64,000 nucleotides of DNA from Nonomuraea typhae. GTDB lineage: Bacteria > Actinomycetota > Actinomycetes > Streptosporangiales > Streptosporangiaceae. The notes below the pieces were generated by a model. That model did not search any database. It was not told where the DNA came from and saw only the letters and a program-made list of their open reading frames with translations. How positions within the stretch are numbered: the first letter of the stretch is position 1; the number at the start of each line of letters is the position of its first letter. The translations under genes and the position numbers were made by a program. Of this stretch, positions 1 to 64,000 are shown one piece after another. The stretch is taken from the NCBI RefSeq assembly GCF_009760925.1, contig NZ_VRLV01000020.1, forward strand, positions 1-64,000, in the 5' to 3' direction.

Positions 1-155
1 GCGAGTTCATCCGCAAGGCCCAGGAGAAGCGCCGCGACTTCACCGTCGACTGGGTGCACCTCAAACTCAACGACCAGGCGCAGCGCACCGTGCTGTGCAA
101 AGACCCGTTCCGCAGCGTGGACGAGAGAGTGGACAAGCTCATCGCCGGCATGTGA
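1..155 (+). CDS. C-terminal end of an unknown protein (partial)
   Basis: Reading from base 3, an open frame runs to TGA at 153-155 and gives about 50 residues ending [11 protein letters not shown]. The fragment is charged and contains [16 protein letters not shown] and a Cys in VLCKDP. Codon use is GC-ending, as in real genes of this window. The 5' part lies outside the window and I recognise no family. A 97-bp gap separates it from the next gene on the same strand. Confidence 0.7.
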
Positions 156-252
156 CCTGGAGACAAGAGGCCGGCCGGGTACCCGCCCCGCCGGCCTGCC
201 CTCCGGCGCAGCCTCCAGCCAGACCGCCGGCACGGCCACCTACGATCACCCC

Positions 253-606
253 ATGACCGACACCCGCGCCGCCGCCCAGCGCTTCGCCGACACCTGGCAG
301 CACGGCTGGACCCACCACGACGCCGAGGCCATCCTCACCCTGTACGCCGACGACGCCGTCCACACCTCGATGCCCTTCCGCCCACCACACCGCGGGAAAG
401 CCGAAATCGCCGACTACATCCGCAGATCCTTCGCAGAAGAGCACGCCCCCCGCGCCCACTTCGAACCGCCCATCGTGGACGGCGACCGAGCCGCCGTCGA
501 ATACCGTGTCACCGACGGCGAGCACACCCTGGCCGGCTGCGTGTTCATCACCTTCGGCCACGACGGCCGCGCCGTACAGACCAGGGACTACTGGCACGAA
601 ACCTGA
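253..606 (+). CDS. NTF2/SnoaL-like protein
   Basis: This 117-residue protein has the size and pattern of the SnoaL/NTF2-like cone fold. An N-terminal helix (AAAQRFADTWQHGWTHHD) is followed by the family's hallmark 'ILTLYADDAVHTSMPF', a helix with KAEIADYIRRSF, and C-terminal strands ending in DYWHET. The family includes small hydrolases, isomerases and binding proteins, so no substrate can be named. It starts at ATG 253 and its stop abuts the end of a possible opposite-strand ORF. The fold assignment is good; the role is unknown. Confidence 0.8.
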   Translation: MTDTRAAAQRFADTWQHGWTHHDAEAILTLYADDAVHTSMPFRPPHRGKAEIADYIRRSFAEEHAPRAHFEPPIVDGDRAAVEYRVTDGEHTLAGCVFITFGHDGRAVQTRDYWHET

Positions 607-831
607 CTACACCCGCACCGCACTCGGCACACCCGGAGCCGGGACCGGCGCAGGAGCCGGGGGAGCGGCGCCCACCCGCACGGCCTGCACCGGCGGCTGG
701 GCACGCTCGGCGCACCCACCCTGGCAGTAGCCGTTCGTCACCACCAGCCGCGCCCGGGCGGCGGTGTACGCCTCACGCCCAGACGCTGGCAAAACCCCCT
801 GACAGACCTGGCACAACACATCGTTCCCCAC
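607..831 (-). CDS. possible small Cys-rich protein
   Basis: A 74-codon frame starts at GTG 831 with an upstream GGAAGGGG that could bind the ribosome. Its stop lies directly against the stop of the NTF2-like gene, a plausible convergent arrangement. The product has C7-x2-C10 and C36-x3-C40, which could form a zinc knuckle, and a low-complexity Pro/Ala tail. I recognise no family. In DNA this GC-rich an open frame of this size can arise by chance, so the call rests on the cysteine spacing and the position. Confidence 0.35.
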   Translation of the reverse strand: MGNDVLCQVCQGVLPASGREAYTAARARLVVTNGYCQGGCAERAQPPVQAVRVGAAPPAPAPVPAPGVPSAVRV

Positions 832-1276
832 GTGGGTCCCCTTCCGGCCGCGTACCAGATATCCAGAGTAAGCGCGTCAAAACCATCCGAGTCCCCATTT
901 CCACGACTCGTCAAGAAACCTGTAAGAAACGGCATCACCCGCCGGCCCACCCGACGAGCCCCTCAGACCCCCGCCCCGCACCACCCGCCCCACACACCAC
1001 CACAAACCCACAGAACACCCGCTGTAGCAGGCGAAATCCGCCCCGCCGCCAGCCGACCACACCACCACCGCACCCACCCCGCGAACCCGCCCAGCACCAC
1101 CCGCATCCCCGACGATCAGTGACCAACCCCACAGTGCCCACCCCCGACCGGGCGCAGCCGGACGCCTGGGGTGACCACACGACGATCCGCAAGGGCGCAG
1201 AGCAGTCGCGGACTACAGGCCAAGAGGCACGGCCCGGCGGCAGGTACGGCAAGGCCACCCACCCCAGCCAAGCACC
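832..1276. other. no convincing gene
   Basis: I see no gene here. Bases about 840-930 are less GC-rich than the surroundings. The rest is Pro/His-codon-rich, C-rich DNA whose open frames look like chance products of composition. Confidence 0.5.
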
Positions 1277-2215
1277 TCAGTCACCCTGCGCGGCCTCCAG
1301 CAACCGCCGCCCCAGAACCCCCACCGCCTCCCGCAACCCCGGCGGATCCAGCACCACGAACCCCACCCCCAAACTCACCAAGAACCCCGCCAACGCCTCC
1401 ACCGAATCCCCGCCCGTCTCCAGCACACACGCCTCCGCCCCATCCGCCACCACCAGCCCCGCCGCCGGAGCCAGCAACCCCGCCGCCACCTCAGCCGGCA
1501 CCCGCCACGCCACCGAACCCGCCCCCCGCACCACCCGCTCAGCCGCCTCCGCAGCCGACATCTCCCGCCCGGCGAACCCCGCACCCCGCGCCGGCACCCG
1601 CAACCTCATCCGATCAGCCCGAAACGTCCGCCAATCACCCCGCACCACATCCCACGCCACCACATACCAACGCCGCCCCGTATACACCAGCCGATGCGGC
1701 TCCGCCTCCCGCTCACTCACCGCCCCCCCGAACCCCTCATACACAAACCGCAACCGCACCCGATCCCGCGACGCCGACGCCACCTCCGCCAGCACCTCGG
1801 CATCAACCGTCGGACCCCGCCCCGCAACCGACACCGTCGCCGACCGCAACGCCGCCAACCGCCCCCGCAACCGCGCCGGCAACATCGACTCCACCTTCGC
1901 CAGCGCCCGCAACGACGTCTCCTCGATCCCCGTCACCGTCCCGGACGCCGCCGCCTGCAAACTCACCGCAACCGCCACGACCTCCTCATCGTCCAGCAGC
2001 AACGGCGGCATCGCCGCACCCGCCCCCAACCGGTACCCACCCGCCGTACCCGTCGCCGAACGCACCTCATACCCCAAAATCCGCAACCGCTCCACGTCAT
2101 TGCGCACCGTCCGCGTCGTCACCCCCAACCGCCCCGCCAACTCCGCACCCGACCACACCGGCCGCGCCTGCAACAACGCAAGCAACCGCAACAACCGCAC
2201 CGACGTCTCCAACAC
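1277..2215 (-). CDS. WYL-domain transcriptional regulator
   Basis: A DeoR/HTH_11-type N-terminal helix-turn-helix (SVRLLRLLALLQARPVWSGAELAGRLGVTTRTVRNDVERL) is followed by a WYL domain carrying the signature RRWYVVAWD with RTFRADRM downstream. A C-terminal extension covers the last 80 or so residues. The family binds DNA and is thought to sense a ligand through WYL. I chose GTG 2215 (VLETSVRLL) because homologues begin just before the HTH; an upstream ATG at 2272 would add a non-homologous tail. It stands alone, so the target is not evident. The gene's top strand is unusually C-rich, a property shared with the plus-strand gene next to it. Confidence 0.88.
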   Translation of the reverse strand: MLETSVRLLRLLALLQARPVWSGAELAGRLGVTTRTVRNDVERLRILGYEVRSATGTAGGYRLGAGAAMPPLLLDDEEVVAVAVSLQAAASGTVTGIEETSLRALAKVESMLPARLRGRLAALRSATVSVAGRGPTVDAEVLAEVASASRDRVRLRFVYEGFGGAVSEREAEPHRLVYTGRRWYVVAWDVVRGDWRTFRADRMRLRVPARGAGFAGREMSAAEAAERVVRGAGSVAWRVPAEVAAGLLAPAAGLVVADGAEACVLETGGDSVEALAGFLVSLGVGFVVLDPPGLREAVGVLGRRLLEAAQGD

Positions 2216-2619
2216 CCACCCAGTGTGAAACACCACCGCCGGCACCCGGCAACCAGGAGACACAACACCCACACCCGGCCAACGTCACGGGCTCCCCGGC
2301 AAGCAACCCAGGGGAGAGGGGCCGCATGCCCGCACACCGGAGCGGTGCAGGCATGCGGCATCCGGGCCCGGGGGACCACCCCCCAGCGCCCCCACCGGGC
2401 CCGGAGCTCTTCCTCACCACCACGCCGCCGCCCTAAAGGGACCACCGCCAGACATGTCAAAATTTGAATGTCAGCAGCGTTCTCCTTTAACGCGGACATG
2501 CGAATCAACCCACCGCAGGATCATCAATCCACACCCCCGCTTTTGTCAAATCCCCGACCAACAAATGAGATGATGCAACATTCGATAGTTGATAAAGGAA
2601 ACCCCAGGTAGGGGAGACG

Positions 2620-2655
2620 ATGGGCGATTATCCGGGTTGCGGTCGTCCACTTTAG
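2620..2655 (+). CDS. candidate 11-residue leader/micro-ORF
   Basis: ATG 2620 opens a short frame, MGDYPGCGRPL, ending in TAG at 2653-2655. AGGGGAG (2610-2616) sits 3 nt upstream, a strong but slightly close ribosome-binding sequence. It lies in AT-richer DNA with no downstream gene on the same strand for 880 bp. I see no family match; it may be chance. Confidence 0.2.
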   Translation: MGDYPGCGRPL

Positions 2656-3209
2656 CGGTTCACATGCGATCACTTTCCCGAGAATTCACACCGGGTTATG
2701 ACAAGGGCATATGAGAATACGATGACAAAGCCCCGCGACACTGGGGGAGCATGGCATCGCCAGAAGGCCGGAAAGTGTCCACATCCGGACAACGAAAACA
2801 ACCCTGAGGGAGAGGGCCGGGAAAGCTTACCGCGCCGGCCCGCCCGGCCGCGCGCCCACCCCCCGAAGATCGCCACCACCCATCGCCGCCCACCACGGGC
2901 GCACACCGCGGATAAGAGCTCACCGGCATCGCGCCAGGGGTGGCGCGAGGGGCCGAGCCTCTGTGAGCGGCGCCCGTTTCGGCGTCGCCGTTCCGGCCGA
3001 CGGCGACGGTACGGCGTTCCGAAACCAGCATCCGAAGCGTCCCGGATGTCGAGGTCCCGGGTGCCGGCGGTGGCGGTGACCCGCCGGTCCCTGAGCCGGT
3101 GCCTACCGGCGCGATACCCCGTGATCGGGTGTACCGCGGCGAGCACGGCACCTCTTCCGGATCCGGGTGACACGCCGAGAAAGAGGGTCAAGATCACATT
3201 AACTTGACA

Positions 3210-3223
3210 TAATGTACATTATC
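3210..3223. promoter_or_regulatory. 14-bp palindrome, possible operator
   Basis: ATAATGTACATTAT is a perfect palindrome in AT-rich DNA, flanked by CTTGAC on the left and CAAG on the right. This looks like a dyad operator, but no gene starts within 300 bp on either side. Confidence 0.35.
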
Positions 3224-3536
3224 AAGCAAATGTCGATGAGAGGGACACACGTGTGATGCAGCGCAGGTAACCCCTTGAGCCGAGGAACGCCGTCCGACGA
3301 CACTCACGCGCGAGCCACTCATACGCGCCGGCCCAGCGTCCACGCGTGACGTCGACCTGGAATGCGGCGCCAGGAGCCACCGTGCGGCAGCCGGCGGCAG
3401 ACTGCGGCGAGCCGGCGGTCCTGGCCGGCGTCGACGGGCGCGATGCGACGACAGCGGCATCCCGGGCGACCACGCCGGCCGTACCTGCTCAACGAGCGCC
3501 GCGCATGATCTCCTCGCGCCCGGGCAGCAGGCGGGC

Positions 3537-3776
3537 ATGTCTGCTACGGCTCTGGTCGCGCTCACCGGCGTTGTGACGGCCGGTGTCATCTGGCTCATCG
3601 TCTTGGCCGCCCGGCTCACCCGCCGCCCCCGTAATCGCCCCGCCCCCTCCTCCGACATGGTGGAGCAGGCGCTGGAGATGAAGGCGCTCGGGCAGTTGCA
3701 GGAGGCGGTGTTCCTGGTCAGGGGTGAGACCGGGATGAGTCATCGTGCCGCGGTGCGGTTTGTTCGGCGGCTTTGA
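3537..3776 (+). CDS. small membrane protein with L7/L12-like tail
   Basis: This 79-residue protein has one N-terminal membrane segment (about residues 3-25, ALVALTGVVTAGVIWLIVLAA), then RRPRNR, then a helix-rich tail LGQLQEAVFLVRGETGMSHRAAVRFVRRL. The tail resembles the C-terminal helix-turn of ribosomal protein L7/L12, a feature of many small actinobacterial membrane proteins of unknown function. A strong hairpin lies 22 bp after the stop and probably ends the transcript. Confidence 0.65.
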   Translation: MSATALVALTGVVTAGVIWLIVLAARLTRRPRNRPAPSSDMVEQALEMKALGQLQEAVFLVRGETGMSHRAAVRFVRRL

Positions 3777-3798
3777 ATCATCATGAAATAGGACGAAA

Positions 3799-3844
3799 AT
3801 ATCCCATACCAGACAGAAGGTGGATTCTGTCTGGTATGGGATAT
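3799..3844. terminator. perfect 20-bp-arm hairpin
   Basis: ATATCCCATACCAGACAGAA (3799-3818) is repeated exactly in inverse at 3825-3844 with a 6-nt loop. It lies just after the stop of the small membrane protein gene and would form a very stable hairpin. There is no following T-run, so it could be a factor-independent terminator of the loose actinobacterial kind or a remnant of a mobile palindrome. The inverted repeat is certain; its function is inferred. Confidence 0.6.
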
Positions 3845-4410
3845 GCGGGTTCAGGGGGCGCGGCATTCCCCGGCCGGGACCGCTGTAGCTGATGCCGATC
3901 GGCGAGTTGCTGTGGCGGCAGATCTGCGCCGGCTGGCGTGCTCGTTGCCGACGATGGCCGAGCCGTTGAGTAAAGCTCACCCGCGTGTGCGTGGCGTCGG
4001 GTGCGCAGGTGCCGGCGGATCGTCGTCGGCCAGGGTGCCCGCCGCTTTGACGGTCGGTGCGGCGGCGGCGAGGGTGAGGGGCGGGCATGGGCGCATGTCT
4101 GCGGCCTTCTGGGTGCGGGTCCGGTCCGGCTGCACGGGCCGAGGCACCTCCCCCGGGGCCCCCTCCCCTGGTGTGCTTCCCGGACGGTTCGCCCCGCCGT
4201 ACCGGACAATCCGGGATTTTGCGTGAATTGTCAGCGCCGATTGCTCGTACGTGTCAACATCTTGTGCCATGTGCGGGTCATTTGGGACTGCCGAAAACGC
4301 CGGTAGCTGGGCGGGAGCTGAGGTCTGAGCGCCTCCCCTGCCGGTTTCCTCGCTGTGGTGTCCCTGCCCGTCCTCTCCCCTGGGTTGTCCGTGATGGTTC
4401 GGAGGTTCGC
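3845..4410. other. intergenic, no gene seen
   Basis: About 565 bp upstream of the HypX-like gene. The HypX frame stays open upstream of its GTG but encodes nothing family-like there. No other gene or clear promoter was recognised. Confidence 0.5.
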
Positions 4411-6093
4411 GTGCGTATCTTGCTGCTGTGCTCGTCGTTCAACGGTCTGACGCAGCGTGCGTGGCTGGCGTTGCGGGGTGCCGGTCACGAGGTGAGCGTG
4501 GAGCTGGCGGTGTCGGAGCAGGTGATGCTCGAGGCGGCGGAGCTGGCGAAGCCGGATCTGGTGGTGTGCCCGTTTTTGAAGGAGAAGGTGCCGGCGGGGT
4601 TGTGGCAGCGGCATCGGGTGGTCATCGTGCATCCGGGCCCTCCCGGGGATCGTGGGCCGTCGTCGCTGGATTGGGCGGTGGCCGAGGGGGCGCGGGAGTG
4701 GGGGGTGACGGCGCTGCAGGCGGTTGAGGAGATGGATGCGGGGCCGATCTGGGGGTATCGGATGTTCCCGTTGCCGGCGGAGGCGGTGCGTAAGTCGTCG
4801 TTGTACAACGGGCCGGTTGCGGATGCGGCGGTGGAGTTGGTGCTGGAGGTGGCGGCGAAGGCGGCGGATGGGGAGTTTCGGCCGGTGCCGCTGGATTATG
4901 GGCGGCCGGAGGTGGTGGGGCGGTTGCGGCCGGCTATGCGGCGGGCGGATCGGGAGGTGGAGTGGTCGGAGGCGACGGAGGCGATTGTGCGCCGGGTGCG
5001 GGCCGCGGATGGGGCTCCGGGTGGGCGTGCGGTGTTGTGCGGGCTTGAGGTGCGGGTGTTCGACGTGTTCCGGGGGCCGGCGTTGGTGGGGGCTGCGGGG
5101 GTGGTGGCGGCGCGGCGTGAGGGTGCGGTGCTGGTGCATACCGGTGATGGGACGGTGTGGGTGGGGCATCTTCGGCTGGATCGGCCGGATGGGGTGAAGT
5201 TGCCGGCGGTGATGGTGCTGGGTGATCGGGTGGGTCATCTGGAGGAGCGTGCGGGGTATACGGAGATCACGTATGAGCGGACGGCTGATGTGGGGGTGGT
5301 GAGTTTTGATTTCTACAACGGGGCGATGTCGACGGATCAGTGCCGGCGGCTGGCGTCGGCGTTGCGGTATGCGGGTGAGCAGGATACGCGGGTGCTGGTG
5401 GTGCGGGGTGGGGAGGTGTTTTCGAATGGGATTCATCTGAATGTGATCGAGGCGGCTGCGTATCCGGAGTTGGAGGCGTGGATGAACATCAATGCGATCA
5501 ATGCGGTGTGCCGGGAGATCGTGGGGTGTTCGGGGCAGTTGGTGGTGGCGTCGGTGGGCGGGAACGCGGGTGCGGGTGGGGTGATGATGGCGTTGGGGGC
5601 GGATCGGGTGCTGGTGCGTGAGGGTGTGGTGTTGAATCCGCACTATCGGACGATGGGGTTGTTCGGGAGTGAGTTCTGGACGTATGTGCTGGCGCGGCGG
5701 GTGGGGGCGTCGGCGGCGGTGCGGTTGACGGAGGATGCGTTGCCGGTGGGGGCGGCTCAGGCGGTGGAGCTGGGTCTGGCCGATGGGGTGCTGGGTGGGG
5801 GGCGGCTGGAGTTCGAGCGGTCGGTGCTGGAGTATGCGGGGGCGTTGGCGGCGGGGGGTGAGTGGGAGGCGTTGGTGGCGGCCAAGGGTGCGCGGCGGGC
5901 GGCCGATGAGCGGCGTAAGCCGTTGGATGCGTATCGGGCGGAGGAGCTGGCGGAGATGAGCCGGGACATGTTCGATGATCGTCGGGGGTTTCGGGCGGCG
6001 CGGGGGGCGTTTGTGCGGAAGGCGCGGGCGGAGGTGACGCCGGCGCATCTGGCGGTTCATCGGGGCGCCTGGGATGGGGCATCTCATATGTGA
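4411..6093 (+). CDS. hypX: HypX/HoxX-like formyltransferase-hydratase
   Basis: This 560-residue two-domain protein matches the HypX/HoxX architecture. The N-terminal formyl-transferase-like domain (about 1-240) has HPGPPGDRGPSSLDWA at residues 74-89 and EEMDAGPIW near 106-114. The enoyl-CoA-hydratase-like domain (about 285-480) has FSNGIHLN, GNAGAGG and HYRTMGLFGSEFWTY. In hydrogen-oxidising bacteria HypX makes the CO ligand of [NiFe]-hydrogenase in air, from formyl-tetrahydrofolate through formyl-CoA. No hydrogenase or hyp gene is in this window. GTG 4411 is chosen because GGAGG lies 5 nt before it and the product then starts with the Rossmann strand MRILLLCSS. An HTH-MurA gene follows 16 bp later. 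Confidence 0.85.
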   Translation: MRILLLCSSFNGLTQRAWLALRGAGHEVSVELAVSEQVMLEAAELAKPDLVVCPFLKEKVPAGLWQRHRVVIVHPGPPGDRGPSSLDWAVAEGAREWGVTALQAVEEMDAGPIWGYRMFPLPAEAVRKSSLYNGPVADAAVELVLEVAAKAADGEFRPVPLDYGRPEVVGRLRPAMRRADREVEWSEATEAIVRRVRAADGAPGGRAVLCGLEVRVFDVFRGPALVGAAGVVAARREGAVLVHTGDGTVWVGHLRLDRPDGVKLPAVMVLGDRVGHLEERAGYTEITYERTADVGVVSFDFYNGAMSTDQCRRLASALRYAGEQDTRVLVVRGGEVFSNGIHLNVIEAAAYPELEAWMNINAINAVCREIVGCSGQLVVASVGGNAGAGGVMMALGADRVLVREGVVLNPHYRTMGLFGSEFWTYVLARRVGASAAVRLTEDALPVGAAQAVELGLADGVLGGGRLEFERSVLEYAGALAAGGEWEALVAAKGARRAADERRKPLDAYRAEELAEMSRDMFDDRRGFRAARGAFVRKARAEVTPAHLAVHRGAWDGASHM

Positions 6094-6096
6094 GAT
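6081..6096. promoter_or_regulatory. inverted repeat before the HTH-MurA gene
   Basis: ATCTCA-TATG-TGAGAT is a 6-bp-arm dyad that spans the hypX stop codon and lies 14 bp before the HTH-MurA start. It is a plausible autoregulatory site for the XRE domain of the next protein. Confidence 0.4.
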
Positions 6097-6109
6097 ATGT
6101 TGGTGCGCT

Positions 6110-7639
6110 ATGGCGGATGACTACTTGGCGCGGATCGGCCGGTTGATTCGGGACGCGCGTCAGCATCGTGGATGGACGCAGCTGCAGTTGGCGGATGCTC
6201 TGGCGACGAGTCAGAGTGCGGTCAACCGTATTGAGCGGGGTAATCAGAACATCAGTCTTGAGATGATTGCCCGGATCGGTGAGGCGCTGGACAGCGAGAT
6301 TGTGTCGCTGGGTTATGCGGGGCCGATGCATTTGCGGGTGGTCGGCGGGCGGCGGCTGTCGGGCAGTATCGATGTGAAGACGTCGAAGAACGCGTGTGTG
6401 GCGTTGTTGTGCGCGTCGTTGCTGAATTCGGGCCGGACGATTTTGCGGAAGGTGGCGCGGATCGAGGAGGTCTACCGGATTTTGGAGGTGCTGGCCTCGA
6501 TCGGGGTGCGGGCGCGGTGGATCAACGATGGCAGTGATCTGGAGATTGTGCCGCCGGCTCGGTTGGAGCTGGAGGCGATGGATACGGAGGCGGCCCGCCG
6601 TACCAGGAGTGTGATCATGTTCCTGGGGCCCTTGATGCGTCGGACGGAGCGGTTCCGGATTCCGTATGCGGGCGGGTGTGATCTGGGGACGCGGACGGTG
6701 CAGCCGCACATGTCGGCGTTGCGGCATTTCGGGTTGGAGATCACGGCGACGGGCGGGTTTTATCACGCGCAGGTGGCCGGTGGGGTGTCGCCGAAGCGGG
6801 CGATCGTGCTGACCGAGCGTGGGGACACGGTGACGGAGAATGCGTTGCTGGCGGCGGCGCGGCATGACGGTGTGACGGTGATCCGGAACGCGTCGTCGAA
6901 TTACATGGTGCAGGATCTGTGCTTCTTCCTGGAGGAGCTGGGGGTCCGGGTGGAGGGCATCGGGTCGACGACGCTGACGGTGCACGGGGTGCCGTTCATC
7001 GAGCGGGACGTGGACTACTCCCCCAGTGAGGATCCGGTGGAGGCGATGAGTTTGCTGGCGGCGGCGGTGGTGACGTCGTCGGAGCTGACGATTCGGCGGG
7101 TGCCGGTGGAGTTTTTGGAGATCGAGCTGGCGGTGCTCGAGGAGATGGGGCTGGATCACGATCGGGGCGCGGAGTATGCGGCGGCCAATGGGCGGACGCG
7201 GCTGGTGGATTTGACGGTGCGGCCGTCGAAGCTGGACTCCCCCATCGACAAGATTCATCCGATGCCGTTTCCGGGGCTGAACATCGACAACGTGCCGTTT
7301 TTCGCGGCGATCGCGGCGGTGGCGCAGGGGTCGACGCTCATTCACGATTGGGTGTATGACAATCGGGCGATTTATTTGACGGAGCTGACGCGGCTGGGGG
7401 CGTCGGTGAAGTTGCTGGATCCGCATCGGGTGCTGGTGGAGGGTCCGACGCGGTGGCGGGCTGCGGAGATGATGTGCCCGCCGGCGTTGCGTCCGGCGGT
7501 GGTGGTGTTGCTGGCGATGCTGGCGGCCGAGGGTACGTCGGTGCTGCGGAATGTGTATGTGATCAATCGGGGGTATGAGGATCTGGCGGAGCGGCTGAAT
7601 GCCGTGGGTGCGCAGATCGAGACGTTCCGCGATATTTAG
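6110..7639 (+). CDS. XRE-HTH fused to MurA-like enolpyruvyl transferase
   Basis: Residues 1-65 form an XRE/Cro helix-turn-helix (WTQLQLADALATSQSAVNRIERG). From about 72 onward the protein is a full EPT-type UDP-GlcNAc 1-carboxyvinyltransferase: GSIDVKTSKNA carries the K/N pair, YAGGCDLGTR carries the catalytic-type Cys (C190) and Arg, and DNRAIYLTELTRLGA matches the usual ENRF..ELRRMGA segment. MurA transfers enolpyruvate to UDP-GlcNAc in peptidoglycan synthesis. The HTH suggests either a regulator that kept the fold or a self-regulating enzyme. ATG 6110 is chosen over 6074 because homologues begin at the HTH. It follows hypX by 16 bp, probably in one operon. Confidence 0.85.
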   Translation: MADDYLARIGRLIRDARQHRGWTQLQLADALATSQSAVNRIERGNQNISLEMIARIGEALDSEIVSLGYAGPMHLRVVGGRRLSGSIDVKTSKNACVALLCASLLNSGRTILRKVARIEEVYRILEVLASIGVRARWINDGSDLEIVPPARLELEAMDTEAARRTRSVIMFLGPLMRRTERFRIPYAGGCDLGTRTVQPHMSALRHFGLEITATGGFYHAQVAGGVSPKRAIVLTERGDTVTENALLAAARHDGVTVIRNASSNYMVQDLCFFLEELGVRVEGIGSTTLTVHGVPFIERDVDYSPSEDPVEAMSLLAAAVVTSSELTIRRVPVEFLEIELAVLEEMGLDHDRGAEYAAANGRTRLVDLTVRPSKLDSPIDKIHPMPFPGLNIDNVPFFAAIAAVAQGSTLIHDWVYDNRAIYLTELTRLGASVKLLDPHRVLVEGPTRWRAAEMMCPPALRPAVVVLLAMLAAEGTSVLRNVYVINRGYEDLAERLNAVGAQIETFRDI

Positions 7640-7642
7640 CGG

Positions 7643-8085
7643 TTGTATGGCGGTGAAGCCGCCGTCGGCCATGGCGGCTGAGCCGGTCATGAAGCTGGAT
7701 TCGTCGCCGGCCGGGAGGACGGCGATGTCGGCGAGCTGGCCGGCGCGGTCGCGGCCGAGGGGTTGCCGGCTGGTGGTGTCGCCGGGGTTGTGGCTCAGGG
7801 TGGCCATGGGGGTGTCGACCATGCCGGGGCGCAGGCAGGTGGCGCGGATGCCGTCTTTGGCGTGTTCGCGGGCGATGGTCTTGGTGGGCATCAGGACGGC
7901 GCCTTTGCCGACTCAGTAGGCGGAGCCTTCTTCGGCGTCGACGGAGGCGATGGAGCCCCGGGTGATGATGGAGCCGCCGGCGCGGCGCACGGCGGGGATG
8001 GCGGCTTGGGCGGCCAGGGCGGTGGCGCGGCCGATGCCGGAGGCGCCGCTGGTGACGCGGGCCGTTTTCCGGTGGGTCTGCCCAT
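7643..8085 (-). pseudogene. decayed SDR-family oxidoreductase
   Basis: Pieces of a short-chain dehydrogenase are readable, but the gene is broken. From ATG 8085 (AAGGAG 9 nt upstream) the frame gives MGRPTGK, then must shift by one base in the GGAAAAC run near 8070 to read TARVTSGASGIGRAT (the NAD-binding TGxxxGIG). The next readable part is IPAVRRAGGSII, so roughly 85 residues between the cofactor and catalytic regions are deleted. The catalytic YxxxK reads Tyr-stop-Val-Gly-Lys because of a TGA at 7913-7915. The remainder (KTIAREHAKDGIRATCLRPG, MADGGFTA) is intact but the original stop is gone and the frame runs into murA. Confidence 0.85.
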
Positions 8086-8152
8086 GATCGGCTCCTTTTC
8101 GGATGTCACGGTAGCGGCTCCTTTTCGTGGGCAAGGAGGCCGGGTTCCCCGT

Positions 8153-9028
8153 TCAGGGGGTTTGGCGTAGTGCGGTGAGCAGGTGGCGTAGTGCGGGGGT
8201 GGGCGGGTCCGGGGGGACGGCCAGGTGGGTGGTGAGGGCGGGGGCGGCAAGGGGGCGCAGGGCCAGGCGGGGCAGGTGGGGCAGGGCCGCGACCTCGTAG
8301 AAGACGGTCCAGGACGGGGTGGGGTCGGCGGCGATGGCGGTGAGGGTTTCCTGGAAGGTGGTGAAGGCGGGGGCGGGCGGCGGCTGAGCGCCGGTCTCGT
8401 GGAGGGCTGCGGTGATGAGGTCGTGGAAGGCCGGGTTGTTTTCGCGGGGGGCCAGGCGCAGCGGCAGGGGGGCTAGCTGGGCCAGGGTCAGGGTGGGGTG
8501 GGCGGCCAGGGGGTGGCCGGCGGGCAGGGCCGCGTAGAGGGGGTCGGTCCACAGGGGCAGCAGGTCGAGGCCGGGCGCCGGTGGGCGGGCGCGGACGAGG
8601 GCGGCGTCGAGGGCGCCGGTGCGGACGGCGGCCAGGCGTTCGGGCAGCGGCAGGTGTTTGAGGCGGACCTGCAGGCGGGGTGCGTGCTGGGCGAGGGTGT
8701 TCAGGACGCGGTAGGTGCGCTGGGCGGGGGTTTGGATGACGCCCAGGCGCAGGACGCCGTCGGCGCCGGTGGTGATGTCGGCGGCGATCTGGCGGGTGCG
8801 TTCGGCGGCGGCCAGGACGGCGCGGGCTTCGGGCAGGAGGCGTTCGCCGGCGCCGGACAGGCGTACGTGGCGGGTGGAGCGGTCGAACAGGGTGAGGCCG
8901 AGGGTGCGTTCGAGGCGGCGGATCTGCTGGCTGACGGCGGATTGGGCGATGTGCAGGCGGTCGGCGGCGCGGGCGAAGCCGCCTTCGTCGGCGACGGTGA
9001 CGAAGTAGTGCAGTTGGCGGAGCTCCAT
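8153..9028 (-). CDS. LysR family regulator
   Basis: This 291-residue protein starts with the LysR winged helix (MELRQLHYFVTVADEGGFARAADRLHIAQSAVSQQIRRLE, then LTLFDRSTR) and continues into the two-lobed effector domain (GVLRLGVIQ near 90-100). It is transcribed away from the cupin-MFS pair, the usual LysR arrangement, so those genes are the likely targets. The dyad at 9062-9077 lies in the shared upstream region. Confidence 0.93.
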   Translation of the reverse strand: MELRQLHYFVTVADEGGFARAADRLHIAQSAVSQQIRRLERTLGLTLFDRSTRHVRLSGAGERLLPEARAVLAAAERTRQIAADITTGADGVLRLGVIQTPAQRTYRVLNTLAQHAPRLQVRLKHLPLPERLAAVRTGALDAALVRARPPAPGLDLLPLWTDPLYAALPAGHPLAAHPTLTLAQLAPLPLRLAPRENNPAFHDLITAALHETGAQPPPAPAFTTFQETLTAIAADPTPSWTVFYEVAALPHLPRLALRPLAAPALTTHLAVPPDPPTPALRHLLTALRQTP

Positions 9029-9061
9029 CGGCGTCTTTCGGTGATTTATCGCGGTTGGTGA

Positions 9062-9077
9062 TTACTGGGGGTGGTAA
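9062..9077. promoter_or_regulatory. possible LysR box
   Basis: TTAC-N8-GTAA lies between the divergent LysR and cupin genes. Dyads with a short interrupted arm are typical of LysR sites; this one is weak and inferred from position. Confidence 0.3.
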
Positions 9078-9155
9078 CTGCCGCTGGTTGCCGTCTTCTT
9101 CCCTGGGCTTCGATGAAGGGGTGTTGGCGTGAGCGCCGGGTGAGAGGGGCTGGGG

Positions 9156-9593
9156 ATGGCTGTGGTGGTGCTGGCGGGGTCGGCCGAGCGGGCCGGGGGT
9201 TTCGAGCTGTTGCTGGAGGGGGCCGCGTTCGGGGTGAACCGGTTGTCGCTGGGGGTGGGGGCCGAGGGGGCGGCGCCGCATCTGCATCGGGTGTCGGCGG
9301 AGGCGTTCTACGTGCTGGAGGGGGTGGTGGAGTTCTGGGTGGACGGCGCCGGTTCGCGGGTGCCGGCGGGTGGGCTGGTGGTGGTGGAGCCGGGGGTGGC
9401 GCACGCGTTCGGGGCGTGGCCGGGGCATGCGGCGCAGGTGCTGGTGGTGATCGCGCCGGGGGTGCGGCGGTTTGCGTATTTGCGGGAGCTTGGGCGGCGG
9501 ATGGAGGGGGCTGCGCCTGATCCGGGGGTGGTCGGGGCGGATTTCGATGTGTTCGGGGTCGCGGTGGAGTCGTGGCGGGGCGGGGTGGCGTGA
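9156..9593 (+). CDS. cupin-domain protein
   Basis: This 145-residue protein carries both cupin motifs. PHLHRVSAEAFYVLEG supplies the HxH and the downstream Glu, and PAGGLVVVEPGVAHAF supplies the second-motif His. These are the metal ligands of the beta-barrel. Function could be a small dioxygenase, isomerase or ligand sensor. Its stop shares one base with the MFS start (TGATG), so the two are translationally coupled. Confidence 0.88.
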   Translation: MAVVVLAGSAERAGGFELLLEGAAFGVNRLSLGVGAEGAAPHLHRVSAEAFYVLEGVVEFWVDGAGSRVPAGGLVVVEPGVAHAFGAWPGHAAQVLVVIAPGVRRFAYLRELGRRMEGAAPDPGVVGADFDVFGVAVESWRGGVA

Positions 9594-11110
9594 TGATGGC
9601 GCGTGCGGGTGTGCGGTGGTTCGGGGTGTTGCGGGTACGGCGGGGCGGGGTGGGGCCGGTGGAAGGCGGACGGCTGGAAACCGGGCGGCGGGAGTCCGGG
9701 CGGCTGGAGGCGGCCGACCCGGTGCGGACTCCCCCGGCCTCCGCCGGGGCTCTCCCGGGGCCTGCGGCGGCCGGTTCCGCGGGCGGCCGTCTCCAGCCGC
9801 CGGGCGCGGCCGGCGGCGGGCCGGTGGGGCTGGCGGTGCGGCTGGGGGCGTTGTTCGGGCCCTCGGTGTTCGGCGTGACCGCGGCCGGGGTGGCGTTGCC
9901 GCAGGTGGCCGCCGAGCTGGGGGCCGGTGGCGGGGCGGTGGCGTGGGTGCTGACCGGGCACGCGCTGGCGCTGGGGATCGGCACGGCGGTGTTCGGGCGG
10001 CTGGCCGACACGCTCGGGGTGCGGGTGGTGTTGCTGGCCGGGGCGGTGCTGCTCGGGGCCGGGGCGCTGGTGGCGGCGCTGGCGCCCGCGCTGGGGGTGC
10101 TGGTGGGCGGCCGGCTGCTGCTGGCGGCGGGTTCGGGGGCGATGGCGGCCGGTGGGGCGACGCTGCTGGCGCGGGCCCAGGTGAGGCAGCGGTCGCGGCT
10201 GCTGGGGGCCTATGGGGTGGTGATGGGGGTGTTCGCCGCTTCGGCGACGCTGGCCGGCGGGGTGGTGACGGCGTGGCTGAGCTGGCGGCTGGCGGTGGTT
10301 TTGCCGGTGTTGTCGCTGGTTGCGCTTCCCTGGTGCCTGCCGGCGGCCGGGGGCGGCCCGGGCGGTCCTGGGGGCTCGGGGCGGCGGGTGGACGGCGTGG
10401 GCGCGGTGCTTTTGTCGGGCAGCGCGGGGGCGCTGCTGGTGGTGGTGCAGTCGGCGTCGCTGGGGCTGGGCCCGGTGGTCGTGGGCGTGGTGGTGGCCGC
10501 GCTGGTGGCCTCGGCCTCGGCGCTGGCGTGGTGGGTGGGGCGCCGGCCGTACGGGTTCGTGCCGCACGCGGTCGTCGGCCGGCGGGTGTTGTGGCCGGTT
10601 GTGGCGGCCGGGGTGGGGGTGTTCGGCGGGCTGTTCGCCACGATGTTCGCCGCGCCGCAGGTGCTGGCGCGCTTGCACGGGTGGAGTGTGCTGGGGATCG
10701 GCGCGGCTTTGCTGCCGGGGGCGGTGGTGGGCGCTGTGGCGGCCCGGTGGGCGGGCAGGCTGGGGGCTGCGGGGGCGCGCCGGGTGCTGGGGGTGGTGGC
10801 GCTGGCGGGTGCGGGGGCGCTGGTGGCGGCGGGTGCCGGTGCCGGGGGTGCGTGGATGGTGGTGGGTGCGGCGTCGCTGGCGCTGGCGGGGTTCGCGCTG
10901 GCGCAGATCGTGGTCACCGGTGAGGTGGCGGCGCACCTGCCGGCCGAGGTGCGGGGCACGGGCATGGGGTTGGTGAACCTGACGCTGTTCGTGGGCGGCG
11001 CGGTCGGCTCGGGGCTGGTGGGGGCGCTGGCCCCGGTGCTGGGGCTGCCGTTGGTGCTGGCGGTGGTGGCGGTGTTTCCGCTGCTGGCCGCGCTGGTGTC
11101 GGTCCTGTAG
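9593..11110 (+). CDS. MFS transporter, DHA2-like
   Basis: A Pro/Gly/Arg-rich cytosolic N-terminus of about 85 residues is followed by about 14 hydrophobic segments. The loop 2-3 motif is recognisable (VFGRLADTLGVRVVLLAG) and motif C-like glycines occur in TM5. Length (505 residues) and the pattern fit the DHA2 (14-TM) proton-driven drug efflux family. I use ATG 9593, overlapping the cupin stop, over any upstream start. The tail and loops are extremely G-rich on the coding strand. The substrate is unknown; LysR-linked induction is likely. Confidence 0.88.
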   Translation: MMARAGVRWFGVLRVRRGGVGPVEGGRLETGRRESGRLEAADPVRTPPASAGALPGPAAAGSAGGRLQPPGAAGGGPVGLAVRLGALFGPSVFGVTAAGVALPQVAAELGAGGGAVAWVLTGHALALGIGTAVFGRLADTLGVRVVLLAGAVLLGAGALVAALAPALGVLVGGRLLLAAGSGAMAAGGATLLARAQVRQRSRLLGAYGVVMGVFAASATLAGGVVTAWLSWRLAVVLPVLSLVALPWCLPAAGGGPGGPGGSGRRVDGVGAVLLSGSAGALLVVVQSASLGLGPVVVGVVVAALVASASALAWWVGRRPYGFVPHAVVGRRVLWPVVAAGVGVFGGLFATMFAAPQVLARLHGWSVLGIGAALLPGAVVGAVAARWAGRLGAAGARRVLGVVALAGAGALVAAGAGAGGAWMVVGAASLALAGFALAQIVVTGEVAAHLPAEVRGTGMGLVNLTLFVGGAVGSGLVGALAPVLGLPLVLAVVAVFPLLAALVSVL

Positions 11111-11379
11111 AACCGGCGGCGCGGGCCCTCCGGCCACGGCTGGGTGAGGAGATCTCGGCCCGCGTCACCGCCGGGCACGGCGGCGGCGCTCCCGGGCACC
11201 GGATGGCACCGCCGTCGGGTACCCGCCAGGCCGATGCGACCGGCGGCTCTTGACGCGTTTCCCGCCGGTGCCTCTTCCTTGTTGTCGTGTGGCTGGGCAG
11301 GGTGGTGGCCTCGTGAAATTGTCGGTGGTGGCCGCTAGCGTTCGGCAGTGGATCTTTGGCTATCTGCGGAGGTGGGAGC
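11111..11379. other. intergenic, nothing recognised
   Basis: About 270 bp between the MFS gene and the recombinase. No gene, clear terminator or attachment-site repeat was recognised. Confidence 0.4.
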
Positions 11380-12468
11380 GTGCGGCCTGCGGAGCTCAAC
11401 CGGTTGACGGTGGCGGAGGCTGTTGATCGTTACGTGGAGCTGGTGCGGGCCAAGACGGTGACGGGGGCGTTGTCGCCGGCGACGGCGGAGGTGTATGCGC
11501 GCGATGCGGCGACGCTGGTGGCGCTGGCCGGTGAGGGCACGGTGCTGGACGATCTGACCGGCGAGGACGTGGATGCGATCCTGCTGGCGTTCGCGCGCAA
11601 GCCCGATGGCCGGCGCTCGCCGCGTCCTCAGGGTCCTGGGGCCCGCCCGGAGGGTCCGGGCGCCGGGCAGGCGGGTGAGGGGGCGCGGCCGGAGGCGGGG
11701 GTGCAGAGCGCCTCGTCGCAGGCGCGCTTTCGGCGCTCGATCTCGGCGTTGTTCAAGCATGCGGCGTTGTCGGGGTGGGTGCAGATCAATCCGATGGCGG
11801 CGGTGACGGTCAGCGCGCGTGAGCGGGGCGGGTTGCGGGCCGAGCGGCGGGCGCTGACGCGTGAGCAGGCGCAGGGGCTGATCGGGGCGGCGCGGGAGCT
11901 GGGTGAGGATGAGGGGCGGGGGCGGCGGGATCAGCGCACGCCGTTGCGTGACGGGCTGATCGTGTTGCTGCTGACGGCGCTGGGTCCGCGGGTGTCGGAG
12001 CTGGTGCGGGCGAATGTGGAGGATTTCTACACCAACGACGGGGTGCGCTACTGGCGGATCTTCGGCAAGGGCGGGCGCACGCGGGATGTGCCGTTGCCGG
12101 CGGATGTGGCGCTGGCGCTGGAGGCGTTCCTGGCCGGTGAGCGGGCGGCCTCGGCGGAGAAGGCGCTGCTGCTGTCGTGGCGGGGGCGGCGGCTGGCGCG
12201 CCAGGACGTGCAGGCGGTGATCGACCGGGTGCAGCGGCTGGTCGATCCGGAGCGGCGGCGCACGGTGACGCCGCACGGCCTGCGGCACACCACGGCGACG
12301 CATCTGCTGGCCGATGCGGTGGACATGGATGCGGTACGCCGGGTGCTGGGGCACAGCGATCTGTCGACGCTGGGTCGTTATCGCGATGAGCTGCCGGGTG
12401 AGCTGGAGGTGGCCATGCGCGCCCATCCGTTGCTGCGGGCGCCCGGGGCCGCGGAGGGTTCGGGGTGA
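11380..12468 (+). CDS. tyrosine recombinase/integrase
   Basis: The N-terminal SAM-like core-binding domain (LTVAEAVDRYVELVR..LSPATAEVYARD) and C-terminal catalytic domain are both present. Catalytic residues are visible: Arg in LGPRVSEL, Lys in GKGGRTRDVPL, HGLRH (HxxR), His in LGHSD and Tyr in LGRYRDE. The core-binding domain is interrupted by a Gly/Pro/Arg-rich insert (about residues 70-105). GTG 11380 has GGAGG 7 nt upstream. No excisionase, att repeats or tRNA lie nearby, so it looks like an orphan or XerC/D-like recombinase, not the integrase of an intact element. Its 3' end overlaps the XRE gene by 91 bp on the opposite strand. Confidence 0.87.
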   Translation: MRPAELNRLTVAEAVDRYVELVRAKTVTGALSPATAEVYARDAATLVALAGEGTVLDDLTGEDVDAILLAFARKPDGRRSPRPQGPGARPEGPGAGQAGEGARPEAGVQSASSQARFRRSISALFKHAALSGWVQINPMAAVTVSARERGGLRAERRALTREQAQGLIGAARELGEDEGRGRRDQRTPLRDGLIVLLLTALGPRVSELVRANVEDFYTNDGVRYWRIFGKGGRTRDVPLPADVALALEAFLAGERAASAEKALLLSWRGRRLARQDVQAVIDRVQRLVDPERRRTVTPHGLRHTTATHLLADAVDMDAVRRVLGHSDLSTLGRYRDELPGELEVAMRAHPLLRAPGAAEGSG

Positions 12469-12704
12469 GCGGGGGGCGGGGCCAGGGCGTCCAGGGAGAT
12501 GCCGAGGGTGGCGGCCAGGGCGGCGATGGTGAAGAAGGCGGGGGTGGCGATCCGGCCGGTTTCGATCTTGCGCAGGGTTTCGGCGGACATGCCCGCGGCC
12601 GCGGCCACGTCGGCGATGCTGCGCTGACCCCGGGCCTGGCGCAGCAGGAGGCCGAGGTGCTCGCCGCGCAGGCGCTCTTCGGGTGTCAGGGGTGGTCGCA
12701 CCAT
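12378..12704 (-). CDS. XRE family regulator
   Basis: This 108-residue protein has a five-helix XRE domain (LGLLLRQARGQRSIADVAAAAGMSAETLRKIETGR, then FFTIAALAATLGISLDAL). The last 30 residues are disordered and are encoded antisense to the recombinase 3' end. It is divergent from the methionine aminopeptidase gene across a 47-bp region that holds ATACCGGTAT, so it probably controls itself and map. Confidence 0.88.
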   Translation of the reverse strand: MVRPPLTPEERLRGEHLGLLLRQARGQRSIADVAAAAGMSAETLRKIETGRIATPAFFTIAALAATLGISLDALAPPPAHPEPSAAPGARSNGWARMATSSSPGSSSR

Positions 12705-12731
12705 GGCCCGCAGTCTACAGGCGGGATAATA

Positions 12732-12744
12732 ATACCGGTATAGT
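12732..12744. promoter_or_regulatory. palindrome and -10 box in XRE/map divergent promoter
   Basis: ATACCGGTAT (12732-12741) is a perfect 10-bp palindrome. TATAGT (12739-12744) overlaps its right arm and lies 7 bp before the map ATG, which fits a leaderless mRNA. On the other strand TAGACT lies 7 bp before the XRE start. A repressor bound to the palindrome would cover the map -10 box. Confidence 0.5.
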
Positions 12745-12751
12745 TATCGCC

Positions 12752-13516
12752 ATGGTGGAGATCAAGACGCCGTCGGAGATCGCGGCGATGCGTGAGACGG
12801 GCCGGATCGTGGCCCGTGCCCTGTCAGCAACGAGGAAGGCGGCCGCCCCCGGCACCAAGCTCACCGACCTGGACGACATCGCCGCGGCCGTCATCGCCGA
12901 GGCCGGCGCCCGCCCCGCCTTCCTGGGCTACCGGCCGGCCTTCGCCCCGACGCCGTTTCCCGCCGTCATCTGCGCCTCGGTCAACGACGTGATCGTGCAC
13001 GGCATCCCCACCGGCTACCGGCTGCGCGCGGGCGACGTGGTCAGCATCGACTGCGGCGCCTACCTCGACGGCTGGGCGGGCGATGCGGCCGTCACCTTCA
13101 CCGTGGGCCCGCCCGCGCCGGCCGACCGGGCGCTCATCGCGGCCACCGAGCAGGCGCTGGCCGCCGGGATCGCCGCCGCGCGGCCCGGCAACCGCATCGG
13201 CGACATCGGCCACGCCATCGCCGTGGTCGCCGCCCGGCACGGCTACGGGGTGCCGGGCGACTTCGGCGGCCACGGCATCGGCCGCCACATGCACGAGGAC
13301 CCGTCGGTGCCCAACCGGGCCAGGGCCGGGCGCGGGCTGCTGCTGCGGGAGGGGATGGCACTGGCCATCGAGCCGATGTTCATCGCCGGGGGCGGTGACG
13401 ACTACCGGGTGGCGGCCGACGGGTGGTCACTGCGCAGCGTGGACGGCTCGCGTGCGGCCCACGCCGAGCACTCGGTCGCGATCGCCGACCCGCCGCTGGT
13501 GCTGACCGCCCTGTGA
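12752..13516 (+). CDS. map: type I methionine aminopeptidase
   Basis: The protein (254 residues) removes N-terminal Met from nascent proteins using a two-metal site. All ligands are visible: Asp in SIDCGAYLDG and GDAAVTF, His in GGHGIGRHMHEDP, Glu in MALAIEPMF, and the last Glu in HAEHSVAI. The length matches short bacterial MetAP1 without a zinc-finger extension. ATG 12752 (MVEIKTPSEIAAMRETGRI) is the family-typical start. Control by a divergent XRE suggests this is an accessory copy, not a housekeeping map beside secY or infA. Confidence 0.92.
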   Translation: MVEIKTPSEIAAMRETGRIVARALSATRKAAAPGTKLTDLDDIAAAVIAEAGARPAFLGYRPAFAPTPFPAVICASVNDVIVHGIPTGYRLRAGDVVSIDCGAYLDGWAGDAAVTFTVGPPAPADRALIAATEQALAAGIAAARPGNRIGDIGHAIAVVAARHGYGVPGDFGGHGIGRHMHEDPSVPNRARAGRGLLLREGMALAIEPMFIAGGGDDYRVAADGWSLRSVDGSRAAHAEHSVAIADPPLVLTAL

Positions 13517-13982
13517 GATCGGGTACGGCGCGGCCGCCGGGGCGCGACTACCGCGGGGTCCGGCACGAAGGGGCACCGGAGGGCACTGGGTGAGCCGGGA
13601 AGGCGTGGTTGGAAAGCCGGAAAGCGGGAGTCACAGCCGCAAGACCGGGCAGAACCGGTAGGCCGGTCACAGCCGCATGGCCGGTCACAGGTGCACGGCC
13701 CTCAGTGCCGCAAGGCCGGTCACGGGCGCAAGCGAGGTAGCGGGCCACAAGCGGGGGTCACGGCAGGCCGGCCAGGGCCTCGACCGGGACCGCGACCGGG
13801 CGAGGGCGGGCCGGTGAAGGGTGAGCCAGGACAAACCCTCCGGGCCCGGTGAGGAGCGGAGGCGCCCCGACCGGCCGCGGCGGCCGCCCGGCCGTCCGGA
13901 GTCCGGGTCTCCTGTGATGGATCCCCTGTCCCCCGGCCCTGCGTCGCGGCCTGCCGTACCCCTGCCCGGGGGTGAGGGGCCG
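13517..13982. other. intergenic between convergent genes
   Basis: This 466-bp gap separates the map and TetX-like genes, which point toward each other. It holds degenerate GGCCGGTCAC repeats (13626-13732). No gene was recognised. Confidence 0.5.
13626..13732. repeat. degenerate 17-18 bp direct repeats
   Basis: Units resembling GGCCGGTCACAGCCGCA recur at about 13660, 13679, 13697 (weaker) and 13714, with a related unit at 13626. They follow each other nearly in tandem in the convergent intergenic region. Divergence between units suggests an old simple repeat. Confidence 0.55.
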
Positions 13983-15119
13983 TCAGGTGGGCTGGACCTC
14001 GTCGAACAGGGCGAGGGCTTGGGCGGGGTCCGGGCTGACGAGGCGTTCCAGGCCGGCCGCGGTGAACGTCGCCCATCTGCCGGCCCGTGCCCACATCCGT
14101 TCCTCGAAGGCGCGGACGGCCTCGTCCAGGTCGCCGGGGGCGGCGGCCAGGGACTCGGCGAGTTCGGCGCCTTCCAGCATCGCCAGGTTGGCCCCCACCC
14201 CGAGCGGCGGCATCAGGTGGGCGGCGTCGCCCAGGAGCGTCACCCCGGGGACGTGGGCCCAGGTGTGGCAGACGGGCAGGACGTACAGGGGGCGGTAGGT
14301 GAAGGCGGTGCCGTGGCGCAGGAGGTCGAGGACGGGGCCGGCCCAGCCGTCGAACATCGCCAGCAGGCTTGATCGCATCGCCTCGGTGCCGGCCGGATCC
14401 AGGCCCGCGCCCCGGTCCTGGCTGGTATGCCAGTCGAGCGGCGCGCGGAACTGGGCGTACACCTTGACGTGGCCGCCGCTGTTGCGCTGGGCGACGAGGG
14501 CGCGGTTCACGCCGTACACGGCCAGGGAGCCGTCGCCGATCAGCCGGGCGAGGCCGGGGTGGCGGCTCTCGACGTCGTCCAGGGCGCTCTCGACCACGGT
14601 GACGCCGGTGTAGTGCGGCCGGGCGGGCGACAGGGCCGGGCGGACCCGGGACCAGGCGCCGTCCGCGCCGACCACGAGGTCGAACCTCTCCTGCCGCCCG
14701 TCGGCGAAGCGGATCTGCACGCCGTCGCGCGTTCCCGGCACCACCTGCCGCACTCCCCTGCCCCAGTGCACCTCCAGGGGGCCGAGCAGCAGGTCGCGCA
14801 GCTGCCCGCGGTCGATCTCGGGGTTGGCCAGGTCGCCGGGACGGGGCCGCCAGTCGCGCAGGACGGTGCCGTCGGTGTCCAGGATGCGCATGGCCTGCCC
14901 CTCGGGACGCGACAGCGCCCGGAACCGCGGCAGCAGTCCCGCCTTGTCCAGCGCGAGCTGGCCCAGATTCTCGTGCAGGTCCAGCGCCCCGCCCGGGGGG
15001 CGGGCGTCGGGGGCGGCGTCGCGTTCGAAGACGGTGACGGGGTGATGGTGGCGGTGCAGGACGCGGGCGAAGGTGAGGCCGGCGGGGCCGCCTCCGACCA
15101 CGGCGATACGGCGTCTCAT
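13983..15119 (-). CDS. TetX-like FAD-dependent monooxygenase
   Basis: The flavoprotein hydroxylase signs are present: VVGGGPAGLTFARV (dinucleotide fold, residues 6-20), ERD at the end of beta-2, DLVVGADGAWSRVR, and VTLLGDAAHLMPPLGVGANLAM (the GD motif). Stretches such as PPGGALDLHENLGQLALDKAGLL and NPEIDRGQLRDLLL resemble the tetracycline-inactivating TetX family more than phenol hydroxylases. Length (378) also fits TetX. ATG 15119 lies 3 bp from a perfect operator-like dyad shared with a divergent TetR. It may inactivate a polyketide-type compound; the substrate is not shown by the sequence. Confidence 0.85.
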   Translation of the reverse strand: MRRRIAVVGGGPAGLTFARVLHRHHHPVTVFERDAAPDARPPGGALDLHENLGQLALDKAGLLPRFRALSRPEGQAMRILDTDGTVLRDWRPRPGDLANPEIDRGQLRDLLLGPLEVHWGRGVRQVVPGTRDGVQIRFADGRQERFDLVVGADGAWSRVRPALSPARPHYTGVTVVESALDDVESRHPGLARLIGDGSLAVYGVNRALVAQRNSGGHVKVYAQFRAPLDWHTSQDRGAGLDPAGTEAMRSSLLAMFDGWAGPVLDLLRHGTAFTYRPLYVLPVCHTWAHVPGVTLLGDAAHLMPPLGVGANLAMLEGAELAESLAAAPGDLDEAVRAFEERMWARAGRWATFTAAGLERLVSPDPAQALALFDEVQPT

Positions 15120-15121
15120 AT

Positions 15122-15154
15122 CGATACACCGTATTAGCCGTATACGGTGTATCG
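15122..15154. promoter_or_regulatory. TetR-type operator
   Basis: CGATACACCGTAT (15122-15134) and its exact inverse ATACGGTGTATCG (15142-15154) are separated by 7 bp. The dyad fills the space between the monooxygenase start (15119) and the TetR start, so TetR binding there would control both. Confidence 0.8.
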
Positions 15155-15173
15155 CAACACTACGATGAACGGC

Positions 15174-15860
15174 ATGACTGTGTGGGACCGGCCGGAGCCG
15201 CCGGCACGCCCCGTGCCGCTCGACCGCGAGCGCATCGTGGCCGCCGCCATCGCGCTGGCCGACGAGGGCGGGCTGGAGGCGGTGTCGTTGCGCAAGGTCG
15301 CCGCCCGGCTGCAGGCCGGCCCGATGCGCCTGTACGGATACATCTCCACCAAGCAGGAGCTGTTCGACCTCATGGTGGACGAGGTCCACGCCGAGATCCT
15401 GCCCGGCCTGCACGGCGACGGCTGGCGGCAGGTGCTGCACGGGCGCGCCCACCGCACCCGGCAGGCCGCCCGCCGCCACGAATGGCTGGCCGACCTGCTC
15501 GGCGGCCGTCCGAGCCTGGGCCCCAACGCCCTGGCGGTGACCGAGGCCACGCTGGCCGCCCTGGACGGCCTGGCCGGCCTCGACACCGTCATGCGCGCGG
15601 TGGAGACCGTCAGCGCCTACGTCACCGGCGCGATCAGGGCCGAGATCGCGAACCTGCGGGCCGAGCGGGCCACGGGCCTGTCCAAGCGCGAGTGGCAGCG
15701 CGCCTTCGGCCCGCATCTGAGCAGGATGCTGGCCACGGGCCGGTTCCCGGCGCTGGCCAGGGCCGTGCACGAGGGCAGGGACGTCGACGCCGAGGAGTCC
15801 TTCGCCACCGGCCTGGACTGGGTCCTGGACGCCGTGGCCGCCAAACTCACCCCGCCGTGA
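15174..15860 (+). CDS. TetR family regulator
   Basis: The N-terminal HTH reads RERIVAAAIALADEGGLEAVSLRKVAARLQAGPMRLYGYISTKQELFDLMVDEV, the TetR/TetR_C_1 type with GPMRLYxY recognition helix. The C-terminal ligand domain brings the total to 228 residues. ATG 15174 is taken; ATG 15165 is a close alternative. It is divergent from the TetX-like gene, the same layout as tetR-tet genes, so release by that enzyme's substrate is the natural model. Confidence 0.9.
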   Translation: MTVWDRPEPPARPVPLDRERIVAAAIALADEGGLEAVSLRKVAARLQAGPMRLYGYISTKQELFDLMVDEVHAEILPGLHGDGWRQVLHGRAHRTRQAARRHEWLADLLGGRPSLGPNALAVTEATLAALDGLAGLDTVMRAVETVSAYVTGAIRAEIANLRAERATGLSKREWQRAFGPHLSRMLATGRFPALARAVHEGRDVDAEESFATGLDWVLDAVAAKLTPP

Positions 15861-15868
15861 GGCAGCAC

Positions 15869-15901
15869 CCCCTCAGCGGCCCCTCAGTGTCCCCTCAGCG
15901 G
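15869..15901. repeat. three 11-bp tandem repeats
   Basis: CCCCTCAGCGG, CCCCTCAGTGT, CCCCTCAGCGG lie head to tail between the convergent TetR and XRE genes. The last unit includes the stop codon of the XRE gene. Confidence 0.7.
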
Positions 15902-16689
15902 CCCGCCAGCTGGCGCAGGGCGGCGGCGGTGAAGTCGTCGAGGGGGTAGAACAGCTCGATGGCCAGCTCCGACAGGGTGACATCCGCCGGGGAGCCGAAG
16001 GTCGCCATGGTGCTGAACATCGACAGCTCCCCCATCGGCGTGCGCAGGCGCAGCGGCACCTGGATGGGGCCGGCCGCCAGCTCCGGCCCGGGGGCGCCGG
16101 GGCGGCCGGCGGGCTCGGGGTAGGCGCTGACCTCCTCCAGCAGGGCGCGCAGCGCCTCCTCGCCGCCGGCGTGGACCTGGCGCTGCAGCCGCCGCAGGAA
16201 CAGCTCGCGCACCTGGCCGTAGTTGACCAGACGGCCGGCCAGGCCACCGGGATGCAGGGCCAGGCGGAAGACGTTGGGCGGGGCCGCGGCCAGCTCGGGG
16301 GCCAGGCCGTCCATGAACACGGCCATGGCGCCGTTGCCGCAGACGACGTTCCACAACCGGTCGACCACGACGGCGGGATAGGGCTCGTGGGCGGTGAGCA
16401 TCGTGTTCAGCGCGCCGGCGACGGCGGCCATGCCGTCCTCGCCGAGACCGCTCTCGCGGTAGGCGGGGGCGTACCCGGCGGCCAGCAGCAGCGTGTTGCG
16501 CTCACGCAGCGGCACCTCCATGGCCTCGGCCAGGCGCAGGATCATCGCCTGGCTGGGGCGGGCGCGGCCGGTCTCCACATACGACAGGTGCCGGGTGGAG
16601 GTGGCGGCCAGCAGGGACAGCTCGAGCTGGCTGAGCCTGCGCCGCTGCCGCCACCGGCGCAGCAGGGCTCCGGCCCGGGAGTCGGTCAT
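15895..16689 (-). CDS. XRE regulator with MmyB-like sensor domain
   Basis: Residues 1-75 form an XRE domain (RAGALLRRWRQRRRLSQLELSLLAATSTRHLSYVETGRARPS). The rest is an MmyB-type PAS-like ligand domain with its conserved phrases: ERNTLLLAAGYAP, VVDRLWNVVCGN, FRLALHPGGL and LSMFSTMATFGSPADVTLSELAIELFYPLD. In Streptomyces these regulators usually control a divergent oxidoreductase or transporter; here the divergent gene encodes a small membrane protein. ATG 16689 (MTDSRAG) gives the family-typical N-terminus. Confidence 0.92.
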   Translation of the reverse strand: MTDSRAGALLRRWRQRRRLSQLELSLLAATSTRHLSYVETGRARPSQAMILRLAEAMEVPLRERNTLLLAAGYAPAYRESGLGEDGMAAVAGALNTMLTAHEPYPAVVVDRLWNVVCGNGAMAVFMDGLAPELAAAPPNVFRLALHPGGLAGRLVNYGQVRELFLRRLQRQVHAGGEEALRALLEEVSAYPEPAGRPGAPGPELAAGPIQVPLRLRTPMGELSMFSTMATFGSPADVTLSELAIELFYPLDDFTAAALRQLAGR

Positions 16690-16822
16690 GCGTGGAGGAT
16701 AACGACCTGGCCCGATAACGGCGGACATGACCTGGCAGGTTATTGAGGTCATGACGCCGGCGATGGGAGCCTCGGGGTGTCCCCGGGCAGGCCGGGGCCG
16801 CAAGGCGGAGGGGGATGCCCGG

Positions 16823-17266
16823 ATGAGGGGTTCACAGGATGCGCTGCGGCTGGTGCTGCGGATCGACGGCTGGAGCACCGCGGTGTTCGGGGTGGTGCTG
16901 CTGGCGCTGGCCAGGCCGCTGAGCCCGCTGCTGGGGCTGCCGGTGTCGTGGGCGGTGCCGTTCGGGGTGGCCATGCTGGGCGGCGCGGCCGCGCTGGGGC
17001 TGCTGGCGGCCTTTCCGCGGATCCCGGCGCGGTTCGCGGCGATGGCGGTGGCCGGCAACGCGATCTCGGCGGTGTCGATGGTGGCGCTGGCGTTCTCGCC
17101 GGTGCTGCCGCTGACCGGGCTGGGGGTGGCGTTCGTGCTCTTGGGAGCGGTGACCGTCGGGGTGTATGCGGGGCTGGAGTACGCCGGCCTGCGCCGCGTG
17201 ACGGCCCCCGGCGGCCGCGGGGCCGTACCCGGCTCGGTTCAGGAGCCGGACACCGCGGCCAGATAG
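16823..17266 (+). CDS. four-helix membrane protein, unknown
   Basis: This 147-residue protein has four hydrophobic segments (starting near WSTAVFGVVLLALA, VPFGVAMLGGAAALGLLAA, AMAVAGNAISAVSMVALAF and GLGVAFVLLGAVTVGVYAGLE) with short loops. It lies head to head with the MmyB-type regulator and is its likely target. I recognise no transporter motif. ATG 16823 is taken because it directly precedes the structured part. The 3' end overlaps the MerR gene by 28 bp. Confidence 0.7.
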   Translation: MRGSQDALRLVLRIDGWSTAVFGVVLLALARPLSPLLGLPVSWAVPFGVAMLGGAAALGLLAAFPRIPARFAAMAVAGNAISAVSMVALAFSPVLPLTGLGVAFVLLGAVTVGVYAGLEYAGLRRVTAPGGRGAVPGSVQEPDTAAR

Positions 17267-17604
17267 CCGAGCAGGGCGTCACGGTTGCGGGTCAGGCAGT
17301 CGATGCGGGCGGTGATGCGATCGGCCTCGGCCCGCAGCAGCACCGCCAGCTCCGGGGTCAGGCAGCGCGGGTCCATGACGATGGCGTCGGGCTGCTGCAG
17401 GAACGGCAGGATACGGCCGATGATCTCGGTGGTCAGGCCGGAGTCGAGCAGCCCGCGGATCTGCTGCACCCGCACCACGGCCTGCTCGGGGTAGCGGCGG
17501 TAGCCGTTGGCGGCCCGCTCGGGCCGCAGCAGCCCCTGTTCCTCGTAGTAGCGCAGCATCCGGGCGGGCACGCCGGTGCGCCGCGACAGCTCGCCGATCC
17601 GCAT
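17239..17604 (-). CDS. MerR family regulator
   Basis: This 121-residue protein starts MRIGELSRRTGVPARMLRYYEEQGLLRPERAANGYRRY, the MerR winged helix, and ends with a dimerisation coil. It has no long effector domain and no cysteine metal site, which fits the small SoxR/ZntR-like regulators of MFS efflux pumps. A perfect 8-bp-arm operator lies 26 bp upstream, shared with the divergent MFS gene. Confidence 0.92.
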   Translation of the reverse strand: MRIGELSRRTGVPARMLRYYEEQGLLRPERAANGYRRYPEQAVVRVQQIRGLLDSGLTTEIIGRILPFLQQPDAIVMDPRCLTPELAVLLRAEADRITARIDCLTRNRDALLGYLAAVSGS

Positions 17605-17629
17605 CGCCGCCCCTTCCCGCCGCGATTTG

Positions 17630-17649
17630 CCTTCACACTGATGTGAAGG
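17630..17649. promoter_or_regulatory. MerR operator
   Basis: CCTTCACACTGATGTGAAGG has perfect 8-bp arms and a 4-bp centre. On the plus strand TTGCCT (17627-17632) and CACGAT (17653-17658) could be -35 and -10 boxes about 20 bp apart, the long spacer MerR proteins correct by untwisting. Transcription would then start at or near the MFS ATG (17665). Confidence 0.75.
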
Positions 17650-17664
17650 TTTCACGATAGCGGC

Positions 17665-18804
17665 ATGTCGACCGACCGGCTGCCGGCGGGGGCGCTGAGC
17701 GCCCTGTCGTGCGCGGCCTTCATCGCGGTGGTGACCGAACTGCTGCCCGCCGGGCTGCTGACGCCCTTGGGCGCCGACCTGGGGGTCGCGCCCGGGCGGG
17801 CCGGGTTCCTGGTGTCGGGGTACGCGCTGGCCTCGTTCGCGGCGGCCCTCCCGGTGACCGCGGCGCTGCGCGCGGCGCCGCGGCGGCCGGTTGTGCTGGT
17901 GGTGCTGGCCTGTTTCGCGGTGCTGAACGCGGCGACCGCGCTGTCGTCGTCGTATGCGCTGACGTTCGCGGTGCGGGTGCTGGCGGGGGTGGCCGGCGGG
18001 ACGCTGTGGGCGATGCTCATCGGCTACGCCGCCCAGCTGGTCCCGGCGGCGCGGCGCGGGCGGGCCATCGCCATCGTCTCGGCGGGCATCACCCTGGCGT
18101 TGTGCGCGGGCGTGCCGGCCGGCAGCGCGCTGGCGCAGGTGAGCGGGTGGCGGACGGCCTTCGCCGTACTGGCGGCGCTGTCCGGGCTGCTGGCGCTGTG
18201 GGTGTGGCGGGCGGTGGCGCCGGTGGCCGGGCAGGCCGCCGCGCGGCGGCTGCCGCTGATGTCGGTGCTGCGGCTGCCGGGGGTGGCGACGTCGCTGGCG
18301 CTGACGCTCGGGGTACTGCTGGCCCACCAGGGCGTCAACACCTATCTGGCGCCGCTGGCCCGCCGGGCGGGGATGGGCGCGGCGGGCGGGCTGCTGCTGC
18401 TGTTCGGGGTGGCCACGGTGGCGGGGGTGTGGCTGACGGGGGCGCTCATCGACGGCCGGGTGCGCGCGGGGCTGCGCCTGGCGCTGGGGGTGGTGGCGGG
18501 CGCGATGACCGTCCTGGGGGCGGCCGGGCAGGGCGCGCCGGCGCTGGTGGTGGCGGTGGCGCTGTGGGGGCTGGCCTTCGGCGGGCTGCCGACGTTGCTG
18601 CAGGCGGCCCTGATCGAGCGGACGGGCACGCCGCATGCCGACGTGGCCACCGCGCTGCAGACGACGGTGTACAACGCGGGGATCGCCGGCGGCTCGTTCG
18701 CGGGCGGGCTGCTGCTGGACGGGGTGGGCGCCTGGGTGCTGCCGTGGGCGGCGCTGGGGGTGCTGGGGCCGGCCCTGGCCGCGGTGCTGCGCGTGCGCGC
18801 CTGA
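17665..18804 (+). CDS. MFS transporter, DHA1-like
   Basis: A 379-residue protein with about 12 membrane segments. It opens with LSALSCAAFIAVVTELLPAGLLTPLGADLGVAPGRAGFLVSGYALASF, the usual TM1-2 of the AraJ/Bcr-like DHA1 efflux group, and has RVLAGVAGGTLWAMLIGYAAQLVPAARRGRAIAI in TM4-5. It is divergent from and probably induced through the MerR regulator. The substrate is unknown. Confidence 0.9.
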   Translation: MSTDRLPAGALSALSCAAFIAVVTELLPAGLLTPLGADLGVAPGRAGFLVSGYALASFAAALPVTAALRAAPRRPVVLVVLACFAVLNAATALSSSYALTFAVRVLAGVAGGTLWAMLIGYAAQLVPAARRGRAIAIVSAGITLALCAGVPAGSALAQVSGWRTAFAVLAALSGLLALWVWRAVAPVAGQAAARRLPLMSVLRLPGVATSLALTLGVLLAHQGVNTYLAPLARRAGMGAAGGLLLLFGVATVAGVWLTGALIDGRVRAGLRLALGVVAGAMTVLGAAGQGAPALVVAVALWGLAFGGLPTLLQAALIERTGTPHADVATALQTTVYNAGIAGGSFAGGLLLDGVGAWVLPWAALGVLGPALAAVLRVRA

Positions 18805-19067
18805 CCCCGCGCGCGGGCCCGCCATCGGGGCGCGCCGCCGTACGGCCCCGGGCGCGCGCCCGCACGCGGCTGCATCCCTGTTACGGCGAAGCCGCCCCCA
18901 CGCCACCCGCCGCCGCGGGCGGGCGCAGGTCGGGGGGATCGCTTCTCACGTCGCACGGGCCGGGCGCCGCAACGGCGCCCCTCACCCACCGGCAAGGCCA
19001 CCGGCCGGCATGCGGCCGCATCGCCAATCCCGCGACCTAGAACCCCGCCCGGAACCGGCCCGGGCAA

Positions 19068-19418
19068 GTGGATCTGCGCGACCCCGCCCACCGGGTCACC
19101 ACCGAAGATCTCGCGCTGCCCTACGACCTGGAATACGTCCACGCCCTGCGCCCCCTCGGCCGCGACAGCGTGCTGCTGCGCGCCGAACGGAGCCGGACCT
19201 GGCCCGACCACGGCTACCCGCCCGGACCGTGCGACCGGGAGGAGTTCTCCATCGTCAACCTCAAGAACGGCGCCATCAGATGGGCCGACTACCGGCCGGC
19301 CGAGGTCGGGGCGCGGCAGGGAAACCCATCAAAACCCAGACCCACGCCCGCGACGTCGTCCCCGAGCCGATCGCAGAAAGCCCCGGTACCGGCCCCCGGC
19401 CGCGAACGCTGCCTCTGA
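19068..19418 (+). CDS. hypothetical protein, possibly a gene remnant
   Basis: From GTG 19068 the frame reads VDLRDPAHRVTTEDLALPYDLEYVHALRPLG and continues with GC-ending codons typical of coding DNA to about residue 80 (VNLKNGAIRWADYRPAEV). The last 35 residues are low-complexity. This looks like the start of a longer protein that lost its C-terminal part. I recognise no domain. Confidence 0.4.
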   Translation: MDLRDPAHRVTTEDLALPYDLEYVHALRPLGRDSVLLRAERSRTWPDHGYPPGPCDREEFSIVNLKNGAIRWADYRPAEVGARQGNPSKPRPTPATSSPSRSQKAPVPAPGRERCL

Positions 19419-19482
19419 TCCCGCCCCACCTCACGCCGCCCCGGCGGGCAGCTCGGCCAGGCGGCGACACAATCGAGCGGGT

Positions 19483-20466
19483 TCAGGCCCCACGCCGCAA
19501 CGGCGGACGACGGCCCCACGTGGCCCAGCGCCACAGCCACTCCAGCGGCCCCTGCCGAAACCGGCGCAGCCACAACGAGCACACCACCCACTGCACCGCC
19601 ACCACCCCGCCCGCGATCACCGGCACCGCCACCGGCCCCCAGCCCTCCGGCGGCCCGCCCACCACCCGCGCCACCACCAGCACCACCACCGTGGCCGACA
19701 GATAGTTGCTCAGCGCCATCCGCCCCAACGGCACGAACACCCGCTCCAGCGCCTGCCGCAGCGGCCCGGCCAGCAACACCAGCAGCAGGCACACATACAC
19801 CCCCGCCATCAGCAGCCCCGCCACCGCGAACCACACCGGGAACGCCGCCGCGTCCACCGGCGTGCCCACCTGCATCCACAACGCGGGCACCGCCCCCGCC
19901 GCCAGCACCACCCCCAGCACCGCCGGAACCCGCACCGCCCCCTCCAACCGGCCCACCACCCCGTAACGGGTCAGCGCGGAACCCAGCAGCAGCAACCCCG
20001 GAACCAGCGACACCCCGCCACCGCCCACCGCGATCGGAACCGCCACCAGCACCACCGCCAGCCCCGCCACCGCCCAGCGCGCCAGCCACGTCGAGGGCAG
20101 CAACACCACCAGCCCCACCACCGCATAGATCGTCAGAATGTCGCCCCGCCACAGCAGGAACATGTGCGCCAGCCCCACCGCCAGCAGCACCAGCAGCCGC
20201 CGCGCCAGCACCGCCCGCGACCGCGCCGACTCCACCAGCAGCGAGAACCCCACCCCGAACAACAGCGAAAAGATCGGAAAGAAGCGCTGATCGACGAACA
20301 TCCCCAGCCACGCCGGCCCCCCATCACCTTCAACGGCGGCCGTGCCACCCGCGTGAGCGATCGGCCTCACATTCGCCAGCAGAATCCCGCACAGCGCGAA
20401 CCCCCGCAGCACATCCAGCGCCGCAACCCGCGCCCGTCCCGGCACCGGCACTCTCTCGTTTCCCAT
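19483..20466 (-). CDS. DUF418 membrane protein
   Basis: The family opening [21 protein letters not shown] follows the start, with [20 protein letters not shown] and the C-terminal block [18 protein letters not shown]. About 9-10 membrane segments are present in 327 residues. DUF418 proteins (YeiB-like) are inner-membrane proteins of unknown function. ATG 20466 is the nearest start before the family opening. Confidence 0.9.
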
Positions 20467-20557
20467 GGGCCCACATCCTGCGCGCCCCGCACCCCCGCCC
20501 ACATCGGCGGAAAGCAGGGAAACAGCACCGTACTTTCGGCCGGTACCCAGCGCGCCT

Positions 20558-20582
20558 GGACTCTCCCACCAGGGGATAGTCC
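20558..20582. promoter_or_regulatory. MerR-type autoregulatory dyad
   Basis: GGACTcTCCC (20558-20567) and GGGGAtAGTCC (20572-20582) form an inverted repeat with one mismatch. If TGGACT (20557-20562) is the -35 box, a 19-bp spacer puts the -10 at CATGCT (20582-20587) and the transcript start at about 20594, next to GTG 20595. That would make GTG 20595 the real leaderless start of the MerR gene. Confidence 0.55.
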
Positions 20583-21392
20583 ATGCTGAACCCCGTGGAC
20601 GCAGACCTGCTGCCGATCGGGCAGTTCGCACGCCTGAGCCGCCTGAGCGTCAAACAGCTCCGGCACTACGCCGACCTCGGCCTGCTCACCCCCGCCCACG
20701 TCGACCCCGACACCGGCTACCGCTACTACCGCCGCGCCCAGGCCCGCGACGCCCTGACCATCGGCCTGCTGCGCACCCTCGACCTGCCCCTGGCCGCCAT
20801 CGCCGACGTCCTGGCCGGCAGCACCGACGCCCTCGACCAGGCCCGCCGCCACCTCGAAACCGAACTCGACCGCCGCCGCCGCACCCTGGCCTCCCTCACC
20901 CGCCTCGTCCACGACGGCCTGCCCCACACCCCCGTCCACCTGCGCACCGAACCCACCCGCCACGTCGCCCTCACCCGCGAGCACACCGAAGGCCCCGCCG
21001 ACATCCCCCGCGCCACCACCACGGCCGTCAACCGCCTGCTCACCACCCTCACCACCCCCGGCCCACCCGAACTCATCGCCCTGTTCCCCATCGACCTCGA
21101 CGACGCCTTCACCATCACCGCCACCCTCACCCTGCCCCCGGGCGCCCGCCCCGACCCCGCCACCGGCATCCTCGACACCCACCTGCCCGGCGGCACCTTC
21201 GCCGCCACCACCCACATCGGCCCCTACGACCAGATCCCCCTGACCACCCACGCCCTGCTCGCCTGGTGCGCCGAACGCGGCCACCCCCTGACCGGCCCCA
21301 TCCGCGAGGTCTACCTCACCGACCCCGCCACCACCCCGCCCGACCAGCTCACCACCCACCTCATGCTCCCCATCGAACAGGAACACCCATGA
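20583..21392 (+). CDS. MerR regulator with GyrI-like effector domain
   Basis: Residues about 10-80 form the MerR domain ([44 protein letters not shown]). A coiled linker follows, then a GyrI/AraC-effector-like domain ([46 protein letters not shown]), which in BmrR-type regulators binds bulky cationic drugs. ATG 20583 overlaps the promoter dyad; GTG 20595 ([10 protein letters not shown]) is an equally good start. The stop overlaps the next ATG (ATGA), so a second GyrI-fold protein is co-translated. Confidence 0.9.
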
Positions 21393-21832
21393 CCCCCGCC
21401 CGCACCACCCACGGCCCCGTCACCTGCCTCAGCGTCACCGGCCACGGCCCCCTCCAAGGCCAATGGCGGACAGAAGACGACCGCCCGCCCCTGACCGTCC
21501 CCCGCGACCAATGGCGCCGGCACCTGCTGCTCACCCTGCCCGCCGCACCCCAGCCCGGCGCCCTCGAACACGCCCGCGAAACCACCCGCCCCACGGCCGC
21601 CGCCGTCGACCGCGTACGGCTGGCCACCATCACCGAAGGCGACTGCCTCGAAATGCTCCACGAAGGCCCCTACAGCGACGAACCCCGCACCCTGGCCCTC
21701 ATGGACGCCTACATGAGCGAACACCGCCTGCTCACCAACGGCCCGCACCACGAGATCTACCTCACCCCGCACGACGACCCCAGCCCGCGCACCCTCCTGC
21801 GCCAGCCCGTCCGCCCCGCCCCGCACCCCTAG
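21389..21832 (+). CDS. GyrI-like small-molecule-binding protein
   Basis: This 147-residue protein lacks a DNA-binding domain but has GyrI-like features: ATITEGDCLEMLHEGPYSDEPRTLALMDAYMSEHRL, then HHEIYLTPHDDPSPRTLLRQPVR. The GPY-E/D pattern and the terminal EIYL strand match the YjgN/GyrI-like fold. Stand-alone copies bind, and in some cases hydrolyse, toxic planar molecules. ATGA overlap with the MerR-GyrI gene suggests one response unit. Confidence 0.8.
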   Translation: MTPARTTHGPVTCLSVTGHGPLQGQWRTEDDRPPLTVPRDQWRRHLLLTLPAAPQPGALEHARETTRPTAAAVDRVRLATITEGDCLEMLHEGPYSDEPRTLALMDAYMSEHRLLTNGPHHEIYLTPHDDPSPRTLLRQPVRPAPHP

Positions 21833-21872
21833 AAGGCCCGGCCACCCGAAAGGAAACCCGGGCCCCCGCCCC

Positions 21873-22916
21873 TCACGCCGCCCGAGCCCCACCCAGCGCC
21901 GCCGCCGTCACCGCCCGCGCCACCCCCGGACGGCACACCACCTCCGCCCCGCCCGACACCTGATCCACACACCCCGCCACCGGCAACGCCGCCACCTGCG
22001 GATCCGACACCGCCCCCAGCAGCGCCCCCGCGAACCGATCCCCGCCGATCACCAGGAACGGCCGATCGTGAAACCCGCGCACCCGCTCATCCAGCACCTC
22101 GGCCAGCCCCAGCCGATTCTGCACCGCCGCCACCCGGCTGTAGGCAGCCGACAACCCCGCCTCCCGCTCCCGCCACGACCGCGCCCCCACCGCCATCTCC
22201 AGCGAACGCACCAGCTCCGCCGACCCCGGCAGCCGCGCCAGCGCACTGCCCAGCCACTTGGCATACGGCGGATACCGCCTGCGCAGCAGCAACGCCAGCC
22301 GCATCACCTCACGCGCCAGCCCCGCCCCCACCACCGCCGACCCCAGCTCATCGCCCACCTCACCGCACCGGCCGACGAACGCCTCCTCCTGCGCGACCCG
22401 CAGCCACTGACACGCCAGCACATACCGCCACACATCCCGCGGATACCAGCGCAACACCTCCCGCACCCCCGCCAGCTCCCCCAGCCCATCGTGAAACACC
22501 TGCCCGCCCGTCACCTCCGCCAGCCGCTGCCACGGCACCGACAGCCAATCCAGCAGCCCCACCCCGCCCCGCGGATCGAACCCCAGCACCTCCTCCAGCC
22601 ACGCCCCCAGCTCACACACCACCACCCCCGGCCGTGCCGTACCCCGATAAGCGAACACCGTCGGATACCCGCCGAAACTCCCCGGCAACCCCGCCTCCAC
22701 CGCGGCCCGCACCCCCGCCACATCCGCGGCCGCCGTGAACACCAGCACCCGCGGCCCGAAATCATGATCGGCCGACCGCTCGGTGTCGAAGGCCAGCACC
22801 TCCGAACCCGGGCCGACCAACGCCGCACTGTGCGGCACCGGCCCCACCAACGCCGCCACGACCTCGGCGTAAAACGCACGGGACAACTCAAGACCAGGCA
22901 CAAAATCGGACATCAT
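21873..22916 (-). CDS. DUF4037 protein
   Basis: The opening MSDFVPGLELSRAFYAEVVAALV and the internal block HDFGPRVLVF are the DUF4037 hallmarks. LDWLSVPWQRLAEVTGGQVFHDGLGEL, WYPRDVWRYVLACQWLRVAQEEAF and FHDRPFLVIGGDRFAGALL follow in family order. The domain is distantly nucleotidyltransferase-like (GxGSE and HDFGP); the role is unknown. ATG 22916 or 22913 can start it. Confidence 0.88.
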   Translation of the reverse strand: MMSDFVPGLELSRAFYAEVVAALVGPVPHSAALVGPGSEVLAFDTERSADHDFGPRVLVFTAAADVAGVRAAVEAGLPGSFGGYPTVFAYRGTARPGVVVCELGAWLEEVLGFDPRGGVGLLDWLSVPWQRLAEVTGGQVFHDGLGELAGVREVLRWYPRDVWRYVLACQWLRVAQEEAFVGRCGEVGDELGSAVVGAGLAREVMRLALLLRRRYPPYAKWLGSALARLPGSAELVRSLEMAVGARSWREREAGLSAAYSRVAAVQNRLGLAEVLDERVRGFHDRPFLVIGGDRFAGALLGAVSDPQVAALPVAGCVDQVSGGAEVVCRPGVARAVTAAALGGARAA

Positions 22917-22947
22917 TCGTCAACTCTGCCTGACCCGCCCCCAAAGC

Positions 22948-23577
22948 TCACCCCAATATTTCCGGCACATGCACCGCCGCCCCGGCCTCCACCACGGCCC
23001 GCCCCGCCGTCAGCGCCGCCACCCACGCCTCGAACTCCGCCACCTGCCCGGCCCCCACCGCCACCGAGAACTCCACCGACGCCCCATAGGCCACCTCGCG
23101 CACCGCGAAACGCGAGGCCCGCAGGCCGTTCTCCACCCGCCCCGCCTGATCGTGGGCCACCCCCACCCGAACCAGCCGCGCCGGCACCATCCGCACCGGC
23201 TCGGCCCGATCCAGCGTCTCGGTCACCGCCGAGCCGTAGGCGCGCACCAGCCCGCCGGCGCCGAGCAGCACCCCGCCGAAATACCGCGTCACCACCGCGA
23301 CCACGTCGCTGTAACCGCGCCCGGCCAGCGCCTGCAGCATCGGCGTCCCGGCCGTGCCGCCGGGCTCGCCGTCGTCGTCGCCCTTCTGCACCCGCTGCCC
23401 GATCACATAGGCGCTGCAGTTGTGGCTGGCCGAGGGGTGCAGGGCGCGCCGCGCGGCGATGAACTCCTGCGCCTGCGCCACCTCTGCCGCCGGCGCGATG
23501 GCGCAGATGAAGCGCGAGCGCCGCACCTCGTTCTCGTGCTGGATGAGGGTGTTGAGGGTGAGGTACGGCTGAGCCAT
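22948..23577 (-). CDS. YigZ/IMPACT family protein
   Basis: Two-domain YigZ protein (209 residues). The IMPACT domain has SRFICAIAP, HNCSAYVIG, DDDGEPGGTAGTPML and VVAVVTRYFGGVLLGAGGLVRAYG; a C-terminal DUF1949 domain follows (VEFSVAVGAGQVAEFEAWV). The family is widespread; IMPACT in eukaryotes tunes Gcn2, but the bacterial role is uncertain. It follows the response-regulator gene on the same strand, with a 14-bp motif in the 30-bp gap. Confidence 0.92.
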   Translation of the reverse strand: MAQPYLTLNTLIQHENEVRRSRFICAIAPAAEVAQAQEFIAARRALHPSASHNCSAYVIGQRVQKGDDDGEPGGTAGTPMLQALAGRGYSDVVAVVTRYFGGVLLGAGGLVRAYGSAVTETLDRAEPVRMVPARLVRVGVAHDQAGRVENGLRASRFAVREVAYGASVEFSVAVGAGQVAEFEAWVAALTAGRAVVEAGAAVHVPEILG

Positions 23578-23594
23578 TTTCCCAGGCTATCGGC

Positions 23595-23608
23595 TTTACA
23601 AAGTAGAT
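23595..23608 (+). repeat. dispersed 14-bp motif, copy 1
   Basis: TTTACAAAGTAGAT. It lies between the response-regulator and YigZ genes and overlaps the response-regulator stop codon by one base. Confidence 0.7.
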
Positions 23609-24237
23609 CAAATGCGAGGGATCAGCAGCCCCCGATGGAATGCCTCGGTCACCGCCGCGGCTCGGTCGTTCACCCCGAGCTTGGCGTAGATGCTCAGCAG
23701 GTGCGACTTGACGGTGGCCTCGGTGATGAACAGCCGCGCGGCCGCCTCCCGGTTGGTGTTGCCGGCCGCCACCAGCTCCAGCACCTCCATCTCGCGCCCG
23801 CTCAGCAGCTGCGGGGCCGGCGTCCTGACGCGGTTCATCAGCCGCGCCGCCACCGACGGCGACAGCACGCTCTCCCCGCGGGCCGCCGCCCGCGCGCCCC
23901 GCAGCAGCTCCTCACGCGGCGAGTCCTTCAGCAGATACCCGGTCGCGCCCGCCTCGATCGCCGGCAGCACGTGGCTGTCGGTGTCGTAGGTCGTCAGCAC
24001 CAGCACCCGCGCGCCGACACCCAGCCTGGCCAGCTCGGTGATCGCGCTCAGCCCGTCCATGCCCGGCATCCGCAGATCCATCAGGATCACATCCGGCGCC
24101 AGCCTCTGCGCCAGCCGTACCACCTCGGCGCCGTCGGCGGCCTCGCCCAGCACCTCGAAGCCGGGCGCGGAGGCGAACATGCTGCTCAGCCCGTCCCTGA
24201 CCACGGGATGGTCGTCGGCGATCAGCAGCCGGATCAT
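23608..24237 (-). CDS. NarL/LuxR response regulator
   Basis: The receiver domain has the acidic pair in LIADDHPVVRDGL, the phosphoacceptor Asp in DVILMDLRMPGMDGL, Thr in VLVLTTYD and Lys in YLLKDSPREEL. The C-terminal LuxR HTH reads LSGREMEVLELVAAGNTNREAAARLFITEATVKSHLLSIYAKLGVNDRAAAV. It overlaps the histidine-kinase gene by 4 bp (ATGA), so the two form one two-component system. The neighbouring ABC exporter is the likely target. Confidence 0.95.
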   Translation of the reverse strand: MIRLLIADDHPVVRDGLSSMFASAPGFEVLGEAADGAEVVRLAQRLAPDVILMDLRMPGMDGLSAITELARLGVGARVLVLTTYDTDSHVLPAIEAGATGYLLKDSPREELLRGARAAARGESVLSPSVAARLMNRVRTPAPQLLSGREMEVLELVAAGNTNREAAARLFITEATVKSHLLSIYAKLGVNDRAAAVTEAFHRGLLIPRI

Positions 24238-25472
24238 GCCCGGCCCCCGGCCGGCGCGGCGGGGATGCAGGCCGAGATCCCGGTGCCGGCGCCCGGCTCG
24301 GACTCGATCCGCAGCGTCCCCGACAGCCCCTCCACCCGCTGGCGCATGATCGCCAGCCCGAACCCGCCGCCGGGCGCCGCCACGTCGAAGCCGGCGCCGT
24401 CGTCACGCACGTCCAGGGCGACCTCCCGCTCCAGGTACGACAGCGTCACCCCGGCCCGGGAGGCATCGGCGTGCCTGGCCACGTTGGCCAGCGCCTCCTG
24501 GGCGGTGCGCAGCAGCGCGACCTCCGCCTCCGGCGCCATCGGCCGCACCGTCCCGGTCGTGGTGACCTGCACCGCCAGCCCGTGCAGCTTCGCCCACCGC
24601 TCGGCCACCCCGGCCAGCGCCTGGCTCAGCCCGGCCCCCTCCAGCGGCTCGGGCCGCAGCGCGTCCACCGAACGCCGCGCCTCCGACAGGCTCTCCCTGG
24701 CCAGCCTCGTGACCGCGTCGAAGGGCCGCCGCCACGGCCCCGGCACCTCGTGCATCTGCTCGGCCGCCTGCAACTGCGCGATGATCCCGGTGAAGCCCTG
24801 CGCCAGCGTGTCGTGGATCTCGCGCGCCATCCGCTGGCGCTCATCCAGCACCCCCGCCTCCCTGGCCTGGGCCAGCAGCTGGGCGTGCAGGCCCGCGTTC
24901 TCGGCCAGCGTCGCCTCCAGCAGCGCGTTGGCCGAGCTCAGCTCCGAAAGCGCCCGCAGCCGCCGCTCCTTCTCCTGCTCGGCCAGATGCAGGAACCACG
25001 CCGTCGCGCCCAGCATGACCACGTTGACCGCCACGATCACCGCCGCGATCACCAGCCCGGAGGCCGTCGTGACGCCCACGCCGGAGGCCTGCGCCGTGCC
25101 CGCCACCACCGCCACCGCGCCCACCCCCGCCAGCTGCCAGGGCCAGCGCAGCAGGGTGAAGGCGTAGATGTAGGGGGCGGGGGTGAACAGCCCGAACGCC
25201 GGCTCGCGCACCACCAGGACCGCGGTGACGGCCAGCAGCCCGGCGAAGAACACCCCCATGATCAGCGGCCGGTCGTGCCAGGCGGGCCGCAGCGTGAACA
25301 TCAGCAGCATCCACGCCGCCGCCAGCGCGCACAACCCCAGATCGACCAGCAGCACCGCACCCGGCGCGCTCCTGCCGAACACCAGGTAGCCGGCCAGCCC
25401 GGCCAGCAGCGTGTACGGCACGGCCGTCACCAGCAGGAACGGCAGCGGCTCTCCCGACCCCGTCGCGCTCAC
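24234..25472 (-). CDS. NarL-type sensor histidine kinase
   Basis: About five N-terminal membrane segments (residues about 10-170) precede a coiled coil and the HisKA_3 dimerisation box ERQRMAREIHDTLAQGFTGI, with the phospho-His. The ATPase domain has the N-box EALANVARHADASRAGVTL and G-boxes DDGAGFDVAAPGGGFGLAIM. Length is 412 residues from GTG 25472, which has GAAGGGGG upstream. It lies 27 bp after the ABC permease gene in the same direction, as in LiaRS/DesKR-like modules that sense membrane stress and control an exporter. Confidence 0.93.
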   Translation of the reverse strand: MSATGSGEPLPFLLVTAVPYTLLAGLAGYLVFGRSAPGAVLLVDLGLCALAAAWMLLMFTLRPAWHDRPLIMGVFFAGLLAVTAVLVVREPAFGLFTPAPYIYAFTLLRWPWQLAGVGAVAVVAGTAQASGVGVTTASGLVIAAVIVAVNVVMLGATAWFLHLAEQEKERRLRALSELSSANALLEATLAENAGLHAQLLAQAREAGVLDERQRMAREIHDTLAQGFTGIIAQLQAAEQMHEVPGPWRRPFDAVTRLARESLSEARRSVDALRPEPLEGAGLSQALAGVAERWAKLHGLAVQVTTTGTVRPMAPEAEVALLRTAQEALANVARHADASRAGVTLSYLEREVALDVRDDGAGFDVAAPGGGFGLAIMRQRVEGLSGTLRIESEPGAGTGISACIPAAPAGGRA

Positions 25473-25498
25473 GATGCCCCCTTCCGCCGGCTGCGAGT

Positions 25499-26251
25499 CT
25501 ATTGCCAGCGAAACCAGCGCACCGCGGCCAGCGCGCACCCGCCGGCGTAGGCGGCCAGGATCGCCAGCGGCGCCGCGGCCGGGAACGCGCCCAGGTAGGC
25601 GTCCTGGAAGGCCCGCATGCCCGCGCCGAGCGGGGTGTAGCGGCTGATGTCCTGCAGCAGCGGCGGCATGTTCGCGATCGGCACCCACAGCCCGGCGAAG
25701 AACATCAGCGGGAAGAACAGCATCGTGCCGATCGCCGAGGCCGGGCCGCGCCCGGGCGCCAGCGCGGTGACCAGCAGCCCGATCGACAGCAGCGCGGCGG
25801 CCGCCAGCAGCCAGGCCAGCGCGAACGCGGCCGGATTGCGAGGCAGCTCGACGCCGAAACCGACCCTGGCCACCACCAGGAACAGCACCATCGCCACCGC
25901 CGCGACGGCGAGGTTGGCCACCAGCTGGGCGGCCAGTACCCGGGCCGGTCCGACCGGCGTGCTCTGCATGCGCCGCAGCACGCCGTTCTCCCGGTAACCG
26001 GCCAGCGTCGCCGGCAGCGCCGTCAGGGCCACGATCGCCAGCGCGAACAACACCATGACCGGCACGTACACGTCGAAGGCCGTCAGGCCGCCCGCCCCCG
26101 GCAGGGGCTCCTTCAGCGCCGGCACGGCCCCCAGGATGACGAGCACCAGCAGCGGGCAGCCCACCCCCCAGATGGGCGCGACCTTGTCCCGGATCGACAG
26201 CGTGGTCTCGGTCCTGATCAGCCGCCAGGTCGCGGAATCCACAACAGACAT
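25499..26251 (-). CDS. ABC-2 type exporter permease
   Basis: 250 residues with six membrane segments. ABC-2 features include an N-terminal amphipathic stretch (WRLIRTETTLSIRDK), YRENGVLRRMQSTPVGPARVLAAQL in the coupling region and FFPLMFFAGLWVPIANMPPLLQDISRYTPLGAGM near the end. It follows the ATPase gene by 38 bp and probably forms a homodimer with it. Confidence 0.93.
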   Translation of the reverse strand: MSVVDSATWRLIRTETTLSIRDKVAPIWGVGCPLLVLVILGAVPALKEPLPGAGGLTAFDVYVPVMVLFALAIVALTALPATLAGYRENGVLRRMQSTPVGPARVLAAQLVANLAVAAVAMVLFLVVARVGFGVELPRNPAAFALAWLLAAAALLSIGLLVTALAPGRGPASAIGTMLFFPLMFFAGLWVPIANMPPLLQDISRYTPLGAGMRAFQDAYLGAFPAAAPLAILAAYAGGCALAAVRWFRWQ

Positions 26252-26289
26252 GACAAGCGTCTCCTTATCTCCTGCATCTACTGCGACAG

Positions 26290-27210
26290 CTACTGGGAGT
26301 CGGCCGGGAACCGCCGGCCGGTCAGCTCGACGAAGGCGTCCTCCAGGCTCGCCTGCTCCACCCGCAGCCGTTCGGCCACGATCTGATTGCGGGCCAGCAC
26401 TGCGGTGACGGCGCCGAGCGCGTCGGCGTTGCCGGTGACGACGACCAGCTCCCCCGCGCGGGTGACGCCGGAGACCTCGGGCAGGCCGCGCAGCAGCGCC
26501 TCATCCAGCGGCCGCGAGGGCCGGAACTGGATGCGCTGGCCGGCTTTCGCCCGCTGGGCCAGCCCGGCCGGGGTGTCCACCAGAAGGACCCGGCCGGCGT
26601 CGATCAGCGCCAGCCGGTCACACAGCCGCTCGGCCTCCTCCATGAAGTGGGTGACCAGCACGATCGTCACCCCGCGCGAGCGCACCTGCTCGATCAGCTC
26701 CCAGGTGTCGCGCCGCGCCTGCGGGTCCAGGCCGGTGGTCAGCTCGTCCAGGATGGCCACCCGCGGGCCGCCGACCAGCGCCAGCGCGATCGACAGCCGC
26801 TGCTTCTGCCCGCCCGACAGCTTGGCGAAGCGGGTCTTGGCCTTGCCGGCCAGGCCGAGCCCCTCCATCAGGGCCCGCCAGTCGGCCGGGCGGGGGTAGA
26901 AGGAGCTGTACAGCTCCAGCGCCTCGGCCACCTGCAGCCGATCGGGCAGCTGCCCGGCCTGCAGCTGCACGCCCAGGCGCCGGGTCAGCTCGGCGCGGTC
27001 GCGGCGCGGGTCGAGCCCGAGCACCGAGATCTCACCGCGATCCGGCGCCCGCAGCCCTTCGATGCATTCCACGGTCGTCGTCTTGCCGGCGCCGTTGGGG
27101 CCGAGGATCCCGAAGATCTCGCCCTCCTGGACGGTCAGCGACACGTCGTCGACCGCGATCTTGTCGTCGTAACGCTTGTGGAGGTTGCGCACCTCGATCA
27201 CTGCTGGCAT
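26290..27210 (-). CDS. ABC exporter ATPase
   Basis: DrrA-like ATPase of 306 residues. Walker A is GPNGAGKT, the signature KLSGGQKQRLS, Walker B VAILDEL, and the switch His lies in VLVTHFMEEAERL. A C-terminal domain of about 80 residues is typical of drug-resistance ATPases of this family. It heads the run ATPase-permease-kinase-regulator-YigZ. Confidence 0.95.
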   Translation of the reverse strand: MPAVIEVRNLHKRYDDKIAVDDVSLTVQEGEIFGILGPNGAGKTTTVECIEGLRAPDRGEISVLGLDPRRDRAELTRRLGVQLQAGQLPDRLQVAEALELYSSFYPRPADWRALMEGLGLAGKAKTRFAKLSGGQKQRLSIALALVGGPRVAILDELTTGLDPQARRDTWELIEQVRSRGVTIVLVTHFMEEAERLCDRLALIDAGRVLLVDTPAGLAQRAKAGQRIQFRPSRPLDEALLRGLPEVSGVTRAGELVVVTGNADALGAVTAVLARNQIVAERLRVEQASLEDAFVELTGRRFPADSQ

Positions 27211-27292
27211 GCCTCAACCCTGCTACGGCCGGCCCGCCCGCCACCATCGGCCGGCGGACGGGACCCGGCCGCCGGACGGTGGGCCCGCCCGA

Positions 27293-29026
27293 TCAGCCGA
27301 TCGGTGGAGTGCCGGCTCCCTCCAGGGCCGCCGCCGACAGCTTCCAGTAGGCGGCGTAGCGGCCGCCCAGGCGCAGCAGCTCCTCGTGGCTGCCCTGCTC
27401 GGCGATCCGGCCGCCGTCGAGGAAGACGATGTGATCGGCGCGCCGCACGGTCCGCAGCCGGTGAGCCACCATCACCACCGTGCGCCCGGCCAGCAGCCGC
27501 TCGATGCCCTCGTGCACGGCCGCCTCGCTGACCGGGTCCAGCGCGGAGGTCACCTCGTCCAGCAGCACGATGGGCGCGTCCTTCAGCAGCGCCCGCGCGA
27601 TCGACACCCGCTGGCGCTCGCCGCCCGACAGCAGCGCCCCGCCCTCGCCGACATGCGCCGACCAGCCGCCGGGCAGGCGCTCGACGACCTCGTCCAGCCG
27701 GGCCGCGCTCGCGGCCGCGCGCACCTCGGCCACGGTGGCGCCGGGACGGCCGAGCCGTACGTTGTCCTCGATCGTGCCGTCGAACAGGTAGACGTCCTGG
27801 AAGACGACGGCGATGCGGGCCATCAGCTCCTCGGTGGCGATCGCGCGCACGTCCGCGCCGCCCACGCGCACCGCTCCGGCGTCCACGTCGTAAAAGCGCG
27901 CCAGCAGCTGCAGCAGGGTGCTCTTGCCCGCGCCCGAGGGCCCGACCACGGCCAGCCGCCGCCCCTGCGCCACCTCCAGCGTCACCCCGTCGAGCACCGT
28001 GCGCCGGCCGTGGCCGAAGGTGACCGACTCGAAGGCCACGCCGTGGTGGCGCGGCCGGATCGGCGCGGCGGCCTCCGGCAGCGGCTCGGTGGCCAGCACC
28101 GCATCGAGCCTGGCCAGCTCCGAGCGCGCGCCGCGCAGCTTGCCGCCCAGGTCGGTCAGCGACAGCAGCGGGTCGGCGCAGCGCGCGGCCAGCACCAGGA
28201 TCGTCAGCAGCTCCGCCGCCCCGATGCTCGCGCCGAGCGCCAGGGCGGCGCCCAGGACGAGCACCGCGGTGAAGACCGCCTGCACGGTGAGCGTCAGCCC
28301 GACCGCGCCGGGCAGCACCGACAGCGTCAGCCGGCGCGAGACGCGCGCCACGCCCCGCAGCGCGTCGTCGAGCAGCCCGAAGCGTTCCGCGCCGCGGCCA
28401 CCGGCCCGCAGCACCGGCTGGGCCTGCAGGTATTCCACGACCCGCGCGCCGGCCTCGTGGTCGCGTTCGTGGCGCTCGGCGTCGTGCGCGGCCATCGAGC
28501 GGGCCGTCCACAGCTGGACCGCCGCCACCACCGGCGCGGCCGCCAGCGCGGCCAGCCCCAGCTGCCAGTGGTAGGCGAGCATCACCGCGGCGATCGTCAG
28601 CGGCGTCACCGAGGCGGAGATGAACGGCGCCAGCAGGTGCGCCACCACGCTCATCGCCGCCAGCAGGCCGCGGCCGGCCATCACCGACACCTCCCCGACG
28701 CGGCCGGCGGTGTACCAGCCGATGGGCAGGCGGGCCAGATGGTCGCCGAGCCGGTGATACATCCCGCGCAGCATCGCCGACCCGACGCGAAAGCCGTTGC
28801 GGTCGCTGAGGAAGCGCAGCACCCCGTACACCGCGAACCCGGCCCCGAAGGCCGCCAGCCACGGCAGCGCCGCGGCCGGCCGGCCGGCGAACAGCTCCCG
28901 CAGCACGGGCACCAGCAGCGCATACAGCAGGCCCTCGGCGACCGCGGCCGCCGTCATCAGCGCCAGGGTGCGGCGCATCGGCCGGGCGTAGTCGCGGCCC
29001 AGCACGCGCAGCAGCATGCCGATCAT
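27293..29026 (-). CDS. ABC transporter half, YbtQ/IrtB-like
   Basis: 577 residues: six membrane helices, then a nucleotide-binding domain with Walker A GPSGAGKST, signature LSGGERQRVSIARALLKDAP, Walker B IVLLDEVTSALDP and switch VAHRLRT. The phrase order matches the YbtQ/IrtB half-transporters, exporter-fold proteins that import metal-siderophore complexes. ATG 29026 shares one base with the stop of the partner gene (TGATG). Import of an iron chelate is an inference; a drug or peptide exporter is the alternative. Confidence 0.88.
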   Translation of the reverse strand: MIGMLLRVLGRDYARPMRRTLALMTAAAVAEGLLYALLVPVLRELFAGRPAAALPWLAAFGAGFAVYGVLRFLSDRNGFRVGSAMLRGMYHRLGDHLARLPIGWYTAGRVGEVSVMAGRGLLAAMSVVAHLLAPFISASVTPLTIAAVMLAYHWQLGLAALAAAPVVAAVQLWTARSMAAHDAERHERDHEAGARVVEYLQAQPVLRAGGRGAERFGLLDDALRGVARVSRRLTLSVLPGAVGLTLTVQAVFTAVLVLGAALALGASIGAAELLTILVLAARCADPLLSLTDLGGKLRGARSELARLDAVLATEPLPEAAAPIRPRHHGVAFESVTFGHGRRTVLDGVTLEVAQGRRLAVVGPSGAGKSTLLQLLARFYDVDAGAVRVGGADVRAIATEELMARIAVVFQDVYLFDGTIEDNVRLGRPGATVAEVRAAASAARLDEVVERLPGGWSAHVGEGGALLSGGERQRVSIARALLKDAPIVLLDEVTSALDPVSEAAVHEGIERLLAGRTVVMVAHRLRTVRRADHIVFLDGGRIAEQGSHEELLRLGGRYAAYWKLSAAALEGAGTPPIG

Positions 29027-30759
29027 CACAGCCCCTCTCGGCTCGCCGTCCGGTGGGCCCGCCAGAAGGAGGCGAAGGGCCCGTTGCGCGCCAGCAGCTC
29101 GGCGGGGCTGCCACGCTCGATGATCGTTCCGTTGTCCAGCATCACGACGGTGTCGGCGGCCGCGACCGTCTCCAGGCGATGGGCGATGACCAGGACGCTG
29201 CGGTCGCCGCCCAGCGCCGCCAGCGCCTGGCGCACCGCCAGCTCGCTTTCGGGGTCGGCGAAGGAGGTGGCCTCGTCCAGCACCAGCACGGGCGTGTCGG
29301 CCAGCAGCGCGCGGGCGATCGCGATCCGCTGCGCCTCGCCGCCCGACAGCCCGGCGTCCTCGCCGATCACGCTGTCGTAGCCGCGCGGCAGCTGAAGGAT
29401 GCGCTCGTGGACGTTGGCCAGCCGGGCCGCGCGCACCACCTGCTCGCGTCCGGCGTGCGGTACGGCCAGCGCGATGTTGTCGGCGACCGAGGCGCGCAGC
29501 AGCCGCACGTCCTGAAAGACGAACGACACCATCCGATGCAGCTCCCGGCCGCCCAGCTCGCGCAGATCGACGCCACCCAGCAGGATCGAGCCGCGGACGG
29601 GGTCGAAAAAGCGCGGCAGCAGGCGCACCAGCGTGGACTTGCCGCTGCCCGAGGCGCCGACGAGCGCGGTGACCGTACCGGGCTCCAGCACCAGGTCGAT
29701 GCCGCGCAGCACCTCCTGTCCGGGCTTGTAGCCGAAGTGCACGCCCCGCAGCTCCACCCGGTGCCCGCGCGGCGGGCGCGGGTGCGCGGGCTCGGGCAGG
29801 GGGCGCACGGCGAGCACCTCGCGGATGCGGCCCAGCGCCCGCCCGGCGGCCTGCGCCTCGTCGAAGCCGTGGCCCAGCGCCGCCACCGGAGCGGTCAGGC
29901 CCAGGCCCAGCAGCAGGAACGGCAGCAGGTCGGCCGGCGCCAGGCCGCCGCCGGCGATCAGGGCGGTGCCGCCGATCAGCACCACCAGCAGCACGAACGG
30001 CGGCGACAGCGCCAGCTGCATCCCGGCGGCGATGCCGGACACGCCGCGCACCCACCGGAAGAAGACGGTGACGAAGTCGTCGACCGCGGTGAGGAATCTG
30101 CGGTGGGCGCGCTCGGATCCGCCGAACACCTTCACCACCGCGATCCCCTGGACGAACTCCACGACGGAGTCGGCGATGCGTCCCATGGCCGCGTCGAAGT
30201 TCTCCTGCGCGCGGGTGCGCGAGGGGGTCATCAGCAGGGGGATCAGCGCCAGCGCCAGCGCCACCGGGATGAGCGTGATCAGGGTCAGCCGCCAGTCGAC
30301 GGCGAACAGGTAGATCAGCGAGGCCAGCGGCACCACGAAGGCGGAGACGAGCTCGCCGGGGGTGTGGGCGATGAAGGGGTGCAGGGCGCTGACGTCCTCG
30401 CCCGCCACCTTGGCCAGCTCGCCGGTGCGGCGGCGGGAGAACCAGCCGATCGGCGCCCGCCCCAGGCTCGCCGCCAGCCGCCGGCGCAGCGCCAGCTGCA
30501 CCCCGGTGTCGGTCAGGTGCCCGATCGCGGCCGAGGCGCCGCTCAGCAGCAGCCGCGCCAGCATCCCGGCCGCGCCCACGGCCACCACGCTCCACACGTG
30601 CGCGGCCTCGGCCGGGCCGGGCGACAGCAGCGTACGGCCCAGCTCGACGACCGCCAGCAGCGGCGCCAGGCCCGCCAGGGCGCCGGCCACCTGCAAGATC
30701 ACCACGGCGGCGAAACTCCAGAGATGGGGGCGCAGCAGCCCTCCCACGCTCGTGCTCAT
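29026..30759 (-). CDS. ABC transporter half, YbtP/IrtA-like
   Basis: 577 residues with the same layout as its partner. Walker A is GASGSGKST, the signature LSGGEAQRIAIARALLADTP, Walker B VLVLDEATSFADPESE and the switch IAHRLET. The DEAT-FADPESE version of the D-loop is characteristic of YbtP/IrtA-type siderophore transporters. No siderophore synthesis gene or ferric reductase domain is visible here, unlike mycobacterial IrtA, which carries a fused reductase. The pair surely acts as a heterodimer. Confidence 0.88.
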   Translation of the reverse strand: MSTSVGGLLRPHLWSFAAVVILQVAGALAGLAPLLAVVELGRTLLSPGPAEAAHVWSVVAVGAAGMLARLLLSGASAAIGHLTDTGVQLALRRRLAASLGRAPIGWFSRRRTGELAKVAGEDVSALHPFIAHTPGELVSAFVVPLASLIYLFAVDWRLTLITLIPVALALALIPLLMTPSRTRAQENFDAAMGRIADSVVEFVQGIAVVKVFGGSERAHRRFLTAVDDFVTVFFRWVRGVSGIAAGMQLALSPPFVLLVVLIGGTALIAGGGLAPADLLPFLLLGLGLTAPVAALGHGFDEAQAAGRALGRIREVLAVRPLPEPAHPRPPRGHRVELRGVHFGYKPGQEVLRGIDLVLEPGTVTALVGASGSGKSTLVRLLPRFFDPVRGSILLGGVDLRELGGRELHRMVSFVFQDVRLLRASVADNIALAVPHAGREQVVRAARLANVHERILQLPRGYDSVIGEDAGLSGGEAQRIAIARALLADTPVLVLDEATSFADPESELAVRQALAALGGDRSVLVIAHRLETVAAADTVVMLDNGTIIERGSPAELLARNGPFASFWRAHRTASREGL

Positions 30760-30970
30760 CGGCCGGCCGCGTGCGGCGCCGGGCCCGCGCCGTCTGCGCT
30801 CAGGCGTGCACCGGCCCGGATCTCCGCGGCGGTGCTGACTGTGGTCCTCATGCCCGGCAATTGTGCTCGGGCCCCAGCTCGGGCACGTCGCACCGGGGAA
30901 GGCATCCACCGGCATCAGCGACCGGCCGCGCTACGACACCGGGAGTAGTGACGCCCCCGGGCCTGCCCTC

Positions 30971-32080
30971 CTACAGGCCGGTGAAGAACTCCCGTACGTC
31001 GGCGACGTACTCACCGGGGCGCTCCAGCGCGGCGAACGTGCCGCCGCGCTCGTGCTCGATCCAGGCCACGACGTTGTTGTCGCGCTCGGCGAATCGGCGG
31101 ATCGGGCGCAGGATGTCGTGCGGGAAGACCGAGATCGCGGTCGGCACCGTGGCGGGCTTCAGCTCCCACTCCACGCTGGTGTCCTGCTCGGTGTCGGGTG
31201 TCTCGACGAACGAGCGGGCCGCCGAGCCCGCGGTGTTGGTCAGCCAGTACAGCATCGTGGTCGTCAGCAGCCGGTCGCGGTCGATCGGATCCTGGCTCCA
31301 TTCGTGAAAGACGCCGGCGAACCAGGCCAGCAGCGCGATCGGGGAGTCGGCCATGCCGTAGGCGAAGGTCTGCGGGCGGGTGGACTGGATGAGCTTGTAG
31401 CCGTATTGCTCGTGCTGGTATGCCTCGCGGAAGGCCATGCGCTCGAGCTCGGTCTCGCTCAGGCCGTCCAGCTCGCCGGGCAGGCCCAGCGGGAAGCAGA
31501 TCATCCCGTTGCCGTGCATGCCCGCCACCCGCTCGGGCGCCAGGACGCCGGTCTCGCGGGAGATCCACGTGCCCCAGTCGCCGCCCTGCACGCCGAAACG
31601 CTCATAGCCCAGGCGGGTCATCAGCTCCAGCCACGCCCGGGCGATGCGGGTGGCGCCCCAGCCCATCTCCCGCGTCGGCCCCGACAGCCCGTAGCCGGGC
31701 AGCGAGGGGATGACCAGGTGGAAGTCGCGGCTGAGTTCCCCGATGACGCCGAGGTACTCCACCGGCGAGCTGGGCCAGCCGTGGGTGATCAGCAGCGGCA
31801 GCGCGCCGGGGCGGGGCGAGCGCACGTGCAGGAAGTGCACGTTCTGGCCGTCGATCTCGGTGGTGAACTGCGGATGGGCGTTGATCTCGGCTTCGGCCGC
31901 ACGCCAGTCGTAGCCGGTGCGCCAGTGCGCGGCCAGGTCCTTCAGGTAGGCCAGCGGCACGCCGAGCCGCCAGCCCTGGCCGGGCACCTCCTCGGGCCAG
32001 CGCACGTGCTCCAGGCGGCGGCGCAGGTCGTCGAGGTCGCCGTCGGGGACGGCGAGGGTGAAGGGCCGGATGAGGGTCAA
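30971..32080 (-). CDS. epoxide hydrolase, EphB/microsomal type
   Basis: An N-terminal EHN lid (FTLAVPDGDLDDLRRRLEHVRWPEEVPGQGWRLGVPLAYLKDLAAHW) precedes the alpha/beta hydrolase core. HGWPSS forms the oxyanion loop, GVQGGDWGTWISRE carries the nucleophile Asp, and the late His lies in the C-terminal ERGGTFAALERP region (H in WIEHERGG). The 369 residues match the family. Two overlapping operator-like dyads lie 23 bp upstream, so a regulator encoded elsewhere controls it. Confidence 0.93.
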   Translation of the reverse strand: MTLIRPFTLAVPDGDLDDLRRRLEHVRWPEEVPGQGWRLGVPLAYLKDLAAHWRTGYDWRAAEAEINAHPQFTTEIDGQNVHFLHVRSPRPGALPLLITHGWPSSPVEYLGVIGELSRDFHLVIPSLPGYGLSGPTREMGWGATRIARAWLELMTRLGYERFGVQGGDWGTWISRETGVLAPERVAGMHGNGMICFPLGLPGELDGLSETELERMAFREAYQHEQYGYKLIQSTRPQTFAYGMADSPIALLAWFAGVFHEWSQDPIDRDRLLTTTMLYWLTNTAGSAARSFVETPDTEQDTSVEWELKPATVPTAISVFPHDILRPIRRFAERDNNVVAWIEHERGGTFAALERPGEYVADVREFFTGL

Positions 32081-32102
32081 GACGTCAACCTCCAGAAACT
32101 AT

Positions 32103-32129
32103 CGGTACGCTGTACCGTACAACATACGG
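32103..32129. promoter_or_regulatory. overlapping operator dyads
   Basis: CGGTAC-gct-GTACCG (32103-32117) overlaps CCGTA-caaca-TACGG (32115-32129). Both are perfect dyads just upstream of the epoxide hydrolase start on the minus strand. The pattern suits a TetR-type repressor binding as two dimers; no TetR gene is adjacent. Confidence 0.6.
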
Positions 32130-32171
32130 TTCGGAGGGCGCAACAACAAGAACCCACCACACCCGAGACCC

Positions 32172-32576
32172 CTACCGCGGATACTCCACCCGGGCGTCGT
32201 CACCCGTGATGATCAGCCCGCTGTTGCTCCCGCCCACCGCCACCGACCGCGCACCCGACGCCGACACCGACGGCCCCACCGGCAACATCGCCCGGATCTC
32301 CGCCGCCAGCGCCGGCTCCGCCTCCAGCGCCCGGCGAATCACCAGCCGCAACGCGGCCACGTAATCCGCATCCCCCGGATGCTCGGCCAGCTCCCCGATC
32401 GCCGCCTGCGAGGCCGCATCACCCCGCCCGAACAGCCGCTGCAGAATCCGCGTCCCCAGCCCCACCGTCGACTGCGCCGCCGCCTCCTGCGTCTTGGCCA
32501 GAACGGCCGCGCCGTACGCACCCACCGCCGCACTCACATACGGCATGACCTCACCCGCCACCGCCGCGACATCCAT
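32172..32576 (-). CDS. small protein with GGSNSGLIITGD tail
   Basis: 134 residues from ATG 32576. A hydrophobic N-terminal helix (MPYVSAAVGAYGAAVL) and a helical middle are followed by VSASGARSVAVGGSNSGLIITGDDARVEY. That closing motif recurs at the end of many actinobacterial proteins found beside STAND ATPase, protease or CHAT effectors in conflict-type systems, from my recollection of the families. A large STAND ATPase gene lies 71 bp upstream on the same strand. Function is unknown. Confidence 0.7.
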   Translation of the reverse strand: MDVAAVAGEVMPYVSAAVGAYGAAVLAKTQEAAAQSTVGLGTRILQRLFGRGDAASQAAIGELAEHPGDADYVAALRLVIRRALEAEPALAAEIRAMLPVGPSVSASGARSVAVGGSNSGLIITGDDARVEYPR

Positions 32577-32647
32577 CCCCACACCTCCGGAAGACGCCCG
32601 ATGCGCCGATCGTAGCCCGCCACCACCCCGCCCAGCCGCCGCACACC

Positions 32648-34951
32648 TCACCCGCTGCCCGCCGCCACCAGCTCCGCGATCTCCACCCGCGACGACACCC
32701 CCAGCTTCGCCAGGATGTGCTCGATGTGCGCATCCGCCGTCCGCTTCGAAATCACCAGCCGCTCGGCGATCTCCCGATTCGTCAGCCCCTCCTCCACCAG
32801 CCCCGCCACCTCACGCTCCCGAGGCGACAGCAACTCCATCGCCGCCCGCCGCGGCGCCTGCACCGGAATCGCGTCCACATCCAGCTCCGCCAGCTCCACC
32901 GCATCCCCCAGCGCCAGCCCCGACCCCTGCCGGAAGATCGCCGCATACCGCTCAGGACCCAGACTCCGCCCCACCAGCGCAATCGCCCGATCATGATGGC
33001 GCAGCAGCAACGGCGCCCCCGCCAGCGGCGCCGCGAACTGCTGCCACACCCGATCGGCCGCCCCCAGCAACCAGCACGCCCGCACCATCCGCTCCTGCTC
33101 GGCCGCCTGCCACGCCAGCAACTCCAGGCAATCGGCCACCGCCAGCAGATCCCCCAGCGCGAACTTCATCCGCACCGCCCGCCGCGCCTCCCGCACCGAC
33201 CCCGCCAGATCCCCCAGCGTCCAGCGCGCCAGCGCCCGCAAAAACAGCACATACCCCTGAACCCAGCACTCCTGCGACCCCTCACCCAGCAGCTCCAGCA
33301 CCTCCCCCGACACCGCCAGAGCCGTCCGCCCGTCCCCCGACAACGCGAACAACGCCGTCTTCTCCATCAGCGCGATCGCCAGCCCCGCACGGTCACCCAG
33401 CGCCGTCAGCCGCGCACACGCCTCATCGAACAGCGGAAACCCCTCATCCGGCCGCCCGCTCAGCAGCCGATGCACCGCCAGATGCTGGATCGCCAGCGCC
33501 CTCAGCCGCTCATCCTCCAGCTCCACCGCCAGCTCCAGCGACTCCTCGATCCACGGCAACGCCACATGCTGCGCCCCCTGCTGCAACGCGAAGAACCCCA
33601 GATGCCCCAGCCCCTCCGCCCGCTCCGGCAACGGCCCCAGCACCCGCTCCTGCGCCAGCCTCAGCGCCCGCTCCAGCCACACCCGCCCCTCGGCCAGCCG
33701 CGCCCCGCACAACCAGTACGGCCACAACGACACCGCGAACCGCAACGCCTCCCGCTCCCCGCCCGCCACCGACAACGCGAACTCCAGCGCCGAACGCACA
33801 TTCGCCCGCTCCCGATCCAGCTCCTGATACAGCTCCAGCTGCTCCCCGCTGAACGCCCGCTCCCGGAACCGCGCCGCCAAAGACCGGAAATAGCCCATAT
33901 GGCGGCGCCGTACCCGCTCCTCCTCACCCAGCAGCACCAGCTGCTCGGCCCCGAACCCCCGCAACGTGTCCAGCAGCCGATACCGATCCAGGCGCCCCTC
34001 CTGACGCAACAGCACCGACTTGTCCACCAGCCCCACCAGATACTCGATGATCCGCCCCGCCGGCAGCAGCTCGTCCTGGCACACCGCCTCGGCCGCCACC
34101 AGATCGAACGACCCGGAAAACACCGACAACCGCGCCCACAACAACCGCTCCTCGGCCGTGCACAGATCATGACTCCACGTGATCGTGGTCCGCAGCGTCT
34201 GATGCCGCGGCAGCGTGCTGCGCCGCGCCGTCAGCAAACTAAACCGATCCTCCAGCCGCGCCAGCAGCCCCTCCAGCGGAATCGCCCGCAACCGCACCGT
34301 CGCCAGCTCGATCGCCAGCGGAATCCCGTCCAGCCGGCGGCACAACGCCGCCACCGCCGCATGATTGTCCGCACCGACCGCGAACCCCGGCACCACCGCC
34401 GCCGCCCGCTGCGCGAACAACGCCACCGCGTCCTCACCCGAACCCAGCTCCTGCACCGGCATCGGCGCGATCGCCAGCGTGTGCTCACCCGCCACATCCA
34501 GCGGCTGACGCGTCGTGGCCAGAATCGACACCGCCGGCGCCTCCCGCAGCAGCACCTCGGCCAGCATCGCGCACGCCTCGACCAGATGCTCACACGTGTC
34601 CAGCACGATCAGCACCTGCCGCCCGCCCAGGCACTCCACCAGATGCTCCAGCGCCGGCCGCGAATCCTGCCCCGGCAACCCCAGCGCCGCCGACACCGTG
34701 TGCGCCAGCAGCCCCGCATCCTCCAGCGCCGACAACTCCACCAGGCACACCCCGTCGGCGAAACGCGCACGCGCCTCACCGGCCGCCTGTAACGCGATCC
34801 GCGTCTTGCCGACGCCACCCGGCCCCACCAGCGAGACCAGCCGCGCCTCCTCCAGCAGCCGCGCCACCACCGCCAGCTCCCGCGAACGCCCCACGAACCC
34901 GGTCACCTGCACCGGAAGCCCACCGCGCCGCACATCCACCGCCGATGCCAT
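32648..34951 (-). CDS. STAND ATPase/LuxR regulator
   Basis: 767 residues in three parts. The NB-ARC-like ATPase (about 1-330) has Walker A LVGPGGVGKT, Walker B VLIVLDTCEHLV, ATTRQPL and GIPLAIELA. A TPR-like helical region follows. The C-terminus is a LuxR HTH, LSPREREVAGLVEEGLTNREIAERLVISKRTADAHIEHILAKLGV. Such proteins are signal-activated transcription factors of the MalT/AfsR-like group. ATG 34951 is chosen because upstream codons are not family-like. It is divergent from a truncated relative across 154 bp. Confidence 0.93.
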   Translation of the reverse strand: MASAVDVRRGGLPVQVTGFVGRSRELAVVARLLEEARLVSLVGPGGVGKTRIALQAAGEARARFADGVCLVELSALEDAGLLAHTVSAALGLPGQDSRPALEHLVECLGGRQVLIVLDTCEHLVEACAMLAEVLLREAPAVSILATTRQPLDVAGEHTLAIAPMPVQELGSGEDAVALFAQRAAAVVPGFAVGADNHAAVAALCRRLDGIPLAIELATVRLRAIPLEGLLARLEDRFSLLTARRSTLPRHQTLRTTITWSHDLCTAEERLLWARLSVFSGSFDLVAAEAVCQDELLPAGRIIEYLVGLVDKSVLLRQEGRLDRYRLLDTLRGFGAEQLVLLGEEERVRRRHMGYFRSLAARFRERAFSGEQLELYQELDRERANVRSALEFALSVAGGEREALRFAVSLWPYWLCGARLAEGRVWLERALRLAQERVLGPLPERAEGLGHLGFFALQQGAQHVALPWIEESLELAVELEDERLRALAIQHLAVHRLLSGRPDEGFPLFDEACARLTALGDRAGLAIALMEKTALFALSGDGRTALAVSGEVLELLGEGSQECWVQGYVLFLRALARWTLGDLAGSVREARRAVRMKFALGDLLAVADCLELLAWQAAEQERMVRACWLLGAADRVWQQFAAPLAGAPLLLRHHDRAIALVGRSLGPERYAAIFRQGSGLALGDAVELAELDVDAIPVQAPRRAAMELLSPREREVAGLVEEGLTNREIAERLVISKRTADAHIEHILAKLGVSSRVEIAELVAAGSG

Positions 34952-35105
34952 CGACCCTCCCGGATCCACCTCGACTGCCTCAGCGTACGCGCCAGATGAC
35001 AATTCGTAAGGGGGTATACCTACGAAGATCCGGCCCGAGTTAGGTACGCGGATAGGTAGCCCCGCCCGAGGCGCCGCCGCCACCCCGTCCACAACACTCG
35101 ACCCT

Positions 35106-35918
35106 GTGACCCTCATCGGGCGTGAACACCAGCACCACACCCTCCTGTCGCTCCTGCGCCACCGGCGCCTCGTCACCGTCACCGGGCCCGGCGGCATAGG
35201 CAAGACCGCCCTGGCCCGCGCCGTCGCCCTGGCCTGCGACCCCGACGCCCACCTGCTCGACCTGTCCGGCCCCGCGACCTGGCCGGAACGCACCCCGCCC
35301 CGCCTGCTCCTGCTCGACACCTGCGACCACGTCGTCGACCACTGCGCCGAACTCGCCCAGCGCCTGCTGGACCGCTTCCCCGCCCTGCGCATCCTGGTCA
35401 CCGGCCGCGAGGTGCTCGGCATCCCCGGCGAACACGTCACCACCGCCGCCCCGCTGGACGCCCGCCACGCCGCCGCCCTGTTCCACGAGCGCTCCGGCGG
35501 CCTGCACGCCGACCCCGGCGTCCTGGCCCGCCTCGACGGCATCCCCCTGGCCATCGAGATCGCCGCCGAGCACCTGCTGGACTCCGCCAAACTCGCCGAA
35601 CTCCTCGACAACGGCGCCTTCCACACCCTGGCCGCCGGCCCCGGGCACCCGGCCCGCCACGCCAGCATGCGCGCGGCCGCCGAATGGAGCCACCGCCTGT
35701 GCCGGCCGCCGGACGTCTACGCCTGGTCCCGGCTGGCCGCCTTCGAGACCCCCTTCGGCCTGGAGGAGGCCGAGCGCGCGCTGAACGGCTACCGCCCCGC
35801 CGCCGTCTCCGAGGCCGTCGCCCGCCTCGTGGAGCGCTCCATCCTCGTCGTCGACTCGGCCGCGGCCGACGCGAAGTGGTACCGGATGCCCTTCCACCTG
35901 CGCGCCTTTACGAAGTAG
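35106..35918 (+). CDS. truncated STAND ATPase
   Basis: 270 residues matching only the ATPase part of the neighbouring regulator: TLIGREHQHHTLLSLLRHRRLVTVTGPGGIGKT (Walker A), LLLLDTCDHVVDHC (Walker B), LVTGREVLGIPGEH, GIPLAIEIAAEHLL and the winged-helix part WSRLAAFETPFGLEEAERAL. In complete relatives ARLVERSILVV..YRMLETLR continues into TPR and HTH domains; here WYRMPFHLRAFTK is followed by TAG. That TAG belongs to a copy of the TTTACRNNGTAGAT motif. The product could be a decoy, a regulator of its neighbour or a decaying gene. Confidence 0.82.
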   Translation: MTLIGREHQHHTLLSLLRHRRLVTVTGPGGIGKTALARAVALACDPDAHLLDLSGPATWPERTPPRLLLLDTCDHVVDHCAELAQRLLDRFPALRILVTGREVLGIPGEHVTTAAPLDARHAAALFHERSGGLHADPGVLARLDGIPLAIEIAAEHLLDSAKLAELLDNGAFHTLAAGPGHPARHASMRAAAEWSHRLCRPPDVYAWSRLAAFETPFGLEEAERALNGYRPAAVSEAVARLVERSILVVDSAAADAKWYRMPFHLRAFTK

Positions 35919-35920
35919 AT
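35907..35920 (+). repeat. dispersed 14-bp motif, copy 2
   Basis: TTTACGAAGTAGAT. It encodes the last residues Phe-Thr-Lys and the TAG stop of the truncated STAND ATPase. Confidence 0.7.
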
Positions 35921-35979
35921 CTCAGGTGCACACCTCCTCCGCGGTACGGCCGGCGGCGTGCACCCGGGAAGCCCGCGGC

Positions 35980-36351
35980 TCAGAGGCTGTTCTCGTGCAC
36001 GTGCACGATGAGCCATTCTCCGTCCACGAGGCGCAGGACCGAGGTCGTGCGCACGATCTCCGCCGCCCCCGAGGCGAAGGCGACCCGCAGCACGTACCGG
36101 GCCAGGGCCGTCTCACCCCACACGTCCACGACCTCGTCGTAGGCGCTCAGCGTGACCCGGCCCTCCTCGGGACGGGCGTCGCGCACCTTGTTGAGCTGCT
36201 CGCGGGTGGTGATGAGATCGGGGTGCGCGGAGTCGAAGATCGTGGCGTCCGGATGGAGGCGCCGGTCGATGCCCTCCCGGTCGCCTCGGGTGTAGGCGTC
36301 GTACATGCCGGTGATGACCGCCCAGACGGCGTCGCGTGCCACTTCTGCCAC
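35980..36351 (-). CDS. NTF2/SnoaL-like protein
   Basis: 123 residues with the family pattern: DAVWAVITGMYDAYTRGDREGIDRRLHPDATIFDSAHPDLITTREQL, LARYVLRVAF and a final VDGEWLIVHVHENSL. Proteins of this group are small ligand-binding or enzyme folds; no function can be read from sequence. It is divergent from the kinase gene across a 118-bp region that contains motif copy 3. Confidence 0.83.
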   Translation of the reverse strand: MAEVARDAVWAVITGMYDAYTRGDREGIDRRLHPDATIFDSAHPDLITTREQLNKVRDARPEEGRVTLSAYDEVVDVWGETALARYVLRVAFASGAAEIVRTTSVLRLVDGEWLIVHVHENSL

Positions 36352-36413
36352 TCCTTGGTTGAGTTATGCGTGCTTTGTCACGTTAGAGCACTCAGGTGTG
36401 CCCGCCGAACGCC

Positions 36414-36427
36414 TTTACATTGTAGAT
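36414..36427 (+). repeat. dispersed 14-bp motif, copy 3
   Basis: TTTACATTGTAGAT. It lies in the divergent region between the NTF2-like gene and the kinase gene, 42 bp before the kinase start. Confidence 0.7.
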
Positions 36428-36469
36428 TTATCTGGCCGGAGGTCAGCACCGGCAGTAAGATCCGCAGAC

Positions 36470-38149
36470 GTGACCTCCCCCTTCGCCTCCCTCGCGCCCG
36501 GCGACCCCGCCGACATCGGCGGCTACCGCCTGGTCGCCCGGCTCGGCGCGGGCGGCATGGGCCAGGTCTACCTCGCCGCCACCCGCAGCGGCCGCCTGCT
36601 GGCGGTGAAGGTCGTGCACACCGAATACGCGGGCAACGCCGAGTTCCGCCGCCGCTTCCAGCAGGAGGTCGCCGCCGTCCAGCGGGTGCACAGCCTCTAC
36701 ACCGCCCCCGTCATCGACGCCGACACCGGCGCGCAACGCCCCTGGCTGGCCACCGCCTACGTCCCCGGCCCCTCGCTCGACAAGGCCGTCGCCGCCCACG
36801 GGCCGCTGCCGGCCGGCACCGCCCTCACCCTGGCCTGCGGGGCGGCCGAGGCGCTGCAGGCCATCCACGCCGCCGGGGTCATCCACCGCGACCTCAAACC
36901 CTCCAACGTGCTGCTGGCCGCCGACGGGCCGCGCGTCATCGACTTCGGCATCGCCAAGGCCGTCGACGCCACGCCGCTGACCGGAACGGGCGTCCGGGTC
37001 GGCACACCCGTCTTCATGGCGCCCGAGCAGGCGCTCGGCCACCTCACCACCCCGGCCGCGGACGTCTTCGCGCTCGGCGGGCTGCTGTGCTTCGCCGTCA
37101 CCGGCCGCACCCCCTTCGGCGAGGGCCCCGACGCGGGCGTCCTCTACCGCGTCGTCCACGACGAACCCCAGCTGGACGGCGTCCCGGCCGAGCTGCGCGA
37201 CCTGATCGCCCACTGCCTGGCCAAGGACCCCGCCCACCGGCCCACGCCCCGCGACCTGGTCACCCGGCTGCAGCCGTACGCCCGCACCCCCGGCCTTGCT
37301 CCCACCAGGCCGGACGGGCACCCCTCCGGCACCTGGCCCATCGGCGCGAGCGGACCGGGCGAGACGGCGGCGCCCAGCAACCCGAGCGGACACGGCGGCC
37401 CGGGAGGCGCCGCCCATCCCCCCGCCCCCGGAGCCTGGTTGCCGCCCGGCGTGGGTCAGGCGCTGCCCGCCTACTCCTCCCCGCCCAGCCCGCCGCCCCT
37501 GCGCGAGCCGCGCCGGGTCCGCCTGAAGGCGCTGCTCGTCACCACGGCCACCGCGGTGGCGGTCACGGCCGTCGCGGCCGCCACCGCCACGGCGATGCTC
37601 ATGCAGTCACCGGCCGGCGGCGGCGGGCAAGGGGCCGCGCCGGGCCCCACGGTCACCGTCACCCAGACCCAGCCCGCCGCCCAAGCCGTCACACCCCCCG
37701 CCACCGCTCCGCCCTCCGGGCAAACGCCCTCCGGGGAAACGTCCTCGGGGGAGACCCCCTCCACCACGGACGGCGACGGCTCGGCCGTGGGCACCAAGCC
37801 CTCGGGCACCCAGCTCGGCTCCTACAAGGGCATCGACCTCACCCGGTCCTACTCCGTCAGCTTCACCGACGACCCGATGCACCCCAAGCAGGGCGACGAG
37901 CAGGACCTCACCTACTGCTCCCTGGGCCTGTGCGCCGAGAGCATGGCGCTGCTCGACCCCGGCCAGCCCGGCACCCACCGGGCGTGCGTGGACAACACCC
38001 GCTACACCGACTCCATCGAGGTCGGCACCGCCAAGGGCCGCCTGGTGTGCGTGTTCACCCAATCCACGATCGGCCTGGTCAAGGTGACCGGCAGCGCCGA
38101 GGACCCGGCCAGGTACCTCACGCTCGACCTCACGGTCTGGCAGCGCTGA
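36470..38149 (+). CDS. membrane Ser/Thr protein kinase
   Basis: The kinase domain occupies about residues 15-275: LGAGGMGQVY loop, LLAVKVV Lys, GVIHRDLKPSNVLL catalytic loop, VIDFGIAK and FMAPEQALG. A Pro/Gly-rich linker leads to one membrane helix (LKALLVTTATAVAVTAVAAATATAMLM). Outside is a Thr/Pro-rich stalk and a C-terminal domain with four Cys (CSLGLCAES..RACVDN..LVCVF), likely disulfide-bonded, and no PASTA repeats. GTG 36470 is chosen because TAAGAT lies 8 bp upstream, fitting a leaderless transcript, and upstream codons are not kinase-like. Confidence 0.93.
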   Translation: MTSPFASLAPGDPADIGGYRLVARLGAGGMGQVYLAATRSGRLLAVKVVHTEYAGNAEFRRRFQQEVAAVQRVHSLYTAPVIDADTGAQRPWLATAYVPGPSLDKAVAAHGPLPAGTALTLACGAAEALQAIHAAGVIHRDLKPSNVLLAADGPRVIDFGIAKAVDATPLTGTGVRVGTPVFMAPEQALGHLTTPAADVFALGGLLCFAVTGRTPFGEGPDAGVLYRVVHDEPQLDGVPAELRDLIAHCLAKDPAHRPTPRDLVTRLQPYARTPGLAPTRPDGHPSGTWPIGASGPGETAAPSNPSGHGGPGGAAHPPAPGAWLPPGVGQALPAYSSPPSPPPLREPRRVRLKALLVTTATAVAVTAVAAATATAMLMQSPAGGGGQGAAPGPTVTVTQTQPAAQAVTPPATAPPSGQTPSGETSSGETPSTTDGDGSAVGTKPSGTQLGSYKGIDLTRSYSVSFTDDPMHPKQGDEQDLTYCSLGLCAESMALLDPGQPGTHRACVDNTRYTDSIEVGTAKGRLVCVFTQSTIGLVKVTGSAEDPARYLTLDLTVWQR

Positions 38150-38316
38150 CCCCGTACGCATCAGGAAATATCACTTTCCGTCGCCTCATACGCGCACCCA
38201 GCTATTGACGTGACCCGCCAGACCCGGTGGGATGCGTGATGACGCGATCACGGCTCGTGGCCTCCCGCGGCCCGCGATCTTGCACCTCGGACCGGCCGCG
38301 CAGAGGGGGCGCGGCC

Positions 38317-38424
38317 GGTCACTCCAGCACACCAGGTCACTCCAGCACGCCAGGTCACTCCGCCGCACCCGGTCATCCCGCCGCACCCGGTCATCCCGCC
38401 GCACCCGGCCGCTCCGCCGCCGAC
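38317..38424. repeat. 18-bp tandem repeat array
   Basis: Five full units and a partial sixth, all starting GGTCA or GGCCG: GGTCACTCCAGCACACCA, GGTCACTCCAGCACGCCA, GGTCACTCCGCCGCACCC, GGTCATCCCGCCGCACCC (twice), then a diverged unit. The array crosses the 3' end of the MarR gene. The unit length is a multiple of three, so copy change need not shift the frame. Confidence 0.85.
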
Positions 38425-38885
38425 TCGGCGGCGTTGAGCCGGTCGACCACGGTCCAGGAGATCTCCCCGAAGGCCGCGATCTGCTCGGGCGTGAGCAGGT
38501 CGATGAAGTGGCGCCGCACCGACTCCACGTGCCCGGGCGCCGCCTCCCGGATGGTGTTCAGGCCCTGCTCAGTCAGCACGATCACCGCCCCGCGCCCGTC
38601 GGACGGGTGCTCCTCCCGCCCCACCAGCCCCCGCTGCTGCATCCGGGTCAGGTGGTGGGACAACCGGCTCTTCGACCACTTCATGTGCGCCGCCAGCTCC
38701 GTCAGCCGCACCCGGGACCCGGGCGCCTCCGACAGGTTGGACAGCACGTCGTAGTCGGGCTCCGACAGCCCGGACTCCTGGGCCAGATCCCGGTTCACCT
38801 CCCGGGTGAGCAGCAGGAACATGCGCCGGAACCCGCGCCAGGCCCGGTCCTCGGCGGGGTCGAGCCACCGCGCCTCGTCCGTCAT
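38391..38885 (-). CDS. MarR family regulator
   Basis: 164 residues with the MarR winged helix: LSEPDYDVLSNLSEAPGSRVRLTELAAHMKWSKSRLSHHLTRMQQRGLVGREEHPSDGRGAVIVLTEQG. MKWSKSRLSHHL is the recognition helix. The C-terminus (ESAAERPGAAG) is written by the 18-bp repeat array. Two matching TTGNCATGTCA sites in the upstream gap point to control of itself and the divergent YczE-LLM pair. Confidence 0.93.
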   Translation of the reverse strand: MTDEARWLDPAEDRAWRGFRRMFLLLTREVNRDLAQESGLSEPDYDVLSNLSEAPGSRVRLTELAAHMKWSKSRLSHHLTRMQQRGLVGREEHPSDGRGAVIVLTEQGLNTIREAAPGHVESVRRHFIDLLTPEQIAAFGEISWTVVDRLNAAESAAERPGAAG

Positions 38886-38898
38886 GACCCCATTGTAG

Positions 38899-38942
38899 TT
38901 GACATGTCATCATCTTTCGACCTACGGTTGTTGTCATGTCAA
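38899..38942. promoter_or_regulatory. twin MarR operators
   Basis: TTGACATGTCA (38899-38909) and TTGTCATGTCAA (38931-38942) are two near-identical dyads 32 bp (about three helical turns) apart. The second contains the ATG of yczE (38936), so repressor binding would block both transcription and the 5' end of the mRNA region. Confidence 0.75.
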
Positions 38943-39532
38943 CCTTCGCTCTGCGGCTGGTCAGCCTGTATCTCGGCTTAGCCCTGTTCGGGGCGAGCAT
39001 CGCGCTCATGGTGAAAGCCGGCCTCGGCCTGTCGCCCTGGGACGTCCTGCACCAGGGCCTGGCCCAGCGCACCGGCCTGCCCCTCGGCCTGGTCGTCAAC
39101 CTCACCGCCGTCGCGGTCCTGCTGCTGTGGATCCCCCTGCGGCAGAAGCCCGGCCTGGGCACCGTCAGCAACGTCGTCGCCGTCGGCCTGGCCGTCGACG
39201 GCGCCCTCTGGCTGCTGCCCGACGCCCACGGCCTGCCCCTGCGCATCGCCTATCTGCTCACCGGCATCCTCGCCAACGGCGTGGCCACCGGCCTGTACAT
39301 CGGCGCCGGCCTCGGCCCCGGCCCCCGCGACGGCCTCATGACCGGCCTGGCCGCCCGCGGCCACTCCATCCGCGTCATGCGCACCGGCATCGAGGTCGTC
39401 GTCCTGGCCGCCGGATTCCTGCTCGGCGGCGCCGTCGGCGTCGGCACCCTGCTCTACGCCCTGGCCATCGGCCCCCTCGCCCACTACTTCATCCCCAAAC
39501 TGGAGGTCACCCCATGCTGCAAGCAGGCCTGA
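38936..39532 (+). CDS. YczE/YyaS-like membrane protein
   Basis: 198 residues with five or so membrane segments. Family features are VSLYLGLALFGASIALMVKAGLGLSPWDVLHQGLA near the start and GLYIGAGLGPGPRDGLMTGLAARG after TM3. YczE proteins are integral membrane proteins of unknown biochemical role; one affects surfactin production in Bacillus. Its ATG lies inside a MarR operator, and its 3' end overlaps the LLM gene by 19 bp. Confidence 0.9.
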   Translation: MSTFALRLVSLYLGLALFGASIALMVKAGLGLSPWDVLHQGLAQRTGLPLGLVVNLTAVAVLLLWIPLRQKPGLGTVSNVVAVGLAVDGALWLLPDAHGLPLRIAYLLTGILANGVATGLYIGAGLGPGPRDGLMTGLAARGHSIRVMRTGIEVVVLAAGFLLGGAVGVGTLLYALAIGPLAHYFIPKLEVTPCCKQA

Positions 39533-40371
39533 ACATCTCCACCTCGGCCGCCCACGACGCCGACCCGGTGGCCACCGCACGCCAGGCCGAGGCGCTGGGC
39601 TTCGACTTCGTCTCGGCCTCCGACCACCCCGCCACCGGGCACCCCGGCTACGAGACCTGGACGATGCTGTCCTGGATCGCCGCGGCCACCACCCGCATCA
39701 AGGTCGCCACCCGGGTCCTCGGCGTGCCGTACCGCAACGTCGCCATGGTCGCCAAAATGGCGGAGACCTTCGACCGCCTGTCCGGCGGCCGGCTCATCCT
39801 GGGTCTCGGCGGCGGCTACTCCGACGAGGAGTTCCACGCGTACGGCCTGGCCGTCCCCACCGCCGCGGAGAAGGTGGACGGCCTGGCCGAGGCCGTCCAG
39901 ATCACCCGCGGCCTGTGGAGCGAGCCCGCCTTCACCTTCGAGGGCCGCCACCACCGCACCCGCGCGGCCCTGCTGGAACCCAAGCCCGAACGCCGCATCC
40001 CCATCTGGCTCGGCACCTTCGGCCCCCGCGCGCTGGCCGTCACCGGCCGGCTGGCCGACGGCTGGATCCCGTCCTACTCCTTCGCCGGCCCCGCGAAGGT
40101 CAAGCTCATGCGCGAGCAGGTCATGAAGGCCGCCGCCGAGGCCGGCCGGGCGCCCGAGGAGATCACCTGCGCCTACAACGTCGCCATCCGCGTCGAGGCG
40201 GGAGCCGAGCCCGACGCCTCCACCCTGGCCGGCTCGCCCGCCTTCCTCGCCGACACGCTGCTGTCCTTCGGCCGCATGGGGTTCACGGCGATCAACCTCC
40301 TGCCCACCGGCCCCGGCACGGCCGAGCAGATCGAACGCCTGGCCCTGGAGGTGCTGCCCGCCCTGCGCTGA
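39514..40371 (+). CDS. LLM-class F420-dependent oxidoreductase
   Basis: 285 residues of the luciferase-like fold: GLNISTSAAHDADPVATARQAEALGFDFVSASDHP, ATTRIKVATRVLGVPYRNVAMVAKMAETFDRLSGGRLILGLGGGY and RRIPIWLGTFGPRALAVTGRLADGWIPSY. These resemble F420-dependent members of actinobacteria more than FMN luciferases. GGAGG lies 8 nt before ATG 39514, within the yczE gene, so the two are coupled. The substrate is unknown. Confidence 0.9.
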   Translation: MLQAGLNISTSAAHDADPVATARQAEALGFDFVSASDHPATGHPGYETWTMLSWIAAATTRIKVATRVLGVPYRNVAMVAKMAETFDRLSGGRLILGLGGGYSDEEFHAYGLAVPTAAEKVDGLAEAVQITRGLWSEPAFTFEGRHHRTRAALLEPKPERRIPIWLGTFGPRALAVTGRLADGWIPSYSFAGPAKVKLMREQVMKAAAEAGRAPEEITCAYNVAIRVEAGAEPDASTLAGSPAFLADTLLSFGRMGFTAINLLPTGPGTAEQIERLALEVLPALR

Positions 40372-40432
40372 CCGGCACTTCTTTGACGCCCGTTGGGCCG
40401 CCCCTGGCCGGGCGCCGCCTACCGTGACCGGT

Positions 40433-40666
40433 ATGAGCCACACACCAGACCAGGCCGGCGCCACGCGCGCCTCCTCGGAGGCCCAGGGCGCCGTGGAGCC
40501 CGAAGAGCAGGCCGACGCCGCCCGCCTGGCCGAGGCGCAGGCCGCCCCGGAGCCGCCGGAACCCGTCGAGGACCACGGCGACTCCGAGCAGGCCGTTCAT
40601 CGCGAGCTCCTGTGGGGCTCCGACCTGCCGACCTCCCGCCTGGACCGCTTCCTGCCCCACGAGTGA
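40433..40666 (+). CDS. small acidic hypothetical protein
   Basis: 77 residues, rich in Glu, Ala and Pro, largely disordered until the closing ELLWGSDLPTSRLDRFLPHE. That closing block looks conserved-like and may bind a partner. No domain recognised. It ends 3 bp from the end of the convergent ABC gene. Confidence 0.55.
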   Translation: MSHTPDQAGATRASSEAQGAVEPEEQADAARLAEAQAAPEPPEPVEDHGDSEQAVHRELLWGSDLPTSRLDRFLPHE

Positions 40667-40669
40667 GGG

Positions 40670-41428
40670 CTACTCGCGGCGCAGTTCGTGCTCCAGTTCC
40701 GCCAGCTCCGCGCCTCCGGCCATGAGCGCGGTCAGTTCCTCGCGGGTGATGTCCGCCTTGCCGTACACACCCAGGGCGGCACCGCGCTTGAGCAGCAGGA
40801 AGCGGTCGCCGACCGGGTAGGCGTGGTGGGGGTTGTGGGTGATGAACACCACGGCCACCCCCCGGTCGCGGGCTCGCGCGATGTAGCGCAGCACCACCCC
40901 GGCCTGCTTGACGCCCAGCGCGGAGGTGGGCTCGTCCAGGATGAGCACCTTGGCGCCCCGGTGCACCGCGCGGGCGATGGCCACCGACTGGCGCTCGCCG
41001 CCCGACAGCGTCCCGACCGGCTGGTCGACGTCGCGGATGTCGATGCCCATCGCCCGCAGTTCCGCGCGGGCCACGCGCCGGGCCGTGGCCACGTCGAAGC
41101 GGCCGAAGCTCTTGCGCGGCTCGGCGCCGAGGAAGAAGTTCCGCCACACCGACATCAGCGGGATCATCGCGAGATCCTGGTAGACGGTGGCGATGCCGCG
41201 CTCCAGCGCCTCGCGGGGACCGGAGAAGGAGACGGCCGCGCCCTCCACGACAAGCTCGCCCGAGTCGTGCCGGTGCACCCCCGAAAGGATCTTGATGAGC
41301 GTGGACTTGCCGGCGCCGTTGTCGCCGAGCACGCACACGACCTCGCCGGCCGCCACGCCTATCGACACCTCGCGCAGCGCCAGCACCGAGCCGAACCGCT
41401 TGCCGATCGCCCTGGTCTCGAGGATCAA
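40670..41428 (-). CDS. sugar ABC ATPase, FrcA-like
   Basis: A single-NBD ATPase of 252 residues. Walker A is GDNGAGKST, signature [13 protein letters not shown], Walker [16 protein letters not shown], and the switch segment [21 protein letters not shown]. The ALGVKQ and [13 protein letters not shown] wording matches FrcA-type ATPases of CUT2 sugar importers rather than two-domain RbsA. TTG 41428 overlaps the permease stop, so translation is coupled. Confidence 0.93.
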
Positions 41429-42459
41429 TGCCTCACCTCCTCCGCGTACCGCCGCACCAGATGGTTGGCGAGCGTGGCCAGCAGCAGCATCGCGCCCAAG
41501 AAGAACGTAAACCAGTCGGCGTCCCAGCCCAGGAAGACGATGCCCTTGTCGGCCATGCCGAAGATGACCGCGCCGACCGAGGCCCCGACGGCCGAGCCGT
41601 ACCCGCCCGTGAGCAGGCAGCCGCCGATCACCGCGGCGATGATGTAGATGAACTCCTGCCCGATGCCGCTGTTGGCCTGCACGGAGGTGTAGCGCAGCGC
41701 CATGATCGAGCCGACCAGCCAGGCGGCGAACGCGGTCGTCATGAACAACGCGATCTTCGTGCGGGCGGCGGGCACACCGGCCGCGCGGGCGGCCTGCTCG
41801 TTGCCGCCGACCGCGAAGATCCAGTTGCCGGGCCGCGAGCGCACGAGCACCCAGGTGGCCACCGCGGTCAGCGCCAGCCACCACAGGATCGCCACCCGGA
41901 AGTGCACCTGCCCGACCTGGACGGTGCCGGCGAAGATCACCCTGGCCGATTCGAAGCCGGAGGCGCCGCGCAGCCCGCTGACCTGGACCGTCCCGGTGAT
42001 CAGCTTGGTGACGCCGAGGTTGACGCCCTGCAGCATGAGGAAGGTGCCGAGCGTGACGATGAAGCTGGGCAGCCGGGTGCGGGTGACGATCAGCCCGTTG
42101 AGGAAGCCGACGCCCAGCGCCACGGCCAGGCCGGTGAGCAGGGCGAGCCAGACGTTCATCCCGTACTCGGTGGCCAGCGTGACCAGGATGAGCCCGGCGG
42201 TACCGGTCAGCACGCCGGCCGACAGGTCGAACTCGCCGCCGATCATCAGCAGCGCCACCGCCACCGCCATGATGCCGAGCGTGGCGGCCGGGTCCAGCCA
42301 GTTGGCCACGCCGGCCGGCGAGCGGAAGACGGCCGACTGCGCGGCGAAGAAGGCGAAGACGGCGATCGCGCCCACGGCCGCGCCGAGCTCCGGCCGGATC
42401 AGCAGCCGCCGCAGCCGGCCGGCGTCGGCCAGCCGCTCGTCGGCGCTCGGCCCGGTCAC
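41425..42459 (-). CDS. sugar ABC permease, FrcC/RbsC-like
   Basis: 344 residues with about ten membrane helices and the CUT2 permease signature [33 protein letters not shown], plus [12 protein letters not shown] and [33 protein letters not shown] 42459 overlaps the binding-protein stop by 4 bp (GTGA). Confidence 0.94.
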
Positions 42460-43427
42460 CGGGTGCCTTCTCCGGCCAGCTTCTCCACCTGCGCGGCGTT
42501 GTCCTTGGTGACGAAGCCGGGGCCGGTGTTGACGGGCAGGCCGCCGCCCACGGTGTTGAGGTTGTCCTTGTAGAGCTTGAGGAAGGTGATCGGCAGCCAG
42601 CCCTGCAGGTACTGCTGCTGGTCCACGGCGAACAGCACCTCTCCGGCGTTGATCGCGCCGATCACGTCCGGCGACAGGTCGAAGGTGGCCAGCTTGGCCT
42701 GCGAGCCGGCGTCCTTGACCGCGTCGCGGGCGGCGACGGCCACGCCCGGGTTGAGGGTGAGCACGCCGTTGACGGAGGTGTCGGACTGCAGTTTGGCCGC
42801 GACCTTGGAGGTGACGTCGGCCAGGTTGGCCACGTCGACCTGCAGGCGTTCGACGGTGCCGCCCAGGCTCTGCTCGGCGCCCTTGCAGCGCTGCTCGAGC
42901 CCGATGTTGCCGGCTTCGTGGATCACGCACAGCAGTTTGGTGACGCCGGCCGCCTTGAGCTGCTCGCCGGCGCCGCGCCCGGCCACGTCCTCCGACTGGC
43001 CGACGTGGGTGAGCGCGCCGAACGCCTTGGACGACTCGGCGCCGGAGTTGATCGTCACCACGGGGATCTTGGCGGCCACGGCCTTGCCGATGGCCTCCTT
43101 GAGGGCGTCGGGGTTGGCCATGGAGACCACGATCCCGTCCACCTTCTGCGCGACGGCCTGGTCGATGAGCTGCGACTGTTTGCCCGCCTCGCCGTCGCCC
43201 TGGTAGGTGACGTTCACGCCGTACTGCTTCCCGGCGGCCTCGGCCCCCTTCTTGACCACGTCCCAGAACTTGTCGCCGGCGGCGGCGTGGGTGATCACGG
43301 CGTAGGACCCCGAGGCCGCGGGCGCCTCGGCGGCCGGGGCCGAGCTCGCGGCGCTCTGCCCGCCGCTGGAACATCCAGCGAGGGCCAGGGCTCCCAGCAG
43401 GGCCACCACGATCCGGGTTCGCTTCAT
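42456..43427 (-). CDS. sugar-binding lipoprotein of ABC importer
   Basis: 323 residues. The signal peptide ends in a lipobox ([10 protein letters not shown], Cys near residue 19), so it is anchored outside the membrane. The mature part is a periplasmic-binding fold of the RbsB/FrcB type ([68 protein letters not shown]). GGAGG lies 8 nt before ATG 43427. It heads the three-gene operon. The sugar cannot be read from sequence. Confidence 0.94.
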
Positions 43428-43460
43428 GGCTTCGACCTCCAAGACCATCGGCTTGTCCCG

Positions 43461-43489
43461 GTTCTAACCGCACGGCCCGCCCCTGTCAA
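43461..43489 (-). promoter_or_regulatory. promoter of the sugar ABC operon
   Basis: On the minus strand TTGACA (43489-43484) and TAGAAC (43466-43461) are 17 bp apart, about 30 bp before the binding-protein gene. A loose dyad GTCaACGA/TCGTGAC (43485-43503) overlaps the -35 box and may be the TetR site. Confidence 0.6.
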
Positions 43490-43533
43490 CGATTTGTCGT
43501 GACATTAAGACGTATGTTGCAGAACGGAATTCT

Positions 43534-43556
43534 CTGTTCCAGTGCTATGCTGGAAC
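43534..43556. promoter_or_regulatory. TetR operator with -10 box
   Basis: GTTCCAG (43536-43542) and CTGGAAC (43550-43556) form a perfect dyad directly before ATG 43558. Inside it TGCTATGCT is an extended -10 box whose transcript would start at the ATG, giving a leaderless, self-repressed gene. Confidence 0.6.
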
Positions 43557-43557
43557 C

Positions 43558-44199
43558 ATGACGAGCGCACCGATGAGCGGCCGCAAGAAGCAGGCGGCCC
43601 GCAACGACGAGGTGATCCTCCAGGCGGCCAAGGACGTCTTCACCGCCAACCCCCTGGCCCCCATCGCCGCCGTGGCCGAGCGCGCCGGGGTGGGCATCAG
43701 CGCACTCTACCGGCGCTACCCCAGCAAGGACGCGCTGCTGCAGAAGCTGTGCGCCGACGGCATGCGCGCCTACAACCACGCCGGCGAACGCGCCCTCGAC
43801 CCCGCCCTGGACCCCTGGGACGCCTTCGTCCGCTTCATGGAGGAGGTCGTCGACGCCGACACCCACTCCCTCACCATCTCCCTGGCCGGCACCTTCCAGC
43901 CGACCGAGGAGCTGTTCGTGCTCTCCCAGCGCGGCGGCGAACTGTCCCACGCCGTGCCCGACCGCGCCCGCGACGCCGGCGCCCTGCGGCCCGACGTGAC
44001 CAACTCCGACATCGCCCTGCTGTTCGAACAGCTCGCCTCGGTCCGCCTGGGCGACGAGGCCCGTACGGCGGAGCTGCGCCGGCGCTACCTGGCCCTGGTC
44101 CTCGACGCCATCCACCTGCCCTCCGCCGCCCGCCCCCTGCCGGGCAACCCGCCGACCCCGCCGGAGCTGCGGGCCCGGTGGGTGCCCAAGAACCCCTGA
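43558..44199 (+). CDS. TetR family regulator
   Basis: 213 residues. The HTH reads ARNDEVILQAAKDVFTANPLAPIAAVAERAGVGISALYRRYPSKDALLQKLCADGM. The C-terminal part has a Pro-rich tail. It is divergent from the sugar ABC operon (130 bp between starts), so that operon and itself are the likely targets. Confidence 0.9.
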   Translation: MTSAPMSGRKKQAARNDEVILQAAKDVFTANPLAPIAAVAERAGVGISALYRRYPSKDALLQKLCADGMRAYNHAGERALDPALDPWDAFVRFMEEVVDADTHSLTISLAGTFQPTEELFVLSQRGGELSHAVPDRARDAGALRPDVTNSDIALLFEQLASVRLGDEARTAELRRRYLALVLDAIHLPSAARPLPGNPPTPPELRARWVPKNP

Positions 44200-44221
44200 G
44201 CGGTACGGCCGGCCGTACCGC
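44200..44221. terminator. bidirectional terminator palindrome
   Basis: An 11-bp-arm perfect palindrome, GCGGTACGGCC then its inverse, starts directly after the TetR stop and lies between convergent genes. Downstream, GGCTTCAGGAGGCCGG is nearly repeated twice (44234-44266). Confidence 0.7.
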
Positions 44222-44270
44222 CCGCCGGGCCCCGCGCTTCAGGAGGCCGGGGCTTCAGGAGGCCGGGCGT

Positions 44271-45080
44271 TCACGGCGCCAGGTGCTCGGCCAGCGCCAG
44301 CGTGCGGCGGGCGCGCGCCACCACCGGCGCGTCCACGAACCGCCCGTCGGCCAGCGCCAGCGCCCCCACACCCGCGGCCCCGGCGCGTTCGGCCGCCGCG
44401 ACCACCTCGGCCGCCCCGGCGACCTCCTCCTCGCTCGGCCGGAAGCCCCGCCGGATGGCCGGGACCTGCGCCGGATGGATGGCCGAACGCCCGAACAACC
44501 CCAGCGCCCGCCCCCGCAGACACGAGGCGACCAGCCCGTCCTCGTCGCGGATGTCCGGATAGACCGACATCGGCACCGGCGGCAGCCCCGCCGCCGCGGC
44601 CGCCAGCACGACCTGCAGCCGCAACTGGTCCAGCGCCTCCGGGGCGGTGATCGACAGCTCGGCCATGAGGTCCTGCTCCCCCAGCGCGACCCCCGCCACC
44701 GCCGGGTGCGCCGCGATCGCCGCGGCGCCGAGGATCGCGGCCGCCGACTCCAGCAGCGCGTAGACGGGCGTGCGGATGCCGTCCAGCACCCCGGGGGACT
44801 CGACCTTGGGCACGCGCAGCCCGTCGAGCCCCGCCAGCCCGTCCAGCGCCCGCAGGTCCGCCCGGCCCCGCTCGGTCGCCAGGTCGTTGACCCGCACGTG
44901 CACCCGCGGGCCCTCCGGCCGCTCCCGCAGGAAGGCCAGGACGTTGCCCAGCGCCTCCTCCTTGCGCGCGGGCGCGACCGCGTCCTCCAGATCGACGATC
45001 ACCACGTCCGCCCCCGAGGCCGCCGCCTTGGCGAAGCGTTCCGGCCGGTCGCCGGGCACGTACAACCAGGTGACGATCAC
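44271..45080 (-). CDS. CitE-like lyase (HpcH/HpaI family)
   Basis: 269 residues of the CitE fold. Visible are LYVPGDRPERFAKAAASGADVVIVDLEDAVAP (substrate and metal region), VRVNDLATERG, VPKVESP, LLESAAAIL and GVALGEQDLMAEL, where the acidic residues bind Mg. Members cleave or form malyl-, citramalyl- or citryl-CoA-like esters. GTG 45080 overlaps the CoA-transferase stop (GTGA), so the two act together, probably activating an acid to its CoA ester and cleaving it. Confidence 0.92.
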   Translation of the reverse strand: MIVTWLYVPGDRPERFAKAAASGADVVIVDLEDAVAPARKEEALGNVLAFLRERPEGPRVHVRVNDLATERGRADLRALDGLAGLDGLRVPKVESPGVLDGIRTPVYALLESAAAILGAAAIAAHPAVAGVALGEQDLMAELSITAPEALDQLRLQVVLAAAAAGLPPVPMSVYPDIRDEDGLVASCLRGRALGLFGRSAIHPAQVPAIRRGFRPSEEEVAGAAEVVAAAERAGAAGVGALALADGRFVDAPVVARARRTLALAEHLAP

Positions 45081-46264
45081 GCGACCACCCCCATGCGCCG
45101 CAGCTCGGCGATGCGCTCGGCGGGGATGTCCAGCTCGGCCAGCACCTCGTCGGTGTCGTGCCCGAGCGCCCGCCCCGCCCAGCGGATCTCGCCGGGCGTC
45201 TCCGACAGGCGGAACATCACGTTCTGCATGGTCACCGAGCCGAGCTCGTCGTCCTCGACGTCGACGAAGGTCTGAAGGGCGGTGTACTGCGGATCCACGG
45301 CGATGTCCTTTACATCGTAGATCGGCGCGATGGCCGCCTGGGCCTCCTCGAACGCGGCGATCACCTCCTCGGCGTCCCTGGCGGCGATCCACGAGGCCAC
45401 CGCCTGGTCCAGTTCCTCCACGTGCCGCACCCGCCCGGCCCCGCTGGCGAACCACGGCTCCTCCACCAGATCCGGCCGCCCCACGAGGGTCACCACCCGC
45501 TCGGCCACCGGCTGCGCGCTGGTCGAGACGGCCAGCCAGCGCCCGTCCCTGGTGCGGTAGGTGTTGCGCGGCGCGTTGCTGCTGGAGCGGTTGCCGGTGC
45601 GCGGCGGCACCACCCCGAGCGCCTTGTACGCGCTCATCTGCGGCCCGAGCAGCCCCAGGATCGGCTCGATGATCGCCAGGTCGATGATCTGGCCGCGCCC
45701 GGTCCGCTCCCGGTGGTGCAGAGCCACCATGATCGCGTACGACATGGCCAGCCCCGCGATGCCGTCCGCCAGCGCCAGCGGCGGCAGCGTGGGCGGCCCG
45801 TCCGGCTCGCCGGTCATCGCCGCGAACCCGCTCATCGCCTCGGCCAGCGTCCCGAACCCGGGCTGCCCGGCCATCGGCCCGAACTGCCCGAACCCGGTCA
45901 TCCGCGCCACGATCAGCCGCGGGTTGTCCCGCAGCAGCTCGGCCGGATCGAGCCCCCACCGCTCCAGCGTCCCCGGCCGGAAGTTCTCCACCAGCACATC
46001 CGCCCGCCCCGTCAGGCGGCGCACGATCTCCTGCCCCTCGGCGCGCGACATGTCGACGGCCACGTTGCGCTTGTTGCGCGAGAGCGTCTTCCACCACAGC
46101 CCCACGCCGTCGACGGCGGCGCCGTGGCCCCGTGACGGGTCGCCCCGCCGCGGATGCTCGATCTTGATGACGTCGGCGCCGAAGTCGCCCAGCATCATCG
46201 CGGCGGAGGGTCCGGCGAACAACGTCGCCATATCGATCACCCGAAGGTCGGCAAGACTTCCCAT
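45077..46264 (-). CDS. CaiB/BaiF family CoA-transferase
   Basis: 395 residues, family III CoA-transferase. Features are LADLRVIDMATLFAGPSAAMMLGDFGADVIKIEHPRRGD with the catalytic-type Asp later in ADVLVENFRPGTLERWGLDPAEL, GFGQFGPMAGQPGFGTLAEAMSGFA and GQIIDLAIIEP. It moves CoA between carboxylic acids. ATG 46264 (MGSLADL) is chosen; 46270 is possible. Motif copy 4 lies inside, encoding IYDVKD. No hydratase gene is present, so a full itaconate-type pathway is not complete here. Confidence 0.92.
   Translation of the reverse strand: MGSLADLRVIDMATLFAGPSAAMMLGDFGADVIKIEHPRRGDPSRGHGAAVDGVGLWWKTLSRNKRNVAVDMSRAEGQEIVRRLTGRADVLVENFRPGTLERWGLDPAELLRDNPRLIVARMTGFGQFGPMAGQPGFGTLAEAMSGFAAMTGEPDGPPTLPPLALADGIAGLAMSYAIMVALHHRERTGRGQIIDLAIIEPILGLLGPQMSAYKALGVVPPRTGNRSSSNAPRNTYRTRDGRWLAVSTSAQPVAERVVTLVGRPDLVEEPWFASGAGRVRHVEELDQAVASWIAARDAEEVIAAFEEAQAAIAPIYDVKDIAVDPQYTALQTFVDVEDDELGSVTMQNVMFRLSETPGEIRWAGRALGHDTDEVLAELDIPAERIAELRRMGVVA
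45309..45322 (+). repeat. dispersed 14-bp motif, copy 4
   Basis: TTTACATCGTAGAT. It lies inside the CoA-transferase gene (read on the minus strand as part of IYDVKD) and forces the rare Val codon GTA. Confidence 0.7.
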
Positions 46265-46274
46265 AACCATATAA

Positions 46275-46282
46275 CTTATAAG
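46275..46282. promoter_or_regulatory. palindrome in CaiB/GntR divergent promoter
   Basis: CTTATAAG lies in the 20-bp gap between divergent starts at 46264 and 46285. It carries TATA elements for both directions and is the only AT-rich dyad there, a likely GntR site. Confidence 0.45.
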
Positions 46283-46284
46283 AA

Positions 46285-46926
46285 ATGTCTACGCCGCCCG
46301 AGAGCAAGGCCGACTACGTTTACCGGGTCCTGCTCGACGAGATCCGCACCGCCCGCATCCCGGGCGGCACCGCGCTGCGCGCCGCCGCGGTCGCCCAGCG
46401 GCTCGGCGTCTCCGTCACCCCCGTCCGCGAGGCGCTACGCCGCCTGGAGAACGACCGCCTCATCCGTTACGAGGCACACCACGGGGCGACGGTCGTGGAC
46501 CTGGGCGACGAGGCGCTGGAGGAGTACTACGGCGTCCGCGCCGTCCTGGAGGGCCTGGGCGCCCGGCTGGCCGCCGCCCGCATCAGCCCCGCCGACCTCG
46601 GCTCCCTGCGCGCCCTGCACGAGGGCATGGCCGCCGACCTGGGCCGGGGCCGCCTGACCCGCCTGGGGGCGCGCAGCCAGGACTTCCACCTGCGCATCAC
46701 CGACATCGGCGGCCCCGCCTACCTGGGCCAGCAGGCCCGCGCCGTCCGCACCAGCGTCCCCGTCCCCGCCGCCGCATCCCTGTGGCTGGACCCGGTCCTG
46801 GCCGCCCGCCAGCTGGAGGCGCACGCCGCCATCCTGCACGCCCTGGCCGCCCGCGACGCCGCCACCGCCGAGCGCGTCATGATCGAGCACGTACGGCAGG
46901 CCGGCCGGCACCGGCGCGCACGCTGA
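46285..46926 (+). CDS. GntR/FCD family regulator
   Basis: 213 residues. The winged helix is KADYVYRVLLDEIRTARIPGGTALRAAAVAQRLGVSVTPVREALRRLENDRLIRYEAHHGATV. An FCD helical effector domain follows (YYGVRAVLEGLGARLAA, RSQDFHLRI, AILHALAARDAATAERVMIEHV) with the metal-ligand His positions. It is divergent from the CaiB-CitE pair and most likely responds to the acid they degrade. Confidence 0.93.
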   Translation: MSTPPESKADYVYRVLLDEIRTARIPGGTALRAAAVAQRLGVSVTPVREALRRLENDRLIRYEAHHGATVVDLGDEALEEYYGVRAVLEGLGARLAAARISPADLGSLRALHEGMAADLGRGRLTRLGARSQDFHLRITDIGGPAYLGQQARAVRTSVPVPAAASLWLDPVLAARQLEAHAAILHALAARDAATAERVMIEHVRQAGRHRRAR

Positions 46927-47028
46927 GCCTTCACCGCACGGGCATGGATGTCCCGCCGGGCCCACAGTCCCCCCGCTCACCACACCCTGGGCGATCCCGT
47001 GGATCCGGGTTCGAGAGAAGATGTCCGG

Positions 47029-47727
47029 GTGATCAAAGGCATACTCTTCGACCTCGACGGCACCCTGATGGACCACCGAGCCGCCGCCGACGCCGGGGTC
47101 ACCGCCTGGGTGGAGTCCCGCTCCCCGGGCCATCCCCGCCTGGCCGAGGCCCCGCGCCTGTGGCAGGACCTGGAGGAGACCTACCTGACCGCCTGGCACG
47201 AAGGCGCCTGCACGCTGGAGGAACAACGCCGCGAACGGGTCCGCGGCCTCCTGGAGGCGCTGACGCTGGCCGTACCCGATGACCTCGATGCGGCCTATGC
47301 CGCCTACACCGCGCACTATCGCGAGGGCTGGACCCCCTACCCCGACGTGCACGAGACCATGAGCCTGCTCGGCGGCTACCGCCTCGGCGTCCTCACCAAC
47401 GGCAGCGCCCCGATCCAGAGCGCCAAGATGAGCGCGATCGGCCTGGCCGGTCTGGGGCCGGTCCTGAGCGGGGACGTGCTCGGCGGGCTGTTCAAGCCCG
47501 CTCCCGGCTGCTATCGCGCGGCGGCGCAGGTGATGGGGCTGGCGCCGCAGGAGATTCTGCTCGTGGGCGATGATCTGACCAACGACGTCACCGCCCCGGC
47601 CGCCGCGGGGATGCGCTCGGTGTGGCTGGATCGCGCGGGCGGCGGCACGGCTCCGCCGGGGTTCGGGAGCATAGCCACGCTGAGCGAGCTTCCCGGCTAT
47701 TTGTCAGGACATTCTGACCTCGGCTAA
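47029..47727 (+). CDS. HAD-superfamily hydrolase
   Basis: 232 residues with all HAD motifs: IKGILFDLDGTLMDHR (motif I, nucleophile Asp), VLTNGSAPIQSAK (II), Lys in LFKPAPG (III) and ILLVGDDLTNDVTAPAAAGMRSVWLDR (IV). A helical cap (residues about 20-95) places it in the YjjG/haloacid-dehalogenase-like phosphatases. GTG 47029 is chosen since GAGAAG lies about 10 nt upstream and the HAD motif then follows at once. Confidence 0.93.
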   Translation: MIKGILFDLDGTLMDHRAAADAGVTAWVESRSPGHPRLAEAPRLWQDLEETYLTAWHEGACTLEEQRRERVRGLLEALTLAVPDDLDAAYAAYTAHYREGWTPYPDVHETMSLLGGYRLGVLTNGSAPIQSAKMSAIGLAGLGPVLSGDVLGGLFKPAPGCYRAAAQVMGLAPQEILLVGDDLTNDVTAPAAAGMRSVWLDRAGGGTAPPGFGSIATLSELPGYLSGHSDLG

Positions 47728-47736
47728 CCTCTCAGC
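47701..47736 (+). promoter_or_regulatory. promoter and operator of the HutC-type GntR gene
   Basis: TTGTCA (47701-47706) and TAACCT (47725-47730) are 18 bp apart; the expected start is at ATG 47737, so the mRNA is probably leaderless. GTCAG-gacatt-CTGAC (47703-47718) overlaps the -35 box and is a good autoregulatory site. The promoter lies inside the end of the HAD gene. Confidence 0.65.
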
Positions 47737-48477
47737 ATGTCCGCACATGTGGCGATCGATCTGGACCGATCCAGCCCCGTCCCCCTGTATTTCCAGGTGG
47801 CCGAGCAGATCGCCGAGGCCATCCGGCGCGGGGATCTCGCGCCCGGATCCCGCCTGGACAACGAGATCATGCTGGCCGACCGGCTGGGGCTGTCCCGGCC
47901 GACGATCCGCCAGGCGATCCAGTACCTGGTGGACAAGGGCCTGCTCGTGCGCAAGCGCGGGGTGGGCACGCAGGTGGTGCACGGGCAGGTCAAGCGCTCG
48001 GTCGAGCTGACCAGCCTCTACGACGACCTGCGCCGCGCCGGGCAGGAGCCGGCCACGCGGGTGCTGACCCTGGAGCCGCGGCCGGTGCCGGGGGAGATCG
48101 CCGCCCTTCTCGGCGTCGAGGCGGGCGCGGAGGGCCTCTACCTGGAGCGCGTGCGGTTCGCCTCGGGCGAGCCGCTGGCCGTGCTGCACAACTGGCTGCC
48201 GCTGGGCCTGGCCCCGCTGAAGGCCGCCGAGCTGGAGAAACGCGGCCTGTACGAACTGCTGCGCCGCGCCGGGGTCCGCATGCGCGTGGCCAACCAGCGC
48301 ATCGGCGCCCGCGCGGCGAGCGCCTCGGAGGCCAAGCTCCTGGGCGAGCGCCGCGGCGCCCCGCTGCTGACGATGGTCCGCACCACCTACGACGACCAGG
48401 GCCGCGCCGTCGAGTACGGCTCGCACGTCTACCGGGCCTCGCACTACTCTCTGGAGGTCACGCTCATCGAGCGCTGA
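47737..48477 (+). CDS. GntR/HutC family regulator
   Basis: 246 residues. The winged helix PLYFQVAEQIAEAIRRGDLAPGSRLDNEIMLADRLGLSRPTIRQAIQYLVDKGLLVRKRGVGTQVV is followed by a UTRA effector domain (GLYLERVRFASGEPLAVLHNWLPLGL, APLLTMVRTTYDDQGRAVEYGSHVYRASHYSLEV). UTRA regulators bind sugars or amino-acid derivatives. The GH26-like gene just downstream is a candidate target. Confidence 0.94.
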   Translation: MSAHVAIDLDRSSPVPLYFQVAEQIAEAIRRGDLAPGSRLDNEIMLADRLGLSRPTIRQAIQYLVDKGLLVRKRGVGTQVVHGQVKRSVELTSLYDDLRRAGQEPATRVLTLEPRPVPGEIAALLGVEAGAEGLYLERVRFASGEPLAVLHNWLPLGLAPLKAAELEKRGLYELLRRAGVRMRVANQRIGARAASASEAKLLGERRGAPLLTMVRTTYDDQGRAVEYGSHVYRASHYSLEVTLIER

Positions 48478-48542
48478 CTGCCGATCATCGTAGATTCACA
48501 GCAAACCTGCAGGTACGGCAGGTGCAACAGCCCCTGATCCCG

Positions 48543-48613
48543 CTCCTATAGTCGTCGTGGGGGCAAGCGCACCGGTTAATGCTTGAATTATTAACTACTA
48601 AGACGACTAGGAG
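48543..48613 (+). ncRNA. candidate RBS-masking leader structure
   Basis: CTCCTA-TA-GTCGTC (48543-48556) can pair with GACGACTAGGAG (48602-48613), a 12-bp stem with a 2-base bulge. The right arm contains AGGAG, the only good ribosome-binding sequence of the GH26 gene (TTG 48623). Inside the loop, GTTAAT (48575-48580) and ATTAAC (48590-48595) form a second stem. Read as RNA this would hide the RBS; read as DNA, the inner dyad could be a repressor site. It matches no riboswitch class I know. Confidence 0.5.
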
Positions 48614-48622
48614 CAGCCGGTC

Positions 48623-49714
48623 TTGTCGCGAACACCTGCGGGACGGCACGGCACAGCGCGGGCCCGATGGACCGTCACCGCGAGCCTCCTCATGCTGCTC
48701 GGCGCGAGCTGCTCCGGCACCCCGCCGGCCGCACAGCCCTCCCAGAGCGCCGCCGCCCCGTCGCCGCCCTCCCCCGCGGCGACGACGCCGGGCTGCGCCC
48801 CCACGGACAAACTCGTCCCGCCCTGCGGCGCCTACTGGGGCATGTACATCGCCCCGCGCGACAACCGCACCACCGTGGGCCAGGCCGTCGGCGACATGGA
48901 ATCCCGACTGGGCCGCAAACTGGACATCGTCTTCAGCTACCACGACATGTCCACCGGCCGCAACGGCACGTTCATGCGCGAGGACGAGGTCGCCCTCGGC
49001 CGCGACCGCATCCTGCTGCTGAGCTGGGAGGCCAAGATCTGGGGCACCCCCGAGCGCACCCTGCGCTGGCGCGACATCGCCTCCGGCGCCATGGACGCCA
49101 CCGTCATCGACAAGCAGGCCGCGCGCATCAAGGAGTACGGCAGGCCCGTCATGATCGGCTTCGACGGCGAGATGGACCGGCGCACCACCAGCGGGACCCC
49201 CGCCGAGTACGTCGCCGCCTACCGCCACATCCACGACCGGTTCCGCGACCTGGGCGTCACCAACGTGATCTGGGTGTGGGCGGTGACCGGTTTCATGGAG
49301 TACAAGGACACCTGGAAGAGCCTGTACCCCGGTGACGAGTACGTCGACTGGATCAGCTACGACCCCTACAACTTCGCCACCTGCCGCGGAGCCGCCTGGA
49401 AGAGCTTCGAGCAGACCCTCAAGCCGACCTACGACTGGTTCCAGGCCAACGGGTTCGCCGCCAAGCCCATCATCATCGGCGAGTACGGCACCGAGGTCGA
49501 CCCCCGCGACGCCGCGGCCAAGGCCACGTGGTTCCAGGGCATCCCCCAGGCGCTCAAGCGCATGCCCAACGTCAAGGCGCTGCTGCAATGGAACGCTGTA
49601 CTGAACCCCGAGTCACCGGACGGCTGCGACTTCCGCCTGGAGGGGCCGGGCGTGCTGGAAACCTTCGCCGAGGTGGGCCGCGACCCCTACCTCAACCAGC
49701 GCGGCGCCGGCTGA
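48623..49714 (+). CDS. GH26-like glycoside hydrolase lipoprotein
   Basis: 363 residues. A signal peptide with basic start and hydrophobic core (WTVTASLLMLLGASCSG) gives a likely lipoprotein Cys; a Ser/Pro/Ala linker follows. The catalytic part has CGAYWGMYIAPRDN, PVMIGFDGEMDRRTTSGTPAEYVAAYRHIHDRFRDLGVTNVIWVWAV with an acid/base-type Glu, and IIIGEYGTEVDPRDAAAKATWFQ with a nucleophile-type Glu, as in GH26 beta-mannanases and related endoglucanases. It would act outside the cell on plant or microbial polysaccharide. The TTG start is set by AGGAG 9 nt upstream. Confidence 0.87.
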   Translation: MSRTPAGRHGTARARWTVTASLLMLLGASCSGTPPAAQPSQSAAAPSPPSPAATTPGCAPTDKLVPPCGAYWGMYIAPRDNRTTVGQAVGDMESRLGRKLDIVFSYHDMSTGRNGTFMREDEVALGRDRILLLSWEAKIWGTPERTLRWRDIASGAMDATVIDKQAARIKEYGRPVMIGFDGEMDRRTTSGTPAEYVAAYRHIHDRFRDLGVTNVIWVWAVTGFMEYKDTWKSLYPGDEYVDWISYDPYNFATCRGAAWKSFEQTLKPTYDWFQANGFAAKPIIIGEYGTEVDPRDAAAKATWFQGIPQALKRMPNVKALLQWNAVLNPESPDGCDFRLEGPGVLETFAEVGRDPYLNQRGAG

Positions 49715-50324
49715 CCGACCTGGCCACCCGGAACCCCAGGTCGTCGATGCGGAAGGACGGATGCGACCGGCGGCGCGCCGACGCCCGGCACCCCCAGGGC
49801 GGATCCAGCCAGCCGCCGCCCCGGAAGACCCGGTACTCCCCGTAGCGCGCCGGGTCGTACAGGTCCCAGCACCACTCCCACACGTTGCCGATCATGTCGT
49901 GCAGCCCCCAGGCGTTCGGCTGCCTGGAGCCGACCTCGTGAGGGGCGCCGCCGGAGTTCCCCCGGTGCCAGGCGATGGCGTCCAGCTCGCCGTACCGCTC
50001 ACCGGCGGTGCCCGCCCGGCAGGCGTGCTCCCACTCCGCCTCGGTGGGCAGCCGGTAGCCGTCCCCCGCACCCTCGCGGTAGTAGGGCCGCAGCCCCTGG
50101 GCCAGCGAGAGCAGGTCGCAGAACTCCACCGCCTCCGGCCAGGACACCTCGGTGACCGGCCACCGGGCCCGCCCGTCCCGCGCGCGGCCGAGCACGGCCG
50201 CGTACTCCGCCCGCGTCACCTGGTGGACAGCCAGCCGGAAGGCCGGCACCTCCGCCTTCCAGTACGCCCGGGTGCCCTCGTCACGCAGGAAGATCCTCCC
50301 CGCCGGGACGTCCGCCATGTCCAT
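49692..50324 (-). CDS. SUMF1/FGE-fold protein, noncanonical
   Basis: 210 residues of the SUMF1 fold: EVPAFRLAVHQVTRAEYAAVLG, WPVTEVSWPEAVEFCDLLS, YRLPTEAEWEHACRAGT, NAWGLHDMIGNVWEWCWDLYD, RVFRGGGWLDPPWGCRASARRRSHPSFRIDDLGFRVAR. Formylglycine-generating enzymes need two active-site Cys near GGSWLCxxxYC; here only the second (in WGCRAS) is left. It is therefore unlikely to activate sulfatases and may bind a ligand or serve another SUMF1 reaction. ATG 50324 is 2 bp from the end of the DUF4180 gene; the 3' end overlaps the GH26 gene by 23 bp. Confidence 0.88.
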   Translation of the reverse strand: MDMADVPAGRIFLRDEGTRAYWKAEVPAFRLAVHQVTRAEYAAVLGRARDGRARWPVTEVSWPEAVEFCDLLSLAQGLRPYYREGAGDGYRLPTEAEWEHACRAGTAGERYGELDAIAWHRGNSGGAPHEVGSRQPNAWGLHDMIGNVWEWCWDLYDPARYGEYRVFRGGGWLDPPWGCRASARRRSHPSFRIDDLGFRVARSVSRRRAG

Positions 50325-50326
50325 GC

Positions 50327-50692
50327 TCAAGCCGCACGCAGCCGATCGTCCAGCGCCCGCAGGTCCGGCACGAACCACACCTGCCCGCCCCGGTTGGACT
50401 CCTCCACCAGCGCCCGCAACGCCGAGCTTCCTTCCAGGTGCCGCTCGATGTCGCCGACCACGGCGAGCCGCACCCGATAGCTGACGAACTTCTGCATGAT
50501 CTCCCCCGCGAACCGCGTCCCGAGAGAGAAGAACCGCGCGTCCAGCCGCTCGGCGGGCACCGCCACGACCTCGGCGCCGTGATAGGTCGCGCCGATGAGG
50601 TCCAGCGCGTCCCGCTCGCTCGCCAGCACCGGCCCGGCCGGATCGCACACCAGCACCTGCACCCCGGCCCGCTCCTGCACCACATCCGCCAT
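50327..50692 (-). CDS. DUF4180 protein
   Basis: 121 residues with the DUF4180 pattern: VLASERDALDLIGATYHGAEVVAVPAERLDARFFSLGTRFAGEIMQKFVSYRVRLAVVGDIE and GQVWFVPDLRALDDRL. The domain is of unknown function. I start it at ATG 50692 because GGAGG lies 6 nt upstream; ATG 50710 is less likely. It forms an operon with the SUMF1 gene. Confidence 0.9.
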   Translation of the reverse strand: MADVVQERAGVQVLVCDPAGPVLASERDALDLIGATYHGAEVVAVPAERLDARFFSLGTRFAGEIMQKFVSYRVRLAVVGDIERHLEGSSALRALVEESNRGGQVWFVPDLRALDDRLRAA

Positions 50693-51013
50693 GACAACCT
50701 CCATCGACATTCCCCAACACGCCCCATAATAAAGGAAGTCAGGGAATGACAGGGAAGGATAAGGACATCAGGCTTCACCGTGCTGTTCGAGGCCAAGCAC
50801 ACCAAGACGCTTGAGCGATCCGGAGCCGTTCACTGCTCGCGGCGAGTCCGGCGACGCCTTCCACAACGTCCGGGCCCTGCTGGAGCGAGCCCTTTCCGCA
50901 GGGTCGTAAGGATTCTTTCAGCCTCCTTACGACCCCGCCCGCCCCCTACACCCGGACCCCTGCGACCGCAGACGATACGAGCGTCCATCCACAGAAACCT
51001 CCGGAGATGACCG
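50693..51013. other. intergenic with a decayed C-terminal fragment
   Basis: Bases about 50776-50898 look like degraded coding DNA: VLFEAKHTKTLE in one frame, then, after a shift, EPFTARGESGDAFHNVRALLERALSAGS and a stop. I cannot name the parent family. A perfect hairpin overlaps this stop at 50901. Confidence 0.35.
50901..50935. terminator. 12-bp-arm hairpin
   Basis: GGGTCGTAAGGA (50901-50912) and TCCTTACGACCC (50924-50935) are perfect inverted arms with an 11-nt loop, 79 bp before the next gene. It may be an operator or the old terminator of the decayed gene just before it. Confidence 0.5.
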
Positions 51014-51589
51014 ATGTTCCGTCTCACCGCAGCAGCCGGATTCGTGTGCGCCGTGGTCCTCGTCGTCAACACCACCCGCCGAGCGGGCTTCCTCCCGGAA
51101 ACCGCCCTGACCCACGCCATAGCCCCGCTGGCGCCCCTGGCCGGCCTGTTCGCGATCACCGGCTGCTATCTCCTCATCGCCCGTACGGCCGGCCGCCTGG
51201 GCCTGATCGGCTTCACCCTCAACGCCGCGGGCCTGGCCGGCGCCTTCGCCGTCGAGTACACCCTGCACTTCGTCTTCCCCGGCCTGGACCGGGCCACGAT
51301 CGCCACCCTCGTGTCAGGCGGCACGGGCCGCGCCTTCCTGGTGACCTCCGTGCTCCTGCTCGTGGGCGTCCTGACGTTCGCCGCGGCCGCGATCCGCTCA
51401 CGAGCGCTGCCGGGGGGCGCCGTGGCGTTGTTCGCGGCCGGAATGGTCCCCGGCTCCCTCAGGAACGTGGTCCCCGAGCCGCTCTACCTGCTCGGCCTGG
51501 TCGTGGCCGCCGCCGGGGTGGCATGGCTGGCCGTCCGGCTGTGGACGGCCGAGCCGTCCCGCGAGTACGGCCTCGCCACCGCACGCTGA
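51014..51589 (+). CDS. membrane protein of unknown function
   Basis: 191 residues with about six membrane segments, in the pattern FRLTAAAGFVCAVVLVVN, LAPLAGLFAITGCYLLIA, LGLIGFTLNAAGLAGAF, AFLVTSVLLLVGVLTFAAAA and LLGLVVAAAGVAWLAV. No transporter motif is present. GGAGATGACC lies just before ATG 51014. Confidence 0.75.
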   Translation: MFRLTAAAGFVCAVVLVVNTTRRAGFLPETALTHAIAPLAPLAGLFAITGCYLLIARTAGRLGLIGFTLNAAGLAGAFAVEYTLHFVFPGLDRATIATLVSGGTGRAFLVTSVLLLVGVLTFAAAAIRSRALPGGAVALFAAGMVPGSLRNVVPEPLYLLGLVVAAAGVAWLAVRLWTAEPSREYGLATAR

Positions 51590-51662
51590 ACACGCTGCCG
51601 GCACACCGCCCGAAGCGCACCGGCCGCGTCCACACCGCCCGGAGCGAGAGCGGGCATCCCGA

Positions 51663-53318
51663 TCAGAGCGCCGCCCGGATCGCCGTCTGGGCGGCCTCCC
51701 GCAGCTGGGCGTGGACGAGGGCGTTGGCCTCCCGCTCCGTCCGCACCTCCACGACCCGCGGACCCTCCCCGCGCAACGCCTTGGCCAGCTCAGAAAGATC
51801 GCCGACCAGCGTATAAGGCGTCCCGGTAGCCGCGCAGACATACCCGAGGTCAATCCCGTGAGGCGTGCCGAAGACCCGCTCGAACGGATCCCGCAGGGCC
51901 GCCTGCGGCAACAGCGAGAAAATCCCCCCGCCGTCGTTGTTGACCACGACGTAGCACAGATCCGGCCGAGGCTCACGAGGCCCGAGGATGAGCCCGTTCT
52001 GGTCATGCAGGAACGACAGGTCGCCCAGCAGCGCGAACGACGGCCCGTTGTGCCCGAGCGCGGCCCCCATGGCCGTGGAGACCAGCCCGTCGATGCCCGA
52101 GGCCCCCCGGCTGGCCAGCACCCGGATCCCCCGCCGCGGCCGCATGGCCTGGTCGAGGTCCCGGATCGGCATGGACGAGCCGGTGAACAGCAGCGCCCCG
52201 TTGGGCAGCGCGTCCACCAGGTCGCGCGCCAGCCGCGGCTCACTCATGCCGGAGGAGTCGAGCAGGTCGTCGATGGCGGCGCGCGCCGCGGCCTCGGCGC
52301 CGCGCCAGGCGTGCAGCCACGTGTCGTCCCCGGAGGCGACGGGAATCTCGACCGCCTGGGCGACCTGGGTGGCCGAGCGCGTCGGGTCCGGCCAGCGGGC
52401 CAGGTCGGGCGCGACGACGATGTGCTCCTCGGCGCGCTTCAGCCACGACAGCAGCGGCCGCGACAGCCCCGGGCGGCCGAGGGTCACGACCACGTCGGGC
52501 TGGTGGGCGTCGGCGAACTCGGGCGTGCCGAGCAGGAAGTGGTAGGTGGAGATGGCGTGGTCGCCGTAGCGCCCGCTGCCGCTGGGCTCCGACAGCACCG
52601 GCCAGCCGGCCATGCCGGCGGCGGCGATGTACCGGCGCACGTTGGCGGCGCCGTCCCCCACCACCAGGACGCCGCGCCGGGTCGGCGGGATGTGCAGGGC
52701 GACCGGCGGCGGCGCGACCCGGGCCCGCACCCACGGCCCGTTGGCGTCGCCGTCGAGCGACTCGCACCACGTGGTGTCGCCGTCGGGGATCAGCGGCTCG
52801 CGGAAGGCCAGGTTGAGGTGGACGGGACCCGGGTCGGAGGGACCGAGGGCCCGCTGGTAGGCGCGGCAGGCCAGCGACCGCCAGTACGCCACCTGGCCGG
52901 GGCGGTCCTCCGGCACGCCGACCTCGGCGAACCAGCGGACGGCCGAGCCGAACAGCTTGATCTGGTCGATGGTCTGGTTGGCGCCGGTGCCGCGCAGCTC
53001 GGGCGGGCGGTCGGCCGTCAGCACGAGCAGCGGCACACCCGACTCGCCGGCCTCGATGACGGCCGGGTGGAAGTTGGCGGCGGCCGTACCGGAGGAGCAC
53101 AGCAGCGCGACCGGCCGCTCGGAGCGCTTGGCCAGGCCCAGCGCGAGGAACGAGGCCGAGCGCTCGTCGATGCGCACGTGCAGGCGGACCCGGGACTCGG
53201 CGTGCAGGGCCAGCGCGAGCGGGGCCGAGCGGGAGCCGGGCGCCAGCACGACGTCGGTGAGCCCGCAGCGCACCAGCTCGTCGACCAGCACGGTAGCCAG
53301 CGCGGTGGCGGGGTTCAC
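51663..53318 (-). CDS. menD: MenD (SEPHCHC synthase)
   Basis: 551-residue thiamine-diphosphate enzyme that joins isochorismate and 2-oxoglutarate in menaquinone synthesis. APGSRSAPLA, IDERSASFLALGLAK (Glu that activates ThDP), CSSGTAAANFHPAVIEA and DRPPELRGTGANQTIDQ are MenD signatures; GDLSFLHDQNGL..VVNNDGGGIFSLLPQ is the ThDP/Mg site. GTG 53318 has GGAGG upstream and overlaps the menC stop (GTGA), so translation is coupled. Confidence 0.96.
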   Translation of the reverse strand: MNPATALATVLVDELVRCGLTDVVLAPGSRSAPLALALHAESRVRLHVRIDERSASFLALGLAKRSERPVALLCSSGTAAANFHPAVIEAGESGVPLLVLTADRPPELRGTGANQTIDQIKLFGSAVRWFAEVGVPEDRPGQVAYWRSLACRAYQRALGPSDPGPVHLNLAFREPLIPDGDTTWCESLDGDANGPWVRARVAPPPVALHIPPTRRGVLVVGDGAANVRRYIAAAGMAGWPVLSEPSGSGRYGDHAISTYHFLLGTPEFADAHQPDVVVTLGRPGLSRPLLSWLKRAEEHIVVAPDLARWPDPTRSATQVAQAVEIPVASGDDTWLHAWRGAEAAARAAIDDLLDSSGMSEPRLARDLVDALPNGALLFTGSSMPIRDLDQAMRPRRGIRVLASRGASGIDGLVSTAMGAALGHNGPSFALLGDLSFLHDQNGLILGPREPRPDLCYVVVNNDGGGIFSLLPQAALRDPFERVFGTPHGIDLGYVCAATGTPYTLVGDLSELAKALRGEGPRVVEVRTEREANALVHAQLREAAQTAIRAAL

Positions 53319-54241
53319 GAAGCAGCCTCCTGCATCCGGCGAAGCCACAAGGGGGATTCGATCTCAAATTCCGACAAAAGCCCAGCATCGACAACCGGGC
53401 GGCGAACCTCGATCTCCCCGCCGACCGGCACGAGCGAGTCTTTCACGACATCTCCCGACAACAGGGTCATGGTCCCCAGACCGCACGCGTACGGGAGCTC
53501 GGGCAGCGCGGCCGCCAGGGCCAGCCCGGCGGCCAGGCCGATCGAGGTCTCGACCGCGCTGGAGACCACCGCGGGCAGCCCGCACGCCTCCACCACGCGC
53601 AGCGCGTTGCGCACCCCGCCCAGCGGCTGCACCTTCACCACCGCGACGTCGGCCGCCTCGGCCGCACGCACCCGCAGCGGATCCTCGGCCCGGCGGATCG
53701 ACTCGTCGGCGGCGATCGGCACCCCGGCACGCCGGCGCACCCGGGCCAGGTCCTCCAGCGTGGCGCAGGGCTGCTCGGCGTACTCCAGGCCGAAGCGCGA
53801 CAGCGCCTTCAGCCGCCGCACCGCCTCGTCCACGCTCCAGGCGCCGTTGGCGTCCACGCGGATCCTGCCGGAGGGGCCCAAGGCATCGCGTACCGCCTCC
53901 ACCCTGGCCATGTCCTCGGCGAAGTCCTGGCCGCGCTCGGCCACCTTCACCTTCGCCGTGCCGCAGCCCGCCCGCCGTACCAGCTCGAAAGCCCGCTCCG
54001 GTGGCACGGCGGGCACGGTCGCGTTGACCGGCACCGACGCGCGCACGGGCGCGGGCCAGCCCTCGAAGGCGGCCTCCCGGGCGCAGGCCAGCCACCGGGC
54101 GCACTCGCGCGGGCCGTACTCGGGGAACGGCGAGAACTCACCCCAGCCGGCGGGCCCGTGGATCAGCATGCCCTCCCGGGCGCTCTGACCCCGGAAGCGG
54201 TCACGCATGGGGATCCGGAAGACGACGGGAGAACGCTCCAC
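53315..54241 (-). CDS. menC: MenC (o-succinylbenzoate synthase)
   Basis: 308 residues of the enolase superfamily. GTAKVKVAERG contains the KxK base pair, RVDANGAWSVDEA an Asp metal ligand, EYAEQPC a Glu ligand, VPIAADESI an Asp/Glu, and VVKVQPLGG the opposite base Lys. It dehydrates SHCHC to o-succinylbenzoate. The start is uncertain: GTG 54241 gives VERSPVVFRIPMRDRFRG, close to the family N-terminus; GTG 54277 would add 12 residues. Confidence 0.93.
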   Translation of the reverse strand: MERSPVVFRIPMRDRFRGQSAREGMLIHGPAGWGEFSPFPEYGPRECARWLACAREAAFEGWPAPVRASVPVNATVPAVPPERAFELVRRAGCGTAKVKVAERGQDFAEDMARVEAVRDALGPSGRIRVDANGAWSVDEAVRRLKALSRFGLEYAEQPCATLEDLARVRRRAGVPIAADESIRRAEDPLRVRAAEAADVAVVKVQPLGGVRNALRVVEACGLPAVVSSAVETSIGLAAGLALAAALPELPYACGLGTMTLLSGDVVKDSLVPVGGEIEVRRPVVDAGLLSEFEIESPLWLRRMQEAAS

Positions 54242-54290
54242 GACCCTCCCCGCACTGAATATCCGATCTGTCGCCACTAACCTTACGAGC

Positions 54291-55415
54291 ATGGTGAGCA
54301 AAGCGTTGCACGCCCTTGCGCTGCCGCCCGGTCCGCGGTTGTTCGCGGCGATCCGTGAGGCACTGTCCGGCGAAGGGCCCGCGGTGCTCCCGCTTCCCCC
54401 GGGCGACGCCGCCGCGACGCTCGCGGCCCTGCGTCCCACCCACCTCGACGGGGTACGGCGGGCCGGCGGCGAAGGCGTGCCCGGCGACGTCGCGGTGGTG
54501 ATCGCGACCAGCGGCAGCACCGGCGTGCCGAAGGGCGTGATGCTCGGCGCCGAGGCGTTGCGGGCCTCGGCACGGGCGTCGCTGCGCAGGCTGGAGGCGG
54601 TCAAGGGCGAGCGGTGGCTGTGCTGCCTGCCGCCGTCGCACGTGTCGGGGCTGCAGGTGCTGGTCCGGGCGATGCTCAGCGACAGCGAGCCGGTCATCCA
54701 CGACGGGTTCGACCCCGGGGCGGTGCTGTCGTCGGGCGCCGAGCACGTCTCGCTGGTGCCGACTCAGCTGCACCGGCTCGCCGAGCGCAGGGCGAACCTG
54801 TCGGTCTTCCGCACCATCCTGCTGGGCGGCGCGGCGCCCCGCCCCGGCCTGCTGGAGGAGGCCCGGGCACTCGGCGCCCGGATCGTCACGACGTACGGGA
54901 TGAGCGAGACCAGCGGCGGCTGCGTGTACGACGGCCGGCCCCTTTACGATGTAGATCTCAAAATCGGCGGCGACGGCCGCATCCGGATCGCCGGGCCCGT
55001 CCTGTTCTCCGGCTACCGCTTCGGCGCCGCGCCGTTCGAGGACGGCTGGTTCGTCACCTCCGACCTCGGCGAACTGCACGCCGGGCGGCTGCGCGTGCTC
55101 GGCCGGGCCGACGACGTCATCAACACCGGCGGCGAGAAGGTCGTGGCCGGGGTCGTGGCCGCCGTGCTCGGCTCGCACCCGGAGGTCGCCGACGTGGCCG
55201 TCATCGGCTCCCCCGACCCCGAATGGGGCGAGCGCGTCGTGGCCGTCGTGGTGCCCGCCGACGCCGGCCGCCCGCCCACGCTGGCCCAGTTGCGCGCCTA
55301 CGCCAAAGACCGGCTGCCGCCCCACGCCGCCCCCCGCGAACTGCGGCTTCTCACCAGCCTTCCGCTCCTTCCGAATGGAAAGACCGATCTCGCCATGTTG
55401 CGGACCGGAACCTGA
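54291..55415 (+). CDS. menE: MenE (o-succinylbenzoate-CoA ligase)
   Basis: 374 residues, AMP-forming ligase. The P-loop is VVIATSGSTGVPKGV, followed by CCLPPSHVSGLQVLVRA, TTYGMSETSGGCVYDGRP, FVTSDLGEL, LGRADDVINTGGEKVV (hinge) and the catalytic Lys in LPNGKTDL. The short N-terminus is usual for actinobacterial MenE. It is divergent from menC-menD. Motif copy 5 falls inside and encodes LYDVD with rare codons. Confidence 0.94.
   Translation: MVSKALHALALPPGPRLFAAIREALSGEGPAVLPLPPGDAAATLAALRPTHLDGVRRAGGEGVPGDVAVVIATSGSTGVPKGVMLGAEALRASARASLRRLEAVKGERWLCCLPPSHVSGLQVLVRAMLSDSEPVIHDGFDPGAVLSSGAEHVSLVPTQLHRLAERRANLSVFRTILLGGAAPRPGLLEEARALGARIVTTYGMSETSGGCVYDGRPLYDVDLKIGGDGRIRIAGPVLFSGYRFGAAPFEDGWFVTSDLGELHAGRLRVLGRADDVINTGGEKVVAGVVAAVLGSHPEVADVAVIGSPDPEWGERVVAVVVPADAGRPPTLAQLRAYAKDRLPPHAAPRELRLLTSLPLLPNGKTDLAMLRTGT
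54943..54956 (+). repeat. dispersed 14-bp motif, copy 5
   Basis: TTTACGATGTAGAT inside menE, read as part of Leu-Tyr-Asp-Val-Asp. The local codons CTT, GAT, GTA, GAT and the nearby AAA are rare in the neighbouring genes. Confidence 0.7.
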
Positions 55416-55462
55416 CAGGGCCCGGCTGCGTCATAGGTGGCGAGAGACAGTAGGGAGCCTTC

Positions 55463-55783
55463 ATGAACCAGACCCGCAAGATGTGGGCGTCCGCGGCGGC
55501 CGTCGGCGTCATCCTCGTCGGAGGCGCAACCGTCGCGGCAGCCGCTTCGGCGGGCCGGGTCGAACAGGCCCGCGCGGAGACCCAGGCGAAGATCCGGGAG
55601 TCCGCGCCCAAACCCACGCCCACCCCCACCTCCACGGACGGGTTCGTGGTCTCCGAGGAGATCAACCCCGACCCGGGCAAGGTCCTGGACTACTGGACCG
55701 AGCAGCGCATGGAGAGCGCGGAACCCATGCCGATGCCCGAGGTCGAGGTCGGACCGGCGGATTCATTCGAACTGGCGGAGTAA
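55463..55783 (+). CDS. secreted or anchored small protein
   Basis: 106 residues. A basic start and hydrophobic stretch (MWASAAAVGVILVGGATVAAAASA) form a signal peptide or membrane anchor, followed by a helical stretch, a PTPTPTS linker and an acidic tail rich in Met, Pro and Glu. No domain is recognised. GGGAG lies just before ATG 55463. Confidence 0.65.
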   Translation: MNQTRKMWASAAAVGVILVGGATVAAAASAGRVEQARAETQAKIRESAPKPTPTPTSTDGFVVSEEINPDPGKVLDYWTEQRMESAEPMPMPEVEVGPADSFELAE

Positions 55784-55797
55784 TTCCGCAGGGTGTG

Positions 55798-55832
55798 GGG
55801 TGGATCGCATTGTCCGCGGTTCACCCTTTTTT
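55798..55832 (+). terminator. T-tract terminator
   Basis: GGGTG (55798-55802) and CACCC (55822-55826) bracket a loop and are followed by six T. This is one of few U-tract terminators in the window and lies after the small secreted-protein gene. Confidence 0.55.
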
Positions 55833-55952
55833 GCTCGTCCGGGAACAAACGGCGGCGAATGACGTTATTGATACTGGTGCGCTGAGCGGTCACACACCCG
55901 CCCCACCACAATCTGCCTGATCGCTTCGACTCCGTATGGAGGAGGTGTCCTC

Positions 55953-57287
55953 ATGCCCAGAACCGCCGTGGCGGCCCCGCCCGCGACCCTCGACCAGCTC
56001 CTTGACCGAGGGCGAGCTCAGGGTCACCTTTCTCTCGCGGAGCTGCGCGACGCGTTCGCGCACGCCGGCATCAGCCCTGCCGAGGGCCGATCCATCCTGC
56101 GCGAGCTGACCGAGGCCGGCGTCAGCCTGGCCGCGGAGAACGAGCCTGCCCTGACCGCCAAGGCGAGGAAGGCTCCCGCCGCGAAGAAGACCACAGCTCC
56201 GAAGAAGAGCACCGCCACCAAGAAGACTACAAAGGCTGTCAAGGAGACCGCCGGACCGCCGGCCGCCGAGCCCGGAACCGACGACGAGCCCGACGAGCTG
56301 ACCCTGGCCGCCTCGGCCGAGGAGAGCGACGAGGACGTCGACCTGGAGCAGGAGCCGCTCGACCTCGACGACAACCAGTCCGTCATGGGCGACTCGGTGC
56401 ACACCTACCTCAAGTCGATCGGCCGCCGCACGCTGCTGACCGCCGCCGAGGAGGTCGAGCTCGCCCGCCGTATCGAGGCCGGGCTGTACGCCGAGTACAA
56501 GCTCGACGACGACAACTGTCCCGTGGCGATGCGCGACGACCTGGAAATGGTCGCCGAGGACGGCCGCCGCGCCAAGGACCACATGCTCGAGGCCAACCTG
56601 CGCCTGGTCGTCTCCGTCGCCAAGAAGTACACCGACCGCGGCATGTCGCTGCTGGACGTCGTCCAGGAGGGCAACCTCGGCCTGATCCGCGCCGTGGAGA
56701 AGTTCGACTACACCAAGGGCTTCAAGTTCTCCACCTACGCCATGTGGTGGATCCGGCAGGCCATTCAGCGCGGCTTCGCCGACTCGGCCCGCACGATCCG
56801 CCTGCCCGTCCACGTGCTGGAGATGCTGTCGAAGCTCTCCCGCATCGAGCGCGACATGCACCAGCGCCTGGGCCGCGAACCCACGCCGGAAGAGCTCGCG
56901 GTGGAGCTGGACAAGACTCCCGACCAGATCGAGGAGCTCCTGCGCACCAGCCGCCAGCCCATCTCGCTCAACGCCACCATCGGCGAGGACGGCGAGACCA
57001 CCATCGGCGACCTCATCGAGGACGTCGACTCCCCCGAGGCATCCGAGATCGTCGACCGCCAGCTCCTGGGCGACCAGCTCCGCGGCGTCCTGGAGAACCT
57101 GTCGCCGCGCGAGTCCAAGATCATGGCCCTGCGCTTCGGCCTGGTGGACGGCAAGCCGCACACCCTTGACGAGATCGGCAAGCACCTCGGCCTCACCCGG
57201 GAGCGGATCCGGCAGCTGGAGAAGGAATCCCTGTCCAAGCTCCGCCACCCCAGCAACACCCGGCCCCTGCTCGACTGGGCCAGCTGA
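55953..57287 (+). CDS. primary-type sigma-70 factor
   Basis: 444 residues. A region 1.1-like module ([45 protein letters not shown]) precedes a Lys/Ala-rich tract (about residues 65-105) and an acidic tract. Region 1.2-2 has [102 protein letters not shown]; region 4 has [47 protein letters not shown]. It is shorter than usual HrdB, and [13 protein letters not shown] differs from the usual TRAMADQARTIRI, so it could be the main sigma or a close second. GGAGGAGGT precedes ATG 55953. Confidence 0.93.
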
Positions 57288-57293
57288 GAACCG

Positions 57294-57330
57294 CGCCCGG
57301 CGCCCACCAGGACGCCGGGCGATCCCCTTT
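57294..57330 (+). terminator. terminator after the sigma gene
   Basis: CGCCCGGCG (57294-57302) and CGCCGGGCG (57313-57321) form a 9-bp stem 7 bp after the stop, followed by a short pyrimidine run ending in TTT. Confidence 0.7.
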
Positions 57331-57422
57331 CCAGGGTTCACAGGGGTACTGGACAGCAGCAAAACGGGCGGACGCACTACTGTGAGGTGACCAAGCGGGC
57401 ACCCCCTGGAGGAGAGCACCGA

Positions 57423-58493
57423 ATGAGGCCACGCGCCCGAGCCCTGCCCATCTCCCTAGACGGCGCCACGGGCGCCCACAACGCCATCACCGACGTCCCC
57501 GGCGTGGAGGTCGGCTACGTGACCCTGACCGAGGGCACCGCCCGCACCGGTGTCACGGCGATCCTCCCGCGTGGCCGCGACGGGGTCGGCACCCCGTGCG
57601 CGGCGGGCGTCCACTCGCTCAACGGCAACGGCGAGATGACCGGCGTGACCTGGATCGAGGAGAGCGGCGCCCTGACCCTCCCGGTCACCATCACCAACAC
57701 CCACGCCGTCGGTACCGTGCACCGGGGCGTGATCGATTGGGTGGCGGACAAGCATCCGGCGCTGGCCGAGGAGTGGCTGCTGCCCGTGGTGGCCGAGACG
57801 TGGGACGGCTACCTCAACGACATCAACGCCCCCCACGTCCGCCCCGAGCACGCCGGCCAGGCGATCGACGCGGCCGCCGGCGGCACCCCCGCGGAGGGCA
57901 GCGTGGGCGGCGGCACCGGCATGAACTGCTACGGCTTCAAGGGCGGCTCGGGCACGTCCTCACGCGTGGTGGAGTACGTGGACCGCTCCTACACGGTGGG
58001 CGCGTTCGTGCAGGCGAACTTCGGCAGCCGGGCCGAGCTGACCGTGGCCGGCAACCGGGTGGGCCCGGCGCTCATGGACGACAACCCGATGGCCGCGCGC
58101 ACGCGGGAGGGCGCCGGTTCGGTGATCGTGGTGGTGGCCACCGACGCGCCCCTGCTGCCCGGCCAGTGCAAGGCGCTGGCGCGCCGGGTGCCGCTCGGCC
58201 TGGCCAGGACGGGCACCACGGGCAGCCACTTCTCCGGCGACATCTTCCTGGCCTTCTCCACGGCCAACGAGGGCGCGCTGACCAGCGGATTCGCCGCCGG
58301 AGAGGACTATGAGGCGCTGCGTTTCGTGCCGTGGGGCCGCATGGACCGCTTCTACGACGCGGTGGTGCAGGCGGTGGAGGAGGCGGTGCTCAACGCGCTG
58401 ACGGCCGCCGAGGACACCGTCGGCCGCGACGGCCACCGCTCCCCCGGCCTGCCCCTGGAGCGCCTCACGGACCTGCTGACGCGCGCGAGCTGA
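57423..58493 (+). CDS. P1 family (DmpA/BapA-like) peptidase
   Basis: 356 residues of the P1 N-terminal-nucleophile family. Characteristic segments are NAITDVPGVEVGYVTL, ARTGVTAILPRG, NGNGEMTGVTWIEESGAL, ITNTHAVGTVHRGVIDW, and GSVGGGTGMNCYGFKGGSGTSSRVVE, which includes the region where the precursor cuts itself before the active Ser. Members are D-aminopeptidases or beta-peptidyl aminopeptidases. GGAGGAG lies 8 nt before ATG 57423. Confidence 0.92.
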   Translation: MRPRARALPISLDGATGAHNAITDVPGVEVGYVTLTEGTARTGVTAILPRGRDGVGTPCAAGVHSLNGNGEMTGVTWIEESGALTLPVTITNTHAVGTVHRGVIDWVADKHPALAEEWLLPVVAETWDGYLNDINAPHVRPEHAGQAIDAAAGGTPAEGSVGGGTGMNCYGFKGGSGTSSRVVEYVDRSYTVGAFVQANFGSRAELTVAGNRVGPALMDDNPMAARTREGAGSVIVVVATDAPLLPGQCKALARRVPLGLARTGTTGSHFSGDIFLAFSTANEGALTSGFAAGEDYEALRFVPWGRMDRFYDAVVQAVEEAVLNALTAAEDTVGRDGHRSPGLPLERLTDLLTRAS

Positions 58494-58509
58494 ACCACCC
58501 CGGCAGCGC

Positions 58510-58908
58510 TCAGTACGAGGACGGGACCGGCCGGGGCAGCCGCGGGATGCCCCACAGCCGGTTCTCCTCGCGCAGCGTGCGCAGCCGCTCGACCTCGGCC
58601 GACCACTCGGCCCCCGCGGGCGTGGCCTTGGCCTTACGGCGGGCGATGCGGTCGTCGTAAGCCTTGACGCCGAACGTGGCCCGCTGCCCGGCCTCGGCCC
58701 CGCGCAGCGCCTCGGTGAGCGCCTTGTCGAACGCCTGCCCGGCCGCCATCAGCTCGAGGTCGTCGGCCTGGGCGGCGCGCAGGTCGCGCACCGTCCGCTC
58801 CGCCTCGCGAGCCTTGCCCAGGAGCTCGGGGAAGGTCTTGGAGATCTCGATGTCCGCGTGGTAGCGCACCTCGGCCTCACGGCTCACCCGGGGACGGAAA
58901 AACGCCAT
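58510..58908 (-). CDS. conserved hypothetical coiled-coil protein
   Basis: 132 residues, highly charged and mostly helical (LLGKAREAERTVRDLRAAQADDLELMAAGQAFDKALTEALRG, AEVERLRTLREENRLWGIPRLPRP). No enzyme motif. It is divergent from the TetR gene, with motif copy 6 between them. Confidence 0.7.
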   Translation of the reverse strand: MAFFRPRVSREAEVRYHADIEISKTFPELLGKAREAERTVRDLRAAQADDLELMAAGQAFDKALTEALRGAEAGQRATFGVKAYDDRIARRKAKATPAGAEWSAEVERLRTLREENRLWGIPRLPRPVPSSY

Positions 58909-58994
58909 CGACTCTTCCCTTTCTCACTGCTGCGTTCCAGGCGTAGCGTACGCCGTCGCGGGACACGGCCAGTAATCGGACCCGCCCGCTCGCC

Positions 58995-59008
58995 TTTACA
59001 GTGTAGAT
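58995..59008 (+). repeat. dispersed 14-bp motif, copy 6
   Basis: TTTACAGTGTAGAT, 8 bp before the TetR ATG (59017). Position and dyad shape (TTTACA/TGTAGA) suggest this copy is the TetR operator. Confidence 0.7.
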
Positions 59009-59016
59009 TTTCTGCT

Positions 59017-59577
59017 ATGCCCGCGAAGCGACCGCCCGTGCCCCTGTCACGTGAGCGCATCATCGACGCCGCGTTGCACATCGCCGACAGCCAGGGCCTG
59101 CGCAGGCTGACCATGCGCCGTCTCGGGGACGCCCTGGAGGTGGAGGCCATGGCCATCTACCACCACCTGCCCCGCGGCAAGGAGGCGCTCATGGACGCGC
59201 TGGCCGAGCACGTCACCGCGGTTCAGGTCGAGGCGGCGCCCACCTGGCAGGAGACGGCCAAGGCGTGGTGCCGGGCGAGCCGGGAGGCGCTGCGCGACCA
59301 TCCGGGCGTGCTCGCGCTGGCGCTGACCAAGCCCCCCAAAGGGGCTACCACGCTGGCGATCCGGGAGCAGGTCGAGCAGCTCACCGACGCCGGCCTGCCC
59401 GGGGCCGCCGAGGCGGTCCGCACGATGCGCGCCTTCGTGTTCGGCAGCGTCGCGGTCGAGGTGCAGCAGTCCGGATGGGCCGATCCCGAGGTCGACACGT
59501 GGACGCGGCGCGACGTGCAGGCCGACGCCGACTTCGAGCGCGGATTGGCCGCTCTCATCAAGGGACTGCAAATTTAG
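59017..59577 (+). CDS. TetR family regulator (TetR_C_1 type)
   Basis: 186 residues. The HTH is SRERIIDAALHIADSQGLRRLTMRRLGDALEVEAMAIYHHLPRGKEALMDALAEHV, the type seen with the PF02909 C-terminal domain of TetR itself. Motif copy 6 lies directly upstream, so this protein is the best candidate to bind the 14-bp motif found five other times in the window. Confidence 0.9.
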   Translation: MPAKRPPVPLSRERIIDAALHIADSQGLRRLTMRRLGDALEVEAMAIYHHLPRGKEALMDALAEHVTAVQVEAAPTWQETAKAWCRASREALRDHPGVLALALTKPPKGATTLAIREQVEQLTDAGLPGAAEAVRTMRAFVFGSVAVEVQQSGWADPEVDTWTRRDVQADADFERGLAALIKGLQI

Positions 59578-59789
59578 GCGGCGTGTCGCGCTTGGACCGT
59601 TATCCTACTTAGTACACGCTGTGTCGTAGGTCACAGGATCCGTCTGGGGCACCCTCCCCTAACCGCCCGAACGGGCTATGTCGGTTTGTGTGATCCACGT
59701 CGCAAACTTGCTAGAAACGAACAAGCCCGAGCCGCTCCCCCGCAGACAGTGTGCGCGGGAGCCATCCACGAGATATCGGAGGCACGCCG
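59578..59789. other. upstream region of the DUF5999 gene
   Basis: A 212-bp non-coding stretch, AT-richer than its surroundings (for example GTTATCCTACTTAGTACACG), likely promoter DNA. I cannot fix a start site. Confidence 0.4.
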
Positions 59790-59981
59790 ATGTGCCCGCA
59801 CGACCCGGTCTGTCCGTCTGCCGAGGCGCCTGACCGCGAGGCAGCACGCACCCTCGCCAGCCACCCCGAGCAGGGGTGGAGCCTTCTCTGCAACGGCGTG
59901 GTCCTGTTCGAGGACACCGGTGAGCTGCTGCCGAGCGGTATGGTCATCGCCCCCCACCGCCCTGCAGTCGGCGCGGCCTGA
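59790..59981 (+). CDS. DUF5999 small protein
   Basis: 63 residues, MCPHDPVCPSAEAPDREAARTLASHPEQGWSLLCNGVVLFEDTGELLPSGMVIAPHRP. The CPHDPxCPSA opening and HPEQGWSLLCNGVVLFEDTGELLP are the DUF5999 hallmarks. Three Cys and a His near the start could bind a metal. GGAGG lies 7 nt before the ATG. The family is common in actinomycetes and its function is unknown. Confidence 0.93.
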   Translation: MCPHDPVCPSAEAPDREAARTLASHPEQGWSLLCNGVVLFEDTGELLPSGMVIAPHRPAVGAA

Positions 59982-60005
59982 CGACCGCAACGGCTCGCAC
60001 GGGGG

Positions 60006-60596
60006 CTACATGTAGCGCGCGAGCCAGCGGGCGACCGTCTCGCCCACCACCACGGGGTTCTTCTTCAGATCATGTCCCTCTCCCGGCAGCACGACCAGCT
60101 CAGCGGCGTCTGCCGGGTCCGGCACCCCGAACGGGTCCCGGTCGCCGTTGATCACCAGCACGTCCACCCCGGCCCCGCGCAGTTCATCGGCCCTGGAACG
60201 TTCCGGCCTGCCGGGCGGATGCAGGGGGAAGGCCAGCGCCACCGCCGCGGCCGCGCCGGCCGCCCGGGCGGTACGGCAGGCCACCCGCGCTCCGTTGCTG
60301 CGCCCGCCCTGCACCAGCGGCAGCCCCGGATAGCGGGCGCGCAGCGCCGCGACGACCGCCTCCCATGCCTCGTCCTGCCTGTCGGGCGAGCCCGGCGCCC
60401 TGGCCCCGGCCAGCCGGAACGGCTGCGTCACCCGGGCCACCGTCGCCCCCGCCGCCAGCGCATGGTCCCGGACGGCCAGCAGGTCGGGCGCGTCCACCGT
60501 GCCGGCCGAGCCGTGGGTGAGCACGAGCAGGAGCCCCGCCCGCGCCGCCTCGTCGATCTCGGCCCGCGCCGGACCGCGCGGGGTGGTGATCTCCAT
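60006..60596 (-). CDS. alpha/beta hydrolase, KANL3/Tex30-like
   Basis: 196 residues. The nucleophile Ser lies in LVQGGRSNGARVAC (GxSxG), Asp in VLVINGDRDPFG and His in LPGEGHDLKK. The short length and the PLHPPGRPERSRADEL segment match the KANL3/Tex30 group of small hydrolases. The substrate is unknown. Confidence 0.9.
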   Translation of the reverse strand: MEITTPRGPARAEIDEAARAGLLLVLTHGSAGTVDAPDLLAVRDHALAAGATVARVTQPFRLAGARAPGSPDRQDEAWEAVVAALRARYPGLPLVQGGRSNGARVACRTARAAGAAAAVALAFPLHPPGRPERSRADELRGAGVDVLVINGDRDPFGVPDPADAAELVVLPGEGHDLKKNPVVVGETVARWLARYM

Positions 60597-60680
60597 GGTC
60601 CCCCACCGTACTCGGGGAGGAGACGGAGGTGGCTCTCAGGTTGGATGACGGCGAGTCCCCGGAGGGAGACAATCTCCCCT

Positions 60681-61031
60681 ATGGCAGACATGCGTCCCCT
60701 CCGTGAGGAACTCCAGGCGACCCTCGACGCCCGGCGTGATCTCGGCCCCGAATACGAACAGGCTCTGGTGGACTCCTTCATCGAGCGGCTCGACACGACC
60801 ATCGCCGCCCGCGTGCGGGCCGAGGTGGACTCCTACGGCCCGCCGCCCGGCCGCAAGCAGAAGTCACGCGGCGGCGAGATGATCCCCATCGCGCTGGGCT
60901 CGCTGGGCCTGGGCATCCCGCTGACGGCCATCGCCGGCAGCGCCGCGGAGGAACTGGGCCTCATCCTGGCCTGGGTCTCGATCATCGTCGTCAACCTGGT
61001 GGCCGCGATGGCCATCAGCCGCCGGGGCTGA
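60681..61031 (+). CDS. small membrane protein, unknown
   Basis: 116 residues. An N-terminal helical part (LREELQATLDARRDLGPEYEQALVDSFIERLDTTIAARVRAEVD) is followed by a Pro/Lys-rich hinge and two membrane segments (MIPIALGSLGLGIPLTAIAG and LILAWVSIIVVNLVAAMAI). It overlaps the TPR gene by 17 bp at the 3' end. Confidence 0.78.
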   Translation: MADMRPLREELQATLDARRDLGPEYEQALVDSFIERLDTTIAARVRAEVDSYGPPPGRKQKSRGGEMIPIALGSLGLGIPLTAIAGSAAEELGLILAWVSIIVVNLVAAMAISRRG

Positions 61032-61827
61032 GCGTGCCGCGCCCGAGGCGCAGCCGTACCTCGTCGGCGAGCGCCGCGTCGGCGTGGTTGAGGCCGTAAC
61101 TCCACACCTGCTCGGCGTCATCGTCACGCCCGCGCAACGGGAGCGTGCGGGCCAGCAACTCGATGGCCAGAGCACTGGTGCCGGGGTCCTCGCCCTCCTC
61201 GATGGCGCCGGCGAACTCGGCGCAGGCCAGCTCCAGATGCGCGATGCCGAGCTGCACGCGCAGCCTGGGCACCTCCGTCTCGGGGGCCTCGGCCAGCGCC
61301 TCCAGCAGCGTGTCGGCGGCCTCTCCCGGCTCACCGCGGTAGAGCAGCAGCTCGGCGAGCTGCTGCGCGGCGCGCGCGCCCAGGTGGGGGTCGCCGATGC
61401 CGATCGCGGCGCGCAGCTCCAGCTCGGCGCCGTCGAGGTCGTCCCGGCGTACGGCCAGCCGCGCCAGCCCCAGGTGGGCGAGCACGGCGTACTCCGGCAC
61501 GCCCGTGCCCAGCGCCGCCTGCCAGGCGCCCCTGGCCTGGTCGTCGCGCTCGTCGCGCTCGAAGCCCTGGGCGAGGTGACAGGCGGCCTGCGCGCCGTAC
61601 TCGGGATGGCCGGTGGCCAGCGCCACCCGTGCGGCGGCCCGCGCGCCCTCGGCGTCGCCCCGCTGCTCCAGGACGACCGCCAGCCCGACGGCGGCCTGCG
61701 CCCGGTGCGGGCCGTCCGGGTCGGCCGCCAGCTCCGACAGGATGGCCGCCGCGCCGTCGAGGTCGCCGCCCTCGGCCAGCCGCCGGGCGTGTTCCAGCGG
61801 GGATGCGTCGACGTCTGGGGGTGTCAA
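61015..61827 (-). CDS. TPR/Sel1-like repeat protein
   Basis: 270 residues almost wholly made of helical pairs of 34 or so residues with the TPR pattern (GDLDGAAAILSELA, GDAEGARAAARVALATG, DDLDGAELELRAAIGIGDPHLGARAAQQLAELLLYRGEPGEAADTLLEAL). It should act as a protein-binding scaffold. No other domain or signal peptide is present. Confidence 0.85.
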   Translation of the reverse strand: MTPPDVDASPLEHARRLAEGGDLDGAAAILSELAADPDGPHRAQAAVGLAVVLEQRGDAEGARAAARVALATGHPEYGAQAACHLAQGFERDERDDQARGAWQAALGTGVPEYAVLAHLGLARLAVRRDDLDGAELELRAAIGIGDPHLGARAAQQLAELLLYRGEPGEAADTLLEALAEAPETEVPRLRVQLGIAHLELACAEFAGAIEEGEDPGTSALAIELLARTLPLRGRDDDAEQVWSYGLNHADAALADEVRLRLGRGTLSPGG

Positions 61828-61944
61828 GGCGGCTCCTTCGAACGTTGATCACCTGAGCCTAACGACTGGATGCGATCAACGTCTCGCAACTCGCGCGTCC
61901 CGCTCTATCCCTGATGGACACGCTCTTGTTGCCCGCTGCCCGAG

Positions 61945-61976
61945 GGCGACGTCCTCCGGGCCCGGAGGACGTCGCC
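61945..61976 (-). terminator. terminator of gcvP
   Basis: GGCGACGTCCTCCGGG and its exact inverse form a 32-bp perfect palindrome 9 bp after the gcvP stop. It would fold into a very stable hairpin. Confidence 0.8.
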
Positions 61977-61985
61977 GCCGGGTTC

Positions 61986-64000
<2,015 letters not shown>

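What the first reader, a model, noticed from the sequence alone, without database searches (positions are those of the whole stretch)
23595..59008. Six same-oriented copies of a 14-bp motif TTTAC(A/G)NNGTAGAT
Copies lie at 23595, 35907, 36414, 45309, 54943 and 58995. Eleven fixed bases plus one two-fold position would be expected well under once by chance in 64 kb of GC-rich DNA. All six are on the plus strand; I found none on the minus strand. Two are intergenic, two overlap stop codons, and two lie inside genes (CaiB-type and menE), where they force codons such as GTA and CTT that are rare in neighbouring genes. A TetR gene sits 8 bp after one copy, so a TetR (or BlaI-type) operator is the simplest reading. 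But sites inside genes and a fixed orientation also fit a chromosome-organising signal. The TTTAC/GTAGAT dyad is nearly symmetric, so the fixed orientation is unexpected for a plain operator.
Basis: partly seen in the sequence, partly recalled or inferred. Interest (0 to 1): 0.82.

Follow-up and report, generated by a model that had tools for sequence, protein, structure and literature searches.

The report
Polar replication-terminus sites in Streptosporangiaceae
The repeated 14-letter motif marks the region where chromosome copying ends in a family of soil bacteria and looks like a third, independently evolved set of one-way stop signs for the DNA-copying machinery, though the protein that reads it is still unknown.

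Summary
In detail: six same-strand copies, none expected in shuffles. The motif is not a TetR operator but a genome-wide, strictly polar terminus signal. In 14 near-complete genomes with predicted dif located, 182 of 182 sites read away from dif. In the 11 of these with dnaA on the same contig, dif lies opposite dnaA and all 155 sites lie in the terminus-proximal half. The window carries dif at 3202-3229, all six sites to its right. One-mismatch sites are randomly oriented (11 of 20 fit). The element is CTTTACRNNGTAGATY (C at -1 in 171 of 176, Y in 176 of 176). At least one copy occurs in 195 of 196 sampled genomes of the family, Streptosporangiaceae, and outside it only at chance level. Copy number, polarity and placement match Ter sites of a replication fork trap. 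Tus was not found (0 of 61); no match passed the RTP cut-off (0 of 61). Best reading: a third, convergent fork trap. Fork arrest and the binding protein are inferred, not shown. I saw no prior report in seven searches.

The parts
3202..3229 (+). predicted dif (chromosome dimer resolution site), the point away from which all motif copies read
   Evidence: Shared non-coding sequence of the three terminus regions compared; window match with 2 mismatches, 0 expected; one match per genome in 12 of 12 genus genomes; closely resembles the dif suggested for Frankia alni in PMC3025954 (passage).
23595..23608 (+). terminus motif copy 1 (nearest to dif in the window), overlaps a stop codon
35907..35920 (+). 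terminus motif copy 2, overlaps a stop codon
36414..36427 (+). terminus motif copy 3, intergenic
45309..45322 (+). terminus motif copy 4, inside a CaiB-like gene on -; present at the same codons in the orthologue on G031:C2
54943..54956 (+). terminus motif copy 5, inside a menE-like gene
58995..59008 (+). terminus motif copy 6, intergenic, 8 bp before a TetR gene that is judged unrelated to it
11380..12468 (+). dif-linked tyrosine recombinase; belongs to the terminus neighbourhood, a role with dif is inferred; not thought to bind the motif
   Evidence: Phage_integrase PF00589; below XerC, XerD, XerA and XerS cut-offs; within 10 kb of dif in 19 of 23 family regions compared.

Best explanation
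The motif is a Ter-like site of a replication fork trap. In the genus usually about 10-20 copies of a polar element (C-TTTAC-R-NN-GTAGAT-Y with a C-rich 5' flank) stand on both sides of dif, opposite the origin, each reading away from dif. Inferred: an unidentified protein binds it, lets forks in from the origin side (they meet the GTAGAT end first) and stops forks that have crossed the dif zone and try to leave (they meet the C-rich TTTAC end first), so replication ends between the two innermost opposed sites. Shown: sequence, enrichment, family restriction, polarity, dif-centred clustering, some positional conservation. Inferred: binding, fork arrest, which face blocks.
For: Polarity 182 of 182 in 14 near-complete genomes with dif located; among 155 sites in the 11 with dnaA on the same contig, median distance from dif is 8.5% of the arm and none lies beyond 48% (coordinates). 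A further 18 of 18 sites on dif-bearing contigs of seven other genera. Four more family genomes flip once on the main contig, dif not located (G125, G133, G547, G560). One-mismatch sites in two genomes are random in orientation (11 of 20 fit), so recognition looks strict. Orientation follows the arm, not transcription: overlaps with gene ends or bodies are 17 same and 17 opposite strand. 195 of 196 family genomes carry at least one copy. The layout, with one innermost site 5.5-51 kb from dif and the other 56-626 kb, resembles E. coli, where terC lies near dif and terA about 267 kb further (passage of PMC13220808). In print, ter sites are non-palindromic and polar around dif (PMC6549158, passage) and a wrong-way TerB could not be inserted in E. 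coli (PMC8707476, passage).
Against: No binding protein was identified and no fork arrest measured. The two known trap proteins have a ter site in their own promoter (PMC10331603, passage); among 5' neighbours of 105 distinct sites DNA-binding genes occur only singly (TetR types in the window and L138, an XRE type in L132, a short TetR-like one in L055), none recurring. Three of the 195 family genomes have a single copy and G084 none. GC skew is mixed: near zero between dif and the far innermost site in three genomes, and changing sign across the first site in the window, but sampled pieces of G068 and the short stretch right of the innermost site in G070 lack the expected sign, as does the left flank in G033. 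Far-side innermost sites up to 626 kb from dif make a wide trap. Draft contigs without dif, the plasmid-like contig G031:C3 (one +, three -) and G023:C1 (one -, one +) could not be tested for polarity.
Confidence: 0.75

Rival explanations
1. A polar segregation signal read by a DNA translocase or condensin (FtsK/KOPS-like or SMC off-loading), guiding DNA to dif rather than stopping forks.
For: Strict polarity about dif; KOPS are also oriented from origin to terminus (abstract start of PMC2680272 in the listing).
Against: Only 3-21 copies per genome in the genus, none in the origin-proximal half of 11 genomes, long sequence whose one-mismatch relatives show no polarity. KOPS are 8 bp and, from my own knowledge, frequent along whole arms.
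Confidence: 0.12
2. A terminus-macrodomain site like matS bound by a MatP-like condensing protein.
For: Similar shape: matS is, from memory, GTGACRNYGTCAC, with a three-base centre between AC and GT like the motif here; terminus clustering.
Against: matS is palindromic and has no required orientation (recalled); here 182 of 182 sites are oriented. MatP itself was not searched.
Confidence: 0.08
3. Operators of a TetR or BlaI-type regulon.
For: Near-symmetric TTTAC/GTAGA core; one copy 8 bp before a TetR gene.
Against: Most sites not in promoters, TetR-cluster genes in two other genera without an adjacent site, orientation fixed by chromosome arm, varied neighbouring genes.
Confidence: 0.01

Closest known systems
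Tus-Ter fork trap of Escherichia coli and relatives
   Same: About ten polar sites in two opposed groups around dif opposite the origin, spread over some 43% of the chromosome, with one innermost site near dif and the other a few hundred kb away (PMC13220808 passages; compare).
   Different: Site sequence unrelated as far as compared by eye with Ter recalled from memory; no Tus profile match in 61 family genomes while the E. coli control rang; no trap-protein gene recognised beside a site.
RTP-ter fork trap of Bacillus subtilis
   Same: Polar sites of two opposed groups around dif; here a near-palindromic core with an asymmetric flank, which could mean a dimer plus a second contact (inference).
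   Different: No match over the RTP cut-off in 61 genomes. Weak matches were fetched at 17 loci and read as PadR-type regulators; 10 of 10 of these scanned pass the PadR cut-off. The B. subtilis trap is narrow, here it is wide.
MatP-matS terminus macrodomain
   Same: Terminus-restricted, three-base centre between AC and GT (matS recalled).
   Different: Strict orientation here; MatP not searched.
FtsK KOPS / architecture imparting sequences
   Same: Polar about dif.
   Different: Far fewer copies, a longer site, none in the origin-proximal half in the 11 genomes tested.

Membership tests
Replication fork trap (functional class) | Polar sites in two opposed groups flanking the terminus | tested here: met
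   182 of 182 in 14 genomes, 18 of 18 on dif-bearing contigs of seven further genera
Replication fork trap (functional class) | dif lies between the innermost opposed sites | tested here: met
   14 of 14 genomes with dif located on a contig that carries both groups
Replication fork trap (functional class) | Polar arrest of replication forks at the site | not testable with these tools
   needs marker frequency analysis or 2D gels
Replication fork trap (functional class) | A terminator protein that binds the site | tested here: inconclusive
   none recognised beside sites or dif; no genome-wide protein screen was possible
Tus-Ter | Tus homologue (PF05472) | tested here: not met
   0 of 61 family genomes at E 0.1; control E. 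coli rings
RTP-ter | RTP homologue (PF02334) | tested here: not met
   0 of 61 over the cut-off; weak matches in 59 of 61, PadR-type proteins where read and scanned
MatP-matS | Palindromic site without required orientation (recalled) | tested here: not met
   oriented 182 of 182
MatP-matS | MatP homologue | not tested
KOPS / AIMS | Short, frequent, skewed along whole arms | tested here: not met
   3-21 copies per genome, none beyond 48% of an arm
TetR operator | Site conserved in the regulator's promoter and those of target genes | tested here: not met

The most novel reading that the evidence does not exclude
A third replication fork trap, convergent with Tus-Ter and RTP-ter, has been kept across the family Streptosporangiaceae with a new terminator protein, and it may extend to the family's plasmids: the plasmid-like contig G031:C3 carries four sites, one of them inside a large gene of unknown type.
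Probability: 0.68. Interest if true: 0.92.

Novelty: new variant of a known kind. Interest (0 to 1): 0.86.

Why it matters
Two unrelated bacterial fork traps are described, tus and rtp being restricted to four clades (PMC6549158, passages), and perhaps most bacteria lack one (PMC10331603, passages). A third, in Actinobacteria with genomes of up to about 14 Mb, would show that traps evolved repeatedly and would make the open question of what a trap is for testable in a lineage unrelated to E. coli. The site is exact enough to pull the missing protein out directly, and it gives a sequence-only marker of the terminus for the family.

Tried and rejected
TetR or BlaI operator: rejected. Binder gene next to sites: I clustered genes around sites and read the 5' neighbours of 105 distinct sites. 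Families, including MarR, MerR, ArsR and GntR types, recur through local synteny of the terminus, at most in 4 of 13 groups; none is a convincing binder, but an unlinked or loosely linked gene is not excluded. For G089 and the Nonomuraea group only part of the sites was fetched. Binder gene next to dif: the only gene shared widely is a tyrosine recombinase (19 of 23 family regions), but G084, which has no exact site, has it too, so it is a poor candidate. RTP profile: weak matches in 59 of 61 genomes, none over cut-off; 17 loci read, 10 proteins scanned, all PadR. Phage link: 69 IMG/VR stretches hold the longer motif, none above 62% G+C, judged chance. GC skew as independent proof: mixed, not counted as support. 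First logo: its 150 sites wrongly drew on 38 loci that had been selected with flanks, so I redid it without them and use only that. Codon-aware shuffles, the MatP profile and orthologues of the menE site: not tested. dif by pattern was found in 26 of 38 family genomes of other genera and 1 of 3 outside; the rest could not be placed. Papers: seven listings; passages only of PMC10331603, PMC3025954, PMC8707476, PMC6549158 and PMC13220808. No report of this motif or of an actinobacterial fork trap was seen there, but only open-licence papers are held.

Full report
Observation. The window is 72.5% G+C and is C13:1-64000 of an 11.39 Mb genome in 54 contigs, which holds 14 copies against 1 for the reversed pattern.

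Genome-wide pattern. All 36 sampled genomes of the genus have 3-21 copies, 502 in all, against 5 for the reversed control (sum). In the single-contig genome G033 all sites below 4.61 Mb were on - and all above 4.86 Mb on +, which prompted a search for origin and terminus. dnaA (PF08299) was found in 53 of 54 genus genomes. A sequence conserved in non-coding DNA of three terminus regions is taken as dif: it occurs once in 12 of 12 genus genomes searched and closely resembles the dif suggested for Frankia alni (PMC3025954, passage; that paper notes that no actinobacterial dif was experimentally confirmed then). The window's dif is at 3202-3229.

Polarity. In 11 genus genomes with dnaA and dif on one contig, dif divides the chromosome into nearly equal arms (for example 4.44 and 4.64 Mb in G033). 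On every arm the motif reads away from dif: 155 of 155; with three genomes of other genera, 182 of 182. On dif-bearing contigs of seven more genera it is 18 of 18. Four further genomes of other genera flip once on their main contig without a located dif, and a fifth (G097) is compatible. Among the 155, median distance from dif is 8.5% of the arm and no site lies past 48%. One-mismatch relatives in G033 and G005 (20 in all) are oriented at random, 11 fitting and 9 not, at a median of 56% of the arm. Not judged: draft contigs without dif, G031:C3 (plasmid-like, one + and three - sites) and G023:C1 (one - and one +).

The element. In 176 distinct sites found without regard to flanks (87 of the genus, 89 of other genera), C at -1 is present in 171, C at -2 in 164, and +14 is C or T in all 176; the two free bases are mostly A or T, and the 5' flank is rich in C (this replaces, whose sample was partly pre-selected). 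TTTAC and GTAGA form a near-palindrome, so a dimer may bind the core while the flank gives polarity (inference). By my simple gene caller, of 78 sites 44 are intergenic, 24 overlap stop codons and 10 lie inside genes; among overlapped genes, strand is the same in 17 and opposite in 17, so transcription does not set the orientation. Some positions are conserved: the CaiB site of the window recurs at the same codons in the orthologue on G031:C2, 83% identical in protein. In the window's gene only 14 of 388 codons end in A or T, and the GTA codon of the site is one of three such positions shared by both species, the others being one nearby codon and the stop.

Distribution. In an order-wide sample, 195 of 196 genomes of family f1 (42 of 43 genera) have at least one copy; three of these have only one, and G084 has none; none of four genomes of two sister families has it. 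Another 19 genomes of other orders had none. In a phylum-wide sample 36 of 295 genomes outside f1 have one or two copies and none more; by my count 35 of 295 show the reversed control pattern, so this is chance level. G031:C1 has the same length as the N. dietziae contig listed there, so the window's genus is very probably Nonomuraea.

Mechanism. A few strictly polar, long sites in two opposed groups around dif, absent from the origin half, is the layout of Ter sites. Passages of PMC6549158 and PMC13220808 describe polar ter sites around dif for Tus in E. coli and RTP in B. subtilis. If the geometry holds, forks leaving the dif zone meet the C-rich TTTAC end, which should be the blocking face. 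As in E. coli, one innermost site is close to dif (5.5-51 kb) and the other farther (56-626 kb). Binding and arrest are inference.

The missing protein. Tus: 0 of 61. RTP: 0 of 61 over cut-off; weak matches in 59 of 61, of which 17 loci read as PadR-type and 10 of 10 scanned pass the PadR cut-off. RTP and PadR proteins are both winged-helix (recalled), so a PadR-type binder is a conceivable but unsupported lead. No gene recognised as the binder recurs beside sites or dif. The tyrosine recombinase 8 kb from dif in the window is widespread near dif (19 of 23 family regions) but also present in G084, which has no exact site.

Other evidence. Gene-corrected G-C skew is about zero over 216-286 kb between dif and the far innermost site in G070, G033 and G026, and in the window it turns from +0.11 (dif to first site) to -0.17 (right of it). 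Against this, sampled right-arm pieces of G068 (+0.01) and the 11 kb right of the innermost site in G070 (0.00) lack the expected negative sign, and the 41 kb left of the innermost left site in G033 is slightly negative instead of positive. I treat skew as neutral.

Verdict. The motif is real, general in the family and terminus-specific. The operator reading fails. A convergent third fork trap is the best reading (0.75); a polar segregation signal is the main rival. Within the seven paper searches made I saw no report of it.

Noticed in passing
window 11380-12468: A tyrosine recombinase with a near full-length catalytic domain match sits 8 kb from dif, and its family lies within 10 kb of dif in 19 of 23 family regions; it scores far below XerC, XerD, XerA and XerS cut-offs. 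It may be a dedicated dif recombinase of this family.
   Followed up: partly
window 3537-3776: A small protein of about 80 aa with no Pfam or NCBIfam match is encoded beside dif; its family is near dif in 11 of 24 regions compared.
   Followed up: no
L282 6318-8606 (G031:C3) and L013 129-1928 (G000:C18): Two large genes of unknown type, on contig G031:C3 and on the small contig G000:C18, each hold a motif copy, in frame as Leu-Tyr-x-Val-Asp; the proteins are weakly similar (blastp E 2e-4; no Pfam match over cut-off). G031:C3 also has a ParA-type gene; the nature of G000:C18 is unknown. Plasmids may carry the sites too.
   Followed up: partly
G084, L117: The one family genome of 196 without any exact copy still has a dif and the dif-linked recombinase; loss of the trap or drift of the site there would be a natural control.
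   Followed up: no
window 6074-7639: A MurA-like enzyme with an N-terminal helix-turn-helix domain near dif; its counterparts near dif in G033, G070 and G026 are 96-97% identical.
   Followed up: no
window 1-64000: Cumulative G-C skew, taken every 10 kb, peaks near 20 kb, between dif (3.2 kb) and the first motif copy (23.6 kb), not at dif itself.
   Followed up: partly
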